A DNA stretch of 64,000 bases from Pseudobutyrivibrio sp. ACV-2 (GTDB lineage Bacteria > Bacillota > Clostridia > Lachnospirales > Lachnospiraceae): assembly GCF_900107545.1 (NCBI RefSeq), contig NZ_FNQZ01000002.1, positions 248,001 through 312,000 of the forward strand. The letters run 5' to 3'. Below the pieces are notes generated by a model. That model saw only the letters and a program-made list of their open reading frames with translations. It was not told where the DNA came from and searched no databases. The translations under genes and the position numbers were made by a program. The number at the start of each line of letters is the position of its first letter. The first letter of the stretch is position 1. This document shows positions 1 to 64,000 of this stretch, one piece after another.

Positions 1-2660
1 GCATCGGCCACACCAGGCTGCTGCAATAGCACAGTTTCGATTTCCTTAAGCTCAATTCTAAAGCCTCTGATTTTAACCTGCTGATCTGCTCTGCCTAAAT
101 ACTCTATTTCACCATTTTCAAGCCATCTGCCTAAGTCGCCTGAGCGGTAAATCCTAGTGCCTAAAAGCTTTGACTCTACAAATCTTTCAGCGGTAAGCTC
201 TGGCAGATTTACATAGCCTCTGGCAAGTCCCTCGCCTGCAACGCATATCTCGCCCACGATACCGATGCCACACAAGTTGTCACCGTTCATGATGTAGGTG
301 TCTAAGGTAGGGAGTGGTTTTCCGATGTTGCTAAGCTCACTTGCAGCATCAGCCTCCAGGATTTCCTTGTAGGTTGTATGGACAGTTGTTTCTGTAATTC
401 CATACATATTTATGATTCGTAAATACGGATTATTATTTTTGAATTCTATGGTTTTTGTAGGTTTTAAAGCCTCCCCACCTGTCACCAAATATCTAAGTGC
501 TGGAAGCGGATTTTCTACAAACTGAATCAGGTTATATAGGGATGAAGGAACCTGATTTAGCACTGTAACCTTTTCTTCTTCAAGAAGTTTTGCAAAGCTT
601 TTTGGAGCCTTTGCAACCGACTTTGGAACCAGTATCAGCTTTCCACCATAGAGCAAAGCTCCATATATTTCCCACACTGAAAAATCAAAGCAGGCTGAGT
701 GGAACATGGTCCATACATCATTTTCACTGAAATCAAACTGGAACCTATCGTTAAAGAGGAGTCTTACCACATTTCTGTGAGGTATCAAAACGCCCTTTGG
801 ATTGCCGGTTGTTCCGGATGTGAAAATGACATAGGCGGCATCTGTCGGTGCACTTTTTAAAGCCTTGATATTCTGGATTTCTGCGTCAGATGCATTTGTT
901 TCTTCACATACATTTACAGGTGTTACACCTTCTAGTTTTGTTGTATCAAACTTGTCATTTACAAGAACGAGAGTTGCCCCTGCTTTTTCAATCATGTAGT
1001 TGATTCTGTCTATTGGATAATCAGGATCCATAGGGATGTATGCTCCACCAGCCTTTAGGATGGCAAGCATTCCAACTATCAGTTCAATAGATTTTTCTAT
1101 GCAAAGTCCCACCAGACTATCTGCCTTTACACCAAGCTTTTTAAGCTTTACTGCAAGCAAATCTGATTTCGTATCAAGGTCTTTGTAGGTGATAGCTTCC
1201 TCACCGATTTGAACTGCAATTCTGTCAGGATACTCTTCTACTACTTCCCTAAAAATATCTTGGATAGCTTTATCTGTAGGGTATCCACATTCATGATTTA
1301 CAGACCACTTTAAGAGCTTTTCCTTTTCCTCTGAGAAGCAGATGTTAATATCCTTACATGAAATATCTGGATTAGCGATGACCTGCTCCATAATCAAAAG
1401 GAAACGTTCCTTGATGGCTTTCACATTTTCAGCTGTGAAAACCTGGCTGTTGTACATGAACTTAAGCTCTAATGCATCTGCTCCTGGTATAACTACCACA
1501 TTTAAGTCATAGTTTGTCTGCTCGTTTCCAGCTACTCCAAGGATTTTAAAGCCACGATTTTTCACCGCCTCTTCACTGTTGATTGACTCATCATATGGGT
1601 AGTTTTCAAACACCATGATGTGGTTTATAAGGTTGTTTTTTAGCTCGGTACCTGATTGGATTTCTACCAATGATGAATACTCATACTGCTGCAGCTTTCC
1701 ATAATTTTCCTGCATTCTGATTGCAAGAGACTTAAAGCTATCAGCCTCATTTGTATTTACCCTGATTGGGATGGTGTTTATGGTAAGTCCCACCATATTT
1801 TCAATTCCATCCACCGGCACATTTCTACCGCTTGAAACATAGCCAAAAACTACATCATCAGTGTAATTTGATTTTTGAAGCATCAATCCCCAGATGGTTT
1901 CAAACAAGAGGTTGACTGTGACTCCAAGTGTTTTGGCAAGGTTGTTAATGCCTTCGCCCAAGCTTCCATCAATAAACACGGACAGTTCGCTTGGACTATA
2001 GTTAAAGCTTCCAGTGCTTAAATCCTTTCCTTCCACAGTAAGGATATTTTTGTAATCTGCTAAATAATCCTTCCAGAACTCAATATCCTTTTTGTCCTTG
2101 CTCTTAAGCCAGTTTACATAGGTAGAAAACTCATTTCTTATATAGGTCTGCACCTTCCTACCACAGCAAATATCTGTGTAGATATTAATGAAATCCGAAA
2201 GGAGAATTCCTGTGCTCCAGCCATCCAAAATGATGTGATGCAAGGTCCAAAGAAGCTCGTATTTTCTATCGCCTGTTTTAACTACTGCAAATCTAAACAG
2301 CGGATCTCTTGCTAAATCAAATCCTTTTTTTCTTGTGCTGCTTAAGTAGTCCTCTAAGAATTGCTCCTGTTCCTCTGTAGATTTCTGAGAGATATCTATA
2401 TATTCCGGAAGAATTTTTCTATTTTTAAGTACTGCCTGTACAGGCTCCTTTACGCCTACTGTGACAAAAAATGTTCTTAGAACCTCGTAGCGGTCTACGA
2501 GATAGGCGAGTGCCTCATCTATTGCATTTTTATTTATCTCACCTTCCAATGGGATGCGCTTTTGCACTATGTACATGCTGTCCCCATATAGTTTTGTGAA
2601 TGCAAGCATTCCCCCCTGAAGGGGGGTCAGTGGATATATTTTTTCTACCTTTGCTTCCAT
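1..2660 (-). CDS. Non-ribosomal peptide synthetase, C-A-..., C-terminus cut by window edge
   Basis: This open frame has no stop in the window and runs off the left edge, so only the first ~886 residues are visible. It starts at an ATG preceded by AGGAGG, 16 bases after the stop of the upstream NRPS gene. Residues ~8-440 are a condensation domain (PLTPLQGGML; HHIILDG with His141-His142). The N-terminal motif is of the kind seen in DCL domains, which fits an upstream partner ending in an epimerase. Residues ~465 onward are an adenylation domain with FTSGTTGNPKG, NMYGITETT, YRSGDLGRW and GRADQQVKIRGFRIEL. Aligning by eye to GrsA gives the specificity residues D-F-W-N-V-G-M-V-H, a threonine code. 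The carrier domain, later modules and any thioesterase must lie to the left. Predicted job: condense Thr onto the D-Thr-ending chain. Confidence 0.93.
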   Translation of the reverse strand, partial: MEAKVEKIYPLTPLQGGMLAFTKLYGDSMYIVQKRIPLEGEINKNAIDEALAYLVDRYEVLRTFFVTVGVKEPVQAVLKNRKILPEYIDISQKSTEEQEQFLEDYLSSTRKKGFDLARDPLFRFAVVKTGDRKYELLWTLHHIILDGWSTGILLSDFINIYTDICCGRKVQTYIRNEFSTYVNWLKSKDKKDIEFWKDYLADYKNILTVEGKDLSTGSFNYSPSELSVFIDGSLGEGINNLAKTLGVTVNLLFETIWGLMLQKSNYTDDVVFGYVSSGRNVPVDGIENMVGLTINTIPIRVNTNEADSFKSLAIRMQENYGKLQQYEYSSLVEIQSGTELKNNLINHIMVFENYPYDESINSEEAVKNRGFKILGVAGNEQTNYDLNVVVIPGADALELKFMYNSQVFTAENVKAIKERFLLIMEQVIANPDISCKDINICFSEEKEKLLKWSVNHECGYPTDKAIQDIFREVVEEYPDRIAVQIGEEAITYKDLDTKSDLLAVKLKKLGVKADSLVGLCIEKSIELIVGMLAILKAGGAYIPMDPDYPIDRINYMIEKAGATLVLVNDKFDTTKLEGVTPVNVCEETNASDAEIQNIKALKSAPTDAAYVIFTSGTTGNPKGVLIPHRNVVRLLFNDRFQFDFSENDVWTMFHSACFDFSVWEIYGALLYGGKLILVPKSVAKAPKSFAKLLEEEKVTVLNQVPSSLYNLIQFVENPLPALRYLVTGGEALKPTKTIEFKNNNPYLRIINMYGITETTVHTTYKEILEADAASELSNIGKPLPTLDTYIMNGDNLCGIGIVGEICVAGEGLARGYVNLPELTAERFVESKLLGTRIYRSGDLGRWLENGEIEYLGRADQQVKIRGFRIELKEIETVLLQQPGVAD

Positions 2661-2676
2661 TGATGCCTCCTGTTTA

Positions 2677-5600
2677 CTAGCCGATAGAATCTGCTGCTTC
2701 TAGGATAAATGCAAGTTCATCCATAGATATTTCATTTGAGCCGAAATCGTCTGGTGTGTATTCAACTGATTTTTTGCCCAGACAATGTGAGCCAAGCTGA
2801 AGGAGACTATCACTTATGTGCTGCAACAGAGTCTCGATTTGCTCCTTGCTAAAATGTAGCTTGTTGTAATTGACTTCAAACACTAAACGGCCATTTTCAA
2901 TAAATGAAACAATATCTAAAATGTAAGGGCGAGTAACCTCATCCCCGATTAGATTGCCATAATGCATATCTACCATTTCAAAATCGCCACCTAATTGAGT
3001 GTTATTAATGTCTCCAAAGAAGCTAAATCCAATCTCTGTATTTACATCCAAAGTGCCCTTGTATGGGCTCTCCTTCATATAGTTTAAAATTCCGTATCCA
3101 ATTCCATGACTTGGAATTCTTCTAAGCATTTCCTTTGTGAATTTAATAAGCATTCCTTCATCTGCATAATCACTGTCTACAAGCACTGGGTAAAGTGAGG
3201 TGAACCAGCCAACAGTTCTTGTTACATCAAGATTTTTTCCTGCCTCTGCTTCTCTTCCATGACTTTCCAAATTGATGAAGTATTTGCTATCTCCACTCCA
3301 TACACTCAGCGCCCTTGCCAAGGCACTGAGTAATATATCCTGAGTCTCGGTGTTGTAGGCCACGTTGACCTCAGTTGTAATCAAGGATGTATCTGTAGGG
3401 TTGATTGTAATGGATTGTTTTTCGTTGTTTTTGTAGGTGTTATCTACATCCCTGTTTACGTTTAGTTTTGCTGATGGACTTTGTACCAAATCGCTCCAGT
3501 ATTTAATCTCATCTTCAATTCTTTCTTTATTCCAATAATCTTTTAGAGCTTCTACCCATGCTTTGACAGAATCAGTCTTAAGTGGAATGCTGTTTTCCTC
3601 ATTATCTTTGAGCTGATAATATGAATGAATCAAATCATCCAGTATTATCTGCCATGAGATACTGTCAATCACCAGATGATGTGCACAGATAAAGATGAAG
3701 CAGTCATCATCATCTCTAAACATTACCGACTTAAATAGCGGACCATTTTCTACATCAAACGTCTCTTGAAGCTGATTAGCTTTTGCAAGCATAAATGCAC
3801 TATCACAGCAACCAGCAGTTTCACACAATTCAAACTCAAATAAGGATCCTCCTATTCCATTTATTTCAGCGGTCAGCCCCTTTGGATTGAAGACTGTTCT
3901 TAAAGCGTCATGGTGTAGCACAACCTTTTGAAGCGCCCCTTCGAAATAGTCCTCATCTATGTCTGCATTTGCAGCTAAAAGCACCGCCTGATTCCAATGG
4001 TTATAATTTTCTGGATTATTATTCAAAAACCAGTTTTGGATTGGAAGAAGTGTAACCTCTCCGGTGATGATTCCCTGTTCTGCCACCTGGGTCATTTCCT
4101 CAACATAAGGCGCCAATTCTCTGATGGTCTGGTAATGGAAAATCAAATCCACCTTTGTGGTAAGGCCTGATTTTTTTAGCTCTGACACAACCTGAAGTGC
4201 CTTTATGGAATCTCCACCAAGTAAGAAGAAATTGTCAATTACACTAACTTTTTCAAGGCCAAGCACATTAATCCAAGCCTGGACAAGTGCCTCTTCCATT
4301 TCATTTTCTGGAAGTGCATTTTCAGCACCTTCATTTTCAATAGTTATATCTGGAAGAGCTCGTTTGTCTGCCTTTCCATTTGTTGTAAGCTTTATTTCAT
4401 CAACTCTCACAAAGAATTGTGGAACCATGTATTCAGGTAAGCGCTTCAGCAGATATTCTCTAAGCTTGGCATTTTCCTGCTCATCCTTTGCCACATAGTA
4501 TGCAACCAGATATTCATCTCCATTTTTTTCTCTGACTGCTGCAATAACATCAGTGATTCCTGCATACTCTCGCAATTTGCTTTCGATTTCGCCAAGCTCG
4601 ATTCTAAAGCCTCGCAGCTGCACCTGTTCGTCTATTCTTCCCAAATATTCAAGCTCACCGTTTGGCAGCCATTTAGCTAAATCTCCGGAGCGATATATTC
4701 TCTCTCCCGGATTTACAGGATTGTTTACAAATTTTTCTTCTGTAAGCTTACTGTTATTCAAATAGCCTTTTGCTAAGCCTAGGCCTGCCACGCAAAGCTC
4801 TCCAGGAATACCAATGCCACAAAGCTCATCACCGTTTAAGATATAAGTCTTTAGGGTTGGAATTGGTCTTCCGATGTTGCTCGTATCTTTTTTAAGGTCA
4901 GCTGGTTTCAGCTCCTTGTAGGTAACATGTACTGTAGTTTCTGTAATTCCGTACATGTTTATTACCCTTACGTCCTTGTGGTTTTCACACCATTTTGCGA
5001 TTTTGGTAGGCACCAGCTTTTCTCCACCAAATATCAGGTATCTAAGATTTGTCTTTTTGCCTGAGTCTACCTTGATGTAGTTGTAAAATGCTGATGGCAC
5101 CTGGTTGAACACTGTCACCTTTTCCTCGGCAATAATGTTTGAAACTGCATAAGTGTCACGAACCACATCTTTGTCTAAAAGTACCAGACGACCACCGTTT
5201 AACAGTGCTCCGTACATCTCCCATACTGAGAAGTCAAAGCAGAATTCATGGAACATCATCCACACATCGTTATGGTTAAAGTCATATAAATTCCTGTCGT
5301 TGAAAAGAAGTCTCACCAGGTTGTAGTGGGAAATCACTACTCCCTTTGGATTGCCTGTTGTACCTGATGTGAATATCACATACAGGTTGTCATTTATAGT
5401 GTTTTCTTTCTTTAAGTTTTCACCTGTTCCTACGTAATTACGTACATCTGAAAGGTCAATAATTTCAACATTTCTTAAGCTGTCATCAAGTGGTAAGGCA
5501 ATGCCTGCATCCGTTCTAACTATCACATCTGCATCAACCTGTTTTAGCATGTATCTGATACGCTCTGCAGGGTAATCAGGATTGATAGGTACATATGCTC

Positions 5601-8600
5601 CACCGGCTTTGATTATGGCAAGAATTCCGATAATCATTTCAAAGGATCTTCTAGCCACCAGCGGCACATAGGTGTCTAGCCCTACTCCGTATTCACGAAG
5701 CTGTCTAGCCAAAAGATTGGCCTTGGTGTTCAGCTCCTTGTAGGTCATATGCTTATCGCCAAAGGTCAGGGCTGTGTTAAGTGGATATTTACTAACTACC
5801 TCTTCAAACAGCTCTACTACTGTCTTTTGTGGATAGCCTATTTCAGAGATTTCCTGATTCGTAAATACGATATTCTTATCTGACTCTGACAAAAGGTTTA
5901 TGTCTTTGATGCTGCTTCCCATGTTTGTAATCTGAGTCAAAATCAACTCATAATACTTCATAAATCTTTCCATGGTTTCATGGGCAAATAGATCTGTGCA
6001 ATATTCAATCTGCATTGAAACCTTGCGGTTTCTGTTTATCACTGCAAGCTCAAAATCAAATTTTGCTGTTACGTCTTTAAGAGCATAATTTTCAAATTCT
6101 ATCCCCTCTATTTCAACGCCTGAAACATCGTAATCGTGGTAGCCAAACACTGTATCAAAAAGAGGATTTCTGCTGGTATCTCTCACCAAATCAAGCTTTT
6201 CGATTAAATCATCAAGCTGATACTCTGAGTTCTCTAAAGCATCGGTCAGATAGCTTTGCACATCCCTGATGAAAAATGCTATGTTGTTATCAGACTCCAC
6301 CTTATTTTTTAATGGCAGGGTATTTACAAACATGCCTATCATGTTTTGAAGCTCGTAGTGATTTCTTCCCTGCACCGGAGTGCCCACTACAAACTCATCC
6401 TGGCCTGTATATTTGTGAAGCAGCACCAGATAAGCGCTGTAGTAAACTGCAAACTCTGAAACATTTATGTTTCTTGCAAATTCTGAAATCTTATCCATCA
6501 CCTTGGTATCAAGAATGGCTTCAACCTTGGCGCCATTATAGGTTTTGATAAGAGGTCTTGGATAATCTGCTGGAAAATCAAGAACTGGAATTTCATCCTT
6601 AAACTGCTCTAACCAGAATTTCTCCTGCTCTCCCTGGTTTTCCTCACTTAATCTGTCGTGCTGCCATGCTGCAAAATCTCTGTACTGAAGCTTAAGTGGC
6701 TCAAGCTCCTTGCCACCGCAAATCTGCATCAGCTCTCTAACAAATATTCCAAGTGATGTACCATCTGAAATAATGTGGTGCATGTCAAACATCAGATAGA
6801 AAACATTGCTGTTTTCTTCTACTACAGCTGCTCTGATAAGTGGTCCGTTTTGCAGGTCAAATGGCTTTACAAATTCTTTTATAACTGTGTCGATGCTTCT
6901 TCCTGAAAGCTTTTCATAGGAAACAGCGACTTCCATTGTTTCATGGACTCTCTCAATAATTTCGTCATCTACTACTTCAAAGGTTGTACGCAAGCTCTCA
7001 TGGCGATTTACGATTTTTTCCATTGAAGCCTTTAACACATTGACATCAAAATTGCCTGTGATTTTCACAACATTTGGAAGATTGTAAATGGTGTTTCGCC
7101 CCATCATCTCATTTAAAAGATACATTCGCTTTTGTGCGTTGGTTACAGGATAGCTTTCTGCATCTTCAATATGGCTGATGGTGTCAGCATCATTTTCGTT
7201 TCCACTATTATCATCAATAAATGCGGCAATGCCTTTTATTGAACCATTTTCAAAAATCATTCCAAGTGGAAGCTCTACCCCAAACTGCCTTTGAACCTCA
7301 CCAATAAGAGCCATAGAGTTAAGAGAGTTTCCACCTAGCTCAAAGAAGGACTGGTTCACATCCACCTGAGTCTGATTTAACAGAGTGCAGTAGATTTCAT
7401 GAATGACTTCTTCGGTTTTAGTTTCTGGCAGTGCAACCTCTTCAGCAACTTCCACCTTGTACTGCTCAAGTACCTTATAATCAAGCTTGTTGTTTGGTGT
7501 CATTGGAAGCTTTTCAAGTGTAATGAGCTTGTTTGGAATCATGTACTCTGGAAGCTCTGCTGCAAGAGTCTCATGGATTTCCTTTTCCCAGTTATCTTCT
7601 GTTTCACTTTCTTCTGTTACGATAAATGCCTTTAATAGCTTTGCTGTATCATCGTTCTCAAATACTACTGCTGCATCCTTAATGCTTTCTATTTTTAATA
7701 ACGCATTTTCGATTGCAGTAAGCTCTACTCTAAATCCTCTGATTTTTACCTGACGATCTGCTCTGCCAACAAATTCAATATTTCCATCAGCGAGTGTTCT
7801 TCCCAAATCTCCTGTTTTATAAATCAGGTCGTCCTCGCTATTGTTGAATGGATTTACGATGAATTTTTCCTGGTTCAGCTCATCATCTCTAAAGTAGCCT
7901 AATGTACGGTAAGGAGTTCTGATATGAATCATTCCTACAGCACCAACAGGGCATGGCTTTAAATTATCATTTAAGATAATTGCCTGTGCACCAGCTATAG
8001 GCTTTCCTACTGGAATTGCATTTTTTTCTATGTCTGTAGGAGAAATTCTATAAAAAAGCTTTGCAAGAGTAGTCTCTGTAGGTCCGTAAACATTTACCAG
8101 CTGAATTCTGTCGCCAAATACTTCGTACCAATCTCTAAGGGAATTTGGAACTATTTTTTCACCGGCAAGTAACACGTTTTTGAGACTACTGAAGGAATCC
8201 TTTAGGATGTTATCTGGCTTGATGCTTGCAAACAATGATGGTGTGCAGTGCATCAGCTCAATTGCCTCATCATTTAACCAGCCTATAAAGCTTTCCCTTG
8301 AGATGATGGTTTTCTTGTCATCAGGGATGCATAAAACGCCGCCTGCAAAAAGAGGTACAAGCACATCTCTCAAATATGGATCGTGGCAAATTGGAGTAAG
8401 CTGACTCACACGAGTTTTTTCTTCAATGGCAAACTCATTTATTTCCCATTCAATAAACTGAGCCAGGCTACGGTTCATACCAAGGATTGGCTTTGGTTTG
8501 CCTGTGGTTCCTGACGTGAAGTACAGATAAGCTCCGTCAGTAGGTAAAAGTTCAGGCTCCTCATAGTCAGTTGTTGCATCGAAAAACTCCTGATAGTCGA

Positions 8601-8976
8601 TTCCGGAAATGGTCTCTACAGAGTTTAAAAGTTCATCTCCAATAGCACGATCATCTCTGATTAAATATGAGGCTCCACAGCTTTCAATCATTTCGTATAT
8701 ACGTTTTAAAGGATATTCCTGATCGAATGGAACAAATATTGCACCTATTTTCCAGATACCTATCATGGCTACAATAGCCTGATATTTATCCTCTAAAAGG
8801 GTTCCAACCAAATCTCCCTTTTCAACGCCTATGGCCTGTAATTTATTTGCCACCTTTGACGAATCATTATTCAGTTGTTTATAGGTATAGGAAGTTTTTT
8901 TGTATCTCACCGCCTCGCTTTCACCAAATAATTTGAAGGCCTGTGCCAAATAATCCTGAACTAATTCATACTTCAT
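2677..8976 (-). CDS. Non-ribosomal peptide synthetase, A-T-C-A-T-E (2099 aa)
   Basis: Two-module NRPS protein. Domains: A1 ~10-505 (YFTSGTTGKPK, VYGPTETT, Lys497); carrier T1 ~515-590 (LGGNSL, Ser551); C ~610-1040 (HHIISDG, His733-His734); A2 ~1050-1545 (IFTSGTTGNPKG, Lys1535); T2 ~1555-1625 (LGGDSI, Ser1590); epimerization domain ~1640-2070 (PIQNWF, HHLVIDSISW, SHGRE, RTVGWFT, PSHGIGYG). A2 residues read by eye are D-F-W-N-I-G-M-V-H, the classic Thr code, so with the E domain this module should present D-Thr or D-allo-Thr. A1 is divergent (residues D-P-R-H-L-A-V-L-A) and I cannot assign its substrate. There is no C domain before A1. The missing C is at the end of the 10865-15409 protein, so this module is split in trans. 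The start follows GGAGAGGGAAAGTA. The ~30 residues after E may be a docking tail. Confidence 0.95.
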   Translation of the reverse strand: MKYELVQDYLAQAFKLFGESEAVRYKKTSYTYKQLNNDSSKVANKLQAIGVEKGDLVGTLLEDKYQAIVAMIGIWKIGAIFVPFDQEYPLKRIYEMIESCGASYLIRDDRAIGDELLNSVETISGIDYQEFFDATTDYEEPELLPTDGAYLYFTSGTTGKPKPILGMNRSLAQFIEWEINEFAIEEKTRVSQLTPICHDPYLRDVLVPLFAGGVLCIPDDKKTIISRESFIGWLNDEAIELMHCTPSLFASIKPDNILKDSFSSLKNVLLAGEKIVPNSLRDWYEVFGDRIQLVNVYGPTETTLAKLFYRISPTDIEKNAIPVGKPIAGAQAIILNDNLKPCPVGAVGMIHIRTPYRTLGYFRDDELNQEKFIVNPFNNSEDDLIYKTGDLGRTLADGNIEFVGRADRQVKIRGFRVELTAIENALLKIESIKDAAVVFENDDTAKLLKAFIVTEESETEDNWEKEIHETLAAELPEYMIPNKLITLEKLPMTPNNKLDYKVLEQYKVEVAEEVALPETKTEEVIHEIYCTLLNQTQVDVNQSFFELGGNSLNSMALIGEVQRQFGVELPLGMIFENGSIKGIAAFIDDNSGNENDADTISHIEDAESYPVTNAQKRMYLLNEMMGRNTIYNLPNVVKITGNFDVNVLKASMEKIVNRHESLRTTFEVVDDEIIERVHETMEVAVSYEKLSGRSIDTVIKEFVKPFDLQNGPLIRAAVVEENSNVFYLMFDMHHIISDGTSLGIFVRELMQICGGKELEPLKLQYRDFAAWQHDRLSEENQGEQEKFWLEQFKDEIPVLDFPADYPRPLIKTYNGAKVEAILDTKVMDKISEFARNINVSEFAVYYSAYLVLLHKYTGQDEFVVGTPVQGRNHYELQNMIGMFVNTLPLKNKVESDNNIAFFIRDVQSYLTDALENSEYQLDDLIEKLDLVRDTSRNPLFDTVFGYHDYDVSGVEIEGIEFENYALKDVTAKFDFELAVINRNRKVSMQIEYCTDLFAHETMERFMKYYELILTQITNMGSSIKDINLLSESDKNIVFTNQEISEIGYPQKTVVELFEEVVSKYPLNTALTFGDKHMTYKELNTKANLLARQLREYGVGLDTYVPLVARRSFEMIIGILAIIKAGGAYVPINPDYPAERIRYMLKQVDADVIVRTDAGIALPLDDSLRNVEIIDLSDVRNYVGTGENLKKENTINDNLYVIFTSGTTGNPKGVVISHYNLVRLLFNDRNLYDFNHNDVWMMFHEFCFDFSVWEMYGALLNGGRLVLLDKDVVRDTYAVSNIIAEEKVTVFNQVPSAFYNYIKVDSGKKTNLRYLIFGGEKLVPTKIAKWCENHKDVRVINMYGITETTVHVTYKELKPADLKKDTSNIGRPIPTLKTYILNGDELCGIGIPGELCVAGLGLAKGYLNNSKLTEEKFVNNPVNPGERIYRSGDLAKWLPNGELEYLGRIDEQVQLRGFRIELGEIESKLREYAGITDVIAAVREKNGDEYLVAYYVAKDEQENAKLREYLLKRLPEYMVPQFFVRVDEIKLTTNGKADKRALPDITIENEGAENALPENEMEEALVQAWINVLGLEKVSVIDNFFLLGGDSIKALQVVSELKKSGLTTKVDLIFHYQTIRELAPYVEEMTQVAEQGIITGEVTLLPIQNWFLNNNPENYNHWNQAVLLAANADIDEDYFEGALQKVVLHHDALRTVFNPKGLTAEINGIGGSLFEFELCETAGCCDSAFMLAKANQLQETFDVENGPLFKSVMFRDDDDCFIFICAHHLVIDSISWQIILDDLIHSYYQLKDNEENSIPLKTDSVKAWVEALKDYWNKERIEDEIKYWSDLVQSPSAKLNVNRDVDNTYKNNEKQSITINPTDTSLITTEVNVAYNTETQDILLSALARALSVWSGDSKYFINLESHGREAEAGKNLDVTRTVGWFTSLYPVLVDSDYADEGMLIKFTKEMLRRIPSHGIGYGILNYMKESPYKGTLDVNTEIGFSFFGDINNTQLGGDFEMVDMHYGNLIGDEVTRPYILDIVSFIENGRLVFEVNYNKLHFSKEQIETLLQHISDSLLQLGSHCLGKKSVEYTPDDFGSNEISMDELAFILEAADSIG

Positions 8977-8990
8977 TACTTTCCCTCTCC

Positions 8991-10850
8991 TTAAACTCCC
9001 GCAACCTCAAATATATCCATTAAAATTCCTGTGGTTATAACAATGATTAACATGTCACTGTCATAGGGCAGGTTTAATTTGAAATCAGGCTGACTGTATT
9101 GCTTTTTTAATTCTTCAACGTATTCCGGATCAAAAATCCCCTGACTTTTTATCCTGTCGAAGTTTAATATTTCATTTATGTATTCATCATTTTGCTTTAG
9201 GATGTCCGAGCTTCCCGGGGCAACAAAAGCAAATTTTGGTCTTTTTACAATTTCCTTGGGAACTATGCCCTCTGCTATTTTTTTTAGGATGTATTTCTCG
9301 TCGTATCCCTTCAGCTTCATTTCAGACGGGATTGTCATAGCTGTTTCAATCACGTTGATATCAAGGATTGGATATCTGGCCTCAACAGAATGCCCCATTG
9401 CCATGCGGTCCCCATGGTCTGAAAGAAGATGATCTGAAAGTCTCATTTTAAAATCCAGATAGGAACGTTTCTGTAATAAATCCATATGCTCAAGCTTTTT
9501 GGTATCAACTACCTTTACCCTTGAACAATCAAAATCCTTTAGGCTGTCAACCAGCTTGTTTGAAAACAGCTTTCGTCTCTGGTCTAAAAAGCTTCCATGA
9601 TTTTTTTCGTAGGTGTAACATGGGTCGCCCCAAAGGAAGTCATTTATTTCCATGTCCTCTTTGGTAAGCTGGCTCATTCTCTGTGCTTTTGAAGCCTCTC
9701 GCATTTTGTCGAATTTGTATCCAACATAACCGCCAAACAGCTCATCTGCACCTTCGCCTGTGAGAACTACCTTCATGTTGTTTTCGTGCACAAGGCCTGA
9801 TAACACATAGGATGCAGTGTTATAGGTTTCCTTTAGCACGCTTTCTGAATAGTACACAGCGTCCTTTAGGTTTGAAACAATATCACCTATTCCAAATAAT
9901 CTTTCATGGTGGATGCTTTTCACCTGCTTTTGAACCAGCTGCTGATATTTACGTTCAGAAATTTCTCTAGCTGTAAAATCAATGGAAAATGAATGTCTTA
10001 TGGTGTCGCTGCCAACCATGTTTATTAGGGATGCAATGATTGAAGAATCAAGACCGCCACTTATGTAAAATCCCACTGGAACACTGGCATTTAGGCGATA
10101 CCTTACTGCCTTTTCAAGCTCAGCCTTTAGTGCCTCGGCCGCCTCGTTTTCATCCTTGTATTTAATCTCTTTGTCGTATAAAAGATCCCAATATTCAGTG
10201 TTTGTTATCTCACCATTTTTGATAATGAGATAGTGACCGCTTTCCAAGCTGTTTATTCCTTTGAACACAGTTCTTGGAGCGATTATTCCCGGGAAGGAAA
10301 TCATTTGGTCTATTGCTGTCAGATCAAGCTCCTTACTCACACCAGGATATTTAAGTAAAGCTTTTATCTCAGATGCAAATACAACAGCCTCACCAACTCT
10401 TGTATAAAACAGCGGTGCAATTCCTACCTGATCTCTTCCCAGGAAAACCAAATCATTTTTCTTGTCATAAAGGCCAATGGCAAACTGTCCATTTAATCTT
10501 TTAATAAAATCCGGACCGTACTGCTCATACATATGGGAGATAACCTCCACATCACACTGCGTATGAAAAATATGACCTTTGGCCTTTAGCTCATCTCTCA
10601 GTTCTCTGTAGTTGTAGATTTCTCCATTACATACTACAGTCACCGTTTTATCCTCGTTTTGCATAGGCTGCATTCCAGACTCAAGGTCTAGGATACTTAG
10701 TCTTACAAATCCAAGAATTATTCCTAAATCAGTGTGGTATGCACGGTCATCAGGGCCTCTATGGTAAAGAACATCCATCATTTTTTGAACTATCTCCACC
10801 TGACCTTCTACGTTTTTAGTTTTATCTATGATTCCGCATATACCACACAT
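8991..10850 (-). CDS. asnB: AsnB-type glutamine-dependent amidotransferase / asparagine synthetase
   Basis: 619 residues, the normal length for class B asparagine synthetase. The N-terminal class II glutaminase domain begins MCGICGI with the nucleophile Cys2 in place after Met removal. The synthetase half carries the ATP PP-loop SGGLDSS at ~265 and the LTGEGADELFGGY motif. By family it transfers glutamine-derived ammonia to an ATP-activated carboxylate, classically Asp to Asn. It lies inside the NRPS operon with 14-base gaps on both sides, so it is surely co-transcribed with the assembly line. It may supply Asn, or amidate a carboxylate on the product or an intermediate, as AsnB homologues do in some PKS/NRPS pathways. 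None of the readable adenylation codes is an Asn code, which weakens the simple Asn-supply idea. The ribosome site is GAGGC before the ATG. Confidence 0.9.
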   Translation of the reverse strand: MCGICGIIDKTKNVEGQVEIVQKMMDVLYHRGPDDRAYHTDLGIILGFVRLSILDLESGMQPMQNEDKTVTVVCNGEIYNYRELRDELKAKGHIFHTQCDVEVISHMYEQYGPDFIKRLNGQFAIGLYDKKNDLVFLGRDQVGIAPLFYTRVGEAVVFASEIKALLKYPGVSKELDLTAIDQMISFPGIIAPRTVFKGINSLESGHYLIIKNGEITNTEYWDLLYDKEIKYKDENEAAEALKAELEKAVRYRLNASVPVGFYISGGLDSSIIASLINMVGSDTIRHSFSIDFTAREISERKYQQLVQKQVKSIHHERLFGIGDIVSNLKDAVYYSESVLKETYNTASYVLSGLVHENNMKVVLTGEGADELFGGYVGYKFDKMREASKAQRMSQLTKEDMEINDFLWGDPCYTYEKNHGSFLDQRRKLFSNKLVDSLKDFDCSRVKVVDTKKLEHMDLLQKRSYLDFKMRLSDHLLSDHGDRMAMGHSVEARYPILDINVIETAMTIPSEMKLKGYDEKYILKKIAEGIVPKEIVKRPKFAFVAPGSSDILKQNDEYINEILNFDRIKSQGIFDPEYVEELKKQYSQPDFKLNLPYDSDMLIIVITTGILMDIFEVAGV

Positions 10851-10864
10851 ATTCTGCCTCTTTC

Positions 10865-13800
10865 TTAAACTATTAAATCTACTGCAAAAGGATTAATCAT
10901 ATCTGGACTTACTGTCTGCCCCAGGCTAATGTCTCCAAGCAACATGCTTTCATTTTCAACTGCTTGTGTAAGAATGGCTTTGTAGGCATCAATAAATCCT
11001 TCAATGGTGCTTCTGTAAAACAAATCATCTGCATAAGCCACCAGACATTTCAGGTGATTACTTTCCTCGTAGACCTCCATCTGCATATCAAACTTTGAAG
11101 TCTTGTAATCCAAATCACATAGGCTAAAGCTTGAACCATCGAAATTGAAATCCCATTTCACGGAATTTTGCATGATGAACATTGTGTCGAAAATAGGATT
11201 TCTGTTTATCTGTTTTGGAATGCCTAAATCTTCAACCAGCTTTTCAAATGGATAATCCTGATTATCAAAATCCTTTACAAAATCAGTCTTGAATTCTTCG
11301 ATATAATCATAAATTGACTTGGCAGCTGTCGGATTACTTCTAATGGCAAGTGTGTTTAGGCACATTCCCATCATGCGTTGGAGCGACTCCTGTCTGCGGC
11401 CTGCTACCGCCATTCCTGTGACGATTTCATCGCTTCCTGTGTAATGGCTTAAGAGTACGTGATACATACTCATTAGCACCACATTTAAAGTGGTTTTATG
11501 ATTGTTAGCTTTTGCCCTTAGCTTTTTGGTAAGCTCCTCATCAATTGAAAAGAATATTACTTCGCCCTTTCCTGTCTTATGTGCAGGTCGTGCAAAATCA
11601 AGTGGAAGCTCTGGTGTATTTTCAAAATTCTCGAAACGCTTTTTCCAGTACTGTCCCTGATTTTCAATTGTTTTAGAGCTTAAGAATTTATTATGCCAAG
11701 CGGCAAAATCCCTGTATTGCAGTTTTGGATTTTCTAGTTTTTCTCCGTTATATATAGTGCTTAAATCTTCAAACAACACCTGCATGGACACACCATCAAA
11801 AATGCTGTGATGGAAATCGCCCAAAAGGTATGTCTCATCATCTGGTGTTTTTACCAGTTCCACTCTAAAGAGTGGGAGCTCATTCAAATCGAAAGAAGTA
11901 ATAAATTGGTTGAAGTACTCTGTAATGGTATTAAGGGTGTTAATGGTTTTTATTTCGTATTTGAATGGCTCCTCAACTATTTGGTAAACAGTTCCATCGC
12001 TGACAGAAAATCTGGTTCGCAGGATTTCATGCTTTTCGATAATCTCATTAAATACCTGCCCTAAAAGCTTTGTGTCCACTCCCTTTAGCTTCACAGCAAA
12101 TGGAATGTTGTAGCTGACACTGCTTTTGTCCAGCATGTGAGCAAATACCATTCGTTTTTGGGTTGGGGACGCTTCGTATCTGCTACTTTTTTCTGTCTTT
12201 TCAATCTTGTATTCAAAATTGGTATCAGTACTTTGTTCCTGATTTTCCAAATAGTTGCATAGGGTTGAAATAGTTGGATTCTGGAAAGCGATTCTAAGTG
12301 GAATCTCTAAATCCAATCTTTCATTTGCAAGGGCACACATTTTGGCCAGCTTGATGGAGTGACCGCCTAACTCAAAGAAGTTGTCTGTGGTGCCAACAGT
12401 ATCTACACCAAGCACTTCTTCCCAAATGTCTGCAAGAGCTTCCTCCAGTTCTCCATTTGGTGCCACGTAATCGTCATTTATGATAAGCTCTGGCTTTGGA
12501 AGCTTTTTCTTATCAACCTTGCCATTTACGTTTAATGGCAGCTCCTGCAATTCCACAAAATAGTTTGGAATCATGTAGGCCGGAAGCTTCTCGCGAAGTG
12601 ATTTTTTCAGCGCTTCGATTTTTATTTGTCCACTTGGAACATAGTAGGCACAAAGGTAAGCTCCCAGCTTTTCATCCTTCGATAGCACTACTATCGCTTG
12701 TTTTATTTCATCAAATGACAGGATTGCCGATTCGATTTCTCCAAGCTCTATACGGAAGCCTCGGTATTTTACCTGATCATCTACTCTGCCACAGAAGGCT
12801 ATTTTGCCATCTGTCATGTATCGACCTAAATCACCGGTGCGATAAAATCTTTCGCCGGTTTTATCCACTATGAATTTCTGGGCAGTTAACTCAGGGTTAT
12901 TTCTGTATCCCTTTGAAACACCTTCGCCACCGATTAATATTTCACCGGCAACACCTACAGGATTTATGTTTCCATCCTCATTAACTATTCTTACCGTAGT
13001 GTTAGAAAGTGGCTTTCCGATTGGTATAATTTCCTGCTGTAGCAGATCTTCATTTATATCCCAGTAGGTCGCAAAAACTGTTGTCTCTGTAGGTCCATAA
13101 ATGTTGGCAACTTTTCCTGAGCCTATTACTTCAATGGCCTTTTTAACATGCATTACTGATGCTCTTTCGCCGCCAAACAAAATACGTCTTAGCCCCTTTA
13201 GTCCCTCTGGTTTTATGTCTATCAGAGCATTGAAAAATGCTGTAGTGACAAACATGATAGTGACCTTTTTGCTTTCGATTTCATCTATCAGCCTTGGAAT
13301 ATCCAGCTGAAGATTTTTGCTGACTATCACAAGTCCAAGTCCGTTTAGAAGAGTGTAGAAAAAATCAAATATTGATGCATCAAATGCGTAGCTTGAAAGG
13401 CCTATTAGCCTGTCGTCATCCTTTGCATCCGCGTAGTTAGTGTGTCGCATAGTCCTAAGGACATTTCTGTGACTGACCTCTACACCCTTTGGAATTCCTG
13501 TGGTACCTGAGGTATATATGATGTATGCACTGGTGTCCGGTGCCACTTTAATGGCAGGACGTTTCGTATCTTTCTCGTAGCAATCCTGGATTAACATGGC
13601 TGGTAAGTTTTCTACCAAGTCTGTATTCAGATAATCATTTCTATCCCATATGATTGCTGTACATTTACTGTCATTTAAAATAAATTCTTTTCTGGAATCT
13701 GGTATTTCTGCATCGACTGGAACGTAGGTACAACCTATCTTTAAGATTCCAAGTATTCCGGCAAGCATATCAAATCCCCTGTTACAGATGATTGCCACCT

Positions 13801-15409
13801 TGTCCTTTGGCTTGACGCCATTTTCTATCAGGGTGTTTGCAACTGCGTTGGCTTTGTTATCAAGCTCTATGTAGGATAGGGTTTTATCTCCCATGAAAAG
13901 TGCTGTTTTTTCAGGGTGGGCATCAACCTGATTTTCAAATAAATCTATGATTGATGACTCTCTTTCAAATTCAGTTTTTGGCGGATTGAACCTATGTATT
14001 ATCTGCTCTCTTTCCTCTGCCTGGACCAGCTCAATATCCTTTATTAATGTCTCAGGTGAGGCAGCTATGATGCCTAGTGCCACCTTAAAATGATTTACAA
14101 ACTGCTCTACAAATTCATGCTCAAACAGGTGACTGCGATAATTTATCCAGCCTCGGATTTTTCCCTTTAATCTATTTAATTCAATTTCCATCTCGCTTCG
14201 ACAGAACTTTGATGGGATTTCCTCAAAGCTCATATCAAGACTTTTTATTTCAATATGATTTTCAGGATCTTCCTCATAACTGAAAAGTATCTGATGCTCC
14301 AAGCTTTCATTTTCATAGACCATCAGCTCCTCTCTATGCTGATAATCCTTTAGGAACTGCTGGTATAAATCCTTGCAATATTCAATGGTGGAAACCTCTG
14401 GTCTTATTTCTGTTTTAATTGGAAGAGCACTGATAAAGCATCCTATAAGTCCTGCTATTTCGGCATTGTCTCTTCCCGAAGTAAGGACTCCACATACCAA
14501 ATCTTTCTGACCTGAATATTTATACAGTGTGATATAAAACGCTCCAAGCAACAGACTAAATAGAGTTATCTTTTTTTCTTTAGCAATGACCTGTAGCTGA
14601 CCTACTCTTGCTTCATCAATTTCAAAATTAATGCGACTACTTTCATGGTCAAGCTGTTTTAATCCACTGCACCTGCTGAAAAACTCAAGCTGAAAATCTG
14701 TGCCGGATAATCTGTCTTTCCAATAGTTGGCGTTTAGCTTTTCATCTCTTAAACTCTTTTGCCAGAGACTGAAATCACCGTAGGTAATTGTCTCTTTAGG
14801 ATTTTCGATGGTTTTGTTTTCAAGGCCTGCCTCGTAATACTGAATCAACTCCTTGAAAATGATGCCTGTGCTGGCACCATCTGCCAGGAGATGGTGGATG
14901 ACAAGTACTATCATCCACTCTTCATCTTCAAGTTTTATTGCATCCACTCTATAGGCTGGAGCATTCTTCAAATCAAATGGCTTGTCTCTTTCGCTTAGAA
15001 TAAAATCATTTGCTTCATCGCGGCGACCTGAATAATCCACAATACCTATGGCAAAATCTGTAGACTCTAAAGTCCTGGCAACCGACTTGCCTTCCCTTTC
15101 TTCAAAAACAGTCCTTAAGATATCATGCTTTTCTACCAGCAAATCAAAGGCTGCAGAGAAAGCTTCTAAATTTAGACTACCTTTAATTTTTGCAATACCA
15201 CCAATGTTATAGATGGTGTTGTGGTTATACAGCTTTTCGACCATCAGAATACTTTCCTGATTGTAGGAAACCTGGTACTCCTTGTTATTTGCAGGATCAT
15301 GCTTTATTAAATTGTTTTCATTCTTTGCTGCTGCAAGTTTTTTCTCTCTCAGCTTCTTCAAAAGAATGGCTTTTTGTGCTTCTGTTAAACCATTTAATCT
15401 ATCATCCAT
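10865..15409 (-). CDS. Non-ribosomal peptide synthetase, C-A-T-C (1514 aa)
   Basis: A short charged N-terminal helix (LTEAQKAILLKKLREKKL) precedes the first condensation domain at ~42-470 (HHLLADG, His172-His173). Adenylation domain ~485-985 follows (IYTSGTTGIPKG, IYGPTETT, NGKVD), then a carrier domain ~990-1055 (LGGHSI, Ser1018) and a second condensation domain ~1085-1490 (HHSIFDG, His1200-His1201). Specificity residues by eye are D-A-F-F-L-G-I-V-F, closest to bacterial Ile/Leu/Val codes. The protein ends in a C domain with no A or T after it, and the next synthetase starts with A-T, so the two must interact to form a module. It begins 6 bases after the PKS stop, and the first C domain is the natural acceptor of the PKS-bound acyl chain. 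Confidence 0.94.
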   Translation of the reverse strand: MDDRLNGLTEAQKAILLKKLREKKLAAAKNENNLIKHDPANNKEYQVSYNQESILMVEKLYNHNTIYNIGGIAKIKGSLNLEAFSAAFDLLVEKHDILRTVFEEREGKSVARTLESTDFAIGIVDYSGRRDEANDFILSERDKPFDLKNAPAYRVDAIKLEDEEWMIVLVIHHLLADGASTGIIFKELIQYYEAGLENKTIENPKETITYGDFSLWQKSLRDEKLNANYWKDRLSGTDFQLEFFSRCSGLKQLDHESSRINFEIDEARVGQLQVIAKEKKITLFSLLLGAFYITLYKYSGQKDLVCGVLTSGRDNAEIAGLIGCFISALPIKTEIRPEVSTIEYCKDLYQQFLKDYQHREELMVYENESLEHQILFSYEEDPENHIEIKSLDMSFEEIPSKFCRSEMEIELNRLKGKIRGWINYRSHLFEHEFVEQFVNHFKVALGIIAASPETLIKDIELVQAEEREQIIHRFNPPKTEFERESSIIDLFENQVDAHPEKTALFMGDKTLSYIELDNKANAVANTLIENGVKPKDKVAIICNRGFDMLAGILGILKIGCTYVPVDAEIPDSRKEFILNDSKCTAIIWDRNDYLNTDLVENLPAMLIQDCYEKDTKRPAIKVAPDTSAYIIYTSGTTGIPKGVEVSHRNVLRTMRHTNYADAKDDDRLIGLSSYAFDASIFDFFYTLLNGLGLVIVSKNLQLDIPRLIDEIESKKVTIMFVTTAFFNALIDIKPEGLKGLRRILFGGERASVMHVKKAIEVIGSGKVANIYGPTETTVFATYWDINEDLLQQEIIPIGKPLSNTTVRIVNEDGNINPVGVAGEILIGGEGVSKGYRNNPELTAQKFIVDKTGERFYRTGDLGRYMTDGKIAFCGRVDDQVKYRGFRIELGEIESAILSFDEIKQAIVVLSKDEKLGAYLCAYYVPSGQIKIEALKKSLREKLPAYMIPNYFVELQELPLNVNGKVDKKKLPKPELIINDDYVAPNGELEEALADIWEEVLGVDTVGTTDNFFELGGHSIKLAKMCALANERLDLEIPLRIAFQNPTISTLCNYLENQEQSTDTNFEYKIEKTEKSSRYEASPTQKRMVFAHMLDKSSVSYNIPFAVKLKGVDTKLLGQVFNEIIEKHEILRTRFSVSDGTVYQIVEEPFKYEIKTINTLNTITEYFNQFITSFDLNELPLFRVELVKTPDDETYLLGDFHHSIFDGVSMQVLFEDLSTIYNGEKLENPKLQYRDFAAWHNKFLSSKTIENQGQYWKKRFENFENTPELPLDFARPAHKTGKGEVIFFSIDEELTKKLRAKANNHKTTLNVVLMSMYHVLLSHYTGSDEIVTGMAVAGRRQESLQRMMGMCLNTLAIRSNPTAAKSIYDYIEEFKTDFVKDFDNQDYPFEKLVEDLGIPKQINRNPIFDTMFIMQNSVKWDFNFDGSSFSLCDLDYKTSKFDMQMEVYEESNHLKCLVAYADDLFYRSTIEGFIDAYKAILTQAVENESMLLGDISLGQTVSPDMINPFAVDLIV

Positions 15410-15415
15410 CTGCGC

Positions 15416-18400
15416 TTACCCCGCGATTTCTTCTCCTGTTTCTAACTCAGAAATAACTTCCTGTAACAGTGCTTCAAGCTCGTCATCAGATATTTCTTCT
15501 GCAAGCTCTTCCACTGTATCAAGCTCAAGTATTGACTGAACCTGAGACTGTACAAACTGTCCTAACTGAGCGATAGACTCATTGTTAAGTAAATCTACGA
15601 TAGTTATCACCGCACCTGTATTCATCTCGATTCGGTTCTTAAGCTCTGTAGACATCATTGAATCAATGCCAAGCTCGTTAAGTGAAACCTCTGACTCAAT
15701 TTTTTCAACTGGTAAATGTAATACTCGTCCAACCAACTTTTTAACTGTGGTTAAAACAAATTCCTCTCGCTCCTGGTCTTCAAGTGTCTTAAAGGTTTCG
15801 TTAAACTGAGCCAACACTTCTTCATCTGTAAGAATCAAATTATTTCCATCACTTGCACCACCTCTTAAGTGATCAAGATATGGATTTGAGTTTCTTGAAA
15901 CTGAATCAATTACCTTCTGCCAGTCAGCCTCAACCACAAGGGCATAAGGAATATTTTGCATAATTATTCGTTCCAAAGTGCATACTCCATTTATAGGTGA
16001 AATTGGAGTCATACCCTTTTTGATGTAGGTTTCCTGAAGGCCAAGCTGGCTAATCATTCCTGCATCCCATGGGCCCCAGGCAACGCTTAAAGCTGCAAGT
16101 CCCTTTTGTCTTCTGTACTCAGCAAGTCCATCTAAAAATGAATTTGCTGAAATATAGTTAATCTGTCCTGTTGCTGTAACCATGGCGGTGATAGATGAGA
16201 ACATTACAAAGAAGTCAAGTGGCTGCTTTTCAAACTGCTTGTGAAGCACCCAGTTTCCGATTGTTTTAACATCATATACCTGGTGGAATGTCTCCTTTGG
16301 CATCTCGGTCATAAGCATGTCTTTGACCATTCCAGCTGTGGAAATGATGCCTCGGATTTTTCTCTTTAGCTCAGTATTTTCCTTGAAGAAATTATTTACG
16401 CTTTCTTCATCAGCCATGTTTAGATTTACAGGTACTACCTCTACACCTTGCGTCTCTAAACCTTTTACAAATGCTATTCTTGCCTTTGTTCTTTCATCAT
16501 TTTCAGGACGTTCCCAAAGAGCTTTTGCTGGAACTGTATTTCGTCCAACAAGCACTAAACGTTTTGCACCCTTTTCAACCATCCAGTTTACAAACAACTG
16601 GCCAAGCTCTCCGAAAGCACCTGTTATCATGTAATAATCATCAGCACTAAAGCTTGTAGGGAATGGCTTTGTGAGAGTTTCGATGTTGTTGAGTCTTCCC
16701 ACATAGCGTTTGCCATCTCTGTAGGCCAGCTGGTCTTCCTCGTCACCGTATAATAAATCCTGAACCAGCTGATGTACTCCATCCTCTGAATCCGTATTTA
16801 CGATATCAGCTACACCTCCCCAGAAGGATGTGTTTTCCTGATTTCTAAGAAGTCGAGCTACGCCCCATGCTGGTCTTTGAAGGATTTGACCTTCATCTCC
16901 TGGTACAACATTTTGTGCTCCAAGTGTTACTGTAAAGATTTTGGTCTTATTTACTCCAAGTGCTTCAAGTGCCTTTACAACACTGATAAATGTGTAAACA
17001 CCTGTATCTCCTACCTCTAAAATAGTTGATTTTGAGATGTCCTCATTTCCCGCAAGATTTATATTTAAGCAGTCGATAATTCCTTCGATTTCAGAAATGC
17101 TTCTAACTGCTGCAATAGCATTTTGCATATCCTCATCGCTGTCTTTTGTTAATGTTATGCGATGATTTAAAAGCTCTTCTTTGTATTCATCCGAATACGT
17201 AAATACGTAGCAGTCCACATCTTCAGCCTTAAGTTTTTCAGCAATCATCCTACCGATGCCCTTGTCGTCCTCAAGGAGTATCCATGGGTTTGTACGCTTA
17301 CTTTTTCTTACAAGCTCCTTTTCCTTCCAGGTGAACTCATAAAGCCATTTATCAATAGTCTGTGTAGATGGCTTTTTATTACTTGCCTCAAGCACATTTA
17401 CCTTGAAGTTTTCGATTCTGGCAATGCACTTATAGTCCATGGTGTACAAAGAAATATCGCTGATTGAATAGTCATGTGTGTTTTCCTTTATTTCGCATAA
17501 AGCCCACATTTTTTCTTCAATTTTTCCATAGACACTAAAATGTCCTACTCCAACAGGAAGTCTAAGTTCACTGTTTGTATCCTCAAAGCTTGTGGTAATC
17601 ACCGTCTGGAAACAAGCATCTATCACTGCAGGGTGTATAGTGTAATCATTCTGCTCTGCAATCACTTCCTGGTTTAGCTTGAGAAGTGCAATTGCTTTGT
17701 CTTCGCAATTAACCAGCTGTTCCATATTTGCAAAATGGTTTGTGTAGAAAAAGCCCATTGCTTTGAATCTCTCGTAGATGCCTTCGTGCTGATAGCTTCT
17801 AAGCTTTTGCTTGCGTACCATGGCCTCAACTTCATCCACAGGCAGATCAAAGCCTGCTGCACACATCTGAGATTGTCTGTATTTTCCCTTTGCTACAACT
17901 TCCTTATCTGCCACATTGTAAATCGTGAAAGATGGATTAGTCTCATCCAAAACAATCTGTAATCTTGTGGCTTTATTAGGATTAATAAATGTAGCTTTAA
18001 CAAATTTGATATCCTCTAATTCATAGTAGCCTTCACCGTAAAGCTGCTTTGCAGCCTCCATAGCCATTTCCATATAGCCTGCTGCAGGGAAGACTGTGTT
18101 CCCCTGAATTTTATGGTTTGGTATAAATTTTAAAACCTGTTCATTTAGCTCAAGCTCCCAACAAGGTGTTACGCTGTGAACCTTGTGTCCCAAAATGATA
18201 TGGTCAAATATTCCAAGTCTTCTTTTTCTGGCATCCTCATTTTCGAGCCAGTATTTTTCACGCTGCCATGGATAAAATGGGAGCTTGATATAGTTTCCTT
18301 CTGTAGGATAAAAACAATCCAGGCTATTTGCCGCTCCAATAGTGAACAACGCTCCGAAGGCACCATAGAAGGTCTCTGTCTCATCCACTTTTCTTTTAAG

Positions 18401-20902
18401 AGAGGAAAATGTATTGACTTTTAGCTTTTTATCGTCTGCTAGCTGATTAATGTAGTTTGATAAAGTTGGATGAGGACCAATTTCTACAAAGGTATCAAAT
18501 CCATCGGTTAGCATATTGTTAATTGCATCAGCAAATAGCACTGTCTGTCTTACATTCTTCCACCAGTAAATATTTGAGCTCATGTCTGTAACAAGTTGAC
18601 CTGTAACAGATGAGTATAGAGTTACTGTTGGATTGTTAAGCTTTACGTCAGCCACACCCTGATTAAATTCATCTCTGATTTCTTCCATGTAGTGGCTGTG
18701 GAATGGTACATTTACACGTAAAAACTTATTAAATATTTTGTTTGCAGTAAGCTCTTCGCTTATCTCAAGCAAATCACTTTCTTCGCCTACTATAGTCAAA
18801 CCGCTGTTACTGTTAATCGCCACAATATCAACGCTGTCATAACGGTCTATATATTCCTTAACCTCTGATAATGTCAGACTCACAGCAAGCATCTTTCCTT
18901 TTCCTGTAAGTCTCTGCTGTAAACTGCTTCGGTAGAAAAGAATCTTGATAGCATCCTCAAAGTTCATCACTCCGGCACAATAAAATGCTGCTATTTCACC
19001 GGCACTGTGGCCAACTATTGCATCTGGCACTATTCCCTTTGATTCCCAAAGCTTTGTGAGAGCAACCTGAATTGCAAAGTTTGCAGGCTGAGCCACCTTG
19101 GTTTCTGCCATTTTGGAATCTTCCTCAAACTTCATCATTTCCTCGTAGAGTGACCAGCCAGAGTACTTTTTGAATTCCTCATCGCATCTTAAAATTTCGT
19201 TTTTGAATACCTCTTCTCTTGCCATCAGGTCGCGTCCCATACGCCACCACTGAGGACCCATTCCTGTGTAAACAAAGGTGATTCCATTTGTTTTTTTCTT
19301 TTTATTTTTCTGAACTAAAAGGTTTGGTTCATCCCTTAGATAGTCATCAAATTCCTTCAACAGCTGCTGTCTGTTTGCTGCCATAAACGCAAGTCTGTGA
19401 TTATGTCTATCCCTTTTATAGGACATGCTATATCCCAGGTCATACGTATTTACGTTTTCGTTTTTCTCTACAAGCTCCTTATAATTTTCAACATAATCCC
19501 TAAGTGCAGCTTCTGATCTTGCAGTGATAGGGAAGAGTCTGATTTCATCCTTATGGTCTGAGTTAATTACTTTTTTCTCTGGAGCTTCAGCCAAAACTAC
19601 ATGGCTGTTTGTTCCACCAAATCCAAATCCGTTTACACCTGCAAGCGCCACACCCTCGGTCTTAGGCCACTGCTGCAGAGTTTTTGATACGCATATATTT
19701 TTCTCTTCCAAGTTAATCTTTGGATTAAGCTTGTTTAGATTTAGATGTGGTGGAATCTCTTTTTTTGTAAGACAAAGTGAAGTCTTGATGATACTTGCAA
19801 CACCTGCTGCGCCTTCTGTATGTCCGATGTTTGTCTTCAAAGAACCAACGATACATGGCTTATTTGCATCTCTTCCTTCAGACATGATTTCAGAAATAGC
19901 TTCTGCCTCTAAAGGATCACCTACTGATGTTCCTGTTCCATGCATTTCCACATACTGGATATCCTTAGCATCTACTTTTGCACTTTTTAATGCTGCTCTG
20001 ATTACTTTTTTCTGAGCCTCTGGATTTGGCACTGTGATAGAGCTGGTGTGTCCATCCTGGTTTACAGCACTGCCTAAAATCACTGAATAAATGTTATCAT
20101 TGTCCTTTATCGCTTCAGCCAAAGGCTTTAAAACTACCACGCCAACACCTTCACCGCGAACATAGCCATTTGCCGATTCATCAAAGGTCTTGCATTTTCC
20201 ATCTACCGAAAGGAAACCGCCCTGAGATTCTGCAATTGTGTACTGAGGTGCCATGTTAAGTAATACTCCACCGGCTAAAGCCATCGAGCATTCACCATTT
20301 CTGATGCTTTGGCATGCCGTATGAATTGAAACAAGTGATGAAGAACAAGCTGTATCAATAGCCATACTTGGGCCAGTAAAATCAAAAGCGTATGATATTC
20401 TGTTTGCAACCATTGTCATCATGGCTCCAGTTGCTGTATGAACATCAATCAAATCGTAATTTTCACTTCCAAACTGAAGAATTTTGTAGTCGAGTGTGAA
20501 TGCACCCATATACACGCCCACGTCCTTGCCGGCACATTTTTCAACTACAATTCCTGCATCCTCCATAGCTTCCCAGCTGGTCTCAAGTAAGAGTCTTTGC
20601 TGTGGATCCAAAAATGGGGCTTCTCTTGGTGTGATGCCAAAAAATTCAGCGTCAAATTCGTCTATGTTATCTAAGAAACCGCCATACTGGCTTACTGTCT
20701 TGCCTTTATAATTTCTGTTTTTGTTGTAGAAGCTTTTTCTATCCCATCTGTTTTCAGGGATTTCAACTACCACGTCTTTACCATTTGCAAGAACATCCCA
20801 AAACTTTTCTACATCGTTGGAACCACCTGGGAATCTGCACCCCATTCCGATTATTGCTACAGCATCCTCATGATTCTTGTAAAAATTACTATTATCGCTC
20901 AT
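15416..20902 (-). CDS. Type I polyketide synthase module, KS-AT-DH-KR-ACP (1828 aa)
   Basis: Ketosynthase ~12-440 with DTACSSS (Cys186), HGTGTSVGDP (His321) and NIGHTEGAAG (His361), a complete condensing triad rather than a KSQ loader. Acyltransferase ~540-850 with GHSAGE (Ser633) and VPFHSH at ~732, more like malonyl than methylmalonyl selecting domains. Dehydratase ~895-1170 with NHKIQGNTVFP (His930) and HPAVIDACF (Asp1095). Ketoreductase ~1200-1660 with TGAFGELG, Ser1570, Tyr1583 and Asn1587. Acyl carrier ~1715-1790 with GIDSMM (Ser1748). There is no enoylreductase, so the two carbons added should end as an alpha,beta-enoyl group. No loading A, CoA-ligase or starter ACP is present, so the starter must come in trans. 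It is the second gene of the operon after accDA, and hands over to the C-A-T-C synthetase. Confidence 0.95.
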   Translation of the reverse strand: MSDNSNFYKNHEDAVAIIGMGCRFPGGSNDVEKFWDVLANGKDVVVEIPENRWDRKSFYNKNRNYKGKTVSQYGGFLDNIDEFDAEFFGITPREAPFLDPQQRLLLETSWEAMEDAGIVVEKCAGKDVGVYMGAFTLDYKILQFGSENYDLIDVHTATGAMMTMVANRISYAFDFTGPSMAIDTACSSSLVSIHTACQSIRNGECSMALAGGVLLNMAPQYTIAESQGGFLSVDGKCKTFDESANGYVRGEGVGVVVLKPLAEAIKDNDNIYSVILGSAVNQDGHTSSITVPNPEAQKKVIRAALKSAKVDAKDIQYVEMHGTGTSVGDPLEAEAISEIMSEGRDANKPCIVGSLKTNIGHTEGAAGVASIIKTSLCLTKKEIPPHLNLNKLNPKINLEEKNICVSKTLQQWPKTEGVALAGVNGFGFGGTNSHVVLAEAPEKKVINSDHKDEIRLFPITARSEAALRDYVENYKELVEKNENVNTYDLGYSMSYKRDRHNHRLAFMAANRQQLLKEFDDYLRDEPNLLVQKNKKKKTNGITFVYTGMGPQWWRMGRDLMAREEVFKNEILRCDEEFKKYSGWSLYEEMMKFEEDSKMAETKVAQPANFAIQVALTKLWESKGIVPDAIVGHSAGEIAAFYCAGVMNFEDAIKILFYRSSLQQRLTGKGKMLAVSLTLSEVKEYIDRYDSVDIVAINSNSGLTIVGEESDLLEISEELTANKIFNKFLRVNVPFHSHYMEEIRDEFNQGVADVKLNNPTVTLYSSVTGQLVTDMSSNIYWWKNVRQTVLFADAINNMLTDGFDTFVEIGPHPTLSNYINQLADDKKLKVNTFSSLKRKVDETETFYGAFGALFTIGAANSLDCFYPTEGNYIKLPFYPWQREKYWLENEDARKRRLGIFDHIILGHKVHSVTPCWELELNEQVLKFIPNHKIQGNTVFPAAGYMEMAMEAAKQLYGEGYYELEDIKFVKATFINPNKATRLQIVLDETNPSFTIYNVADKEVVAKGKYRQSQMCAAGFDLPVDEVEAMVRKQKLRSYQHEGIYERFKAMGFFYTNHFANMEQLVNCEDKAIALLKLNQEVIAEQNDYTIHPAVIDACFQTVITTSFEDTNSELRLPVGVGHFSVYGKIEEKMWALCEIKENTHDYSISDISLYTMDYKCIARIENFKVNVLEASNKKPSTQTIDKWLYEFTWKEKELVRKSKRTNPWILLEDDKGIGRMIAEKLKAEDVDCYVFTYSDEYKEELLNHRITLTKDSDEDMQNAIAAVRSISEIEGIIDCLNINLAGNEDISKSTILEVGDTGVYTFISVVKALEALGVNKTKIFTVTLGAQNVVPGDEGQILQRPAWGVARLLRNQENTSFWGGVADIVNTDSEDGVHQLVQDLLYGDEEDQLAYRDGKRYVGRLNNIETLTKPFPTSFSADDYYMITGAFGELGQLFVNWMVEKGAKRLVLVGRNTVPAKALWERPENDERTKARIAFVKGLETQGVEVVPVNLNMADEESVNNFFKENTELKRKIRGIISTAGMVKDMLMTEMPKETFHQVYDVKTIGNWVLHKQFEKQPLDFFVMFSSITAMVTATGQINYISANSFLDGLAEYRRQKGLAALSVAWGPWDAGMISQLGLQETYIKKGMTPISPINGVCTLERIIMQNIPYALVVEADWQKVIDSVSRNSNPYLDHLRGGASDGNNLILTDEEVLAQFNETFKTLEDQEREEFVLTTVKKLVGRVLHLPVEKIESEVSLNELGIDSMMSTELKNRIEMNTGAVITIVDLLNNESIAQLGQFVQSQVQSILELDTVEELAEEISDDELEALLQEVISELETGEEIAG

Positions 20903-20953
20903 TTCTTATTCTCCCAATATCTTTAAAGCCAAATTTAATTTCCTCGTTATGTC

Positions 20954-22603
20954 TTAGAAATTTCTAAAACGTATATATCTCTCTTTTGCGATTTGATCTG
21001 GATTTATACCCTCATATTTCATCAAAAATGAATTAATATTCATGTCTAATTCCTTACAAATACCAGCCATATTTTCCACTGTAACAGGAGTTTCCTCGTC
21101 GATGATTCTGTCGATAATGCCAAGCTCCAATAAATCTCTTGCACACATTTTCATCCTGTTTGCTGCCTCAGGTGCTCTGGAATTGTCCTTCCAGATAATA
21201 CTTGAATAGCTCTCTGGAGTAAGTACAGAATACACTGCGTTTTCAAGCATCCACACCTCGTTACCAATTCCAAGAGCAAGGGCGCCTCCACTTCCGCCTT
21301 CGCCGATAATGATTGATAGTGTTGGTGTTTTAAGTGTGCCGATTTTATTTAGCACATTTGCAATGGCAACACCCTGTCCGTTTATTTCAGACTGTTTTCT
21401 GCAATCAGCACCGATGGTGTCGATGAAAAAGACAATTGGTCTGCCAAATTTTTCTGCCTGTTCAGCCAAACGCATTACTTTTCTGTAACCCGATGGAGAT
21501 GCCATTCCAAAATTTCTGTAGAGGGCATCCTGTATGTTTTCCTTGCCCTTTTGATTTCCGATAACCGTAACAGGTCTGCCGTGGAAGGAAGCTATGCCGC
21601 CGATGATGGCATGGTCCTCTCCACCAATTCTGTCCCCGTACAACTCGTAGAAATTATCAAACAGCTTGTCGATATAATTTCTACAGGTTGGACGCTTCTG
21701 ACTTCTGGCAATTTCCACCGTTTCCCAAGCGGTTCTTCTGTTTGTTAAATCAAGACTTCTTTTTTGCGATTGTCTCTTTCTAAAGGGGATTTTTCGCTTC
21801 ATGCCAAACAGCTTTGGAAGGTTAATTTTTCGCTTATGCATATCCAGTAAAAATATGAGCTTGTCTCTAAGCTCCTGCCTGGTCACTACATCGTCCACAT
21901 ATCCATGGGACTTTTGGAACTCAGCTGTCTGAAAATCATCTGGGAGCTTTTCACCTGTATTTTGTTCAACAACTCTTGCACCAGCAAATCCAATCATGGC
22001 ACCTTTTTCTGCTAAAATCACATCACCAAGCATTGCGAAACTTGCCGTAACTCCGCCCATTGTAGGATTTGTTAAAACAGAAATATAAAAACCGCCTGCG
22101 TCGTTAAATACCTTTACAGCATTTGCAGTTTTCTCCATCTGCATCAGAGAAATCATCCCTTCCTGCATTCTGGCTCCACCGGAACAACAAAACAGAATGA
22201 CTGGAAGCTTTTTTCTTGTTGCAATCTCGAATAGTCTGGTTACTCGTTCACCAACTATATATCCCATGCTACCCATCAAAAATCTTCCGTCCATGACACC
22301 GATTGCCACATCATGTCCACCAATTTTCATTTCACCGATTGCTATCGCTTCGTCCAAATTGTATTTAGCAGACATCTCGTTAATTTTTTCTTTGTAGGCC
22401 GGATCCTTTACCTGAGTTGGATAATCAATCTCATGCTTGAATTCCCTAAAGGTGCCTTTATCCTCCAGGCTCTCTATACGGCGATAAGCATGAACTCTTA
22501 AGTAAGCACCGCAGTTAGGACAAATTGAATAATTGTTTTGAACCACGATTTTTTCAAATGTGGTTTTGCATTTTTTACAGGTTCTGTACTCTTGGCCCTC
22601 CAT
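20954..22603 (-). CDS. accDA: Acetyl-CoA carboxylase carboxyltransferase, fused beta-alpha subunits
   Basis: 549 residues. The N-terminal half is AccD-like with a four-Cys zinc ribbon (CKKC near residue 9, CPNC near residue 29) and the crotonase-type carboxyltransferase core (GGARMQEG; MGGVTASFA). The second half from ~290 is AccA-like (GEGGSGGALALG; ENAVYSVLTPESYSSI). The two subunits are separate genes in many bacteria and are joined here. It transfers carboxyl from biotin to acetyl-CoA, making malonyl-CoA. Biotin carboxylase and BCCP genes are absent from the window. As the first gene of the PKS-NRPS operon, 51 bases ahead of the synthase, it most likely feeds malonyl-CoA to the AT domain, though it could also be the cell's only carboxyltransferase. 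The ATG follows AAGGAGG. Confidence 0.92.
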   Translation of the reverse strand: MEGQEYRTCKKCKTTFEKIVVQNNYSICPNCGAYLRVHAYRRIESLEDKGTFREFKHEIDYPTQVKDPAYKEKINEMSAKYNLDEAIAIGEMKIGGHDVAIGVMDGRFLMGSMGYIVGERVTRLFEIATRKKLPVILFCCSGGARMQEGMISLMQMEKTANAVKVFNDAGGFYISVLTNPTMGGVTASFAMLGDVILAEKGAMIGFAGARVVEQNTGEKLPDDFQTAEFQKSHGYVDDVVTRQELRDKLIFLLDMHKRKINLPKLFGMKRKIPFRKRQSQKRSLDLTNRRTAWETVEIARSQKRPTCRNYIDKLFDNFYELYGDRIGGEDHAIIGGIASFHGRPVTVIGNQKGKENIQDALYRNFGMASPSGYRKVMRLAEQAEKFGRPIVFFIDTIGADCRKQSEINGQGVAIANVLNKIGTLKTPTLSIIIGEGGSGGALALGIGNEVWMLENAVYSVLTPESYSSIIWKDNSRAPEAANRMKMCARDLLELGIIDRIIDEETPVTVENMAGICKELDMNINSFLMKYEGINPDQIAKERYIRFRNF

Positions 22604-23148
22604 TTTATTCCTCCTTAAAAACCTTAGGCTTCAGCCTTTTCCCAAAGTTTTTCGAACCGGTCCGTGATTTATTAGCAATCCGTTCACAGTTTGTTCACAA
22701 ATCGCTTAACGTTGTTAACACATTAAGTGAAAGAGTGTTATTTGGTCAACACAATTTTGAGTATTATTTGATTTTTGTACATCATGGTGGAAAAATCTTG
22801 ATTATTTTTCGTAAAACATCTACAAAAGGGTCTATTATCTGCTTATTCTTTGATTATTTTCCTCTGAACTCAATCAAACTTTTACACTTTAACCGAATAA
22901 AGGATGATTTGATGTGATTGTTTTACTGCATCTCAATCATCAACTCAATCAAAAATGGGCATTTTTTATTCCAAATTGCGCGCAATCCATCCCTTGACAT
23001 TTTCGGAAATTTTTCGTAATGCGAAAAAACAATTGCGTGTGATTGTTTTTATTGCCTAGTTTTTTTGTGTCCAAATTGTGAAAAAAGTACAAAAAAAGAC
23101 CCTTTATTGGGTCAAAACGTCAAAAAAGATAAAATTCGATCATAAGTA
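22604..23148. other. Long divergent intergenic region with repeated motifs
   Basis: No believable gene lies here; the plus-strand open frame across the first part is a shadow of accDA. The DNA is A+T rich and carries short repeats: CTCAATCAAA near 22871 and 22945, TGTGATTGTTTT near 22914 and 23039, and the TGTGAAC pair near 22690. A minus-strand hairpin GACCC-AATAAA-GGGTC followed by seven T (23091-23113) could act as a weak intrinsic terminator against transcription entering from the right. The region is long enough to hold binding sites for a pathway regulator of the biosynthetic operon. Confidence 0.5.
22720..22749 (-). promoter_or_regulatory. Candidate promoter of the PKS-NRPS operon
   Basis: On the minus strand a TTGACC -35 (22744-22749) and a TAATGT -10 (22720-22725) are 18 bases apart, ~115 bases upstream of accDA. 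Downstream of it, in the leader, lie an inverted repeat TTAAC-GTT-GTTAA (22706-22718) and a tandem TGTGAAC pair (22682-22699), possible regulator sites. This is a pattern match only. Confidence 0.4.
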
Positions 23149-23177
23149 TTTACAAGAAGACTTTTTCACTGTAAAGT
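23149..23177 (+). promoter_or_regulatory. Promoter of the antiterminator-PTS operon
   Basis: TTTACA (23149-23154) and TAAAGT (23172-23177) with a 17-base spacer. The implied start near 23184 lies just before the RAT sequence at 23203, as expected for a leader-regulated sugar operon. Confidence 0.55.
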
Positions 23178-23202
23178 ATGAGTATAAAAAAATTATTTGT
23201 TC

Positions 23203-23298
23203 GGATTGTTACTGTTCGGCAGGCAAGACTGAATCAACCCTAAATCATCTTTGATGGTTTTTGTTTTTATCTTTGGGATTGGTTCAGTCATTTTTTTT
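23203..23298 (+). promoter_or_regulatory. RAT antiterminator overlapping an intrinsic terminator (leader of licT-like gene)
   Basis: The segment 23203-23230 begins GGATTGTTACTG and continues GGCAGGCAAGACT, a near-consensus ribonucleic antiterminator for BglG/LicT/SacY proteins. Its 3' end overlaps the left arm of a terminator: GACTGAATCAACCC (23227-23240) pairs with GGGATTGGTTCAGTC (23275-23289, one bulged A and one G-U), followed by eight T. RAT and terminator are mutually exclusive, so protein binding would allow read-through into the antiterminator gene (autoregulation). Confidence 0.88.
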
Positions 23299-23312
23299 GC
23301 AGAGAATGAAGT

Positions 23313-24140
23313 ATGAAGATTAAAAAGATTTTAAACCACAACGCAGCCCTGGCAGTTGATAGTGCCGGGAATGAAATAGTTTATACTGGTTGCGGCATCT
23401 GTTTTCGGAAGAAAGCAGGTGACCCGTTAGACGAAAGCAAAATCGAAAAAACTTTCGTCATGGAAAAACCATGTAGACAATTTGAAAAATTGGTTTCTGA
23501 ACTTCCATACGAACAAATTCAAGTAGCAGATGAAATTATTAGATATGCATCTGACACACTAAATAGACGTCTCAGCAAAAACATTTATATCACATTAACC
23601 GATCACTTAGGTTATGCAATCCAACGAGCCGAAGAAGGCACATTTTTAAAAAACAAACTTCTTTGGGATATTAAAAATTATTACAAAACAGAATTTAAAA
23701 TCGGATGTCACGCTCTTGAGATTATAAAATCAAAGCTTGGCATTGAACTTCCAGAAGATGAAGCAGGATTTTTCGCACTTCATGTAGTCAATGCTGAATT
23801 AGATGGCAACATGCATCATACCGTTGCCACCTCAGAGGTAATAAATGACATTGTAAGCATTGTCAAATACACATTTAAAACTCAGTTGGATGAGGACTCC
23901 CTCTCCTTTGAGCGATTTGTAACTCATCTCAAGTATTTCTTACAGCGAGCAGAGCGCAGAGAGTACTACCCTTCGGATAGCCGCGATTTATATTTATCCA
24001 TGAAGGATAAATTTCCAGCCGCTTTTAAATGCGCCAGTCGCATTAAAAGCTACATGGAATCCAGATACCCAGATGAGATAACAGACGAGGAAATGCTTTA
24101 CCTAGTAGTTCACATTTCCCGTATCACAGATAGAAGATAA
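23313..24140 (+). CDS. licT: BglG/LicT-family transcription antiterminator
   Basis: 275 residues, the usual size. Residues ~1-56 are the CAT RNA-binding domain (MKIKKILNHNAALAVD..., GCGICFRKKAGD). PRD1 spans ~65-170 with His in TDHLGYAI and FFALHVVNAE. PRD2 spans ~175-275 with VVHIS. By family, phosphorylation of PRD histidines by HPr and by the cognate EIIB switches the dimer between active and inactive forms. When active it binds RAT RNA and prevents termination. Two RAT/terminator elements flank this gene, one in its own leader and one before the PTS gene, so it should control both. The symbol follows function; bglG would be equally apt. Confidence 0.9.
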   Translation: MKIKKILNHNAALAVDSAGNEIVYTGCGICFRKKAGDPLDESKIEKTFVMEKPCRQFEKLVSELPYEQIQVADEIIRYASDTLNRRLSKNIYITLTDHLGYAIQRAEEGTFLKNKLLWDIKNYYKTEFKIGCHALEIIKSKLGIELPEDEAGFFALHVVNAELDGNMHHTVATSEVINDIVSIVKYTFKTQLDEDSLSFERFVTHLKYFLQRAERREYYPSDSRDLYLSMKDKFPAAFKCASRIKSYMESRYPDEITDEEMLYLVVHISRITDRR

Positions 24141-24160
24141 GTAACTGATAATTAGCTAAG

Positions 24161-24236
24161 GGATAGTTACGGCGTAATAGTCGGCTAAACCCGTACAGAG
24201 TCATAGCATGTCTATGGCTCTGTGCGGGTTTTTCTT
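24161..24236 (+). promoter_or_regulatory. Second, divergent RAT overlapping a strong terminator (leader of PTS gene)
   Basis: 24161-24192 begins GGATAGTTACGG and contains TCGGCTAAACC, resembling a RAT with changed loop bases. It overlaps the left arm of a 19-bp hairpin: AACCCGTACAGAGTCATAG (24188-24206), loop CATGT, CTATGGCTCTGTGCGGGTT (24212-24230, two G-U pairs), then TTTCTTTT. Without antitermination, transcripts from the antiterminator gene should stop here, 15 bases before the PTS ribosome site AAGGAG. Confidence 0.8.
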
Positions 24237-24251
24237 TTAAGGAGAAAGTAG

Positions 24252-26162
<1,911 letters not shown>

Positions 26163-26214
26163 TAAGAAGTTTTTCTTTTCACTTCTTAATTATAATCATC
26201 TATTTTCTAACCCC

Positions 26215-26255
26215 AAAAAAGGAGACTCATTTACCCGAGTCTCCTTCTTTCTTTT
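26215..26255. terminator. Bidirectional terminator between bglP and ybaK
   Basis: GGAGACTC (26221-26228), 8-base loop, GAGTCTCC (26237-26244), flanked by A6 on the left and a T-rich run on the right. It can stop the converging bglP and ybaK transcripts. Confidence 0.85.
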
Positions 26256-26266
26256 GGTTATTTAAT

Positions 26267-26749
26267 TTAAATAGTCGTAATTATATCTGCACTCTTGCAG
26301 CCCACCACTGCCATCAAATCCTTAGGTGCAAGCTCTATCTGATGCCCTACCTTACCAGCGCTGACAAATATTTTATCATAGCTTTCTGCTGTCTCATGGA
26401 TAAATGTTGGAAATTGTTTCTTCATTCCAACAGGTGAACATCCTCCATGAACATAGCCTGTGAGCCCTAGCAAATCCTTTTGTTTTATCATAGCAATAGA
26501 TTTTTCGCCTGCAGCCTTTGCTGCTTTTTTCAAATCAAGCTCTGCCTTTACAGGCACAACAAACACATAATAGCTTCCGCTTTTACCTTGGGTAACAAGT
26601 GTCTTAAATACCTTATCAGCGTCCTCACCCAAAATTCCTGCAATTTCCTCACCTGTAAGTGTTGGATCTGCTTCATAAGAGTGACTGGTGTATGTAATCT
26701 TTTTTGAATCCAGAACTCGCATTACATTGGTCTTATCATTATTTTTCAT
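26267..26749 (-). CDS. ybaK: YbaK/EbsC-type aminoacyl-tRNA deacylase
   Basis: 160 residues, the full length of the YbaK family (Cys-tRNA(Pro)/Cys-tRNA(Cys) deacylase), which hydrolyses mischarged tRNA as trans-editing factor. Family landmarks seen: KTNVMRVLDSKKI at the N-terminus, DADKVFKTLV, the conserved catalytic lysine region VPVKAELDLKKAAKA, and GYVHGGCSPVGMKK. The ATG has GAGG 8 bases upstream. It ends at the shared terminator and follows the GNAT gene by 16 bases, so the two are probably one transcript. Confidence 0.88.
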   Translation of the reverse strand: MKNNDKTNVMRVLDSKKITYTSHSYEADPTLTGEEIAGILGEDADKVFKTLVTQGKSGSYYVFVVPVKAELDLKKAAKAAGEKSIAMIKQKDLLGLTGYVHGGCSPVGMKKQFPTFIHETAESYDKIFVSAGKVGHQIELAPKDLMAVVGCKSADIITTI

Positions 26750-26765
26750 GTGATTTACCTCGAAA

Positions 26766-27242
26766 TTATTCTAATATGTATTCCATCATTCTATATTTAT
26801 TTTTCATACCCATCTTTTCATAAAAGTGTTCAGCTGAGTCGTTTCCGGACCAGACGCTGAGGGTAATCTCATAGCATCCTATTTTTTTAGCTTCTGATTT
26901 TACATGCTCAAATAATGCTTCGCCTACGTGCTGGCCTCTGGCGCTTTCGTCCACACATAAATCATCAATATACATCTGCTTGATTTTTACTTTATTTGTG
27001 GCATCTTCAGGGGTATCTATTATCTCGCAGATGGCATAGCCTAGAGCATTGTCCTCATCATCTGCTGCAATGTAAATAGGTTTTGCTTCATTGCCAAGCA
27101 TCTCTTTTACTTCATCGTAATCATATTTAGTTGTTCCGGAAATGAAAATATCTGGTCTGATGTCAGCATGAATCTCAAGCACCTGCTCCAATAAATCTAT
27201 AATTTTTGTAATATCTTTTTCTTTTGCTCTTCTTATAATCAT
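26766..27242 (-). CDS. GNAT-family N-acetyltransferase
   Basis: 158 residues with the GNAT pattern: MIIRRAKEKDITKI at the start, the acetyl-CoA loop DESARGQHVGEALFEHV (an R/Q-x-x-G-x-G/A-type motif) near ~110, and the closing GNDSAEHFYEKMGMK. The substrate cannot be told from the sequence. The start ATG has AAGGAG somewhat far upstream (~14 bases), so translation may be modest. Confidence 0.8.
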   Translation of the reverse strand: MIIRRAKEKDITKIIDLLEQVLEIHADIRPDIFISGTTKYDYDEVKEMLGNEAKPIYIAADDEDNALGYAICEIIDTPEDATNKVKIKQMYIDDLCVDESARGQHVGEALFEHVKSEAKKIGCYEITLSVWSGNDSAEHFYEKMGMKNKYRMMEYILE

Positions 27243-27272
27243 TTTGTCTATGAACTCTCCTTTTAAATCTAT

Positions 27273-28538
27273 TTACCAATGTGTCTTGTGTTCATCTATT
27301 ACCTCTGAGGTTTCAAGATTTACCATATAAAATCCTTTAAGACTTGCTTCGGTCTGGCCTAGAGAATTGCCATCCTCGTCTAATGGCTCTGCCTCTAAAA
27401 CAAGCTCGACGCACTCATTACCGGCGTCATCAGTTTTGATTCCATTATCATAAAGATTGTACTCGTAGGAATCATCCTTGTCTATTGTTCCCATGACTAC
27501 GCCTTTTGCAGTGTAGCTTAGCTTTACCTCTTTGAAGTCTTCAATCACTCCGTTATCTAACAGATAGTTTGCCAGAGTAATCATGTGGTTCATTATATCT
27601 ACATCATTTAAAGGCTCTGATGATGCGTCTATTGAGTAATCTTCTTCATCAGAATAATCATAATCGTTGTAATAGTCATCATAATAATCGTAGTCCTCAT
27701 CTTGAGTATTTGAATATAACAATGCGTTACGGAAACTACTTATATAAATAAATGAAGATAAAACCATTGTAATAACAAAAATAATGGTAGTTACAATTGC
27801 TTTTGCTTTGCGGCTTCTATTTCTAGTAATTATAAGTGACAACACTGCTGTGTACATAACTGCGACAGCTAAAGCAGTAAATGTATCCAGCACATTTAGC
27901 AAAATACTTGATATGCCATAAGCAGTTAGCATATCTCTATCAAAGCAAATGTACAGGCATGTCATAGAAAACAGCACAAATTCAATTATGGTATAAGGCA
28001 CCCATTTCGCTGTTACCTTCTTTAATAGGCTCACATCTATAGGGCAATCAGGGCCATCCGCCCAATTTTTAAGGATGTTGTAATCCTGGATTTCACGCCT
28101 AAATTTACAGAGCGCCAATGCATTTTTGCACATTTGCTTATCGCCCTTTACAGCTTCCAACCTGGCCATAGCAAGTGCTAAAATATTTCCATATCCCTTA
28201 AGCTTTGTTCCTATTATATGGTACAGATATAAATCGTAATAGATTTTCTCCTGTATATCTATCTTACTTGTTTTCTTTCTGATTACAGCAGCTACAAACA
28301 GCATCACTGCCAAATATAAGAAAAACCCCGAGCCGATAATTAGGAAATTTATATGCCTCTCAAGATCTAGAGCAAGTATCAGCTTTTGTTTGACATAGTA
28401 TATACAAACAAAAATATAAGCTATGACATATAAAAGGGCTATCCCATCTGAAAGAAGCAACCTTTTCGCCCATTTTATTCCATCAGAATCCTCTTCTATA
28501 GATTCTATATTAAATGCATTTTTATCATAATAATTCAT
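27273..28538 (-). CDS. Multi-pass membrane protein of unknown function with Asp/Tyr-rich segment
   Basis: 421 residues. About five hydrophobic segments appear in the first ~270 residues (around 33-50, 62-86, 182-200, 206-235 and 245-268). An extremely acidic Asp/Tyr/Glu stretch at ~277-305 (repeats such as YDYYDDYYNDYDY) follows, then a soluble C-terminal domain of ~115 residues rich in Asp and Glu. I do not recognise a family. The acidic linker may bind divalent cations or act as a flexible spacer; that is speculation. It sits alone between the GNAT gene and a terminator, with CAGGAG before the ATG. Confidence 0.7.
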   Translation of the reverse strand: MNYYDKNAFNIESIEEDSDGIKWAKRLLLSDGIALLYVIAYIFVCIYYVKQKLILALDLERHINFLIIGSGFFLYLAVMLFVAAVIRKKTSKIDIQEKIYYDLYLYHIIGTKLKGYGNILALAMARLEAVKGDKQMCKNALALCKFRREIQDYNILKNWADGPDCPIDVSLLKKVTAKWVPYTIIEFVLFSMTCLYICFDRDMLTAYGISSILLNVLDTFTALAVAVMYTAVLSLIITRNRSRKAKAIVTTIIFVITMVLSSFIYISSFRNALLYSNTQDEDYDYYDDYYNDYDYSDEEDYSIDASSEPLNDVDIMNHMITLANYLLDNGVIEDFKEVKLSYTAKGVVMGTIDKDDSYEYNLYDNGIKTDDAGNECVELVLEAEPLDEDGNSLGQTEASLKGFYMVNLETSEVIDEHKTHW

Positions 28539-28611
28539 GTCTCATTTCTCCTGGTCGCTATTTTTGAATTTTATACTCAACGCTTTTATTATAGACAATC
28601 AGCCACTTTTG

Positions 28612-28645
28612 GACAAACAAAAAGAGACTCAAAATCTGAGTCTCT
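28612..28645 (-). terminator. Terminator after the 28670-29356 gene pair
   Basis: On the minus strand AGAGACTC - 7-base loop - GAGTCTCT followed by TTTTTGTTTG, 25 bases past the stop of the 28670-28972 gene. Confidence 0.85.
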
Positions 28646-28669
28646 AAAATCCTTTCAATAGCAATTCTT

Positions 28670-28972
28670 TTATGATAATGTCTTTCTAACAACACCCTTG
28701 GGATCCTTGATTAGGATAAATACAATCCAGATTACAAGTGCAAGTGCAACTACTGAAAATCCTAAAAATGAATCGTTAATCATATCCTCTAATGCTGGTG
28801 TGAAGTATTCAGCTCTGAGCTCTGCGTATTCAAATATAGCATCTACAAGCCACATTAATGACGCACCCCAAAACATGAACATCAACACGTGTAACTGCAT
28901 ATCGTTATTTTTTCTGTTGTACCAAAGTGCTGTTGTGATGACAGCTGCGATTACTGTAATTAATAATGTCAT
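28670..28972 (-). CDS. Small membrane protein, unknown function
   Basis: 100 residues with three hydrophobic stretches (~1-16, 27-46, 70-88) separated by charged loops, and a C-terminal KDPKGVVRKTLS tail. No family recognised. It lies 9 bases after the 28982-29356 gene and shares its promoter and terminator, so the two probably act together at the membrane. Confidence 0.65.
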   Translation of the reverse strand: MTLLITVIAAVITTALWYNRKNNDMQLHVLMFMFWGASLMWLVDAIFEYAELRAEYFTPALEDMINDSFLGFSVVALALVIWIVFILIKDPKGVVRKTLS

Positions 28973-28981
28973 GTCTGCCTC

Positions 28982-29356
28982 CTACAATGTTGCTTTGTCT
29001 GATAAAGGTCTTCTTACAATCATGTCTGCTGTTACGCAAATTCCTATCCATACAACAGTAACAAGAACAGCCATAGAAACACCTACAGTTGCGATTTCAT
29101 GTAACATCTCAGCAGTGTCCTCTGGATTTGACATAGCTGTTAAAAATGGGAAGAATGGCTGAACCTCTCCGTGCCATACATGCTCAAAAGCAAGTAACAC
29201 AGAACCTCCCCATAAAAGATTTGAAAGCCACTTAAGCTTTCTAGACATTGGGATTGTTGAGCTACTTTCCTTCTTTTCTACACCCTTCTTTTCCATTGTC
29301 TTTTTTACAATTGTTGTAACAATAGCTTCTCCTGCTGGAACTGTAAAACAAGCCAT
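28982..29356 (-). CDS. Small membrane protein, unknown function
   Basis: About 124 residues from an ATG that has AAGAGGAGGA 8 bases upstream; an in-frame ATG 27 bases earlier precedes that ribosome site and is less likely. It begins MACFTVPAGEAIVTT and has hydrophobic segments around 45-58 and 85-108, and a basic Lys-rich cytoplasmic stretch at ~20-45. No family recognised. Its promoter region holds two ATTCC-N5-GGAAT inverted repeats, so expression of this pair is likely switched by a dimeric repressor. Confidence 0.65.
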   Translation of the reverse strand: MACFTVPAGEAIVTTIVKKTMEKKGVEKKESSSTIPMSRKLKWLSNLLWGGSVLLAFEHVWHGEVQPFFPFLTAMSNPEDTAEMLHEIATVGVSMAVLVTVVWIGICVTADMIVRRPLSDKATL

Positions 29357-29381
29357 AATTCTTATCCTCCTCTTAATTTTC

Positions 29382-29500
29382 ATTCCAATTTGGAATACCG
29401 TAAAATATCATTAGTATTATATCAATAATAGAGTACTGTTAAACTACAGCATAAGCCTTTGATTATTCAAAAATAGATACTTGTCATTCCTGTTTGGAAT
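29382..29500 (-). promoter_or_regulatory. Promoter flanked by two matching operator-like inverted repeats
   Basis: On the minus strand TTTAAC and TATAAT lie 16 bases apart in the middle of this interval. Fifteen-base near-identical inverted repeats sit on both sides: ATTCCAATTTGGAAT at 29382-29396 and ATTCCTGTTTGGAAT at 29486-29500, about 104 bases apart (roughly ten helical turns). This layout suits looping repression or cooperative binding by a MarR/TetR-type dimer. Confidence 0.5.
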
Positions 29501-29534
29501 AGAAAGAGCCCTCTAAGTCAAAACTTGAAGGGCT
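29500..29534 (-). terminator. Terminator after the U32-like gene
   Basis: AGCCCT (29507-29512) pairs with AGGGCT (29529-29534) with an inner AAGT/ACTT stem; on the minus strand the hairpin is followed by CTTTCTATT. It touches the second operator-like repeat. Confidence 0.65.
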
Positions 29535-29541
29535 GATATTT

Positions 29542-30456
29542 TTAAAACAAATCCAACATACTATCTAAATATATTTCTTCTCGTACAATAAGCTGATACT
29601 CAGGTTTTGTCATGTAATGTAGTAGAAACTCCAACACTATAGCACTGCCGAGGCTTCGCCCTTCTATTTTGAAGTTTGAAAATCCCATAGGCATGTAAAT
29701 GTTTTGTATATCATCTACGCTGATAAAGCCTTGATTTTTCATGGCATCTGAGAATCTGTAGCCTCTGTTGGCCTGAGGTGAAGCACATATATGGTCCTCA
29801 CATTCCTCCCCAAGACTTTTTCTACTTACATTTTCATAGCAGGCCTTCCTGTCATTGCAACCAAAGGAACAGCATTCATTGCATAGAAATTCTACCTTGT
29901 CCTTTTGCGCCTGGGATAGTGCTTCAAGCTTGTCAAATGATTTGTTTAGTCTAAAATCAGGCACTACGTACTTAAACTCATCCCGATTAAGTTCATTTTC
30001 AAAATCACCAAAATCTGTCAAAACCTTCGTGGTGGATGAAACAAAATAGAATTCTGGGTAGGTCTTTTTCATGTATTCCAGCAGCAAATCTGAATGAAGA
30101 ATAACGCCAACTTCTTCTATGCTGCTGTTTTCAAATAGCTTGCATAATCTGTTGCATTTTTTATCTGCAAGATGCTCTTTTCTAAGTAATGAATTACTAA
30201 AAGTAAGGCGCGGCGAAATGTTATATTCTTCCATAAGATTAAGAACATCGGTTGGGCTTTCATCACCAAATCCGACTCGACCACCTCCCCACAGACAATC
30301 TGCCGGTGCACCGTAGATGGAACCTATCTCACACCAATCATAAAAATATTCTGGATGAGTGCGATATAGCGGAAGAAAGACTTTATAAAATTCGTAGAAT
30401 TCAAATAATCCTGGCAGATGAAAATATGCTTTCATTTTTATCTTACTATTTTCCAT
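29542..30456 (-). CDS. Cys-rich protein, possibly U32 peptidase-like
   Basis: About 304 residues, starting at an ATG one base after the stop of the DUF1653 gene (TAATATG), which suggests translational coupling; an ATG 30 bases upstream would overlap that gene. The first ~190 residues alternate beta and alpha as in a TIM-barrel (KAYFHLPGLFEFYEFY..., GVILHSDLLLEYMKKTYP). A Cys cluster follows at ~195-230 (CNECC, GC, CYE, C, C), which could hold a metal or Fe-S centre as in U32-family proteins such as UbiU/UbiV and the tRNA/rRNA hydroxylation proteins. Family membership is a guess from this layout; function unknown. Confidence 0.55.
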   Translation of the reverse strand: MENSKIKMKAYFHLPGLFEFYEFYKVFLPLYRTHPEYFYDWCEIGSIYGAPADCLWGGGRVGFGDESPTDVLNLMEEYNISPRLTFSNSLLRKEHLADKKCNRLCKLFENSSIEEVGVILHSDLLLEYMKKTYPEFYFVSSTTKVLTDFGDFENELNRDEFKYVVPDFRLNKSFDKLEALSQAQKDKVEFLCNECCSFGCNDRKACYENVSRKSLGEECEDHICASPQANRGYRFSDAMKNQGFISVDDIQNIYMPMGFSNFKIEGRSLGSAIVLEFLLHYMTKPEYQLIVREEIYLDSMLDLF

Positions 30457-30457
30457 A

Positions 30458-30697
30458 TTATTTCTTTGGAACATCCTGAAGCTCAAATCTATATTTCTGT
30501 GTTACTTCCGGATACTTTTCGTGATCCACCTCAGACAAAAACATCTCCTTTGGCCTTACCCAAAGTGAGCCATCATCATAAAGCTTTCTGTATAAAACCA
30601 TTTCCTCCTGGGTTTCCGAATCTCTGCATACATCCTCCACCAGATAATAGTTTCCCTTAAAATGCTTGTAGATTCTATGTAACTGCAACTCCTGCAT
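30458..30697 (-). CDS. DUF1653 domain protein
   Basis: 79 residues from the ATG preceded by AAAGGAAC. The sequence has the DUF1653 pattern: [44 protein letters not shown], and YRFE near the end. The family is widespread and without known function. It is coupled to the following Cys-rich gene by a one-base gap. An in-frame ATG 18 bases upstream would place the ribosome site inside the gene. Confidence 0.8.
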
Positions 30698-30764
30698 TGT
30701 ATCAGTTCCTTTCAAATATCTTTATTTGCTTCTTTGATTATAGCCAATGTGATTTCCCCAAACA

Positions 30765-30804
30765 ATATAAAAGGCTTTCGAAGACCTCAAATCCTCGAAA
30801 GCCT
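30765..30804 (-). terminator. Terminator after the NmrA-like gene
   Basis: AGGCTTTCGA (30772-30781) and TCGAAAGCCT (30795-30804) form a 10-bp stem; on the minus strand it is followed by TTTATATTG. Confidence 0.85.
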
Positions 30805-30815
30805 GATAAATCTAT

Positions 30816-31760
30816 TTATGCATCCTTAGAGTGGCGCTCACCAATCTGGAAATCATCACTGTGCTCAAACATATACTTGACAGTGATAGGGTCATCACCT
30901 GTAAGTTTTTTGAAGTCATCTGTGAATGTGTCCATCTTGCCCTCACGAATTGCCTGAGCAAATGTAACCATTCCATCTGATGAAAATGGAGCCTCTGAAC
31001 CCTTCTGGAATACACCATCAGTTGTTCTTGGCACCCCCATGGCATCAAATACCTGGTAGTTTTCCTCGTCTGTAAGTTCCTGATATGTGATATGGTTTCC
31101 TGTGGCCTTGTTACCAATCTCAATAAACTCTGTGATTGTCATAAGCTCTGGACCATTGATATCAAGAGTTGCGTGGTCGTATTCAGCACCTCTGTAAAGG
31201 GCATAAGCTACTGCCTTTGCACAATCCTTACGGGAGATGTATGCCATCTTGCCATCGCCCTGGCTATTTTTTAATACTCCGTCGCCCTTAACATATGTAA
31301 AGTAGTTTGTAATCATAGCTTCTGCATACTGTGAATTGCGAAGGAAAATATGGTCAAGTCCTACTTCCTTGATATAGTTTTCTGTATAAATATGATCCTT
31401 CTTTTCTACTGAAGGATTTGTCTCGTCACCTGCATTTACAAGTGAGGTATAAATAATCTGTTTTACCCCAGCTGCCTTTGCCGCATCAACTACGTTCTTC
31501 TGAGCATTCTGTCTCTTGGCACCTACGAATGGCATAGAGATAAGCGCTAGTCTTTCAGCACCTGCAAATGCCTCCTCAAGACCTTCATATTCGTTGAAGT
31601 TTGCCTGTCGAGTTTCTACACCCTGTGCTGCAAACTTATCAAGGGCCTCTTTGCTATAGCCCACAAAAATAAGATCTTCTTTATTAGCAAGAGTAAGTAA
31701 TACTCTGGCAGCCTCTGAACCTAAGTTACCATCAACACCTGTTAATAATAATTTCCCCAT
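30816..31760 (-). CDS. NmrA-like NAD(P)H:quinone oxidoreductase / SDR family protein
   Basis: 314 residues from the ATG with AAAGGAGG upstream; the longer frame adds a non-coding-like 24 residues. The Rossmann start GKLLLTGVDGNLGSEAARVLL gives a GxxGxxG-type NAD(P) site, followed by IIYTSLVNA and LRNSQYAEA, as in QorB/NmrA-type atypical SDR proteins. These either reduce quinones or sense NAD(P). The catalytic Tyr-x-x-x-Lys is not clear, typical for this branch. It stands alone with its own terminator. Confidence 0.8.
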   Translation of the reverse strand: MGKLLLTGVDGNLGSEAARVLLTLANKEDLIFVGYSKEALDKFAAQGVETRQANFNEYEGLEEAFAGAERLALISMPFVGAKRQNAQKNVVDAAKAAGVKQIIYTSLVNAGDETNPSVEKKDHIYTENYIKEVGLDHIFLRNSQYAEAMITNYFTYVKGDGVLKNSQGDGKMAYISRKDCAKAVAYALYRGAEYDHATLDINGPELMTITEFIEIGNKATGNHITYQELTDEENYQVFDAMGVPRTTDGVFQKGSEAPFSSDGMVTFAQAIREGKMDTFTDDFKKLTGDDPITVKYMFEHSDDFQIGERHSKDA

Positions 31761-31846
31761 ATTACCTCCTTTGGGATGCCCCTTTAAATTTGAAAAAATA
31801 ATAGTTAAATTTATATCAAACATCCAATTCACAACCCGACAGACTA

Positions 31847-32159
31847 TTATATAATCTTACAAGTGTCGATTTTATTACCAAATTTTGTTGATTTTATGAA
31901 ATGTAGATTTGTGTCAACTTTTAAGCAAATTATCCTTTCGCTTTTCATGTCATTACACAACATAAATCCAATATAATCTATATCGTATATGCGAATTATA
32001 TCCTTAAGATTCTCATAGTTTGCATCGAACTTCCCAAGGATACTCTGATTTATAATCAAATCCATATATATCACAATCAGGAAATAAAGACTTAAATTGT
32101 TCTGAAGCAGAGGCTGTGCCACCCTTGCCATGAATGTAAACTAATGCTTTATCTGCCAT
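31847..32159 (-). pseudogene. Alpha/beta-hydrolase remnant, frameshifted and internally deleted
   Basis: An ATG with GGGAGG upstream, overlapping the CPBP stop (TAATG), starts MADKALVYIHGKGGTA, a typical small alpha/beta-hydrolase N-terminus with the oxyanion HGKGG. The frame stops after ~48 residues (…YPWEVRCKL). The continuation (FDANYENLKDIIRIYDIDYIGFMLCNDMKSERI) is in another frame. It resembles the normal next part, but the ANSIGA nucleophile elbow is missing. The usual catalytic His region is also absent. I read this as a decayed gene; a sequencing error could explain the frameshift but not the missing elbow. Confidence 0.65.
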
Positions 32160-33019
32160 TATAATAGCCTCCCGTTATCCTCTTTCCAAGGTTTATAAAA
32201 ATAAAGCATTATAATTGCTACAACCCAAGCACAGATGATTGTGATAAACCCTGTCTCGCTTACATAATACATTTTGTCATCACCATAAGTAATTACACCA
32301 AAAACAGCCTGATCATATGCATTATGTGCTGCATGAAGAAATGCTGCAGGCCATACACTTTGACTTTTGATTGTAAGAATTGCAGCAATTATGCTAACTG
32401 GAAAAATGCAAAGTACGAATGCAATCAGCCCGCACCATAAAGGCGTACCTTCCATATATCCGCCCCAAATAAGAAGTGGAAAGTGCCACAAACACCAAAA
32501 CAGTCCTACTATAATAAAAGCTTTAATCACTCCAATACTCTCTAATAGAGCAGGTAGCATAAATCCTCTCCACCCAATTTCTTCTCCTAAGGCAGTAATT
32601 AAGGAAATAAATACGCTGATTACTGTATATAGAGCCAAATCCTTTAATACAACTGAAAATGCCACTCCAGTATATCCAAAATTTTCAGGGTGCATTGTCC
32701 AATAGATTCTGTATGGAATAAAAATATAAATAAAAGGAATAATGACTCCCATTAGTATATATTTTATATGGCTAAGTCTAATACCTATAAGACTTCTGTG
32801 ATATTTAAAAGAATATTTTTCTCCATTCTCTTTGATGCTTATAAAAGAAGCAATGATAGCCGATATTGCCGGTATCCACATTAACAGCGCGACTAACCAC
32901 TCAGAACCACCCAAACAATACAGTGTCTCGCATACTACAGAAAACAGTATAACCATAGCTAAAAAAAATATAACTACCTTTCTGCTATATTTGTTGTCTG
33001 TTAAAAAAACTTTACTCAT
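32159..33019 (-). CDS. CPBP family intramembrane metalloprotease
   Basis: 286 residues from the ATG preceded by GGAGAAG; an upstream in-frame ATG lacks a ribosome site. Seven to eight membrane segments. The Abi/CPBP motifs are present in order: EEIGWRGFMLP (Glu-Glu-x3-Arg), WCLWHFPLL (second-motif His) and HAAHNAYDQA (third-motif His and Asn). Members are Rce1-like proteases, often linked to bacteriocin immunity or protein maturation; no bacteriocin gene is visible next to it. Its stop overlaps the start of the hydrolase remnant, so the two were once coupled. Confidence 0.85.
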   Translation of the reverse strand: MSKVFLTDNKYSRKVVIFFLAMVILFSVVCETLYCLGGSEWLVALLMWIPAISAIIASFISIKENGEKYSFKYHRSLIGIRLSHIKYILMGVIIPFIYIFIPYRIYWTMHPENFGYTGVAFSVVLKDLALYTVISVFISLITALGEEIGWRGFMLPALLESIGVIKAFIIVGLFWCLWHFPLLIWGGYMEGTPLWCGLIAFVLCIFPVSIIAAILTIKSQSVWPAAFLHAAHNAYDQAVFGVITYGDDKMYYVSETGFITIICAWVVAIIMLYFYKPWKEDNGRLL

Positions 33020-33211
33020 ATCTATCTTCTCCACATTGTTAGTAATTTGGTAATTATTGTACATTATTATTCAAAGAATTGCTATTAAGAAAGAGTTTTT
33101 GCTTTCTGCTAATTGAGCCAAGAATTTCGACTGCTTAGTATTTTGAATTTGACTTCATCTTTTTATATCTTATTCAATTGATTTACTTAAAACCTGCCCT
33201 AATACCTACCT

Positions 33212-33266
33212 CCTAAATAAAAAAGCATTTGTAAAACAGATAAATCCGTTAATTACAAATGCTTTT
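33212..33266 (-). terminator. Terminator after the 33314-33664 gene
   Basis: AAAAGCATTTGTAA (33221-33234) pairs with TTACAAATGCTTTT (33253-33266); on the minus strand a T-rich run TTTATTTAGG follows. The 33020-33210 stretch to its left shows nothing else. Confidence 0.8.
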
Positions 33267-33313
33267 CCTAATATATTATCTTCTATTGACTCTTATTGTT
33301 TTCTGCTTAACTA

Positions 33314-33664
33314 TTAATTCTTAATCATTTTCTTTTTCATCATGATATGTTCGACCTCTAGCCAAGCTACCTCTGCAAATATCACTATCATAAACATAAC
33401 GACTTGAAGTACACCGCTACTAACCTGATTCATAAGAACACCAAAGATAAACAGTGAAATAAATAACATGCATCCATAAAGAATAAAATTTCTTCCATGC
33501 CTATGATTCCATTCTGTGACACTAGTTAACTCATCTTCGCTTGGTGGTTTTTCTCCAGTGTTAATTGATACTGGCTTTTTACTTTTGTACTGTTGAATCC
33601 CCAATATAATAAATATAAGCGAAACAAAAAATGATATTGCTAAATAAATAATTGTACCTGCCAT
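33314..33664 (-). CDS. Small membrane protein, unknown function
   Basis: 116 residues from the ATG with GGGAG upstream (the longer frame starts 21 bases earlier, inside the opposing promoter). A first membrane helix spans ~2-22, then a Lys/Glu/Pro-rich cytoplasmic loop with an HRHGRN patch. Two more helices span ~63-105, and a basic MMKKKMIKN tail ends it. No family recognised. Its start is only ~15 bases from a strong plus-strand promoter (33679-33707), so the two transcription units are divergent and tightly packed. Confidence 0.6.
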   Translation of the reverse strand: MAGTIIYLAISFFVSLIFIILGIQQYKSKKPVSINTGEKPPSEDELTSVTEWNHRHGRNFILYGCMLFISLFIFGVLMNQVSSGVLQVVMFMIVIFAEVAWLEVEHIMMKKKMIKN

Positions 33665-33678
33665 ATCTAATTCTCCCA

Positions 33679-33707
33679 TTGGCACACAAACAATTGTTCT
33701 CTATAAT
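33679..33707 (+). promoter_or_regulatory. Strong promoter of the toxin-like small mRNA
   Basis: TTGGCA (33679-33684), 17 bases, TATAAT (33702-33707); start expected near 33714. The RNA would begin with a CTACC-ATTTAC-GGTAG hairpin (33719-33734). Confidence 0.7.
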
Positions 33708-33741
33708 GCTTTTTAGTGCTACCATTTACGGTAGGCGGTTG

Positions 33742-33820
33742 GTCCTTCTCTCGGAGGACTGTGACCTCAGTTAATTTAGAGATTCCAATCCCTCTTTGAG
33801 GGAAATCTTTACAGAAGGAC
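33742..33820 (+). promoter_or_regulatory. Shine-Dalgarno sequestration in the toxin-like mRNA leader
   Basis: GTCCTTCT at 33742-33749 is an exact complement of AGAAGGAC at 33813-33820, which is the ribosome binding site of the 33-residue ORF. The same left arm can instead pair locally with AGGAC at 33755-33759. An 8-bp anti-SD lock of this kind is typical for type I toxin mRNAs. Confidence 0.6.
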
Positions 33821-33828
33821 TTGTGCGT

Positions 33829-33930
33829 ATGCTTACAATCACGGACTTAATCGCAGTCTTAGGACTGCGTGCGACTTTCTATAGTCTTGGTTACGTGCGA
33901 GGTAAGCATGATGCCAAGATACAAAAATAA
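33829..33930 (+). CDS. 33-aa hydrophobic peptide, candidate type I (holin-like/Fst-like) toxin
   Basis: Too short for routine gene calling. The peptide begins MLTITDLIAVLGL, has one hydrophobic helix to about residue 23, and ends in a charged GKHDAKIQK tail, the build of small clostridial 'holin-like' type I toxins. Everything needed for such a locus surrounds it: a TTGGCA/TATAAT promoter at 33679, a sequestered AGAAGGA ribosome site 9 bases before the ATG, a hairpin terminator at the stop codon, and a convergent minus-strand promoter at 34018-34046 for an antisense RNA. Toxicity is inferred from architecture only. Alternative: a harmless small membrane peptide. Confidence 0.55.
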   Translation: MLTITDLIAVLGLRATFYSLGYVRGKHDAKIQK

Positions 33931-33966
33931 CCGCCCGAGCCTGACAAACTGAGCGGTTATTTTCTA
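33922..33966. terminator. Bidirectional terminator shared by toxin mRNA and antisense RNA
   Basis: ATAACCGC (33927-33934) pairs with GCGGTTAT (33953-33960); A5 precedes and T3 follows, so both strands give hairpin plus U-run. A second plus-strand hairpin, GCTAACCG/CGGTAGC at 33983-34002 with a T-rich tail, backs it up. Confidence 0.7.
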
Positions 33967-34011
33967 ATCGTTTTATACTAGGGCTAACCGTCTATCGGTA
34001 GCACTCTTTGT
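33922..34011 (-). ncRNA. Candidate antisense RNA antitoxin
   Basis: A minus-strand promoter (next entry) should start RNA near 34011 that runs into the shared terminator, giving ~90 nt complementary to the 3' end of the toxin-like mRNA. This matches the convergent, 3'-overlapping layout of Fst and TxpA/RatA type I systems. The ends are predicted from promoter and hairpin only. Confidence 0.45.
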
Positions 34012-34017
34012 ATATAA

Positions 34018-34046
34018 ATATTAACATCTATAGCTTATTTCGTCAA
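34018..34046 (-). promoter_or_regulatory. Promoter of the antisense RNA
   Basis: On the minus strand TTGACG (34041-34046), 17 bases, TAATAT (34018-34023). Confidence 0.6.
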
Positions 34047-34049
34047 ATA

Positions 34050-34275
34050 TCATTGATGGGCGTCCCGCCCGCCATCATGTGGACTGATTTTTCACTCCAA
34101 TATGATGAGGTAAATCCCCATTCGCCGGTGGGCCAGAGCCTTACGGATAATCCTTGTAAATATTTACAGATTTATTTTATCAATCCCTATAACATATTAC
34201 AACTATATGTTTCTTAATATTAAAGAACAGAACTCTGGCCCTTCGCTAAATCCAGCGATGGGTCGAGTTCTATCT
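34050..34275. other. Structured intergenic segment, unexplained
   Basis: No gene is credible. It contains a G+C-rich hairpin around 34055-34078 (GATGGGCG…CGCCCGCCATC). A nine-base exact long-range pair links GGGCCAGAG (34130-34138) to CTCTGGCCC (34233-34241). A second hairpin uses that same right arm, with AGAACTC (34230-34236) pairing GAGTTCT (34265-34271) and a TCGCT/AGCGA tip. A minus-strand TTGTAA-17-TAAAAT promoter-like pair lies near 34175-34205. The A+T-rich centre with mutually exclusive stems at each end suggests a structured RNA or a small palindromic element. Confidence 0.4.
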
Positions 34276-34314
34276 TTACTAAAGAATACCATACAATAGA
34301 TATTTGTCAAACTA

Positions 34315-34347
34315 TAAAAAAGCCCTCCGAGGAAATCCTCGAAGGGC
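34315..34347 (-). terminator. Terminator after tuf
   Basis: GCCCT-C-CGAGG loop CCTCG-A-AGGGC hairpin about 45 bases past the tuf stop, followed on the minus strand by TTTTTTATAG. Confidence 0.9.
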
Positions 34348-34384
34348 ATAATTTTATAATTTGGGTTGGGCTGTTCGCTCGTTA

Positions 34385-35572
34385 TTACTCGATGATTGTA
34401 GCAACACGACCAGAACCTACTGTTCTACCACCCTCACGGATAGCGAATGTAAGACCCTGCTCCATAGCGATTGGGTGGATGAGCTCGATTGTCATCTCTA
34501 CGTTATCGCCAGGCATGCACATCTCTGTACCTGCTGGAAGCTCGCAAACACCTGTAACGTCTGTTGTTCTGAAGTAGAACTGTGGACGATAGTTGTTGAA
34601 GAATGGAGTATGACGTCCACCTTCATCCTTTGTAAGAACGTAAACCTGAGCTGTAAACTTTGTGTGGCATGTTACAGTACCTGGCTTAGCAAGTACCTGT
34701 CCACGCTGGATCTGATCACGGTTAACACCACGAAGAAGTGCACCGATGTTATCACCAGCCTGAGCCTCATCAAGAAGCTTACGGAACATCTCGATACCAG
34801 TTACAACAGTCTTCTGTGTATCTTCCTTGATACCGATGATTTCAAGTTCGTCGTTAAGGTGAAGAACACCACGCTCTACTCTACCTGTAGCAACAGTACC
34901 ACGACCTGTGATTGTGAATACGTCCTCTACTGGCATAAGGAATGGCTTGTCTGTCTCACGCTGTGGATCTGGAATATACTCGTCTACTGTAGACATAAGT
35001 TCCATGATCTTGTCGCCCCACTCGCCGTTTGGATCTTCAAGAGCCTTAAGAGCTGAACCCTTAATGATTGGGCAATCGTTAAAGTCATACTCTTCAAGCT
35101 GCTCTGTAACTTCCATCTCTACGAGTTCGATAAGCTCTTCATCATCAACCATATCGCACTTGTTAAGGAATACTACGATGTAAGGTACACCTACCTGACG
35201 AGAAAGAAGGATGTGCTCCTTTGTCTGAGCCATAACACCGTCAGTTGCAGCAACTACAAGGATAGCGCCGTCCATCTGAGCAGCACCAGTGATCATGTTC
35301 TTTACATAGTCAGCGTGGCCTGGGCAGTCAACGTGTGCATAGTGTCTCTTCTCTGTCTGATACTCAACGTGAGCTGTAGAGATTGTGATACCTCTTTCTC
35401 TCTCTTCTGGAGCCTTATCGATGTTCTCGAAATCTACCTTTGCGTTACCTGCTACTCTCTCAGCAAGTACCTTTGTGATAGCTGCTGTAAGAGTTGTTTT
35501 ACCGTGGTCAACGTGACCAATTGTACCGATGTTACAGTGTGGTTTGGTTCTGTCAAAATGCTCTTTTGCCAT
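34385..35572 (-). CDS. tuf: Elongation factor Tu
   Basis: 395 residues, full length. The P-loop GHVDHGKT, switch [14 protein letters not shown] and NKCD guanine motif are all present in domain I, and domains II-III follow ([13 protein letters not shown]; ...[13 protein letters not shown] end). It delivers aminoacyl-tRNA to the ribosome as the GTP complex. It is the last gene of the str block and has its own promoter in the fusA-tuf gap as well as a terminator. Confidence 0.98.
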
Positions 35573-35639
35573 TTTTTAAAATCCTCCTTAAAATAATGCC
35601 CACTCTGGGCTATTTAGTTCTAAACTCTCGATATTTCCG

Positions 35640-35668
35640 ATTATAATGGAAATACCGAGATTTTTCAA
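35640..35668 (-). promoter_or_regulatory. tuf promoter within a hairpin in the fusA-tuf gap
   Basis: On the minus strand TTGAAA (35663-35668), 17 bases, TATAAT (35640-35645). The promoter overlaps an inverted repeat CTCGGTATTTCC/GGAAATATCGAG with no U-run, so it is not a terminator. It would allow tuf to be made in excess of the upstream genes. Confidence 0.65.
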
Positions 35669-35678
35669 CTATTTAGAA

Positions 35679-37796
35679 TTATTTAGCGTGATTAGAGATA
35701 ATCTGCTCCTGAACGTTCTTTGGTACTGGCTCATACTTCTCGAAGAACATTGAGTAGTTACCACGTCCCTGTGTTGATGAACGAAGCTCTGTAGAGTATC
35801 CGAACATCTCTGCAAGTGGAACAAGTGCTCTAACAATCTTACCGCCGCCGAGATCGTCCATAGACTGAATCTGACCACGCTTTGCGTTAAGAGATCCGAT
35901 TACATCACCCATGTATTCCTCAGGCATAGTTACTTCAACCTTCATGATAGGCTCAAGAAGAACTGGAGCTGCCTTAGCCATAGCTTCCTTGAAGCACATT
36001 GAACCAGCAATGTGGAATGCCATTTCTGATGAATCGACTTCATGGTATGAACCATCGTAAACGTCTGCTTCAATACCAAGTACAGGGAATCCGCAAAGGA
36101 TACCAGCCTTAGCTGCTTCCTCGATACCCTCACCAACAGATGGGATGTATTCCTTAGGAATAGCACCACCAACTACTGAAGACTTAAATCTAAATGTCTC
36201 TTCAGCGTTAGCATCCATTGGAGTAAATCTAACCTTACAGTGACCGTACTGTCCACGACCACCTGACTGCTTAGCATATTTGTATTCCTGATCAACAGGC
36301 TTTGTAAAGGTTTCCTTGTATGCAACCTGAGGTGCACCTACGTTAGCCTCAACCTTGAACTCTCTAAGAAGACGATCAACAATGATCTCAAGGTGAAGCT
36401 CACCCATACCAGCGATGATAGTCTGGCCTGTCTCCTGATCAGTATGCTGACGGAATGTAGGATCCTCTTCAGCAAGCTTTGCAAGAGCTTCGCCCATCTT
36501 CTGCTGTCCAGCCTTAGTCTTAGGCTCGATAGCAAGCTCGATAACTGGCTCTGGGAATTCCATAGACTCAAGAATTACTGGATGCTGCTCATCGCAGATT
36601 GTATCACCAGTTGTTGTAAACTTAAGACCTACAACAGCTGCGATATCACCAGAGTAAACCTTGTCTAACTCTGAACGCTTGTTAGCGTGCATCTGAAGGA
36701 TACGACCTACACGCTCCTTCTTATCCTTTGTAGCATTGAGGCAGTATGAACCTGAGTTCAATGTACCTGAATATACACGGATGAATGCGAGCTTTCCAAC
36801 GAATGGATCAGCCATAATCTTGAATGCTAATGCTGCGAATGGCTCGTCATCAGAAGAGTGCTTCTCAATTGGGTTGCCATCTAAGTCTGTACCCTGGATA
36901 GCTGGTACGTCTGTAGGAGCTGGCATATACTCAAGGATTGCATCAAGAAGCTTCTGAACACCCTTGTTTCTATAAGCAGAACCACAGCATACTGGGATAG
37001 CCTTACACTCGCAAGTTGCCTTACGAAGTGCAGCCTTAAGCTCTTCAACTGAAGGCTCTTCACCCTCAAGATAAGCCATCATAAGATCATCATCTAACTC
37101 ACAGATCTTCTCAACGAGCTCTGTGTGATAAAGTTCAGCATCATCAGCCATATCAGCTGGGATATCTGTGATAGAAATATCATCACCCTTATCATCGTTA
37201 TAGATGTATGCCTTCATCTCGAAAAGATCGATGATTCCCTTGAAATCATCTTCCTTACCGATTGGAAGCTGAAGAACGATAGCGTTCTTCTTAAGTCTGT
37301 CACGAATCTGATCAACAGCTCCGTAGAAGTTTGCACCAAGGATATCCATCTTATTGATGAAAGCCATTCTTGGTACGTTATATGTGTCAGCCTGTCTCCA
37401 AACATTCTCTGACTGTGGCTCAACGCCACCCTTTGCACAGAAGACACCAACGGCGCCATCAAGTACACGAAGGGAACGCTCAACCTCAACAGTAAAGTCT
37501 ACGTGGCCTGGTGTATCAATGATGTTGATACGGTGCTCAAGAGCACCCTTCTTAGGCTTGCAGTTTTCCTGCTCAGTCCAGTGACATGTTGTAGCAGCTG
37601 AAGTGATTGTGATACCTCTCTCAGCTTCCTGCTCCATCCAGTCCATGGTTGCAGTACCTTCGTGAGTATCACCAATCTTGTAGTTAACACCAGTATAGTA
37701 AAGAATACGCTCTGTAAGTGTAGTCTTTCCGGCATCGATATGAGCCATAATACCAATATTTCTGGTACGCTCAAGTGGATATTCTCTTCCTGCCAC
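35679..37796 (-). CDS. fusA: Elongation factor G
   Basis: 705 residues, full five-domain length. Motifs: AHIDAGKTT (P-loop), DTPGHVDF (switch II), NKMD, and the domain IV-V region ([13 protein letters not shown]; ...[16 protein letters not shown] end). It is the translocase GTPase and shares ribosome recycling. It lies 15 bases after rpsG in the conserved str order. Confidence 0.98.
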
Positions 37797-37811
37797 TGTT
37801 TGTCCCTCCTA

Positions 37812-38282
37812 TTAGAATCTGTAATGAGCAAATGCCTTGTTAGCTTCTGCCATTCTATGCATTTCTTCTTTTCTCTTAACAGCTGAACCTGTGTTGCCAG
37901 CTGCATCCATGATCTCGTTTGCAAGACGCTCTTCCATTGTCTTCTCAGTACGGTTACGTGAGAACATTGTGAGCCATCTAAGGCCGAGGGCCTGACGACG
38001 ATCTGGTCTAACCTCGATAGGTACCTGATATGTAGCACCACCGATACGTCTAGCCTTTACTTCAAGTACAGGCATAACGTTGTTCATTGCTTCTTCGAAA
38101 ACCTCAAGTGCTGGCTTTCCAGTCTTTTCTGCGACTTTGTCAAATGCACCATATACAATCTTCTGTGCTACACCCTTCTTACCATCAAGCATGATGTTGT
38201 TGATAAGCTTTGTAACGACCTTGCTATTGTATATAGGATCTGCCAAAACGTCTCTCTTTTGAGTATGTCCTTTTCTTGGCAC
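37812..38282 (-). CDS. rpsG: Ribosomal protein S7
   Basis: 156 residues, standard length, beginning [16 protein letters not shown] and containing [16 protein letters not shown] and the C-terminal [20 protein letters not shown]-like end. It nucleates the 30S head on 16S rRNA. The rpsL-rpsG gap is 144 bases, longer than in many relatives; no strong terminator is seen there. Confidence 0.98.
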
Positions 38283-38426
38283 GATACTTCCCTCCTTAAC
38301 TAATATTTGTTAGATCAACGGTACTCACATTAAAACTCATGTGTTCATGCGCTATTAATTCTATAGAGAAAAAATAACAACATTAACCAAAGTGCATGTG
38401 AATTACAATAATTTACCTAAGCTATT

Positions 38427-38846
38427 TTATTTAGCGTCCTTAGGTCTCTTAGCGCCGTACTTTGAACGTCCCTGCTTGCGGTTAGCAACGCCGGCTGTAT
38501 CAAGTGTACCTCTGATTACGTGATAACGTGTACCTGGTAAATCCTTAACACGACCACCACGAATCAAAACAACGCTATGCTCCTGAAGATTGTGACCTTC
38601 GCCTGGAATGTATGAAGTTACTTCGATTCCGTTTGAAAGACGAACTCTGGCAATCTTACGAAGAGCTGAGTTAGGCTTCTTAGGTGTAGCTGTCTTAACA
38701 GCTGTACAAACACCACGCTTCTGTGGAGAAGAAGTGTTTGTAGGCTTCTTCTGAAGAGAGTTGTAACCTCTCTGAAGTGCTGGTGCTGTAGACTTCTTTA
38801 CAGATGTCTGACGACCTTTTCTAACTAGCTGGTTGAATGTTGGCAT
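38427..38846 (-). CDS. rpsL: Ribosomal protein S12
   Basis: 139 residues starting [13 protein letters not shown]. The decoding-site loop [13 protein letters not shown] carries the conserved Lys (streptomycin target region) in wild-type form, and [14 protein letters not shown] and [13 protein letters not shown] follow. First gene of the str segment, with its own promoter 75-100 bases upstream. Confidence 0.98.
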
Positions 38847-38916
38847 TCTTTTTTACCTCCTAATTTATTCTTAACATGCTAATGGTTGAAATAACCATGT
38901 TTGCGCATGCTAGAAC

Positions 38917-38945
38917 ATTATATTTCCTTAATTTCATTATGTCAA
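38917..38945 (-). promoter_or_regulatory. Promoter of rpsL-rpsG-fusA(-tuf)
   Basis: Consensus on the minus strand: TTGACA (38940-38945), 17 bases, TATAAT (38917-38922). Confidence 0.85.
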
Positions 38946-39004
38946 GCGAAAATATTACTAGTTTTCTCGTTTCACATACTCTTCACAGAATTTTTAGACT
39001 TCTT

Positions 39005-39038
39005 AAAAAAACAAGGACCAGATTTCTCCAGTCCTTGT
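39005..39038 (-). terminator. Terminator after rpoC
   Basis: ACAAGGAC (39011-39018) and GTCCTTGT (39031-39038); on the minus strand the stem is followed by TTTTTTTAAG. It separates rpoBC from the rpsL promoter. Confidence 0.9.
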
Positions 39039-39053
39039 CTTTAAGTCTATATT

Positions 39054-42000
39054 TTACTCATCAACTTCAACTAATTCCTCTGTAGGAGCAGCTGATTTTC
39101 CTTCGTAGTCTTCAATATATTCCTCATATGTATCTAACATCTGCAATTCAGCATCTGTAGAAAGTGGAATATTTGAGTATCTCTTCATACCAGTACCAGC
39201 TGGGATTAAGCGACCGATGATAACGTTCTCTTTAAGTCCGTTAAGTGGATCAACCTTGCCCTTGATAGCTGCGTCTGTAAGTACCTTTGTTGTTTCCTGG
39301 AAGGAAGCAGCTGAAAGGAATGAGTTTGTAGCAAGAGCTGCCTTTGTGATACCAAGGAGTTCCTGAGTACCTGTTGCAATTTCCTTGCCTTCAGCCTCCA
39401 TCTGCTCATTTGCTTCTTCGAAATCAAGCCAATCAACAAGTGAACCAGGCATGAATCCTGTATCACCAGCCTCGTCGATTCTGATTCTCTTAAGCATCTG
39501 ACGACAAAGTACTTCAATATGCTTATCGTTGATATCAACACCCTGTAAACGGTAAACACGCTGTACTTCACGGATAAGGTAATCCTGAACAGCTGCCTTA
39601 CCCTTGATAGTAAGGATATCGTGTGGGTTTACAGAACCTTCTGTAAGTTCATCACCTGCTTCGATTTCCTGTCCTGAAAGAACTTTGATACGTGATCCGT
39701 AAGGGATAAGGTATTTCTCAACATCTCCTGTTGAAGGATTAGTTACAACAACCTCTCTCTTCTTTGTCTTAGAGTCTTCTTCGATTGAAACAGTACCAGC
39801 AATCTCTGAAATAATTGCAAGACCCTTTGGCTTTCTAGCCTCGAAAAGCTCCTCGACACGAGGAAGACCTTGTGTAATATCGTTACCAGCAACACCACCG
39901 GTATGGAAAGTTCTCATAGTAAGCTGTGTACCAGGCTCACCGATTGACTGAGCAGCGATGATACCGATTGCTTCACCAACCTGAACAGCACGACCTGATG
40001 CCATGTTAGCGCCGTAGCACTTAGCACAAACACCGACATGCGAACGACAGTTAAGTACGTTTCTGATCTTAACCTTCTTAATTGGGTTGCCCTTTTCATC
40101 AACACCACGGTCAATGATAGCAGCTGCACGCTTAGGTGTAATCATGTGGTTAGCCTTAACAATCATCTCGCCCTTAGCATCATAGATTGAGTAGCATGAG
40201 AATCTACCTGTGATACGATCCTTAAGTGACTCGATTTCTTCCTTACCATCCATAAATGCGTATACCCACATACCTGGAATTTCACGGTTTGTTCCAGCCA
40301 CACAGTCAGACTCACGAATAATAAGTTCCTGAGCAACGTCAACCATTCGACGTGTCAAGTATCCTGAATCGGCTGTACGAAGAGCTGTATCAGAAAGACC
40401 CTTACGAGCACCATGAGCTGACATGAAGTACTCAAGTACGTCAAGACCTTCACGGAAGTTTGACTTGATTGGAAGCTCGATAGTCTTACCTGTTGTATCA
40501 GCCATCAAACCACGCATACCTGCAAGCTGTTTAATCTGCTTTTCAGAACCACGGGCACCTGAGTCAGCCATCATGAAGATGTTGTTGTACTTATCAAGAC
40601 CATCAAGAAGGTCTCTAGTAAGCTGATCATCAGTCTCTTTCCAAGTATCAACTACTTCACGATAACGCTCTTCTTCTGTGATAAGACCACGCTTGTACTG
40701 ACGTGTAATCTTATCTACTGTCTCTTCAGCCTGTGAGATTAACTCTGGCTTCTGAGGTGGAACTGTCATATCTGAAATTGAAACTGTCATGGCAGCAATT
40801 GTTGAGTAGTGGTAACCCATAGCCTTGATATCATCAAGAACCTCTGCTGTCTTTGTAGCTCCATGTGTATTAATAACTTTTTCAAGAATCTGCTTTAACT
40901 GCTTCTTACCAACGTGGAAGTCAACCTCTGGTACAAGCTCATTCTCAGGATTTGTACGATCAACATATCCTAGATCCTGTGGAATAATCTCATTAAAGAG
41001 AAGTCTACCAAGTGTTGATGAAACAGTACCTGTCTTTGTTGTACCATCGGCTAATGTCTTTGTAACACGAACAGTGATACGAGCATGCATTGTAAGAGCC
41101 TTGTTCTCGTATGCAAGGATTGCTTCGTTAAGGTTCTTAAATGCTGTACCTTCACCAAGCTCTTCACGTGAATCGCCTACTGTAGTACCACGCTCCTGTG
41201 TAAGGTAGTAGATACCAAGTACCATATCCTGTGAAGGAACGGCAACAGGACCACCATCTGAAGGCTTAAGTAAGTTGTTAGGTGAGAGAAGCATAAATCT
41301 ACACTCAGCCTGAGCCTCCTGAGTAAGTGGAAGGTGAACAGCCATCTGGTCACCGTCGAAATCGGCGTTGAAAGCTGTACATACAAGTGGATGGAGCTTG
41401 ATAGCTCTACCTTCTACAAGGATAGGCTCGAATGCCTGAATACCAAGTCTGTGAAGTGTAGGAGCACGGTTAAGCATAACAGGATGCTCTTTGATGACAT
41501 CTTCAAGGATGTCCCAAACCTCTGGCTCAAACTTCTCTACCATCTTTTTAGCATATTTAATGTTGTGGGCCATGCCATTGCCAACAAGCTCCTTCATAAC
41601 GAAAGGCTTGAAGAGCTCAAGTGCCATCTCCTTTGGAAGACCACACTGGTAAATCTTAAGCTCTGGTCCAACGACGATAACTGAACGTCCTGAGTAGTCA
41701 ACACGCTTACCAAGAAGGTTCTGTCTGAATCGTCCTGACTTACCCTTAAGCATGTCTGAAAGTGACTTAAGAGGTCTGTTACCAGGACCTGTAACAGGAC
41801 GACCACGTCTACCGTTATCGATAAGAGCATCAACAGCTTCCTGAAGCATACGCTTTTCGTTACGTACGATGATATCAGGAGCACCAAGCTCTAATAATCT
41901 ACGAAGACGGTTATTTCTATTAATGATACGACGATATAAATCGTTCAAATCTGATGTTGCAAAACGGCCACCATCAAGCTGAACCATAGGACGAAGATCT

Positions 42001-42728
42001 GGTGGAATAACAGGGATAACTGTCATAATCATCCACTCAGGTTTGTTTCCTGACTCGCGGAATGCCTCAACAACCTCAAGTCTCTTAATGATACGTGAAC
42101 GCTTCTGGCCTGTAGCGTTATCTAATTCAATCTGAAGTCTAGTAGCTTCTTCATCAAGATCGATATCTCTAAGAAGCTCCTGAATAGCTTCAGCACCCAT
42201 TCCTACTCTAAAGCTGCTACCATACTGCTCTCTAGCCTCCTGGTATTCAGCCTCTGTAAGAACCTGCTTGTACATAAGAGCAGTCTCACCTGCATCAAGT
42301 ACAATGTATGATGCAAAGTAGAGAACCTTCTCTAATGTCTTTGGTGAAAGATCAAGAATAAGTCCCATACGTGAAGGGATACCCTTGAAATACCAAATAT
42401 GTGAAACTGGGGCAGCAAGCTCAATGTGTCCCATACGTTCACGACGAACTGATGCCTTTGTGATTTCAACACCACAACGATCACATACTACACCCTTATA
42501 ACGAATCTTTTTGTACTTACCACAGTGACATTCCCAGTCCTTGCTTGGTCCAAAAATCTTTTCGCAGAAAAGACCATCCTTTTCAGGCTTCAGTGTACGA
42601 TAATTGATTGTCTCAGGCTTTTTAACCTCGCCGCGAGACCACTGTCTGATCTTCTCAGGTGATGCCAATCCAATCTGTATTGCGTCAAAAGCTATTGGTT
42701 GATATGTCGCTTCTTTATTCTCTGGCAT
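39054..42728 (-). CDS. rpoC: RNA polymerase subunit beta'
   Basis: 1224 residues, typical for Firmicutes (no large inserts). The zinc ribbon [20 protein letters not shown] is near residue 69. The catalytic Mg-binding loop [12 protein letters not shown], the trigger-loop region ([22 protein letters not shown]) and the second zinc cluster ([13 protein letters not shown]) are present. It forms the active site with RpoB. It starts 19 bases after rpoB, and a terminator follows. Confidence 0.98.
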
Positions 42729-42747
42729 TTTGTAGCTCCCTTCCTAA

Positions 42748-45700
42748 TTATTCCTCATCAAAATCTTCTGGTATATCAGAAAAGTCATCGTCATCCTCAG
42801 CGAATGGCTCATCATCTTCTACGTCCTCGAGGTCACCCTCTTCGTTAAGCTTCTTCATTCCGAAGCCGGCCTGTGCAAATGAGTTGTCATCTTCGAATGC
42901 GAAATTTCTATCGCTTCCAGCGATAATTGCGTTGAGGTCTGTATTGCCGTATTCACTTGTTTCCATGAGTTCCACTTCTTCACGATTTTCATCGAGAACG
43001 CGAACATCAAGACCAAGTGATTGTAATTCCTTAAGTAATACCTTGAATGACTCAGGGATACCTGGTTCAGGGATATTTTCACCCTTAATAATAGCCTCGT
43101 ATGTCTTTACACGACCGATTACATCATCGGACTTCATTGTAAGGATCTCCTGAAGTGTATATGAAGCACCATAAGCCTCAAGAGCCCAAACTTCCATTTC
43201 TCCGAAACGCTGTCCACCGAACTGCGCTTTACCACCAAGTGGCTGCTGTGTAACAAGTGAGTAAGGACCAGTTGAACGAGCATGGATCTTATCGTCAACA
43301 AGGTGATGGAGTTTCAGGTAATGCATGTGACCGATTGTAACAGGACCATCAAATGGCTCGCCTGTACGTCCGTCGCGAAGCTGAACCTTACCATCTCTAG
43401 AAATAGGAACACCCTTCCAAAGAGCTCTGTGAGCACGGTTTGTTGAGAGGTAATCCATTACATCGTCACGAAGGATATCTACGTACTTGTCGTAGAATGT
43501 CTCCTCACCGTTTTCAGCCTCTTCCTTGTCAAATGGCATATTTACATAGTCATTTGCAAGCTCAAGTGTATCCTGAATATCAATTTCTTTTGCACCATCG
43601 AATACTGGTGTTTCAATGTCAAAGCCAAGAGCCTTTGCAGCAAGTGAAAGGTGAATCTCAAGGACCTGACCAATGTTCATACGCGAAGGTACGCCCAATG
43701 GGTTAAGTACGATATCAAGTGGACGACCATTTGGAAGGTATGGCATATCTTCTACTGGAAGTACGCGGGAAACTACACCCTTGTTACCGTGACGACCAGC
43801 CATCTTATCACCTACACCGATTTTTCTCTTCTGAGCGATGTAGATACGTACTGATTTATTAACACCTGGAGAAAGCTCATCGCCATTCTCACGAGTAAAT
43901 ACCTTTGCATCAACAACGATACCATATGCACCGTGTGGTACACGAAGTGAAGTATCACGAACCTCTCTTGCCTTCTCACCGAAGATTGCAAGAAGAAGTC
44001 GTTCTTCTGGAGTACGCTCTGTCTCTCCCTTTGGTGTAACCTTACCAACAAGGATATCACCAGCACGAACCTCAGCACCGATACGGATAATACCGCTCTC
44101 ATCAAGATCCTTAAGAGCTTCATCACCAACACCAGCTACATCACGAGTGATTTCTTCTGGTCCAAGCTTTGTATCACGAGCATCGATTTCGTACTCTTCA
44201 ATGTGGATAGATGTATAAACATCATCCTGAACGAGGCGCTCTGAAAGAAGAACAGCATCCTCGTAATTGTAACCTTCCCATGTCATGAATCCGATAAGTG
44301 GGTTCTTTCCAAGGGCAAGCTCACCATTCTTTGTAGAAGGTCCATCAGCGATAACCTCGCCTGCTTCTACATGATCGCCCTTGAATACGATAGGGCGCTG
44401 ATTATAGCAGTTAGACTGGTTAGAACGTGTGAACTTGAAGAGTGTGTACTCATCTCTTGTTCCGTCCTCATCAGCCTTAACAATAATTCTGTTTGTTTCA
44501 GACATCTCAACGATACCTGCACGCTTTGCAACTACGCAGACACCTGAATCGACTGCTGTCTTAGGTTCCATACCTGTACCAACAACTGGTGCTTCTGTAG
44601 TAAGAAGAGGAACGGCCTGACGCTGCATGTTTGAACCCATGAGGGCACGAGTAGGGTCATCGTTCTGAAGGAATGGAATAGAAGCAGTAGCAACTGAGAA
44701 TACCATCTTTGGAGATACGTCCATGTAATCAAACATAGTCTTATCGTACTCCTGTGTCTCCTCGCGGAAACGACCAGATACGTTCTTTCTCATGAAATGG
44801 CCTTCTTCGTCAAGCTTGACGTTAGCCTGTGCTACATGGTAGTTATCCTCTTCGTCAGCTGTCATATAAATAACTTTGTCTGTTACGCGAGGATTCTGTG
44901 GGTCGGATTTGTCAATCCATCTGTATGGCGCCTCAACGAAACCATACTCATTGATGCGAGCATAGCTTGCAAGTGAGTTGATAAGACCGATGTTAGGTCC
45001 TTCAGGAGTCTCGATAGGGCACATACGTCCATAGTGTGAATAGTGAACGTCTCGAACCTCGAATCCGGCACGATCTCTTGAAAGACCACCAGGACCAAGA
45101 GCTGAAAGACGTCTCTTATGTGTCAACTCTGAAAGAGGGTTATTCTGATCCATGAACTGTGACAACTGTGATGAACCAAAGAATTCTTTGATTGCAGCTG
45201 TTACAGGCTTAATGTTGATAAGGTTCTGTGGAGAGATATCCTCAAGGTCACGAGTAGTCATACGCTCACGTACAACCTTCTCAAGACGTGATAAACCAAT
45301 TCTGTACTGGTTCTGAAGAAGCTCACCAACGGCACGAATACGACGGTTTCCAAGGTGATCGATATCATCTTCCTTACCAATACCATACTCAAGGTGCATA
45401 TTGTAGTTGATAGATGCGAACACATCTTCAACAGTGATATGCTTTGGAATAAGGTCTGCTACAGATCTCTCGATAGCATCTTCGATGTCTTCCTTTGTAG
45501 AGTTCTCTGCAAGAATTCTCTCAAGAACTGGATAGTAAACAAGTTCATTAATACCAAGAGCCTTAGCATCACAGTCTACAAACTTTGTGATGTCTACCAT
45601 CATGTTTGAGAGAACCTTTACATTACGAGTCTCAGTCTGAATGAATACATGAGTAACAGCAGCGTTCTGGATGTCCTCTGCCATCTCAAGTGTAATCTTG

Positions 45701-46656
45701 TCGCCAGCCTTAGCGATGATTTCACCAGTAGTTGTATCTACAACATCCTCTGCTAAAACGTGACCTGTAATACGGTTCTTAAGCATAAGCTTTTTGTTGA
45801 ACTTGTAACGACCAACCTTTGCAAGGTCGTAACGTCTAGGGTCGAAGAACATACCATTGATAAGGTTCTCAGCGCTATCCTTTGCAAGAGGCTCACCTGG
45901 ACGAAGTCTACGATAGAGCTCTAAAAGACCGCCTTCGTAGCTACCCTGTGGGTTCTTTTCTGTGATAGCTGGATCCTTTGCAAATGTAGCAAGAATCTTT
46001 GGCTCCTCGCCAAATACATCGATAATTTCCTGGTTTGTTCCGAGACCAAGAGCACGGATAAGTACGGTAACAGGCACCTTTCTGTTACGGTCTACACGAA
46101 CATAGAAAACGTCATTGGAATCTGTTTCATATTCAAGCCATGCACCACGATTAGGGATTACAGTACAAGAGTATAGCTCCTTACCGATTTTATCGTGACC
46201 AATAGCATAGTAAATACCTGGTGAACGAACAAGCTGAGATACGATAACACGCTCCGCTCCATTGATAACGAATGTGCCTGTATCTGTCATAAGTGGTAAA
46301 TCACCCATGAAGATCTCGTGCTCCTGCATATCGCCGGACTCCTTGTTAACAAGGCGCACTTTGACCTTTAATGGTGCTGCGTATGTTGCATCTCTTTCCT
46401 TGCACTGTGGAATGTTGTATTTCACCTCATCCTTGCACAGCTGAAAGTCAACAAAATGCAATTCAAGCTGGTTACCCCTGTCCTGAATAGGAGAGATATC
46501 TGCAAATGCTTCTTTTAATCCGTCCTTAACGAACCAGTCGTAACTGTCCTTCTGGACCTCGATTAAATTAGGCATTTCAAGTACCTCTTTTTGTCTCGAG
46601 TAACTCATACGCAAGTTCTTTCCAGCTTTCACTGGACGTATTCTGTTTTTCTCCAT
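42748..46656 (-). CDS. rpoB: RNA polymerase subunit beta
   Basis: About 1302 residues from the ATG with GAGGTGG upstream ([14 protein letters not shown]); a 32-residue longer frame enters the leader and is unlikely. The rifampicin region reads [21 protein letters not shown] and LSALGPGG, i.e. a sensitive-type sequence. The C-terminus is a very acidic Asp/Glu tail after the canonical end. A promoter and an attenuator hairpin lie in the 308-base gap to rplL. Confidence 0.98.
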
Positions 46657-46777
46657 TGACGTTCCACCTCTCATAATATTTTTAATTTGGATATAACTTT
46701 CAATAAAAATGTAGCAAAAACATTGCCCATAAAAATAAGCATAGCAATGCACACTGCACCATAATAGTGCAAATTAC

Positions 46778-46807
46778 ATTCTATGCCAAAAGCAATAATA
46801 AAGTCAA
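46778..46807 (-). promoter_or_regulatory. rpoBC promoter
   Basis: On the minus strand TTGACT (46802-46807), 18 bases, TAGAAT (46778-46783), ~120 bases before rpoB. Confidence 0.7.
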
Positions 46808-46885
46808 GTATTATTTTTATTATTTTTCAATTATTACACAAATGCCCGCGCTGTATGCATTTGTAAGAACCCGCAATGCCCATCG

Positions 46886-46930
46886 AACAAAAAAATAGTA
46901 CCTCAGTGAGATACTCTCTGAGATACTATT
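46886..46930 (-). terminator. Terminator/attenuator between rplL and rpoB
   Basis: AATAGTACCTCAG (46894-46906) and CTGAGATACTATT (46918-46930) make a 13-bp stem with one G-U pair, followed on the minus strand by seven T. It should cut rplJL transcripts so that ribosomal protein and polymerase levels differ. Confidence 0.85.
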
Positions 46931-46964
46931 TTCATTATTTGCTCTGTGTATGAGTAGGGCTAAA

Positions 46965-47339
46965 TTACTTAAGAGTAACCTTTGCGCCAACTTCCTCAAG
47001 AGAAGCCTTGATTGACTCAGCTGTAGCCTTGTCAGCAGCTTCCTTGATAAGCTTAGGAGCGCCATCAACAAGCTCCTTAGCTTCCTTAAGACCAAGGCCA
47101 GTTGCTTCACGAACAACCTTGATAACCTTAACCTTCTCAGAACCTACTTCTGTAAGCTCTACATCGAACTCGTCCTTCTCCTCAGCTGCTGCACCGTCGC
47201 CAGCTGCTGCTGCAACTACAACGCCTGCTGCTGCAGAAACGCCGAATTCTTCCTCACATGCCTTTACAAGGTCATTTAATTCTAATACGCTAAGCTCTTT
47301 GATAGCTGCGATAAACTCTTCTGTTGTCATCTTTGCCAT
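46965..47339 (-). CDS. rplL: Ribosomal protein L7/L12
   Basis: 124 residues. An N-terminal dimerisation helix ([20 protein letters not shown]), an Ala-rich hinge, and the C-terminal factor-binding domain ([21 protein letters not shown], ending [10 protein letters not shown]) are all present. It forms the ribosomal stalk with L10 and recruits GTPase factors. Confidence 0.98.
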
Positions 47340-47395
47340 GATAATTTTCCTCCATTAAAAATTTAATATCATTTAACTTTTGTTTTGAGTAATGA

Positions 47396-47944
47396 TTACT
47401 CTGCAGGAGCCTCAGCCGGCTCTTCTGCTGGTGCCTCTGCAGTAGCTTCCTCTGCTGGAGCGCCGTCCTTCTCTGCGATCTGCTTGATAACGCGAGCGAA
47501 GTTTGTGATAGGTGACTGCATACTTCCAAGTAATCTTGAAAGAAGTTCCTCTCTGCTTGGTACTGCTGCAACTGCTGCCATACCCTGTGCATCATAGAAA
47601 GTTCCTTCAACAACACCAGCCTTGATTTCAAGGTTCTGTGCTGTCTTGCCAAACTTAGCAATGATTCTTGCTGGAGCTGTAGCATCATCCTTAGAAACTG
47701 CGATTGCGCTAGGTCCCTCAAGAACTTCGTCGAGAGCTGCGAAATCTGTTCCCTCGAAAGCACGCTTCATAAGTGTGTTCTTGTATACCTTGTATGTAAC
47801 ACCTGCTTCACGAAGCTGCTTACGTAACTGTGTGTCTTCTGCAACTGTAAGTCCACGAGCGTCTACAACTACAACTGAAGCTGCATCCTTAACTGCTTCT
47901 GCAATCTCGTTAACTATTGGCTGCTTTAATTCAACTTTTGCCAC
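47396..47944 (-). CDS. rplJ: Ribosomal protein L10
   Basis: 182 residues with the L10 pattern (VVVDARGLTVAEDTQLRKQL; YKNTLMKRAFEG; EGPSAIAVSKDD). The C-terminus carries an Ala/Glu/Pro repeat tail (EEATAEAPAEEPAEAPAE). It anchors L7/L12 dimers to 23S rRNA and, by family, represses its own operon through the upstream leader. Confidence 0.97.
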   Translation of the reverse strand: MAKVELKQPIVNEIAEAVKDAASVVVVDARGLTVAEDTQLRKQLREAGVTYKVYKNTLMKRAFEGTDFAALDEVLEGPSAIAVSKDDATAPARIIAKFGKTAQNLEIKAGVVEGTFYDAQGMAAVAAVPSREELLSRLLGSMQSPITNFARVIKQIAEKDGAPAEEATAEAPAEEPAEAPAE

Positions 47945-47997
47945 GAATTTTTCCTCCTTATAATATTTTGTGTTGCTTATATGAGGATTTATTCATC

Positions 47998-48120
47998 TAA
48001 AAAACCTCTATGCCAAAAAGACATAGAGGTTAAGTAATCGATAAATACTTAATCGTCCTCGGCTGGTAGAGATAAAACTCTTTACGGCTTGCGCCACCTG
48101 CTGTCTTCGGCAACAACTTT
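47998..48120 (-). promoter_or_regulatory. Ribosomal protein L10 leader with attenuator hairpin
   Basis: On the minus strand the leader contains CGAAGACAGCAGGTGGCGC followed by GCCGTAAAG and ACCAGCCGAGGACG, the conserved L10-leader signature that mimics the rRNA site. It is followed by AACCTCTATG (loop) CATAGAGGTT plus six T (48031 down to 47998), a terminator-type hairpin. L10(L12)4 binding should favour termination. Confidence 0.88.
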
Positions 48121-48124
48121 GTGC

Positions 48125-48154
48125 ATTATATCATTATGTATATAGGATTGTCAA
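48125..48154 (-). promoter_or_regulatory. rplJL promoter
   Basis: Consensus on the minus strand: TTGACA (48149-48154), 18 bases, TATAAT (48125-48130), placed just past the rplA stop and just before the L10 leader. Confidence 0.85.
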
Positions 48155-48157
48155 CAA

Positions 48158-48853
48158 TTAGTTTGAAACCTTAGCAACATTAAGCTTAACGCCAGGTCCC
48201 ATTGTAGGAGCAAGTGAAATGCTCTTAATATACTGACCTTTTAAGCTTGATGGCTTAGCCTTGTTGATTGCATCCATAAGAGTCTGGAAGTTGTCCGCTA
48301 ACTGCTCCTCTGAGAAAGAAGCTTTTCCGATAGGTACATGGATAATGTTTGTCTTATCAAGTCTATACTCAATCTTACCTGCCTTGATTTCCTCAACAGC
48401 CTTAGCAACATCCATAGTAACTGTACCAGCCTTAGGGTTTGGCATTAATCCTCTAGGTCCAAGTACACGACCAAGACGACCAACAACACCCATCATGTCT
48501 GGAGTAGCAACTACTGAATCAAAATCTGACCATCCCTCATTCTGAATCTTTGGAATGAGTTCCTCGCCGCCAACGAAATCAGCACCAGCAGCCTGAGCCT
48601 CGTCAAGCTTAGCACCCTTAGCGAATACTAAAACTCTAACTGTCTTACCAGTTCCGTGTGGAAGTACAACAGCACCACGGATCTGCTGCTCTGCGTGACG
48701 TCCGTCACAACCAGTTCTGATATGAGCCTCGATTGTCTCATCGAATTTTGCAGTAGCATTCTTCTTAACCTGAGAGATTGCTTCTGCTGGATCGTATGCA
48801 ACTGACTTGTCGTATGACTGTACAGCTGCTACGTATTTCTTTCCTCTTTTCAT
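48158..48853 (-). CDS. rplA: Ribosomal protein L1
   Basis: 231 residues, usual length, with [20 protein letters not shown] at the start and the L1 signature region [22 protein letters not shown]. It forms the mobile L1 stalk at the E site and often regulates rplKA. It follows rplK by 85 bases with no evident terminator. Confidence 0.98.
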
Positions 48854-48938
48854 GTTTACCTCCTGTGGTTAATCGAGCTTTTAGCTCTCCCACTCAATAG
48901 TTAATAGTTAAAAAACGTTGTTTTCGCTAAGCTGCTAA

Positions 48939-49364
48939 TTATTCAACAACCTCAACGCCCATTGATCTACATGTTCCTTCGATCATGCTCATAGCTGCCT
49001 CAAGTGAAGCTGCGTTAAGATCAGGCATCTTTGTCTCTGCGATTTCCTGAATCTGAGCCTTTGTAATCTTTGCAACCTTTGTCTTATTAGGTACGCCTGA
49101 AGCCTTCTGAATCTTGCAAGCCTTCTTGATAAGAACTGCTGCTGGTGGAGTCTTTGTGATGAAGCTGAAGCTTCTATCTGCATAAACAGTGATGATAGTA
49201 GGAACGATTGTATCTCCCATATCTGCTGTCTTTGCGTTAAACTGCTTTGTAAACTCCACGATGTTTACACCGTGCTGACCAAGTGCTGGACCAACTGGTG
49301 GGGCTGGTGTAGCCTTGCCTGCTGGAATCTGCAACTTGATATAGCCTTCAATTTTCTTTGCCAT
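48939..49364 (-). CDS. rplK: Ribosomal protein L11
   Basis: 141 residues, standard, with the Pro-rich linker [19 protein letters not shown] and the C-terminal rRNA-binding domain ([29 protein letters not shown]). Part of the GTPase-associated centre. It follows nusG by 30 bases. Confidence 0.98.
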
Positions 49365-49394
49365 GATATCCTATTCCTCCTGCAAATATGTAAA

Positions 49395-49925
49395 TTAATC
49401 CATTTTGCGAACGTCCGTGAAATCTATCTCAACCGGTGTTTCACGTCCGAACATCTCAACGCTGATAGTAACAGTCTGCTTCTTTGCGTTGATAGACTTA
49501 ACAACGCCGACTGTATCTTTCCAGGTACCGTCGATGACGCTAAGAGTATCACCAAGCTCGAAGTCAACCTCAACGTTAACTTTTTCAGTGTTATCACCTA
49601 GTAAGTATGCTTTAACTTCGGCTTCTGACAATGGCACTGGTTTACTTCCTGGTCCAACGAAGCCTGTAACACCTCTGGTATTTCTGACAACGTACCAGGT
49701 CTCGTCGTTCATAATCATCTCAATAAGAACGTAACCAGGGTACATCTTTTTAGATACTTGTTTTTTAACGCCGTCCTTTGTTTCGGTAACTTCAACCATA
49801 GGTACACGTACATCAAGAATCTGCTCTTCGAGATGCTGAGTCTCGATAGCCTTTTCAATGTTTGTCTTGACTTTGTTCTCATAGCCTGAGTAAGTATGAA
49901 CTACATACCACTTTGCCTCTGCCAT
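49395..49925 (-). CDS. nusG: Transcription termination/antitermination factor NusG
   Basis: 176 residues from the ATG (MAEAKWYVVHTYSGYE) that has GGAGG 8 bases upstream; the ATG 15 bases earlier overlaps that ribosome site. The NGN domain (YVLIEMIMNDETWYVVRNT; GFVGPGSKPVPL) and KOW domain (GDTLSVIDGTWKDTVGVV) are complete. It binds RNA polymerase and couples it to the ribosome. Confidence 0.97.
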   Translation of the reverse strand: MAEAKWYVVHTYSGYENKVKTNIEKAIETQHLEEQILDVRVPMVEVTETKDGVKKQVSKKMYPGYVLIEMIMNDETWYVVRNTRGVTGFVGPGSKPVPLSEAEVKAYLLGDNTEKVNVEVDFELGDTLSVIDGTWKDTVGVVKSINAKKQTVTISVEMFGRETPVEIDFTDVRKMD

Positions 49926-49939
49926 ATTTGATGCCTCCA

Positions 49940-50134
49940 TTATAAATTAACTAGGATATTTACACCTTTGTTGATCACTGCATCTAATACGATGATGATC
50001 ACTGCCACAACTACTGACACAGCTACAACCGCTGTAGTCTGCTTTGACACGTCTGTTGGATCTGCCCAGACAATCTTATTAAACTCTGTCTTGAGACCCT
50101 TTAAGCGTCCTGACTTGTTTTTCTCGTCTGCCAT
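49940..50134 (-). CDS. secE: Preprotein translocase subunit SecE
   Basis: 64 residues from the ATG preceded by AAGGAGG. A basic N-terminus (KNKSGRLKGLKTEFNKIVWADPTDV) is followed by one membrane helix (TTAVVAVSVVVAVIIIVLDAVI), as in single-span SecE of Firmicutes. It clamps SecY in the translocon. Order rpmG-secE-nusG is the classic one. Confidence 0.95.
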   Translation of the reverse strand: MADEKNKSGRLKGLKTEFNKIVWADPTDVSKQTTAVVAVSVVVAVIIIVLDAVINKGVNILVNL

Positions 50135-50153
50135 AATCACATCCTCCTTAAGA

Positions 50154-50303
50154 CTATTTAGTCTCTTTGTGTAATGTGTGTGTCTTGCAGAATCTGCAGT
50201 ACTTCTTTGTTTCCATTCTGTCAGGGTGTGTCTTCTTGTCTTTTGTCATGTTGTAATTACGCTGCTTGCATTCTGTACAAGCTAATGTTATCTTTGTGCG
50301 CAC
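50154..50303 (-). CDS. rpmG: Ribosomal protein L33 (zinc-binding form)
   Basis: 49 residues from a GTG start ([17 protein letters not shown]) with GGAGGTGG upstream; a longer in-frame ATG would add 29 residues not found in L33. Two Cys pairs, CTEC and CRFC, mark the zinc-binding (C+) paralogue. First gene of the secE-nusG transcript. Confidence 0.95.
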
Positions 50304-50424
50304 AACTTCCACCTCCGTTAAATTTCTAACTTGGTCCTGCTTATGCTCACTCATCATAGCGAACAATTTGATGAGGCGAAAAAAGAGCATAAAAAAAAGA
50401 CCTGCTTTTCTTAGTCGCTAGCTA

Positions 50425-50453
50425 AATTTAGCATAGGATTCAAGATGTGTCAA
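50425..50453 (-). promoter_or_regulatory. Promoter of rpmG-secE-nusG-rplKA
   Basis: On the minus strand TTGACA (50448-50453), 17 bases, TAAATT (50425-50430), ~120 bases before rpmG. Confidence 0.8.
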
Positions 50454-50490
50454 GTCTTTTTCTTTAATTAAAAATCGAACTGTTCCTGGC

Positions 50491-50603
50491 TAGCCTTTAT
50501 ACATTCTAAGGCTACGGGAAGGCACAGCCATTGAAGATTGCCTTCGGCAAGGGCTATGCCGTGGCAGACGCGCGACTCCCGCAAGCGGGGCCCTCCCGTC
50601 TGC
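50491..50603. repeat. Array of three hairpins after the ABC permease gene
   Basis: Consecutive stems: TAGCCTT/AAGGCTA (50491-50514); GGCACAGCC/GGCTATGCC with inner TTGCC/GGCAA (50521-50560); GCAGACG/CGTCTGC with inner CCCGC/GCGGG (50564-50603). The last abuts the permease stop. None has a U-run, so this is a structured 3' region or dispersed palindromic element rather than a simple terminator. Confidence 0.5.
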
Positions 50604-51479
50604 TTATCCCTTAACTCCGCCTAGAGTTACACCACCAACGATGAAGCGTGAAAGAAGAAGGTAAACAATGATAACTGGGAAAATAGAGAAAGCTATCATC
50701 ATGTAAACCTGTCCCATATCAAACTTGAGCCAGTCGGCGTTTCGTAACTGTGCAATAAGAATAGGCAATGTCTTTTTTGTATCATCATGAAGTACAAGAG
50801 CTGGAGTGAAGTAGTTATTCCAGCTGCCAACGAAGCTAAAGATTGCCTGAACAGCAATAGCTGGCTTCATAAGTGGTACAACGATTTGATTAAAGGTTCT
50901 GAATTCTCCTGAGCCATCGATTCTGGCTGCTTCCACGAGAGATAAAGGAAGTGTGGAATCCATGTATTGCTTCATATAGAAGAATACCGCTGGAGAAGCA
51001 ATTGCAGGAACAATAAGTGGAATAGCACTGTTGTCCAAATGCATCTTATCGATTAACTGTAAGAAACCAAGGGCTGTAACCTGTGTTGGAATCATCATAA
51101 TCATAAGAATAAATGTGAACATAAAATTCTTCAACTTGAAATCATATGCGTGTATTGCATAGGCTGTCATTGTTGAGAAATAAGTAGCAAGTGTTGCTGT
51201 TGCAACAGATATAATCAGCGAATTGACCATACCATTGAAGATTGGTAATGTACCAGATTTAAGATTAACCCAGTTATCAATCAGGTGAGAACTTGGTATT
51301 GCAGTAAATCCCTGACTTAATTCAGAATGGCTTCTTGTAGCGTTGATGAACAATACATAAAACCAAAACAGGCATAGGAATGAAACCAGTATCAAAACAA
51401 GATATGCCACAAATCGTCTGGCATGTATCGAAGCTCCGTTGTCCTTCTTTTTTGTCACGCTGCTTGTATTTTCAGCCAT
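50604..51479 (-). CDS. Sugar ABC transporter permease (MalG type)
   Basis: About 291 residues, six membrane segments, and the EAA loop EAARIDGSGEFRTFNQIVVPL of MalG-type permeases. The chosen ATG (MAENTSS) has AGAGAGG 8 bases upstream; an ATG at 51530 with GAGG also has a ribosome site and would overlap the upstream permease by 11 bases, so the start is not settled. It pairs with the MalF-type permease and the binding protein. The ATPase is not here and is probably a shared MsiK/UgpC-type protein encoded elsewhere. Confidence 0.92.
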   Translation of the reverse strand: MAENTSSVTKKKDNGASIHARRFVAYLVLILVSFLCLFWFYVLFINATRSHSELSQGFTAIPSSHLIDNWVNLKSGTLPIFNGMVNSLIISVATATLATYFSTMTAYAIHAYDFKLKNFMFTFILMIMMIPTQVTALGFLQLIDKMHLDNSAIPLIVPAIASPAVFFYMKQYMDSTLPLSLVEAARIDGSGEFRTFNQIVVPLMKPAIAVQAIFSFVGSWNNYFTPALVLHDDTKKTLPILIAQLRNADWLKFDMGQVYMMIAFSIFPVIIVYLLLSRFIVGGVTLGGVKG

Positions 51480-51519
51480 ATTATTATCCTCTCTAACTTT
51501 TTTATCATAGCTTAAAATA

Positions 51520-52434
51520 TTAGCGTCCATCTTTATCCTCTTTTCCTGTGAACTTAAATACTATTAAACTAAGAATACCTGTAATAATGAACATGAATAC
51601 AGATAGTGCACCGGCAAGACCGTAGTTCTTGCTGAACAGATGCTTATTCAAGTACATAATAAGTGTCATTGATGATCTCATTGGATCTCCACTACCATTT
51701 GTTAAAATCTGTGGAACATCGAACATCTGCAAACCACCAATGAGGGATGTAATCATAACAAAGATAAGAATTGGCTTAAGCAGAGGCAATGTAATCTTAT
51801 AGAAAATCTGTGTAGCAGTTGCGCCGTCTACTTGAGCAGCTTCAAAGAGTGAAGGGTCGATACCCATCATACCTGCCATCAGAAGAATTGTCGTATTTCC
51901 GAACCACATCAGGCAGTTCATTGTTGCAACAAGTGTACGAACAGACCATACATTGCTCATGAATTTGTATGCCTCGTGGAATACTCCTATTTGCATAAGC
52001 ATTGAGTTAATTGGGCCGCTATCTGCAAATAATGTGAAAAATAACATAGAAAAAGCTGATGCCATAATAAGGTTAGGAAGGTAAATTACGGTCTTAAAGA
52101 ATGTCTGGCATTTAAGCTTTAATGAAGGATCTGTGAACCAAGCACCCAAAAGTAAAGACAAAACAATCTGTGGCACAAACCCCAGTACCCACATAATCAT
52201 TGTGTTTTTGAAATAGGTTGGTAAATCTCCATTTGTGATAATAGTTGCGTAATTTTCGAAACCTACGAAATTAGGTCCGATTTGTGTTAAACCTGAACGA
52301 TAATATTCAAATAATGAATTGTAGATTGTAGATACCAATGGAATCATCTGGAAAACCAAATAGATTACTACAAATGGTATCAAGAAAATATATCCCCACT
52401 TATTGTAGCTTACAACTTTGCTTTTTTTGTTCAT
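51520..52434 (-). CDS. Sugar ABC transporter permease (MalF/UgpA type)
   Basis: 304 residues with six membrane segments and the EAA loop FEAAQVDGATATQIFYKITLPL. It begins after GGGAGCACTT. Second gene of the binding protein-permease-permease operon. With an adjacent LacI repressor and cellobiose phosphorylase, the likely cargo is cellobiose or short cello-oligosaccharides; this is from context. Confidence 0.93.
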   Translation of the reverse strand: MNKKSKVVSYNKWGYIFLIPFVVIYLVFQMIPLVSTIYNSLFEYYRSGLTQIGPNFVGFENYATIITNGDLPTYFKNTMIMWVLGFVPQIVLSLLLGAWFTDPSLKLKCQTFFKTVIYLPNLIMASAFSMLFFTLFADSGPINSMLMQIGVFHEAYKFMSNVWSVRTLVATMNCLMWFGNTTILLMAGMMGIDPSLFEAAQVDGATATQIFYKITLPLLKPILIFVMITSLIGGLQMFDVPQILTNGSGDPMRSSMTLIMYLNKHLFSKNYGLAGALSVFMFIITGILSLIVFKFTGKEDKDGR

Positions 52435-52521
52435 AAGTGCTCCCTTATTTCTTCTAAATTACGGGGCGCACAGGAAACCCTATACGCCCCTTATTGTTAT
52501 TCCAATATACTTACTATTTTA

Positions 52522-53922
52522 TTACTCTGCTGTAAGGTTTGGATACTTCTCAACTACTGCCTTCTTGAACATATCAAGTGCCTCATCTTTTGTTGCCTTA
52601 CCAAGGAAGTAGTTCTTCATAGCCTTCTGAAGTTCTTCGTTGCAGCCCTGATCGTATGCAGAGATATTTGAAAGGTCAACCTTCTCAGCACCTTCTGCAA
52701 GCTGTGGATATGGGTTCTGTCCGCCAAGAAGATCAAGGTTACCAGATTCATCTGATGCAAGTTCCTTAAGAACTGTCTTAGAGTTTACACAGTCAGCATC
52801 CTTCTGAGCGATTTCCTTAAGAACTGCCTTGTCAGTTGTCATTGTAAGGATGATATCCTTTACAAGGTTAGCATTGTCTGTGCCTGTTGCTGCGCAAAGC
52901 CATGTACCACCCCAGTAGTAAGACTGTGGTCCTACACAGTAGCCCCAGCCACCCTGGTTAGCGATTGTTCCGTCCTGATCAGCATCAAGACAGAAGTTGA
53001 AGAACCAAGCTGGTCCAAAGTAGCAGAATACCTTTCCTGCAGGTGTCTTACCCTTTGCCCAGTCATCGCCCCAAAGGTCGTCTGTATCTTCAGCCTTTGC
53101 GTCTACTAAAGCCTTAGAGTCATCAATCCATTTTTCGATGTTCTTGTCGATAACAACCTTATCATCCTGTACCCATTTACCAGATACGTTGTTTGAATAA
53201 ACGCGGAATGTATCGTTTACTGAACACATTGTATATCCAGCATCAGCTACCTTTTTAGCTGTCTCGTTGTACTTATCCCAATCAGCTACTGCTGCCTGAA
53301 CTTCATCAGGATCATCTGTGCCAAGGATTTCTTTAGCAGCTTCTCTGTTGTAGATGAAACCAGCTGAGCAAGCCTGCCATGAAGCGCCCTTAAGCTTTCC
53401 GTTGCTGTCTGTTACGATATCCTGTGTGTATTTATATTGATCTGCAAGATCTGCATCTGTGATACCAAGGTCACTAAGTGGCATAGCAAAATCTGTATCA
53501 ACATATTTAAGAGCGTAGTCAGCTTCTACTAAGAATAAGTCAATCTTGTCATCTGCAGATGCACTTTCCTGTGCAAGAAGTGCCTCATCGAGATTATTCT
53601 GATATGCATTGTCCGTAGAAGGTGTGATGTTCCAAACAACATCTACATCGCCGATTTTGCCGTGAGTAGCGTCAACCTCTGTGTAATCAGCGTAGTGATC
53701 TGTAAGACGAGATTTGAACTCCTCGTTCCAGCAGTAGATGTTAAATACTTTTCCTGTGTCCTCAGGAAGCTCTGCAACTGTCTCCTCAGTTGTCTCTGTT
53801 GCTTCTCCGCCCTCTGCAGGTGCTGCTGAATCTGTTGAAGCTGTGTCTGAACCTCCACATCCAGCGAACATTGTTGCGGTCATTGTTGCGATAGCAAGTA
53901 AACTCACAATTTTTCTTTTCAT
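52522..53922 (-). CDS. Sugar ABC transporter substrate-binding lipoprotein
   Basis: 466 residues from the ATG (MKRKIVSLLAIATMTAT) preceded by GGGAGG; the longer frame adds 18 leader residues. The signal peptide ends in a lipobox MFAGC, so it is a lipoprotein. A Ser/Ala/Glu/Thr-rich linker (~22-50) tethers it. The rest is a cluster-B (SBP_bac_1) solute-binding fold (VFNIYCWNEEFKSRL). Many Trp and Tyr in the middle (GWGYCVGPQSYYWGGTW) suit sugar stacking. A LacI-type operator overlaps its leader. Confidence 0.93.
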   Translation of the reverse strand: MKRKIVSLLAIATMTATMFAGCGGSDTASTDSAAPAEGGEATETTEETVAELPEDTGKVFNIYCWNEEFKSRLTDHYADYTEVDATHGKIGDVDVVWNITPSTDNAYQNNLDEALLAQESASADDKIDLFLVEADYALKYVDTDFAMPLSDLGITDADLADQYKYTQDIVTDSNGKLKGASWQACSAGFIYNREAAKEILGTDDPDEVQAAVADWDKYNETAKKVADAGYTMCSVNDTFRVYSNNVSGKWVQDDKVVIDKNIEKWIDDSKALVDAKAEDTDDLWGDDWAKGKTPAGKVFCYFGPAWFFNFCLDADQDGTIANQGGWGYCVGPQSYYWGGTWLCAATGTDNANLVKDIILTMTTDKAVLKEIAQKDADCVNSKTVLKELASDESGNLDLLGGQNPYPQLAEGAEKVDLSNISAYDQGCNEELQKAMKNYFLGKATKDEALDMFKKAVVEKYPNLTAE

Positions 53923-53938
53923 CTTTTTTGTTCCTCCC

Positions 53939-53952
53939 AAATCGTTTACGTT
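53939..53952 (-). promoter_or_regulatory. LacI-type operator in the transporter leader
   Basis: AATCGTTTACGTTA lies directly upstream of the binding protein ribosome site and downstream of a TATTAT/TATAAA-rich promoter region. It shares the CGTTTAC core with the sites at 55054-55080, 55251 and 55308. Confidence 0.55.
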
Positions 53953-54007
53953 AATACGTAATTTGTAATTTTGCATTTATAATAAGTAGATAATATCTAC
54001 TAAATGC

Positions 54008-55021
54008 CTAATTTAATTTTTTAAGTGTATCCCCTTCTAGCAATGTACCTTTGACAACTATCTGCTGAATCAGCGTTGTCTTTGGTCTTTCAATTAAATC
54101 CACCAGATTTTTTGCCGCCAGAGTTCCAAGTTCTTCTGTGTTCTGGCGATAGGTGGTAAGTCGTGGCCTAATGTGTCTTGCTACTTTTATTCCATCAAAA
54201 CCTATTACCGAGATATCATCAGGAATCTTAAGTCCTCTTTCTGCTATAGCTCTCATACCGCCGTAGGTTGCATAATCATCTGGATAGAAGATGCAGGTAG
54301 GTCTGGTTCTAAGCTTTAGCAGTTCCAATGTCTTTTCATAGGCCCCATGAGTGTCCCTGTAAGGAGACTCTTTAATGTATTCCTCTGGAACTTCTATTCC
54401 ATACTCTTCAAGCTTTTTATTGAAGGTAGTGAGTCGAAGGTTTGTTGTAGCTGAGTCGGCGCCGTGAATATAGGCGATTCTTGTATGACCAGCCGCAACT
54501 ACAAAATCAATTAAATCTGACATTCCTCCCACATTGTCGGAAAGAATCGTCGTTGTTTCGTTGTAAATATGATCAATTGTAACCACTGGGATGTTGCTTT
54601 TTACCAACTCAACAACCTCAGGGTCATCGAAGTGAACATTTGCGATAATCACTCCGTCAAATCTTCTGTATCTGGCATGCTCCAAATATGAAGCTCTGCC
54701 TGGTTTGCTTCTGTCGTTGGAAACGAAGGTGATATCATATCCCTCTCTTTCCACTTCTCTTTTGAAGCTTTCCAAAACTCCCGCAAAGAAATCGTGTGTC
54801 AAACCGCTGTTGGCCTCGTCCATGAACAGGACTCCAATATTATGTGTGCGGTTAGTTTTCATTGATTTCGCTGCGGCATTGGGAACATATCCCATTTCTT
54901 TTGCAGCCTTTCGAATCCTTATTTTAGTATCGGTACCAATATCGCTGTGATCATTTAAAGCTTTGCTCACAGTAGCTATCGATACACCACAGTTGACTGC
55001 TATGTCTTTTAGTGAAACCAT
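54008..55021 (-). CDS. LacI-family transcriptional repressor
   Basis: 337 residues from the ATG with GGGAG upstream (MVSLKDIAVNCGVSIATVSKALN), the LacI helix-turn-helix and hinge (VPNAAAKSMKTNRT). The ligand domain is the periplasmic-binding type (IGVLFMDEANSGL; FDGVIIANV). It sits between the transporter operon and the divergent cellobiose phosphorylase gene. CGTTTAC-core sites occur upstream of all three units, so it probably represses transporter, phosphorylase and itself until a beta-glucoside inducer binds. Confidence 0.93.
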   Translation of the reverse strand: MVSLKDIAVNCGVSIATVSKALNDHSDIGTDTKIRIRKAAKEMGYVPNAAAKSMKTNRTHNIGVLFMDEANSGLTHDFFAGVLESFKREVEREGYDITFVSNDRSKPGRASYLEHARYRRFDGVIIANVHFDDPEVVELVKSNIPVVTIDHIYNETTTILSDNVGGMSDLIDFVVAAGHTRIAYIHGADSATTNLRLTTFNKKLEEYGIEVPEEYIKESPYRDTHGAYEKTLELLKLRTRPTCIFYPDDYATYGGMRAIAERGLKIPDDISVIGFDGIKVARHIRPRLTTYRQNTEELGTLAAKNLVDLIERPKTTLIQQIVVKGTLLEGDTLKKLN

Positions 55022-55053
55022 TGTTTTCTCCCAGATGCCCAAATTTATAGGCC

Positions 55054-55080
55054 TTAATCGTTTTCCTTAATCGTTTACGC
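55054..55080. promoter_or_regulatory. Tandem LacI-type operators upstream of the repressor gene
   Basis: TTAATCGTTTTCC (55054-55066) and TTAATCGTTTACGC (55067-55080) are adjacent copies next to a TATAAA -10-like box for the repressor gene, which suggests autoregulation. Confidence 0.55.
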
Positions 55081-55250
55081 AACTTAAATATATCTCCCTT
55101 TAAGTTATTTTACAAGTATTTTTCGAAAATTTGTTATTTCGTGAAGATTTCGAAATGGCTTTTAGTAACATTTTTACAAATCTATAATAGTGTTATTGCT
55201 TTTTCGGCTGTGTATGTTATTGTTTAGGTGGATTTAGTGTGCCCGTTCAC

Positions 55251-55320
55251 TTAAACGTTTACGGCTAAATCATCTTTAAATAGAACTGTGTATTAGTTCC
55301 TAGCTGCTTAATCGTTTACA
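55251..55320 (+). promoter_or_regulatory. Two LacI-type operators upstream of cellobiose phosphorylase
   Basis: TTAAACGTTTACGG at 55251 contains the perfect palindrome TAAACGTTTA, and TTAATCGTTTACA at 55308 is a near match. They lie 63-132 bases before the gene. The rest of the 361-base gap is A+T rich with possible -35/-10 boxes overlapping the second site (TTTACA, 18 bases, TTAAAT). Confidence 0.6.
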
Positions 55321-55382
55321 TACACGGTTCTATATTGATTAAATCTTCATAATTTCCAATATAAAATATCTAGGAGGAACAC

Positions 55383-57818
55383 ATGAAATACGGATTTTTC
55401 GATGATAACAACAAAGAATATGTCATCACCACTCCAAAGACTCCACTGCCTTGGATTAACTACTTAGGCTGCAAGGATTTCTTTACTTTATTGTCTAACA
55501 CATGCGGAGGTTACACTTTCTATAAAGATGCAAAGCTTCTTCGCATGACAAGATATCGTTACAATGACACAACACCAGATACAAATGGAAAGTACTTCTA
55601 TATTAAGGATGGCGATACCATCTGGAATCCTGGCTGGCAGCCAACAAAGACAGAACTTGATTCTTACGAATGCCGCCATGGTATCGGCTATAGCAAGTTT
55701 ACAGGTGTTAAAAATGATATCGAAGCAGCCCTTGTAACCTTCGTACCTGTAGATGATCCAATCGAACTTACAAAAGTAACACTTACAAATAAGGGTAATT
55801 CAAAGAAAGATATTACACTTTTCTCTTATGTTGAATGGTGTCTTTGGAATGCTGATGACGATATGAAAAACTATCAGCGAAATCTTTCAATCGGTGAAGT
55901 AGAAGTTATAGATTCTACTATTTACCACAAGACTGAATATAGAGAGCGCCGTAATCACTATGCCGTTTACTCTGTGAATACAAAGATTGATGCTTTTGAG
56001 ACAAGCCGCGATGAATTCAGAGGTGCTTACAACGGCCCTGACAAGCCTGCCGCTGTTATTGAAGGAAAGCTTCACAATACTATCGCTTCTGGCTGGTACC
56101 CAATCGCTTCTCATCAGATTAACATTTCCCTTGAAGCTGGTGAAAGCAAAACTTATGTTTTCGCACTTGGCTATGTGGAAAACGCAGAGGATGATAAATG
56201 GGAAGCTCCTGGTATCATCAATAAAAAGAAGGCAACTGCTCTTCTTTCAAAATACCAGACAACAGAGGATTTTGATAAGGCATTTGCTGCTTTAAATGAA
56301 TATTGGAATGGACTCCTTAGCAAATTCCACATCGAGTCTAAGGATGAGCATGTAAACCGTATGGTAAATATCTGGAATCAGTATCAGTGCATGGTTACAT
56401 TTAACATGTCTCGTTCTGCTTCCTACTATGAAACAGGTATTGGACGTGGAATGGGCTTTAGAGATTCCTGCCAGGATTTGCTTGGTTTCGTTCACTTAAT
56501 TCCAGACAGAGCCCGTGAAAGAATCATTGATATTGCATCAACACAGTTCCAGGATGGGTCTGCTTATCACCAGTATCAGCCTCTTACTAAAAAGGGTAAC
56601 TCTGATATCGGTTCTGGTTTCAACGATGATCCACTTTGGCTCATTGCTGGCACTTCAGCATACATCCGCGAGACTGGAGATACTTCAATCCTTAAGGAAA
56701 TGGTTCCATATGACAACGATATGTCTGTTGCAACAACACTTATGGAGCATTTAAAGAGATCATTTGATTATATCGTAAATCACAAGGGTCCACATGACCT
56801 TCCTCTTATAGGTCGCGCTGACTGGAATGACTGCTTGAATTTGAACTGCTTCTCAGAGCATCCAGGTGAAAGCTTCCAGTGCTTCGGACCTTCAGAGGGA
56901 CCTGTTGCCGAGTCAGTATTCATCGCTGGTATGTTTGTAAAATATGGTCGCGAATATGCTGCTCTTTGCAAGATGATGGGTGATACCGCTGAGGAAGCAA
57001 GAGTTCTTGCTGAAGTGGACAAGATGATTTCAGCTATCGAAAAGGATGGTTGGGATGGCGAATGGTTTGTTAGAGCATATGATGCCTACAGCCACAAGGT
57101 AGGTTCAAAGGAATGCGACGAAGGTCAAATCTACATCGAGCCACAGGGTATGTGTGTAATGGCCGGCGTGGGCATCGAAGATGGCAATGCTGTGAAAGCC
57201 CTTGATTCTGTTAAGGAAAGACTGGATACAAAGTATGGTGTTATGATTCTTCAGCCTGCATACACTAGATATCACCTTGAGCTTGGTGAAATCACTTCAT
57301 ATCCACCAGGATACAAAGAAAATGCTGGTATTTTCTGCCACAACAATCCTTGGATTTCAATTGCAGAGACCTGCATTGGTCGTGGCGATAGAGCCTTTGA
57401 AGTATACAAGAAAACTTGCCCTTCATACATCGAGGATATTTCTGAAATCCATAGAACAGAGCCTTATGTATACTCGCAGATGGTTGCTGGCGCAGATGCA
57501 CGTTTCCACGGCGAGGCTAAGAACAGCTGGCTTACAGGTACTGCTGCATGGACATTTACAAACATCTCTCAGTACATTTTAGGTATTTACCCTACACTTG
57601 AGGGACTTTCTGTAAATCCATGTACTCCTGCTGAGTTTGGCGATTTCAATGTTACTCGTGTTTATCGTGGAGTTACTTACAACATCGAAATCAAGAACCC
57701 TAACAAAGTTCAAAAGGGCGTTGCAAGCCTCATTGTTGATGGCAAGGAAATCACAGGAAATATCATTCCATTTGATGGAAGCAAAAAGACCGTTAGCGTA
57801 GTTGCTACCATGAAATAA
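55383..57818 (+). CDS. cbp: Cellobiose phosphorylase (GH94)
   Basis: 811 residues, the same length as characterised clostridial cellobiose phosphorylase, with the matching N-terminus [16 protein letters not shown]…PWINYLG. The (alpha/alpha)6 catalytic domain holds [11 protein letters not shown] with the general-acid Asp, and [16 protein letters not shown] earlier. It splits cellobiose with phosphate to glucose-1-phosphate and glucose in the cytoplasm, saving ATP. The lack of a signal peptide agrees. Cellodextrin phosphorylase would be ~980 residues, so cellobiose is the better call. AGGAGG lies 6 bases before the ATG. Confidence 0.95.
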
Positions 57819-57852
57819 ATATCTTTTCATATACATAAACTTCTCCTTCATA

Positions 57853-57890
57853 AACCTGACTGCCCTATGTGGGTGGTCAGGTTTTTTATT
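57853..57890 (+). terminator. Terminator after cbp
   Basis: AACCTGAC (57853-57860) and GTCAGGTT (57876-57883) followed by TTTTATTT. Confidence 0.9.
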
Positions 57891-57918
57891 TGACTTGTGT
57901 GAAAGCTGCTTCTACAAT
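57890..57918 (+). promoter_or_regulatory. rluA promoter, predicting a leaderless mRNA
   Basis: TTGACT (57890-57895), 17 bases, TACAAT (57913-57918). Only 7 bases separate the -10 box from the ATG at 57926, so transcription should start at or within a base or two of the start codon. Confidence 0.6.
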
Positions 57919-57925
57919 TTTAGAT

Positions 57926-58813
57926 ATGAACAGAACATTAATTTATGAAATCGAAACTGAATATGATGGATTTACCATTGAAAAATATTTAAAAGACCAT
58001 GGTTTTTCCAAAGCAAATATAGTTGCCCTAAAAAAAATGGATGAAAACGTGGTAATTAACGGACAATGGGAACATTTGAATAGAAAGCTTCAAGCAAAAG
58101 AGATTTTGCATGTAAACATTCAGGAGGATAATTTTTCCGAGCGCATTCCTGCTGTTGAAATGCCACTAGATATTATTTTTGAGGATGAAGATATTATCGT
58201 GGTAAATAAGCCAGCAGGGCTTCCTATACATCCAAGCCTCAATCACTATGAAGATTCTCTGGCAAATGGGCTTGCATATTATTACGAGTCTCAGGGAAAG
58301 CCATTTATATTTAGATGCACCAATAGATTAGACAGAAATACCTCTGGGCTTACAGTGATAGCAAAGCATCTGGTTAGTGGAAATATACTTTCTACCATGG
58401 TAAAAAACAGACAGTTTCACAGGGAATATTATGCAATCGTTCGAGGAAAGCTTGAAAAGCCTTGCGGCACGATAGATGCTCCTATAGGACGAATCGCTGG
58501 TGATACCATAGCAAGACAGGTAGACTTTGAAAATGGTGAACGAGCTGTCACCCACTACAAGGTGATTGAAGAAAAAAATGGGCACAGCCTAATCTCAATT
58601 CATCTTGAGACAGGTCGTACCCATCAAATTCGTGTTCATTTTAAGTATATTGGTCATCCTCTGATTGGGGATGAGATTTATAATCCTGACTTTGAGTGGA
58701 TGAAGAGGCAGGCTCTGCATTCACATGCTATTGCATTTTCACATCCTATAACTGGAGAGGAAATGAAATTTGTGGCGGAGATGCCGGAGGATATGAATAG
58801 GGTGTTTTGCTGA
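57926..58813 (+). CDS. RluA-family pseudouridine synthase
   Basis: 295 residues from the ATG MNRTLIYEIE; a longer frame starts inside the cbp terminator and is unlikely. An N-terminal S4-like segment (~15-75) and the catalytic motif RLDRNTSGLTVIAK (Asp at the HRLD-equivalent position, here NRLD) are present. ETGRTHQIRVH and GHPLIGDEIY follow. It isomerises uridine to pseudouridine in rRNA or tRNA; the target (RluC/D-like) cannot be fixed. No Shine-Dalgarno precedes the ATG, consistent with the leaderless promoter. Confidence 0.9.
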   Translation: MNRTLIYEIETEYDGFTIEKYLKDHGFSKANIVALKKMDENVVINGQWEHLNRKLQAKEILHVNIQEDNFSERIPAVEMPLDIIFEDEDIIVVNKPAGLPIHPSLNHYEDSLANGLAYYYESQGKPFIFRCTNRLDRNTSGLTVIAKHLVSGNILSTMVKNRQFHREYYAIVRGKLEKPCGTIDAPIGRIAGDTIARQVDFENGERAVTHYKVIEEKNGHSLISIHLETGRTHQIRVHFKYIGHPLIGDEIYNPDFEWMKRQALHSHAIAFSHPITGEEMKFVAEMPEDMNRVFC

Positions 58814-58847
58814 TGAAGGAAGTGGTGTTTAAGTAATTTAGTTACGA

Positions 58848-58931
58848 CACCTCATCCGCCCTTCGCCAGGGTGGCAGATAACGCTAAAGCATTATCTCTT
58901 CCCTTCGGGCACCTTCCCCTCAAGGGGAAGG
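58848..58931. repeat. Dispersed palindromic repeat-like element between convergent genes
   Basis: Starts CACCTCATCCGCC, has AGATAACGCT…AGCATTATCT (58876-58897) and ends with CCTTCCCCT-CA-AGGGGAAGG (58912-58931). CACCT…CCTTCCCCTCAAGGGGAAGG-type elements recur between genes in many Firmicutes genomes. It may act as terminator for both flanking genes. Confidence 0.55.
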
Positions 58932-58936
58932 CATCT

Positions 58937-59389
58937 CTAATTCATTGATGATTTTAAATCTTCGTATTCGCGATTGATTTCTGCTACAGTGGCAGTGTCA
59001 CCGGATTCTCCGTCTGGATGATAAATCTTTATCAGGTCCTTGTAGCGCTTCTTTAGAGCCTTTTCGGTAGAGACACCGGAGAAGAACATTTCTCCGTGGA
59101 CAATATTGTTATCCTCGCTGTAAGGCTCAACGGAATGTGCCTGAACCTGATCATAAAATTTCTTTTTAAGTTCGAATTGTTTTTTGTCATCGGCAAGCTT
59201 TTGTGTTTCACGAATGAGCATATCCCATTTTAGACTGAAAGTCTTTTCCTGCTGCTCAAGAGTGTGGATTCTTGCTTCGACCTCTCGCTTTTCTTTTAAT
59301 AAATCGTTCCATGCTTTTTCTAACTCTTTATGTCGGTCCTCAAGTGCCTGCATGTCGATTGTTTCCTGACATGTGCGTTCTTCTGCCAT
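58937..59389 (-). CDS. Coiled-coil protein with C-terminal J domain
   Basis: 150 residues. Residues ~12-85 are strongly charged heptad-like coiled coil (ELEKAWNDLLKEKREVEARI…). The last ~45 residues hold a J-domain core (ALKKRYKDLIKIYHPDGES) with the HPD triad, followed by AEINREYEDLK helix III. By family it should stimulate an Hsp70 (DnaK) ATPase, with the coiled coil choosing the client. It lacks the Gly/Phe and zinc regions of true DnaJ. Monocistronic by context. Confidence 0.82.
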   Translation of the reverse strand: MAEERTCQETIDMQALEDRHKELEKAWNDLLKEKREVEARIHTLEQQEKTFSLKWDMLIRETQKLADDKKQFELKKKFYDQVQAHSVEPYSEDNNIVHGEMFFSGVSTEKALKKRYKDLIKIYHPDGESGDTATVAEINREYEDLKSSMN

Positions 59390-59495
59390 AAAATATCTCC
59401 CACTAAAAACTCGGGGTTTGAGCCACCGCCTAAACCTGAGTCAATTATACAATAGGATTTTTGGCATTGTAAATTAGAAGAATAGGCAGTATATT

Positions 59496-61529
59496 TTAAA
59501 CTCTTTTGTACACTATGCCCGAATAGGCCGTGAGGGTTGCATTAAGATTTCCGCCCTCAACATTTATATCGGTAGGCATGATGGAATATCCAACCTCATT
59601 GCATAAAATTAATCTTTCAAGTTGGCAGTTAAGCGGTACTCCTGCTATCCAAACCGGCACATTTACTGTAATTTCTTCGGCATTTGAGTTGATAAGAATG
59701 ATTATCTGCTCACTGCTTGTGAAACGGGCATAGCTAATAAATCCCTGTCCACAATTCAAGAATGTGAAGGAACCCTCTCTTATAGCATGGCTATGCTTGT
59801 GAATCATGATTATATCTCTTGTGTAATCAATCAAATCATAATTACATTTGCCCCATGGGAAGGTCCTTCGACTGTCAGGATCTGTAAAGCCGCATACTCC
59901 CGCCTCGTCACCATAATATAGGGTAGGGGCTCCAGGCCAGGTCATCTGAATCATCTCTGCAAGTTTCATTATAGGGATGCTTACACCTTCTTCAGCAGCT
60001 TTTGTTCCCTTTGTAGCAATTCGTCCTACGGTGTGGTTGGTTCGAGTCAAAAATCTGGAATGGTCGTGGTTCGAAAGCTGATTCATGGAGCAGTACAGGG
60101 ATGGCGTTTTAAGTCTTGCCATAAAGTGAAGCATGGTATTTTTAAATCTTTCACCATCTCCTAAGGCACTAGGCTGAAACTCGTCGGAGTGTTTCTCCAT
60201 TCCTGTAAGGAAAAATGTCAGCGGCTCCATAAAGGCATCATAGTTCATGATTGTATCCCATTGGTCTCCTGCAAGCCAAGACGAAGGATTGCCATAGTGT
60301 TCCGCAAGGATGATAGCATTCGGATTAGCCTCTTTGACAGCATTTCTAAAGTCACGCCAGAATTTATGATTAAACTCTTCTGAATGACCTAAATCAGCTG
60401 CTACATCAAGACGCCATCCATCACAGTTATATGGCTCGCTAACCCATTTTTTACCGATATTAAGGATATATTGGCAAAGCTCTGGCGATTCCTCGTAATT
60501 TAGCTTAGGAAGGGTGTCATGGCTCCACCAGCCATCATAGCTCCTGTTGTCTGGCCATAAATCCTCATAAAATTTAAAGAAGGAATGATATGGGCTATCC
60601 TTTGATTCGTAAGCCCCCGGAGCATAGCCTTCCTCACGGGAATAAATCTTTTCGCGATTTAGCCATTTATTAAAGGAACCGCAGTGATTAAACACACCAT
60701 CGATGATTACACGTATTCCCTTTTCATGGGCCTCTCTTACAAAATCAGCAAAGAACTTGTTGCTGGCATCAAGATTTTCTTTATTTGTAACTCTCTGCTT
60801 GTATTTTGTTGCATGGGTATTATCGAAGTCCCCCTCACTCAAACATTGACCGCCATCATTTTTGATGACAGTAAAATGAGGGTCGATATAATCGTAGTCA
60901 GAGGTGTCATATTTATGGTTAGAAGGCGACACAAATAGAGGGTTGAAATAGATGACCTCTACTCCAAGACTCTTTAGATAGTGGAACTTCTGTCTAACGC
61001 CCTCCAAATCTCCTCCATAAAATCTGCCGATGTCGAGATTTGCTGGCATAGATTCCCAATCAGTGACACGTTGCACAGGGCCACTGACATAGCAGTATTC
61101 ATTTGTTTCAACGTCGTTGGATTTGTCCCCGTTATTGAAGCGGTCTACCAGGATCTGGTACATAACCGCGCCTTTAGCCCAGGCTGGTGTCTTAAAGCCT
61201 GGCATTATAGAAAACTCGTAGTGTTCACGATAATCACGCCAGAGTCCAACCCTGTCGTAATAATAATGATCAAGACCTCCTACGAGTTCAAAATGATATC
61301 GAAATTCTTTTTCCCCAAGATGAACATTACAAGAATAAAAATCGAACTCTCCTCTTGTCCTATCCAGATGCATCCTGAGATTGAGATTTTCTGATTTGGA
61401 CATCAAAAATACTTCAACGTCCTCCTGATGATAGACTCTGATGCTGATGGTGACCAGGGAATTTGGTTCCGGCTCCACTGGATATCTGTATTCATCTGTT
61501 CCGTCCGAGTATATTGCGTGAATATTCAT
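59496..61529 (-). CDS. Alpha-amylase family (GH13) glycoside hydrolase, neopullulanase/maltodextrinase-like
   Basis: 677 residues. An N-terminal beta-rich module (~1-110, CBM34-like) precedes the (beta/alpha)8 barrel. GH13 regions are all present: DGVFNHCG (region I), GWRLDVAAD (nucleophile Asp), ILAEHYG (acid/base Glu) and LSNHDHSRF (transition-state Asp). The FYGGDLEGVRQKFHYLKSLGV stretch is typical of the neopullulanase/cyclomaltodextrinase group. No signal peptide, so it works in the cytoplasm on imported maltodextrins. AAGGGGAG precedes the ATG. Exact linkage preference is uncertain. Confidence 0.9.
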   Translation of the reverse strand: MNIHAIYSDGTDEYRYPVEPEPNSLVTISIRVYHQEDVEVFLMSKSENLNLRMHLDRTRGEFDFYSCNVHLGEKEFRYHFELVGGLDHYYYDRVGLWRDYREHYEFSIMPGFKTPAWAKGAVMYQILVDRFNNGDKSNDVETNEYCYVSGPVQRVTDWESMPANLDIGRFYGGDLEGVRQKFHYLKSLGVEVIYFNPLFVSPSNHKYDTSDYDYIDPHFTVIKNDGGQCLSEGDFDNTHATKYKQRVTNKENLDASNKFFADFVREAHEKGIRVIIDGVFNHCGSFNKWLNREKIYSREEGYAPGAYESKDSPYHSFFKFYEDLWPDNRSYDGWWSHDTLPKLNYEESPELCQYILNIGKKWVSEPYNCDGWRLDVAADLGHSEEFNHKFWRDFRNAVKEANPNAIILAEHYGNPSSWLAGDQWDTIMNYDAFMEPLTFFLTGMEKHSDEFQPSALGDGERFKNTMLHFMARLKTPSLYCSMNQLSNHDHSRFLTRTNHTVGRIATKGTKAAEEGVSIPIMKLAEMIQMTWPGAPTLYYGDEAGVCGFTDPDSRRTFPWGKCNYDLIDYTRDIIMIHKHSHAIREGSFTFLNCGQGFISYARFTSSEQIIILINSNAEEITVNVPVWIAGVPLNCQLERLILCNEVGYSIMPTDINVEGGNLNATLTAYSGIVYKRV

Positions 61530-61574
61530 TTAGACTCCCCTTACGCAGTATTTGCCAGTATAAAAATATACAGT

Positions 61575-61604
61575 AAAAAAGACAGCAACGATCGCTGTCT
61601 TTTT
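61575..61604. terminator. Bidirectional-type terminator between ftsH and the GH13 gene
   Basis: AAAAAGACAGC, loop AACGATC, GCTGTCTTTTT. For the minus strand it closes the hpt-ftsH unit ~140 bases after the ftsH stop. The rest of 61605-61746 shows nothing certain. Confidence 0.9.
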
Positions 61605-61746
61605 AGGAGAAGGTATTTTTACTATGGGGTTAGTAAAAATTATATAATGTATTGGGGGGTTTTTACGATGTTTATTATATGGCGATGCAACACTCAAGTG
61701 TGCACAAACATGCCAAAACCCAACATTATTTTTTGTGCATATTGCA

Positions 61747-63630
61747 CTACTCACCCCAGTTAATTCCCTCTACAGCGACTCCTTCTTCGCTAGGATCCGC
61801 CTCATCCGACTGTGTTTCGATGCCAAACAAGGCCTCAAACTCGCTTCTATTAATCTTTTCTTTCTCTAATAATAGATTAGCACATTTGTGGAGAATTGTT
61901 TCATTCTCTCGCAAAATTTTCACAGCTTTTTCATAACATTCGTCAATTATTGCTCTAACTTCATCATCTATAGCCTTGGCTGTGGCATCTGAAAAGCTTT
62001 TTGCATGAGCTAAATCACGGCCTATAAAGACCTCTTCATCGTCATCACCGTAGTGAATCATGCCAAGTGTCTTTGAAAAACCATATTTAGTAACCATGTT
62101 TTTGGCCATCTGTGTAGCCTGTTTGATGTCATTTGACGCACCTGTGGTTACATCATCGAATATAATTTCCTCAGCCACACGTCCACCAAGGGATACTACT
62201 ATATCCTGTAGCATTTTTCCCTTTGTAAGGAACATGTCATCATTTTCATTGATAGGCATGGTGTAGCCTGCTGCACTGGCTCCAGTTGGGATGATAGATA
62301 CAGAATAAACCGGACCTACATCTGGCAGCACATGGAAAAGAATAGCATGGCCTGCCTCATGGTATGCAGTAATTTTCTTTTCTTTTTCTGAAACAACACG
62401 GCTCTTCTTTTCTTTGCCGATTCCAACCTTGATGAAGGATTTCTTTATATCGTCCAGTCGAATGAAAGGACGATTTTCTCCTGCTGCAAGGATAGCTGCT
62501 TCATTCAGTAGATTTTCGAGGTCTGCGCCTGTGAAACCTACTGTAGTTTGAGCAATCTGGTGAAGATCTACATCATCACCTAAAGCTTTGTTTGATGCGT
62601 GAACCTTAAGGATTTCCTCACGCCCCTTAACATCAGGGCGTCCCACATAAACCTTTCTATCGAAACGGCCTGGACGCATAATAGCCTGATCAAGAATATC
62701 AACACGGTTGGTAGCAGCCATGACGATGATGCCCTCATTTACTCCAAAACCGTCCATCTCAACAAGGAGCTGGTTTAGAGTCTGCTCACGTTCATCGTGG
62801 CCACCTCCCATACCAGTGCCTCTGCGTCTGGCTACAGCATCAATTTCATCGATAAATACGATACAAGGTGCATTCTGCTTTGCCTCTGCAAAAAGGTCGC
62901 GGACGCGGGATGCACCTACGCCGACAAACATCTCTACAAAGTCTGAACCTGAAATAGAGAAGAATGGAACACCTGCCTCGCCGGCAATAGCCTTGGCAAG
63001 GAGTGTCTTACCTGTTCCTGGAGGGCCCACCAAAATGACCCCCTTTGGAATACGGGCTCCAAGCTGGGTATATTTTTTAGGGTCTTTGAGGAAATCAACC
63101 AGCTCTTCTACTTCCTCTTTCTCTTCCTTTAAGCCTGCCACATCGTTGAATGTAGTATTGATATCCTCTTTGCTTGTCATGCGGGCACGACTTTTGCCGA
63201 AATTCATCATTTTGGCATTGGCCCCGCCACCGCTGGCACCCTGTGCATTCATCATAATCATGAACAGAATAAACACCGCTCCAAGGACTATAAGCATTGG
63301 AAGCAATTCTGAAATCCAGCTGTCATGTGGCACGTCATTTAAGTTGTAAGAGATTTCACTCTCATCTAGCAAATCCTGCAACTCATTAACATCTGAGACA
63401 TAAAGTGTAGAAGTTTTATCGCCCTTGAGTTTTATCAAAGCGCTACCTGTAGGAACCTGCTCATTCTGAGAAATGGTAACGGATAGTACTTCATCATTTG
63501 AAATAGCCTTCTGGAATTGTTTCATGGTATAGGTGGATGTGTTACGCCCCATGCTTGTGTAAAGGATTGCAAGCACTACCAAGACAAACAATCCATAGAT
63601 TATCATTCCTGAAGCTCTGCTTTTCTTCAA
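61747..63630 (-). CDS. ftsH: ATP-dependent zinc metalloprotease FtsH
   Basis: 627 residues starting at a TTG with AGGAGG 6 bases upstream. N-terminal membrane helix ~9-26, extracytoplasmic domain, second helix ~108-126, then the AAA+ domain (VGPPGTGKT Walker [15 protein letters not shown] Walker [21 protein letters not shown]) and the protease HEAGHAIL zinc site. It degrades misfolded membrane and regulatory proteins. It lies 10 bases after hpt, the arrangement common in Firmicutes (tilS-hpt-ftsH). Confidence 0.97.
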
Positions 63631-63640
63631 TGTGCTCCTC

Positions 63641-64000
63641 CTAGTCTAGCTCAACAACACCGATGTATGGGAGATTGCGGTATTTCTGGTCGTAATCCAA
63701 GCCATAGCCTACTACGAACTGGTCGGGAATTGTGAAGCCTGTGTAATCAACATGTACGTCTACCTCACGACGATCAGGCTTATCAAGCATGGTAACCATA
63801 CGAACTGACTTTGCGCCACGATCCTTGAAAAGCTGACCAAGGTAATTTAATGTATTTCCACTATCAATAATATCCTCAACAATAATGACATTCTGTCCTG
63901 TTGGGTCTAAATCAAGGTCCTTTTTAATTTTGACCACGCCAGAGGATACTGTGCCTCCGTCATAGCTTGATGTAGCCATGAAATCGATGATAACTGGCAC
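63641..64000 (-). CDS. hpt: Hypoxanthine phosphoribosyltransferase, N-terminus beyond the window
   Basis: 119 residues of the C-terminal two-thirds; the 5' end is cut at the right edge, so the GTG at 64000 is not a true start. The PRPP-binding loop [14 protein letters not shown], the purine-binding [11 protein letters not shown] and [22 protein letters not shown] are typical. It salvages hypoxanthine and guanine to IMP and GMP. Immediately followed by ftsH. Confidence 0.95.

What the first reader, a model, noticed from the sequence alone, without database searches (positions are those of the whole stretch)
1..22750. Hybrid PKS-NRPS operon with its own malonyl-CoA-forming enzyme
At least six genes in >20 kb on one strand, with gaps of 5-51 bases, run accDA, KS-AT-DH-KR-ACP, C-A-T-C, asnB, A-T-C-A-T-E, C-A-…. 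All readable catalytic motifs are intact, so the line should be active. Placing a fused carboxyltransferase at the head ties malonyl-CoA supply to the synthase. A predicted product core is enoyl-acyl, Ile/Leu/Val-type residue, unknown residue, D-Thr, Thr. Such systems are uncommon in rumen-type Lachnospiraceae, and I recognise no characterised cluster.
Basis: partly seen in the sequence, partly recalled or inferred. Interest (0 to 1): 0.78.

Follow-up and report, generated by a model that had tools for sequence, protein, structure and literature searches.

The report
Gut-bacterium lipopeptide cluster with own carboxyltransferase
A gut-type Lachnospiraceae bacterium carries a complete 36-kb gene set for an unknown fatty-tailed peptide that probably ends in a reactive aldehyde, headed by a spare and altered copy of the enzyme that makes its building block, which may feed the pathway or protect the cell from its own product.

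Summary
In the parent contig it runs 14 genes, 36.6 kb: accDA, PKS (KS-AT-DH-KR-ACP), C-A-T-C, asnB, A-T-C-A-T-E, C-A-T-C, C-A-T-thioester reductase, MFS, membrane protein, flavin reductase, type II thioesterase, ABC permease, ABC ATPase, PPTase. Predicted product: polyenoyl-(Ile/Val)-X-(D-Thr)-Thr-Thr released as an aldehyde. The PKS lies in a gut clade sister to the iterative PKSs of tetramate macrolactams.

AccDA is a second copy; the cluster has no accB or accC. Fusion of AccD to AccA is ordinary in this family. Unusual: this copy forms a 100/100 clade with AccDAs heading two other, unlike megasynthase operons. All three share 11 substitutions at columns near-invariant in 44 compared enzymes, including Ile at the position where Pro to Gln is reported to give thailandamide resistance in Salmonella.

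Dedicated malonyl-CoA supply (0.45) and self-protection of the carboxyltransferase target (0.38) cannot be separated by sequence. In two termite-gut relatives the only carboxyltransferase genes found in the assembly directly precede the homologous PKS, as part of a full ACC set, which favours supply. New variant of a known kind.

The parts
20954..22603 (-). accDA: fused acetyl-CoA carboxyltransferase beta+alpha, second copy in the genome, first gene of the operon
   Evidence: clade with two other megasynthase-associated AccDAs
21413..21415 (-). codon 397 (Ile): position of AccA Pro164 of Salmonella/E. coli, where Pro to Gln is reported to give thailandamide resistance
22058..22060 (-). codon 182 (Met): position of E. 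coli AccD Met203; Thr in 43 of 44 distinct non-cluster rows compared
15416..20902 (-). type I PKS, KS-AT-DH-KR-ACP, possibly iterative (polyene-forming)
   Evidence: tree
10865..15409 (-). NRPS C-A-T-C; A domain Ile/Val-like (DAFFLGIVFK)
   Evidence: code read by eye, code table recalled
8991..10850 (-). glutamine-hydrolysing asparagine-synthase-type amidotransferase (AsnB-like)
   Evidence: TIGR01536 over cut-off
2677..8976 (-). NRPS A-T-C-A-T-E; A1 of Lys2-like type (DPRHLAVLAK), A2 Thr (DFWNIGMVHK)
   Evidence: codes read by eye, table recalled
1..2660 (-). NRPS C-A-T-C, C-terminal part outside the window (whole gene G000:C37:246182-250660); A Thr-like (DFWNVGMVHK). The operon continues leftwards to G000:C37:234025: C-A-T-reductase, MFS, membrane protein, FMN reductase, type II TE, FtsX permease, ABC ATPase, PPTase

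Best explanation
This is a complete hybrid PKS-NRPS operon for an N-acylated pentapeptide released reductively as an aldehyde. A PKS, probably acting iteratively, builds a polyenoyl chain, which the first C domain joins to an Ile/Val-type residue; then come an unassigned residue, D-Thr, Thr and Thr, and the terminal thioester reductase frees the C-terminal aldehyde. AccDA is a carboxyltransferase paralogue that belongs to such clusters. It most likely pairs with the housekeeping AccB-AccC and raises malonyl-CoA supply when the cluster is expressed, because an iterative PKS uses several malonyl units per product. Shown: gene content, domain order, second-copy status, and the shared clade and substitutions. 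Inferred: iteration, residue identities, aldehyde release and the role of AccDA. The confidence given is for the supply role; for 'complete acyl-pentapeptide cluster with reductive release' alone it is about 0.85.
For: Order and domains; terminal reductase over the TIGR01746 cut-off (285 against 213 bits). The PKS clade (window plus five termite-gut MAGs) is sister to long PKS-NRPS proteins of the tetramate macrolactam kind, whose single PKS module is used iteratively (PMC8399814, passages); L100 has two FAD oxidoreductase genes after such a gene and L085 an alcohol dehydrogenase, as in that cluster type. ACC genes stand before this PKS type in other forms too: accB-accC-accD-accA in L062 (the same genome as G084) and accB-accC-accDA in L063, the only carboxyltransferase genes found in those assemblies, and not of the window's AccDA clade. 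The same AccDA type heads unlike megasynthases in G632 and G251: AccDA is 57% identical to the window's, synthase parts 27-39%. That fits a need common to all (malonyl-CoA) better than one tied to a single product. CT glycine motifs SGGAR, MGGV and GEGGSGGA are kept in the window copy (by eye).
Against: The cluster carries only the carboxyltransferase half. The precedents that I know for an extra CT gene alone in a cluster are self-resistance: AdmT (PMC13151354 passages) and the thailandamide cluster (resistant target gene: title of a cited paper; that it is an accA copy is recalled). The Ile at the P164 position is not explained by supply. Three of the six PKS-clade members have no ACC in the 10 kb upstream. 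The PKS clade is sister to, not inside, the iterative clade, under a midpoint root. Catalytic enzymes are often better conserved than megasynthases, so the 57% against 27-39% contrast is weak. No expression or chemical data.
Confidence: 0.45

Rival explanations
1. AccDA is an insensitive copy of the product's own target: the lipopeptide inhibits acetyl-CoA carboxyltransferase, and the cluster brings an altered CT that keeps fatty acid synthesis going, as AdmT does for andrimid.
For: CT only, without accB/accC, as a second copy: housekeeping operon on C34 in this genome, separate accD and accA in G632, pieces of another ACC at contig ends in G251. Ile in 3 of 3 cluster copies where 43 of 44 distinct other rows have Pro and one has Ser. 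P164Q there gives thailandamide resistance in S. enterica as reported by PMC10197871 (passages), and P160Q arose in F. johnsoniae grown with B. thailandensis. Andrimid, moiramide B and thailandamide act on AccA/AccD, and a duplicated accD (admT) gives self-resistance (PMC13151354 passages).
Against: Housekeeping enzymes can carry other residues there: Lys in S. aureus AccA and in two class-level genomes (L196, L198). In PMC10197871 the F. johnsoniae change was not itself tested for susceptibility, and its abstract gives another change (G83R) for AccA than its results (P160Q). The AccD Met shared by the three is the wild-type E. coli state. The three megasynthases differ, so unlike products would all have to hit one target. 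In L062/L063 the CT beside the PKS is the only one found. The butuanimide producer, which makes a CT inhibitor, has no duplicated ACC gene.
Confidence: 0.38
2. AccDA has shifted substrate and makes an unusual carboxylated acyl-CoA extender, as single CT subunits beside PKSs do in mycobacteria (recalled: AccD4 with Pks13).
For: 11 shared substitutions at near-invariant columns; in the window copy the AccA loop 397-408 is strongly changed.
Against: The PKS AT has a malonyl-type GHSAGE...VPFHSH pattern (read by eye; rule recalled). The AccAD fold is normally acetyl-CoA specific (recalled).
Confidence: 0.1
3. AccDA is a stray housekeeping duplicate with no tie to the pathway.
For: Fused AccDA is common in the family.
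Against: It stands before a megasynthase operon in three genera, forms one 100/100 clade apart from the accC-linked copies, and has a 51-base gap to the PKS here.
Confidence: 0.07

Closest known systems
Polycyclic tetramate macrolactam PKS-NRPS (HSAF/SGR814 type)
   Same: KS-AT-DH-KR-ACP feeding a C domain; PKS sister clade, 36-42% identity to the long proteins there
   Different: There PKS and NRPS are one protein ending in TE, with one A domain and FAD oxidoreductases (PMC8399814 passages); here separate proteins, five A domains, reductase release, no such oxidoreductases
Dipeptide-aldehyde NRPSs of human gut Lachnospiraceae (Guo et al. 2017, as cited in PMC10794557, passage)
   Same: Lachnospiraceae NRPS products ending in an aldehyde; here the aldehyde is predicted from a terminal thioester reductase
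   Different: Those are dipeptides; this is a PKS-capped pentapeptide line with export genes and AccDA
Andrimid adm cluster with AdmT
   Same: Hybrid PK-NRP cluster holding an extra ACC carboxyltransferase gene (PMC13151354 passages)
   Different: AdmT is an AccD homologue reported to confer self-resistance; here AccD and AccA are fused and function is untested; synthases were not compared by sequence
Persiamycin perHIJ
   Same: ACC genes inside a polyketide cluster, read by its authors as malonyl-CoA formation (PMC7296137 passages)
   Different: There CT, BC and BCCP and an aromatic PKS; here CT only and type I PKS-NRPS

Membership tests
Hybrid type I PKS-NRPS lipopeptide cluster | PKS module followed by NRPS modules, with PPTase and export genes | tested here: met
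Hybrid type I PKS-NRPS lipopeptide cluster | Acyl-peptide product made | not testable with these tools
   no chemistry
Reductively released peptide aldehydes | Terminal thioester reductase over curated cut-off, GxTGFLG and YxxxK present | tested here: met
   (TIGR01746 285 bits, cut-off 213); motifs by eye
Polycyclic tetramate macrolactams | Fused PKS-C-A-T-TE with FAD oxidoreductase genes | tested here: not met
   separate proteins, no TE domain on the NRPS, no FAD oxidoreductase genes in the operon
Iterative PKS | Groups with iterative PKSs | tested here: inconclusive
   sister to that clade (SH-aLRT 99-100, midpoint root), not inside it; iteration itself not testable
Self-resistance carboxyltransferase (AdmT-like) | Second CT copy inside the cluster beside a housekeeping one | tested here: met
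Self-resistance carboxyltransferase (AdmT-like) | Changed residue at a known resistance position | tested here: inconclusive
   Ile at P164 in 3 of 3, but Lys occurs in ordinary enzymes
Self-resistance carboxyltransferase (AdmT-like) | Confers resistance to the product | not testable with these tools
   product unknown
ACC supply genes in a polyketide cluster (perHIJ-like) | Complete ACC (CT, BC, BCCP) in the cluster | tested here: not met
   CT only in the window cluster; a full set precedes the PKS in relatives L062 and L063

The most novel reading that the evidence does not exclude
The three AccDA-headed Lachnospiraceae clusters make a class of polyene-peptide inhibitors of acetyl-CoA carboxyltransferase, and their AccDA is a dedicated insensitive target copy. 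To my knowledge they would be the first such antibiotics from strict gut anaerobes, and the P-to-I AccDA would be a marker for finding more.
Probability: 0.35. Interest if true: 0.78.

Novelty: new variant of a known kind. Interest (0 to 1): 0.58.

Why it matters
Gut Lachnospiraceae are known for small NRPS products such as dipeptide aldehydes; a long PKS-NRPS line of this kind was found in few of the family genomes sampled. A carboxyltransferase lineage that stays with unlike megasynthases across three genera points to a shared need, malonyl-CoA or target protection, that one enzyme assay can decide. If it is target protection, the sequence names the product's target before the product is known.

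Tried and rejected
Rejected: 'fusion of AccD and AccA shows coupling'. Of 46 fetched AccDA loci (L039-L057, L156-L182; some are the same place twice), 44 hold accC, and the two without are the G632 and G251 cluster copies. Rejected: G202 (L157) as a further cluster copy; it lies in a fatty-acid operon. Rejected as support for resistance: the shared AccD Met, because E. coli wild type has it.

Limits of the counts. The 44 comparison rows are the best-scoring loci (20 and 30 loci of 305 and 204 matching genomes) plus the own housekeeping enzyme, L062 and L063; they are not a random sample, and lower-ranked AccDAs were not read for the motif. Class-level search (41 of 391 genomes matched): the 8 out-of-family loci that I read (L190, L191, L194-L199) have Pro in 6 and Lys in 2; the rest were not read. 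In one search the search for ACC near the PKS covers what was held; 12 of the 80 loci have less than 10 kb upstream. 'Only CT' in L062/L063 means in assembled MAGs, the latter 1.4 Mb, and searched for AccDA only. The AccDA tree warns of long branches (own housekeeping, L062, L063, window); the three-copy clade had 100/100 support. The PKS tree left out L097 and L110 (fragmentary frames); several rows differ in composition. That the sister clade holds C-A-T after the PKS rests on protein length, an HHxxxD motif in most and an A-domain hit in most of these loci, not on Pfam. G251 AccDA lacks the N-terminal zinc-finger part and lies on a 16-kb contig, so its neighbourhood is incomplete. A-domain codes were read by eye; the code table is recalled.

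Unexplained or untested: tandem C domains (end of gene 6, start of gene 7; 7 C-family domains for 5 A domains); the AsnB role; whether A. baylyi AccA G154, a butuanimide-resistance position, falls on a changed residue (not mapped). No genus name was reached: the one genome-contig scan may leave out the window's own genome; family rests on G084, told to be of the same family, which matches WRBB01000016.1 (titled Lachnospiraceae; L062) in contig length and ACC coordinates. No structure was predicted. Loci fetched but not examined: L010-L017 beyond the table, L036, L037, L060, and most of L141-L155. Paper searches (open-licence papers only): no listed title described an AccDA-headed cluster in Lachnospiraceae; of these papers I read passages of six and only listings of the others, so absence from print is not shown.

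Full report
What is there. The window is G000:C37:248001-312000 of a 3.66-Mb genome. Reading on to the left in the same contig gives the whole operon, all on the minus strand, C37:234025-270603, 14 genes: accDA; PKS KS-AT-DH-KR-ACP; NRPS C-A-T-C; AsnB; NRPS A-T-C-A-T-E; NRPS C-A-T-C; NRPS C-A-T-thioester reductase; MFS; a protein without a family, hydrophobic by eye; FMN reductase with SCP2 tail; type II thioesterase; FtsX-type permease; ABC ATPase; PPTase (Pfam; NCBIfam). A UvrD-type helicase gene follows on the same strand, and a PRD antiterminator gene and a PTS gene lie divergently on the right. Scans of the head region gave 5 promoter-like sites (shuffles 6.6) and 3 terminator-like sites (2.1), so nothing beyond chance.

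Predicted chemistry. A-domain codes, read by eye from the alignment and judged with a recalled table, are DAFFLGIVFK (Ile/Val-like), DPRHLAVLAK (like the aminoadipate type of Lys2, unassigned), DFWNIGMVHK, DFWNVGMVHK and DFWNIGMIHK (three Thr-type). The E domain would make the first Thr D. The terminal reductase scores 285 bits against a cut-off of 213 and keeps GxTGFLG and YxxxK (by eye), so release as an aldehyde is the plain prediction; gut Lachnospiraceae NRPSs are reported to make dipeptide aldehydes that inhibit cathepsins (PMC10794557, passage). There are seven C-family domains for five A domains; the C domains at the end of gene 6 and the start of gene 7 stand side by side, unexplained.

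The PKS. Among 299 sampled family genomes 7, own included, reach E<=1e-100; the best other match is G084, full length, 50% identity; G278 matches over most of the length at 30%. In the genus, 2 of 29 reach 1e-150, own included. In named genomes (best 80 loci kept of a capped list) five loci at 50-51% identity come from MAGs named Emb289 or Lab288, which I take to be termite-gut samples (recalled): L061, L062 (the same genome as G084), L063, L064, L117. A tree of 79 rows puts the window with these five (SH-aLRT 100), sister to a clade of 43 rows, 41 of them proteins of 3.1-3.6 thousand residues and two cut by contig ends, mostly Actinomycetota. L100 has two FAD oxidoreductase genes after such a gene and L085 an alcohol dehydrogenase, as in tetramate macrolactam clusters; in those the single PKS module is used iteratively (PMC8399814, passages). 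So the acyl part is more likely a polyene than a single enoyl unit, but the sister position does not prove iteration.

AccDA. The genome has a separate operon on C34: accB, accC, accD, accA, fabH (Pfam) and further fatty-acid genes (by eye). The cluster copy is therefore a second carboxyltransferase without its own biotin carboxylase and carrier. Fused AccDA is common in this family, and 44 of 46 fetched AccDA loci hold accC; the two without are G632 and G251. G632 is the nearest relative (58%) and heads another megasynthase operon; G251 is the best relative after the window and is followed by a C-A-T and KS-AT megasynthase, though on a 16-kb contig. With the window they form one clade in a 47-row tree, 100/100. 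They share the same non-consensus residue at 11 of 205 columns that are at least 95% uniform in 44 distinct other rows, among them Ile in 3 of 3 where 43 rows have Pro and one (L063) Ser. That position is AccA Pro164 of Salmonella; P164Q is reported to give thailandamide resistance, and P160Q arose in Flavobacterium grown with the producer, where it was not tested on its own and where the abstract names another change (PMC10197871, passages). The position is not invariant everywhere: S. aureus and two class-level genomes have Lys. The AccD Met shared by the three is the E. coli wild-type residue 203 and is not evidence of resistance.

Comparison with G632. Its operon runs accDA, type II TE, C-A-T, KS-AT-ACP, a protein with two C, two A and two T domains, an AT-less KS-ACP, C-A-MT-T-reductase, MFS, FabG, FabF, a shorter KS-like protein, FabZ, a protein without a family, ABC ATPase, permease, PPTase. 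The helper set and its ends (accDA first, PPTase last) match the window, but synthase parts are 27-39% identical while AccDA is 57%. A common accessory plan with differing products speaks for a general role of AccDA, though a metabolic enzyme is expected to be better conserved anyway.

Relatives of the PKS and ACC. Of the five close PKS loci, two have ACC genes directly before the PKS: L062 accB-accC-accD-accA, the accA stop overlapping the PKS start by four bases, and L063 accB-accC-accDA; in both assemblies these are the only matches to AccDA. The other three have CT genes elsewhere and none in the 10 kb upstream. In the remaining 75 loci no CT match was found in the DNA held; 12 of the 80 hold less than 10 kb upstream, and one (L112) has part of an accC-like frame at its edge. 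The L062/L063 enzymes are not of the window's AccDA clade, so ACC genes probably came to this PKS type more than once.

Weighing. For supply: a PKS sister to iterative ones, ACC-PKS joining in different forms, conservation of AccDA across unlike synthases, and a published cluster in which ACC genes are read as malonyl-CoA formation (persiamycin perHIJ, CT plus BC plus BCCP, PMC7296137, passages). For self-protection: carboxyltransferase only, an extra copy in all three genomes as far as assembled, changed at a reported resistance position, and AdmT of andrimid as a precedent; against it, the butuanimide producer makes a CT inhibitor without a duplicated ACC gene (PMC13151354, passages). I hold 0.45 for supply, 0.38 for self-protection, 0.1 for another extender and 0.07 for no link. 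The cluster as such, a complete acyl-pentapeptide line with reductive release, I hold at about 0.85. Nothing here shows expression or a product.

Noticed in passing
L035:9480-15413 (G000:C24:109480-115413): A second NRPS in the same genome, two A, one C, two T domains and a terminal reductase (1977 aa), which fits a dipeptide-aldehyde kind; followed by a 576-aa frame that looks like a membrane protein.
   Followed up: partly
L005:11737-12477 (minus) and L059:7196-7846 (minus): Proteins without a Pfam family, hydrophobic by eye, in both the window and the G632 operon; blastp found no match between them at E 1e-3. G251 has a DUF6790 protein after accDA.
   Followed up: partly
L062:9039-9986 and 9983-15517: In the Lab288 Lachnospiraceae MAG the accA stop overlaps the PKS start by four bases, which suggests translational coupling of ACC and PKS.
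   Followed up: no
L183:12714-14174: The G251 cluster AccDA starts after the zinc-finger region (486 aa); truncation, misassembly or another start is possible.
   Followed up: no
G000:C27:52705-54069: A further condensation-domain match in a 500-aa open frame of the same genome.
   Followed up: no
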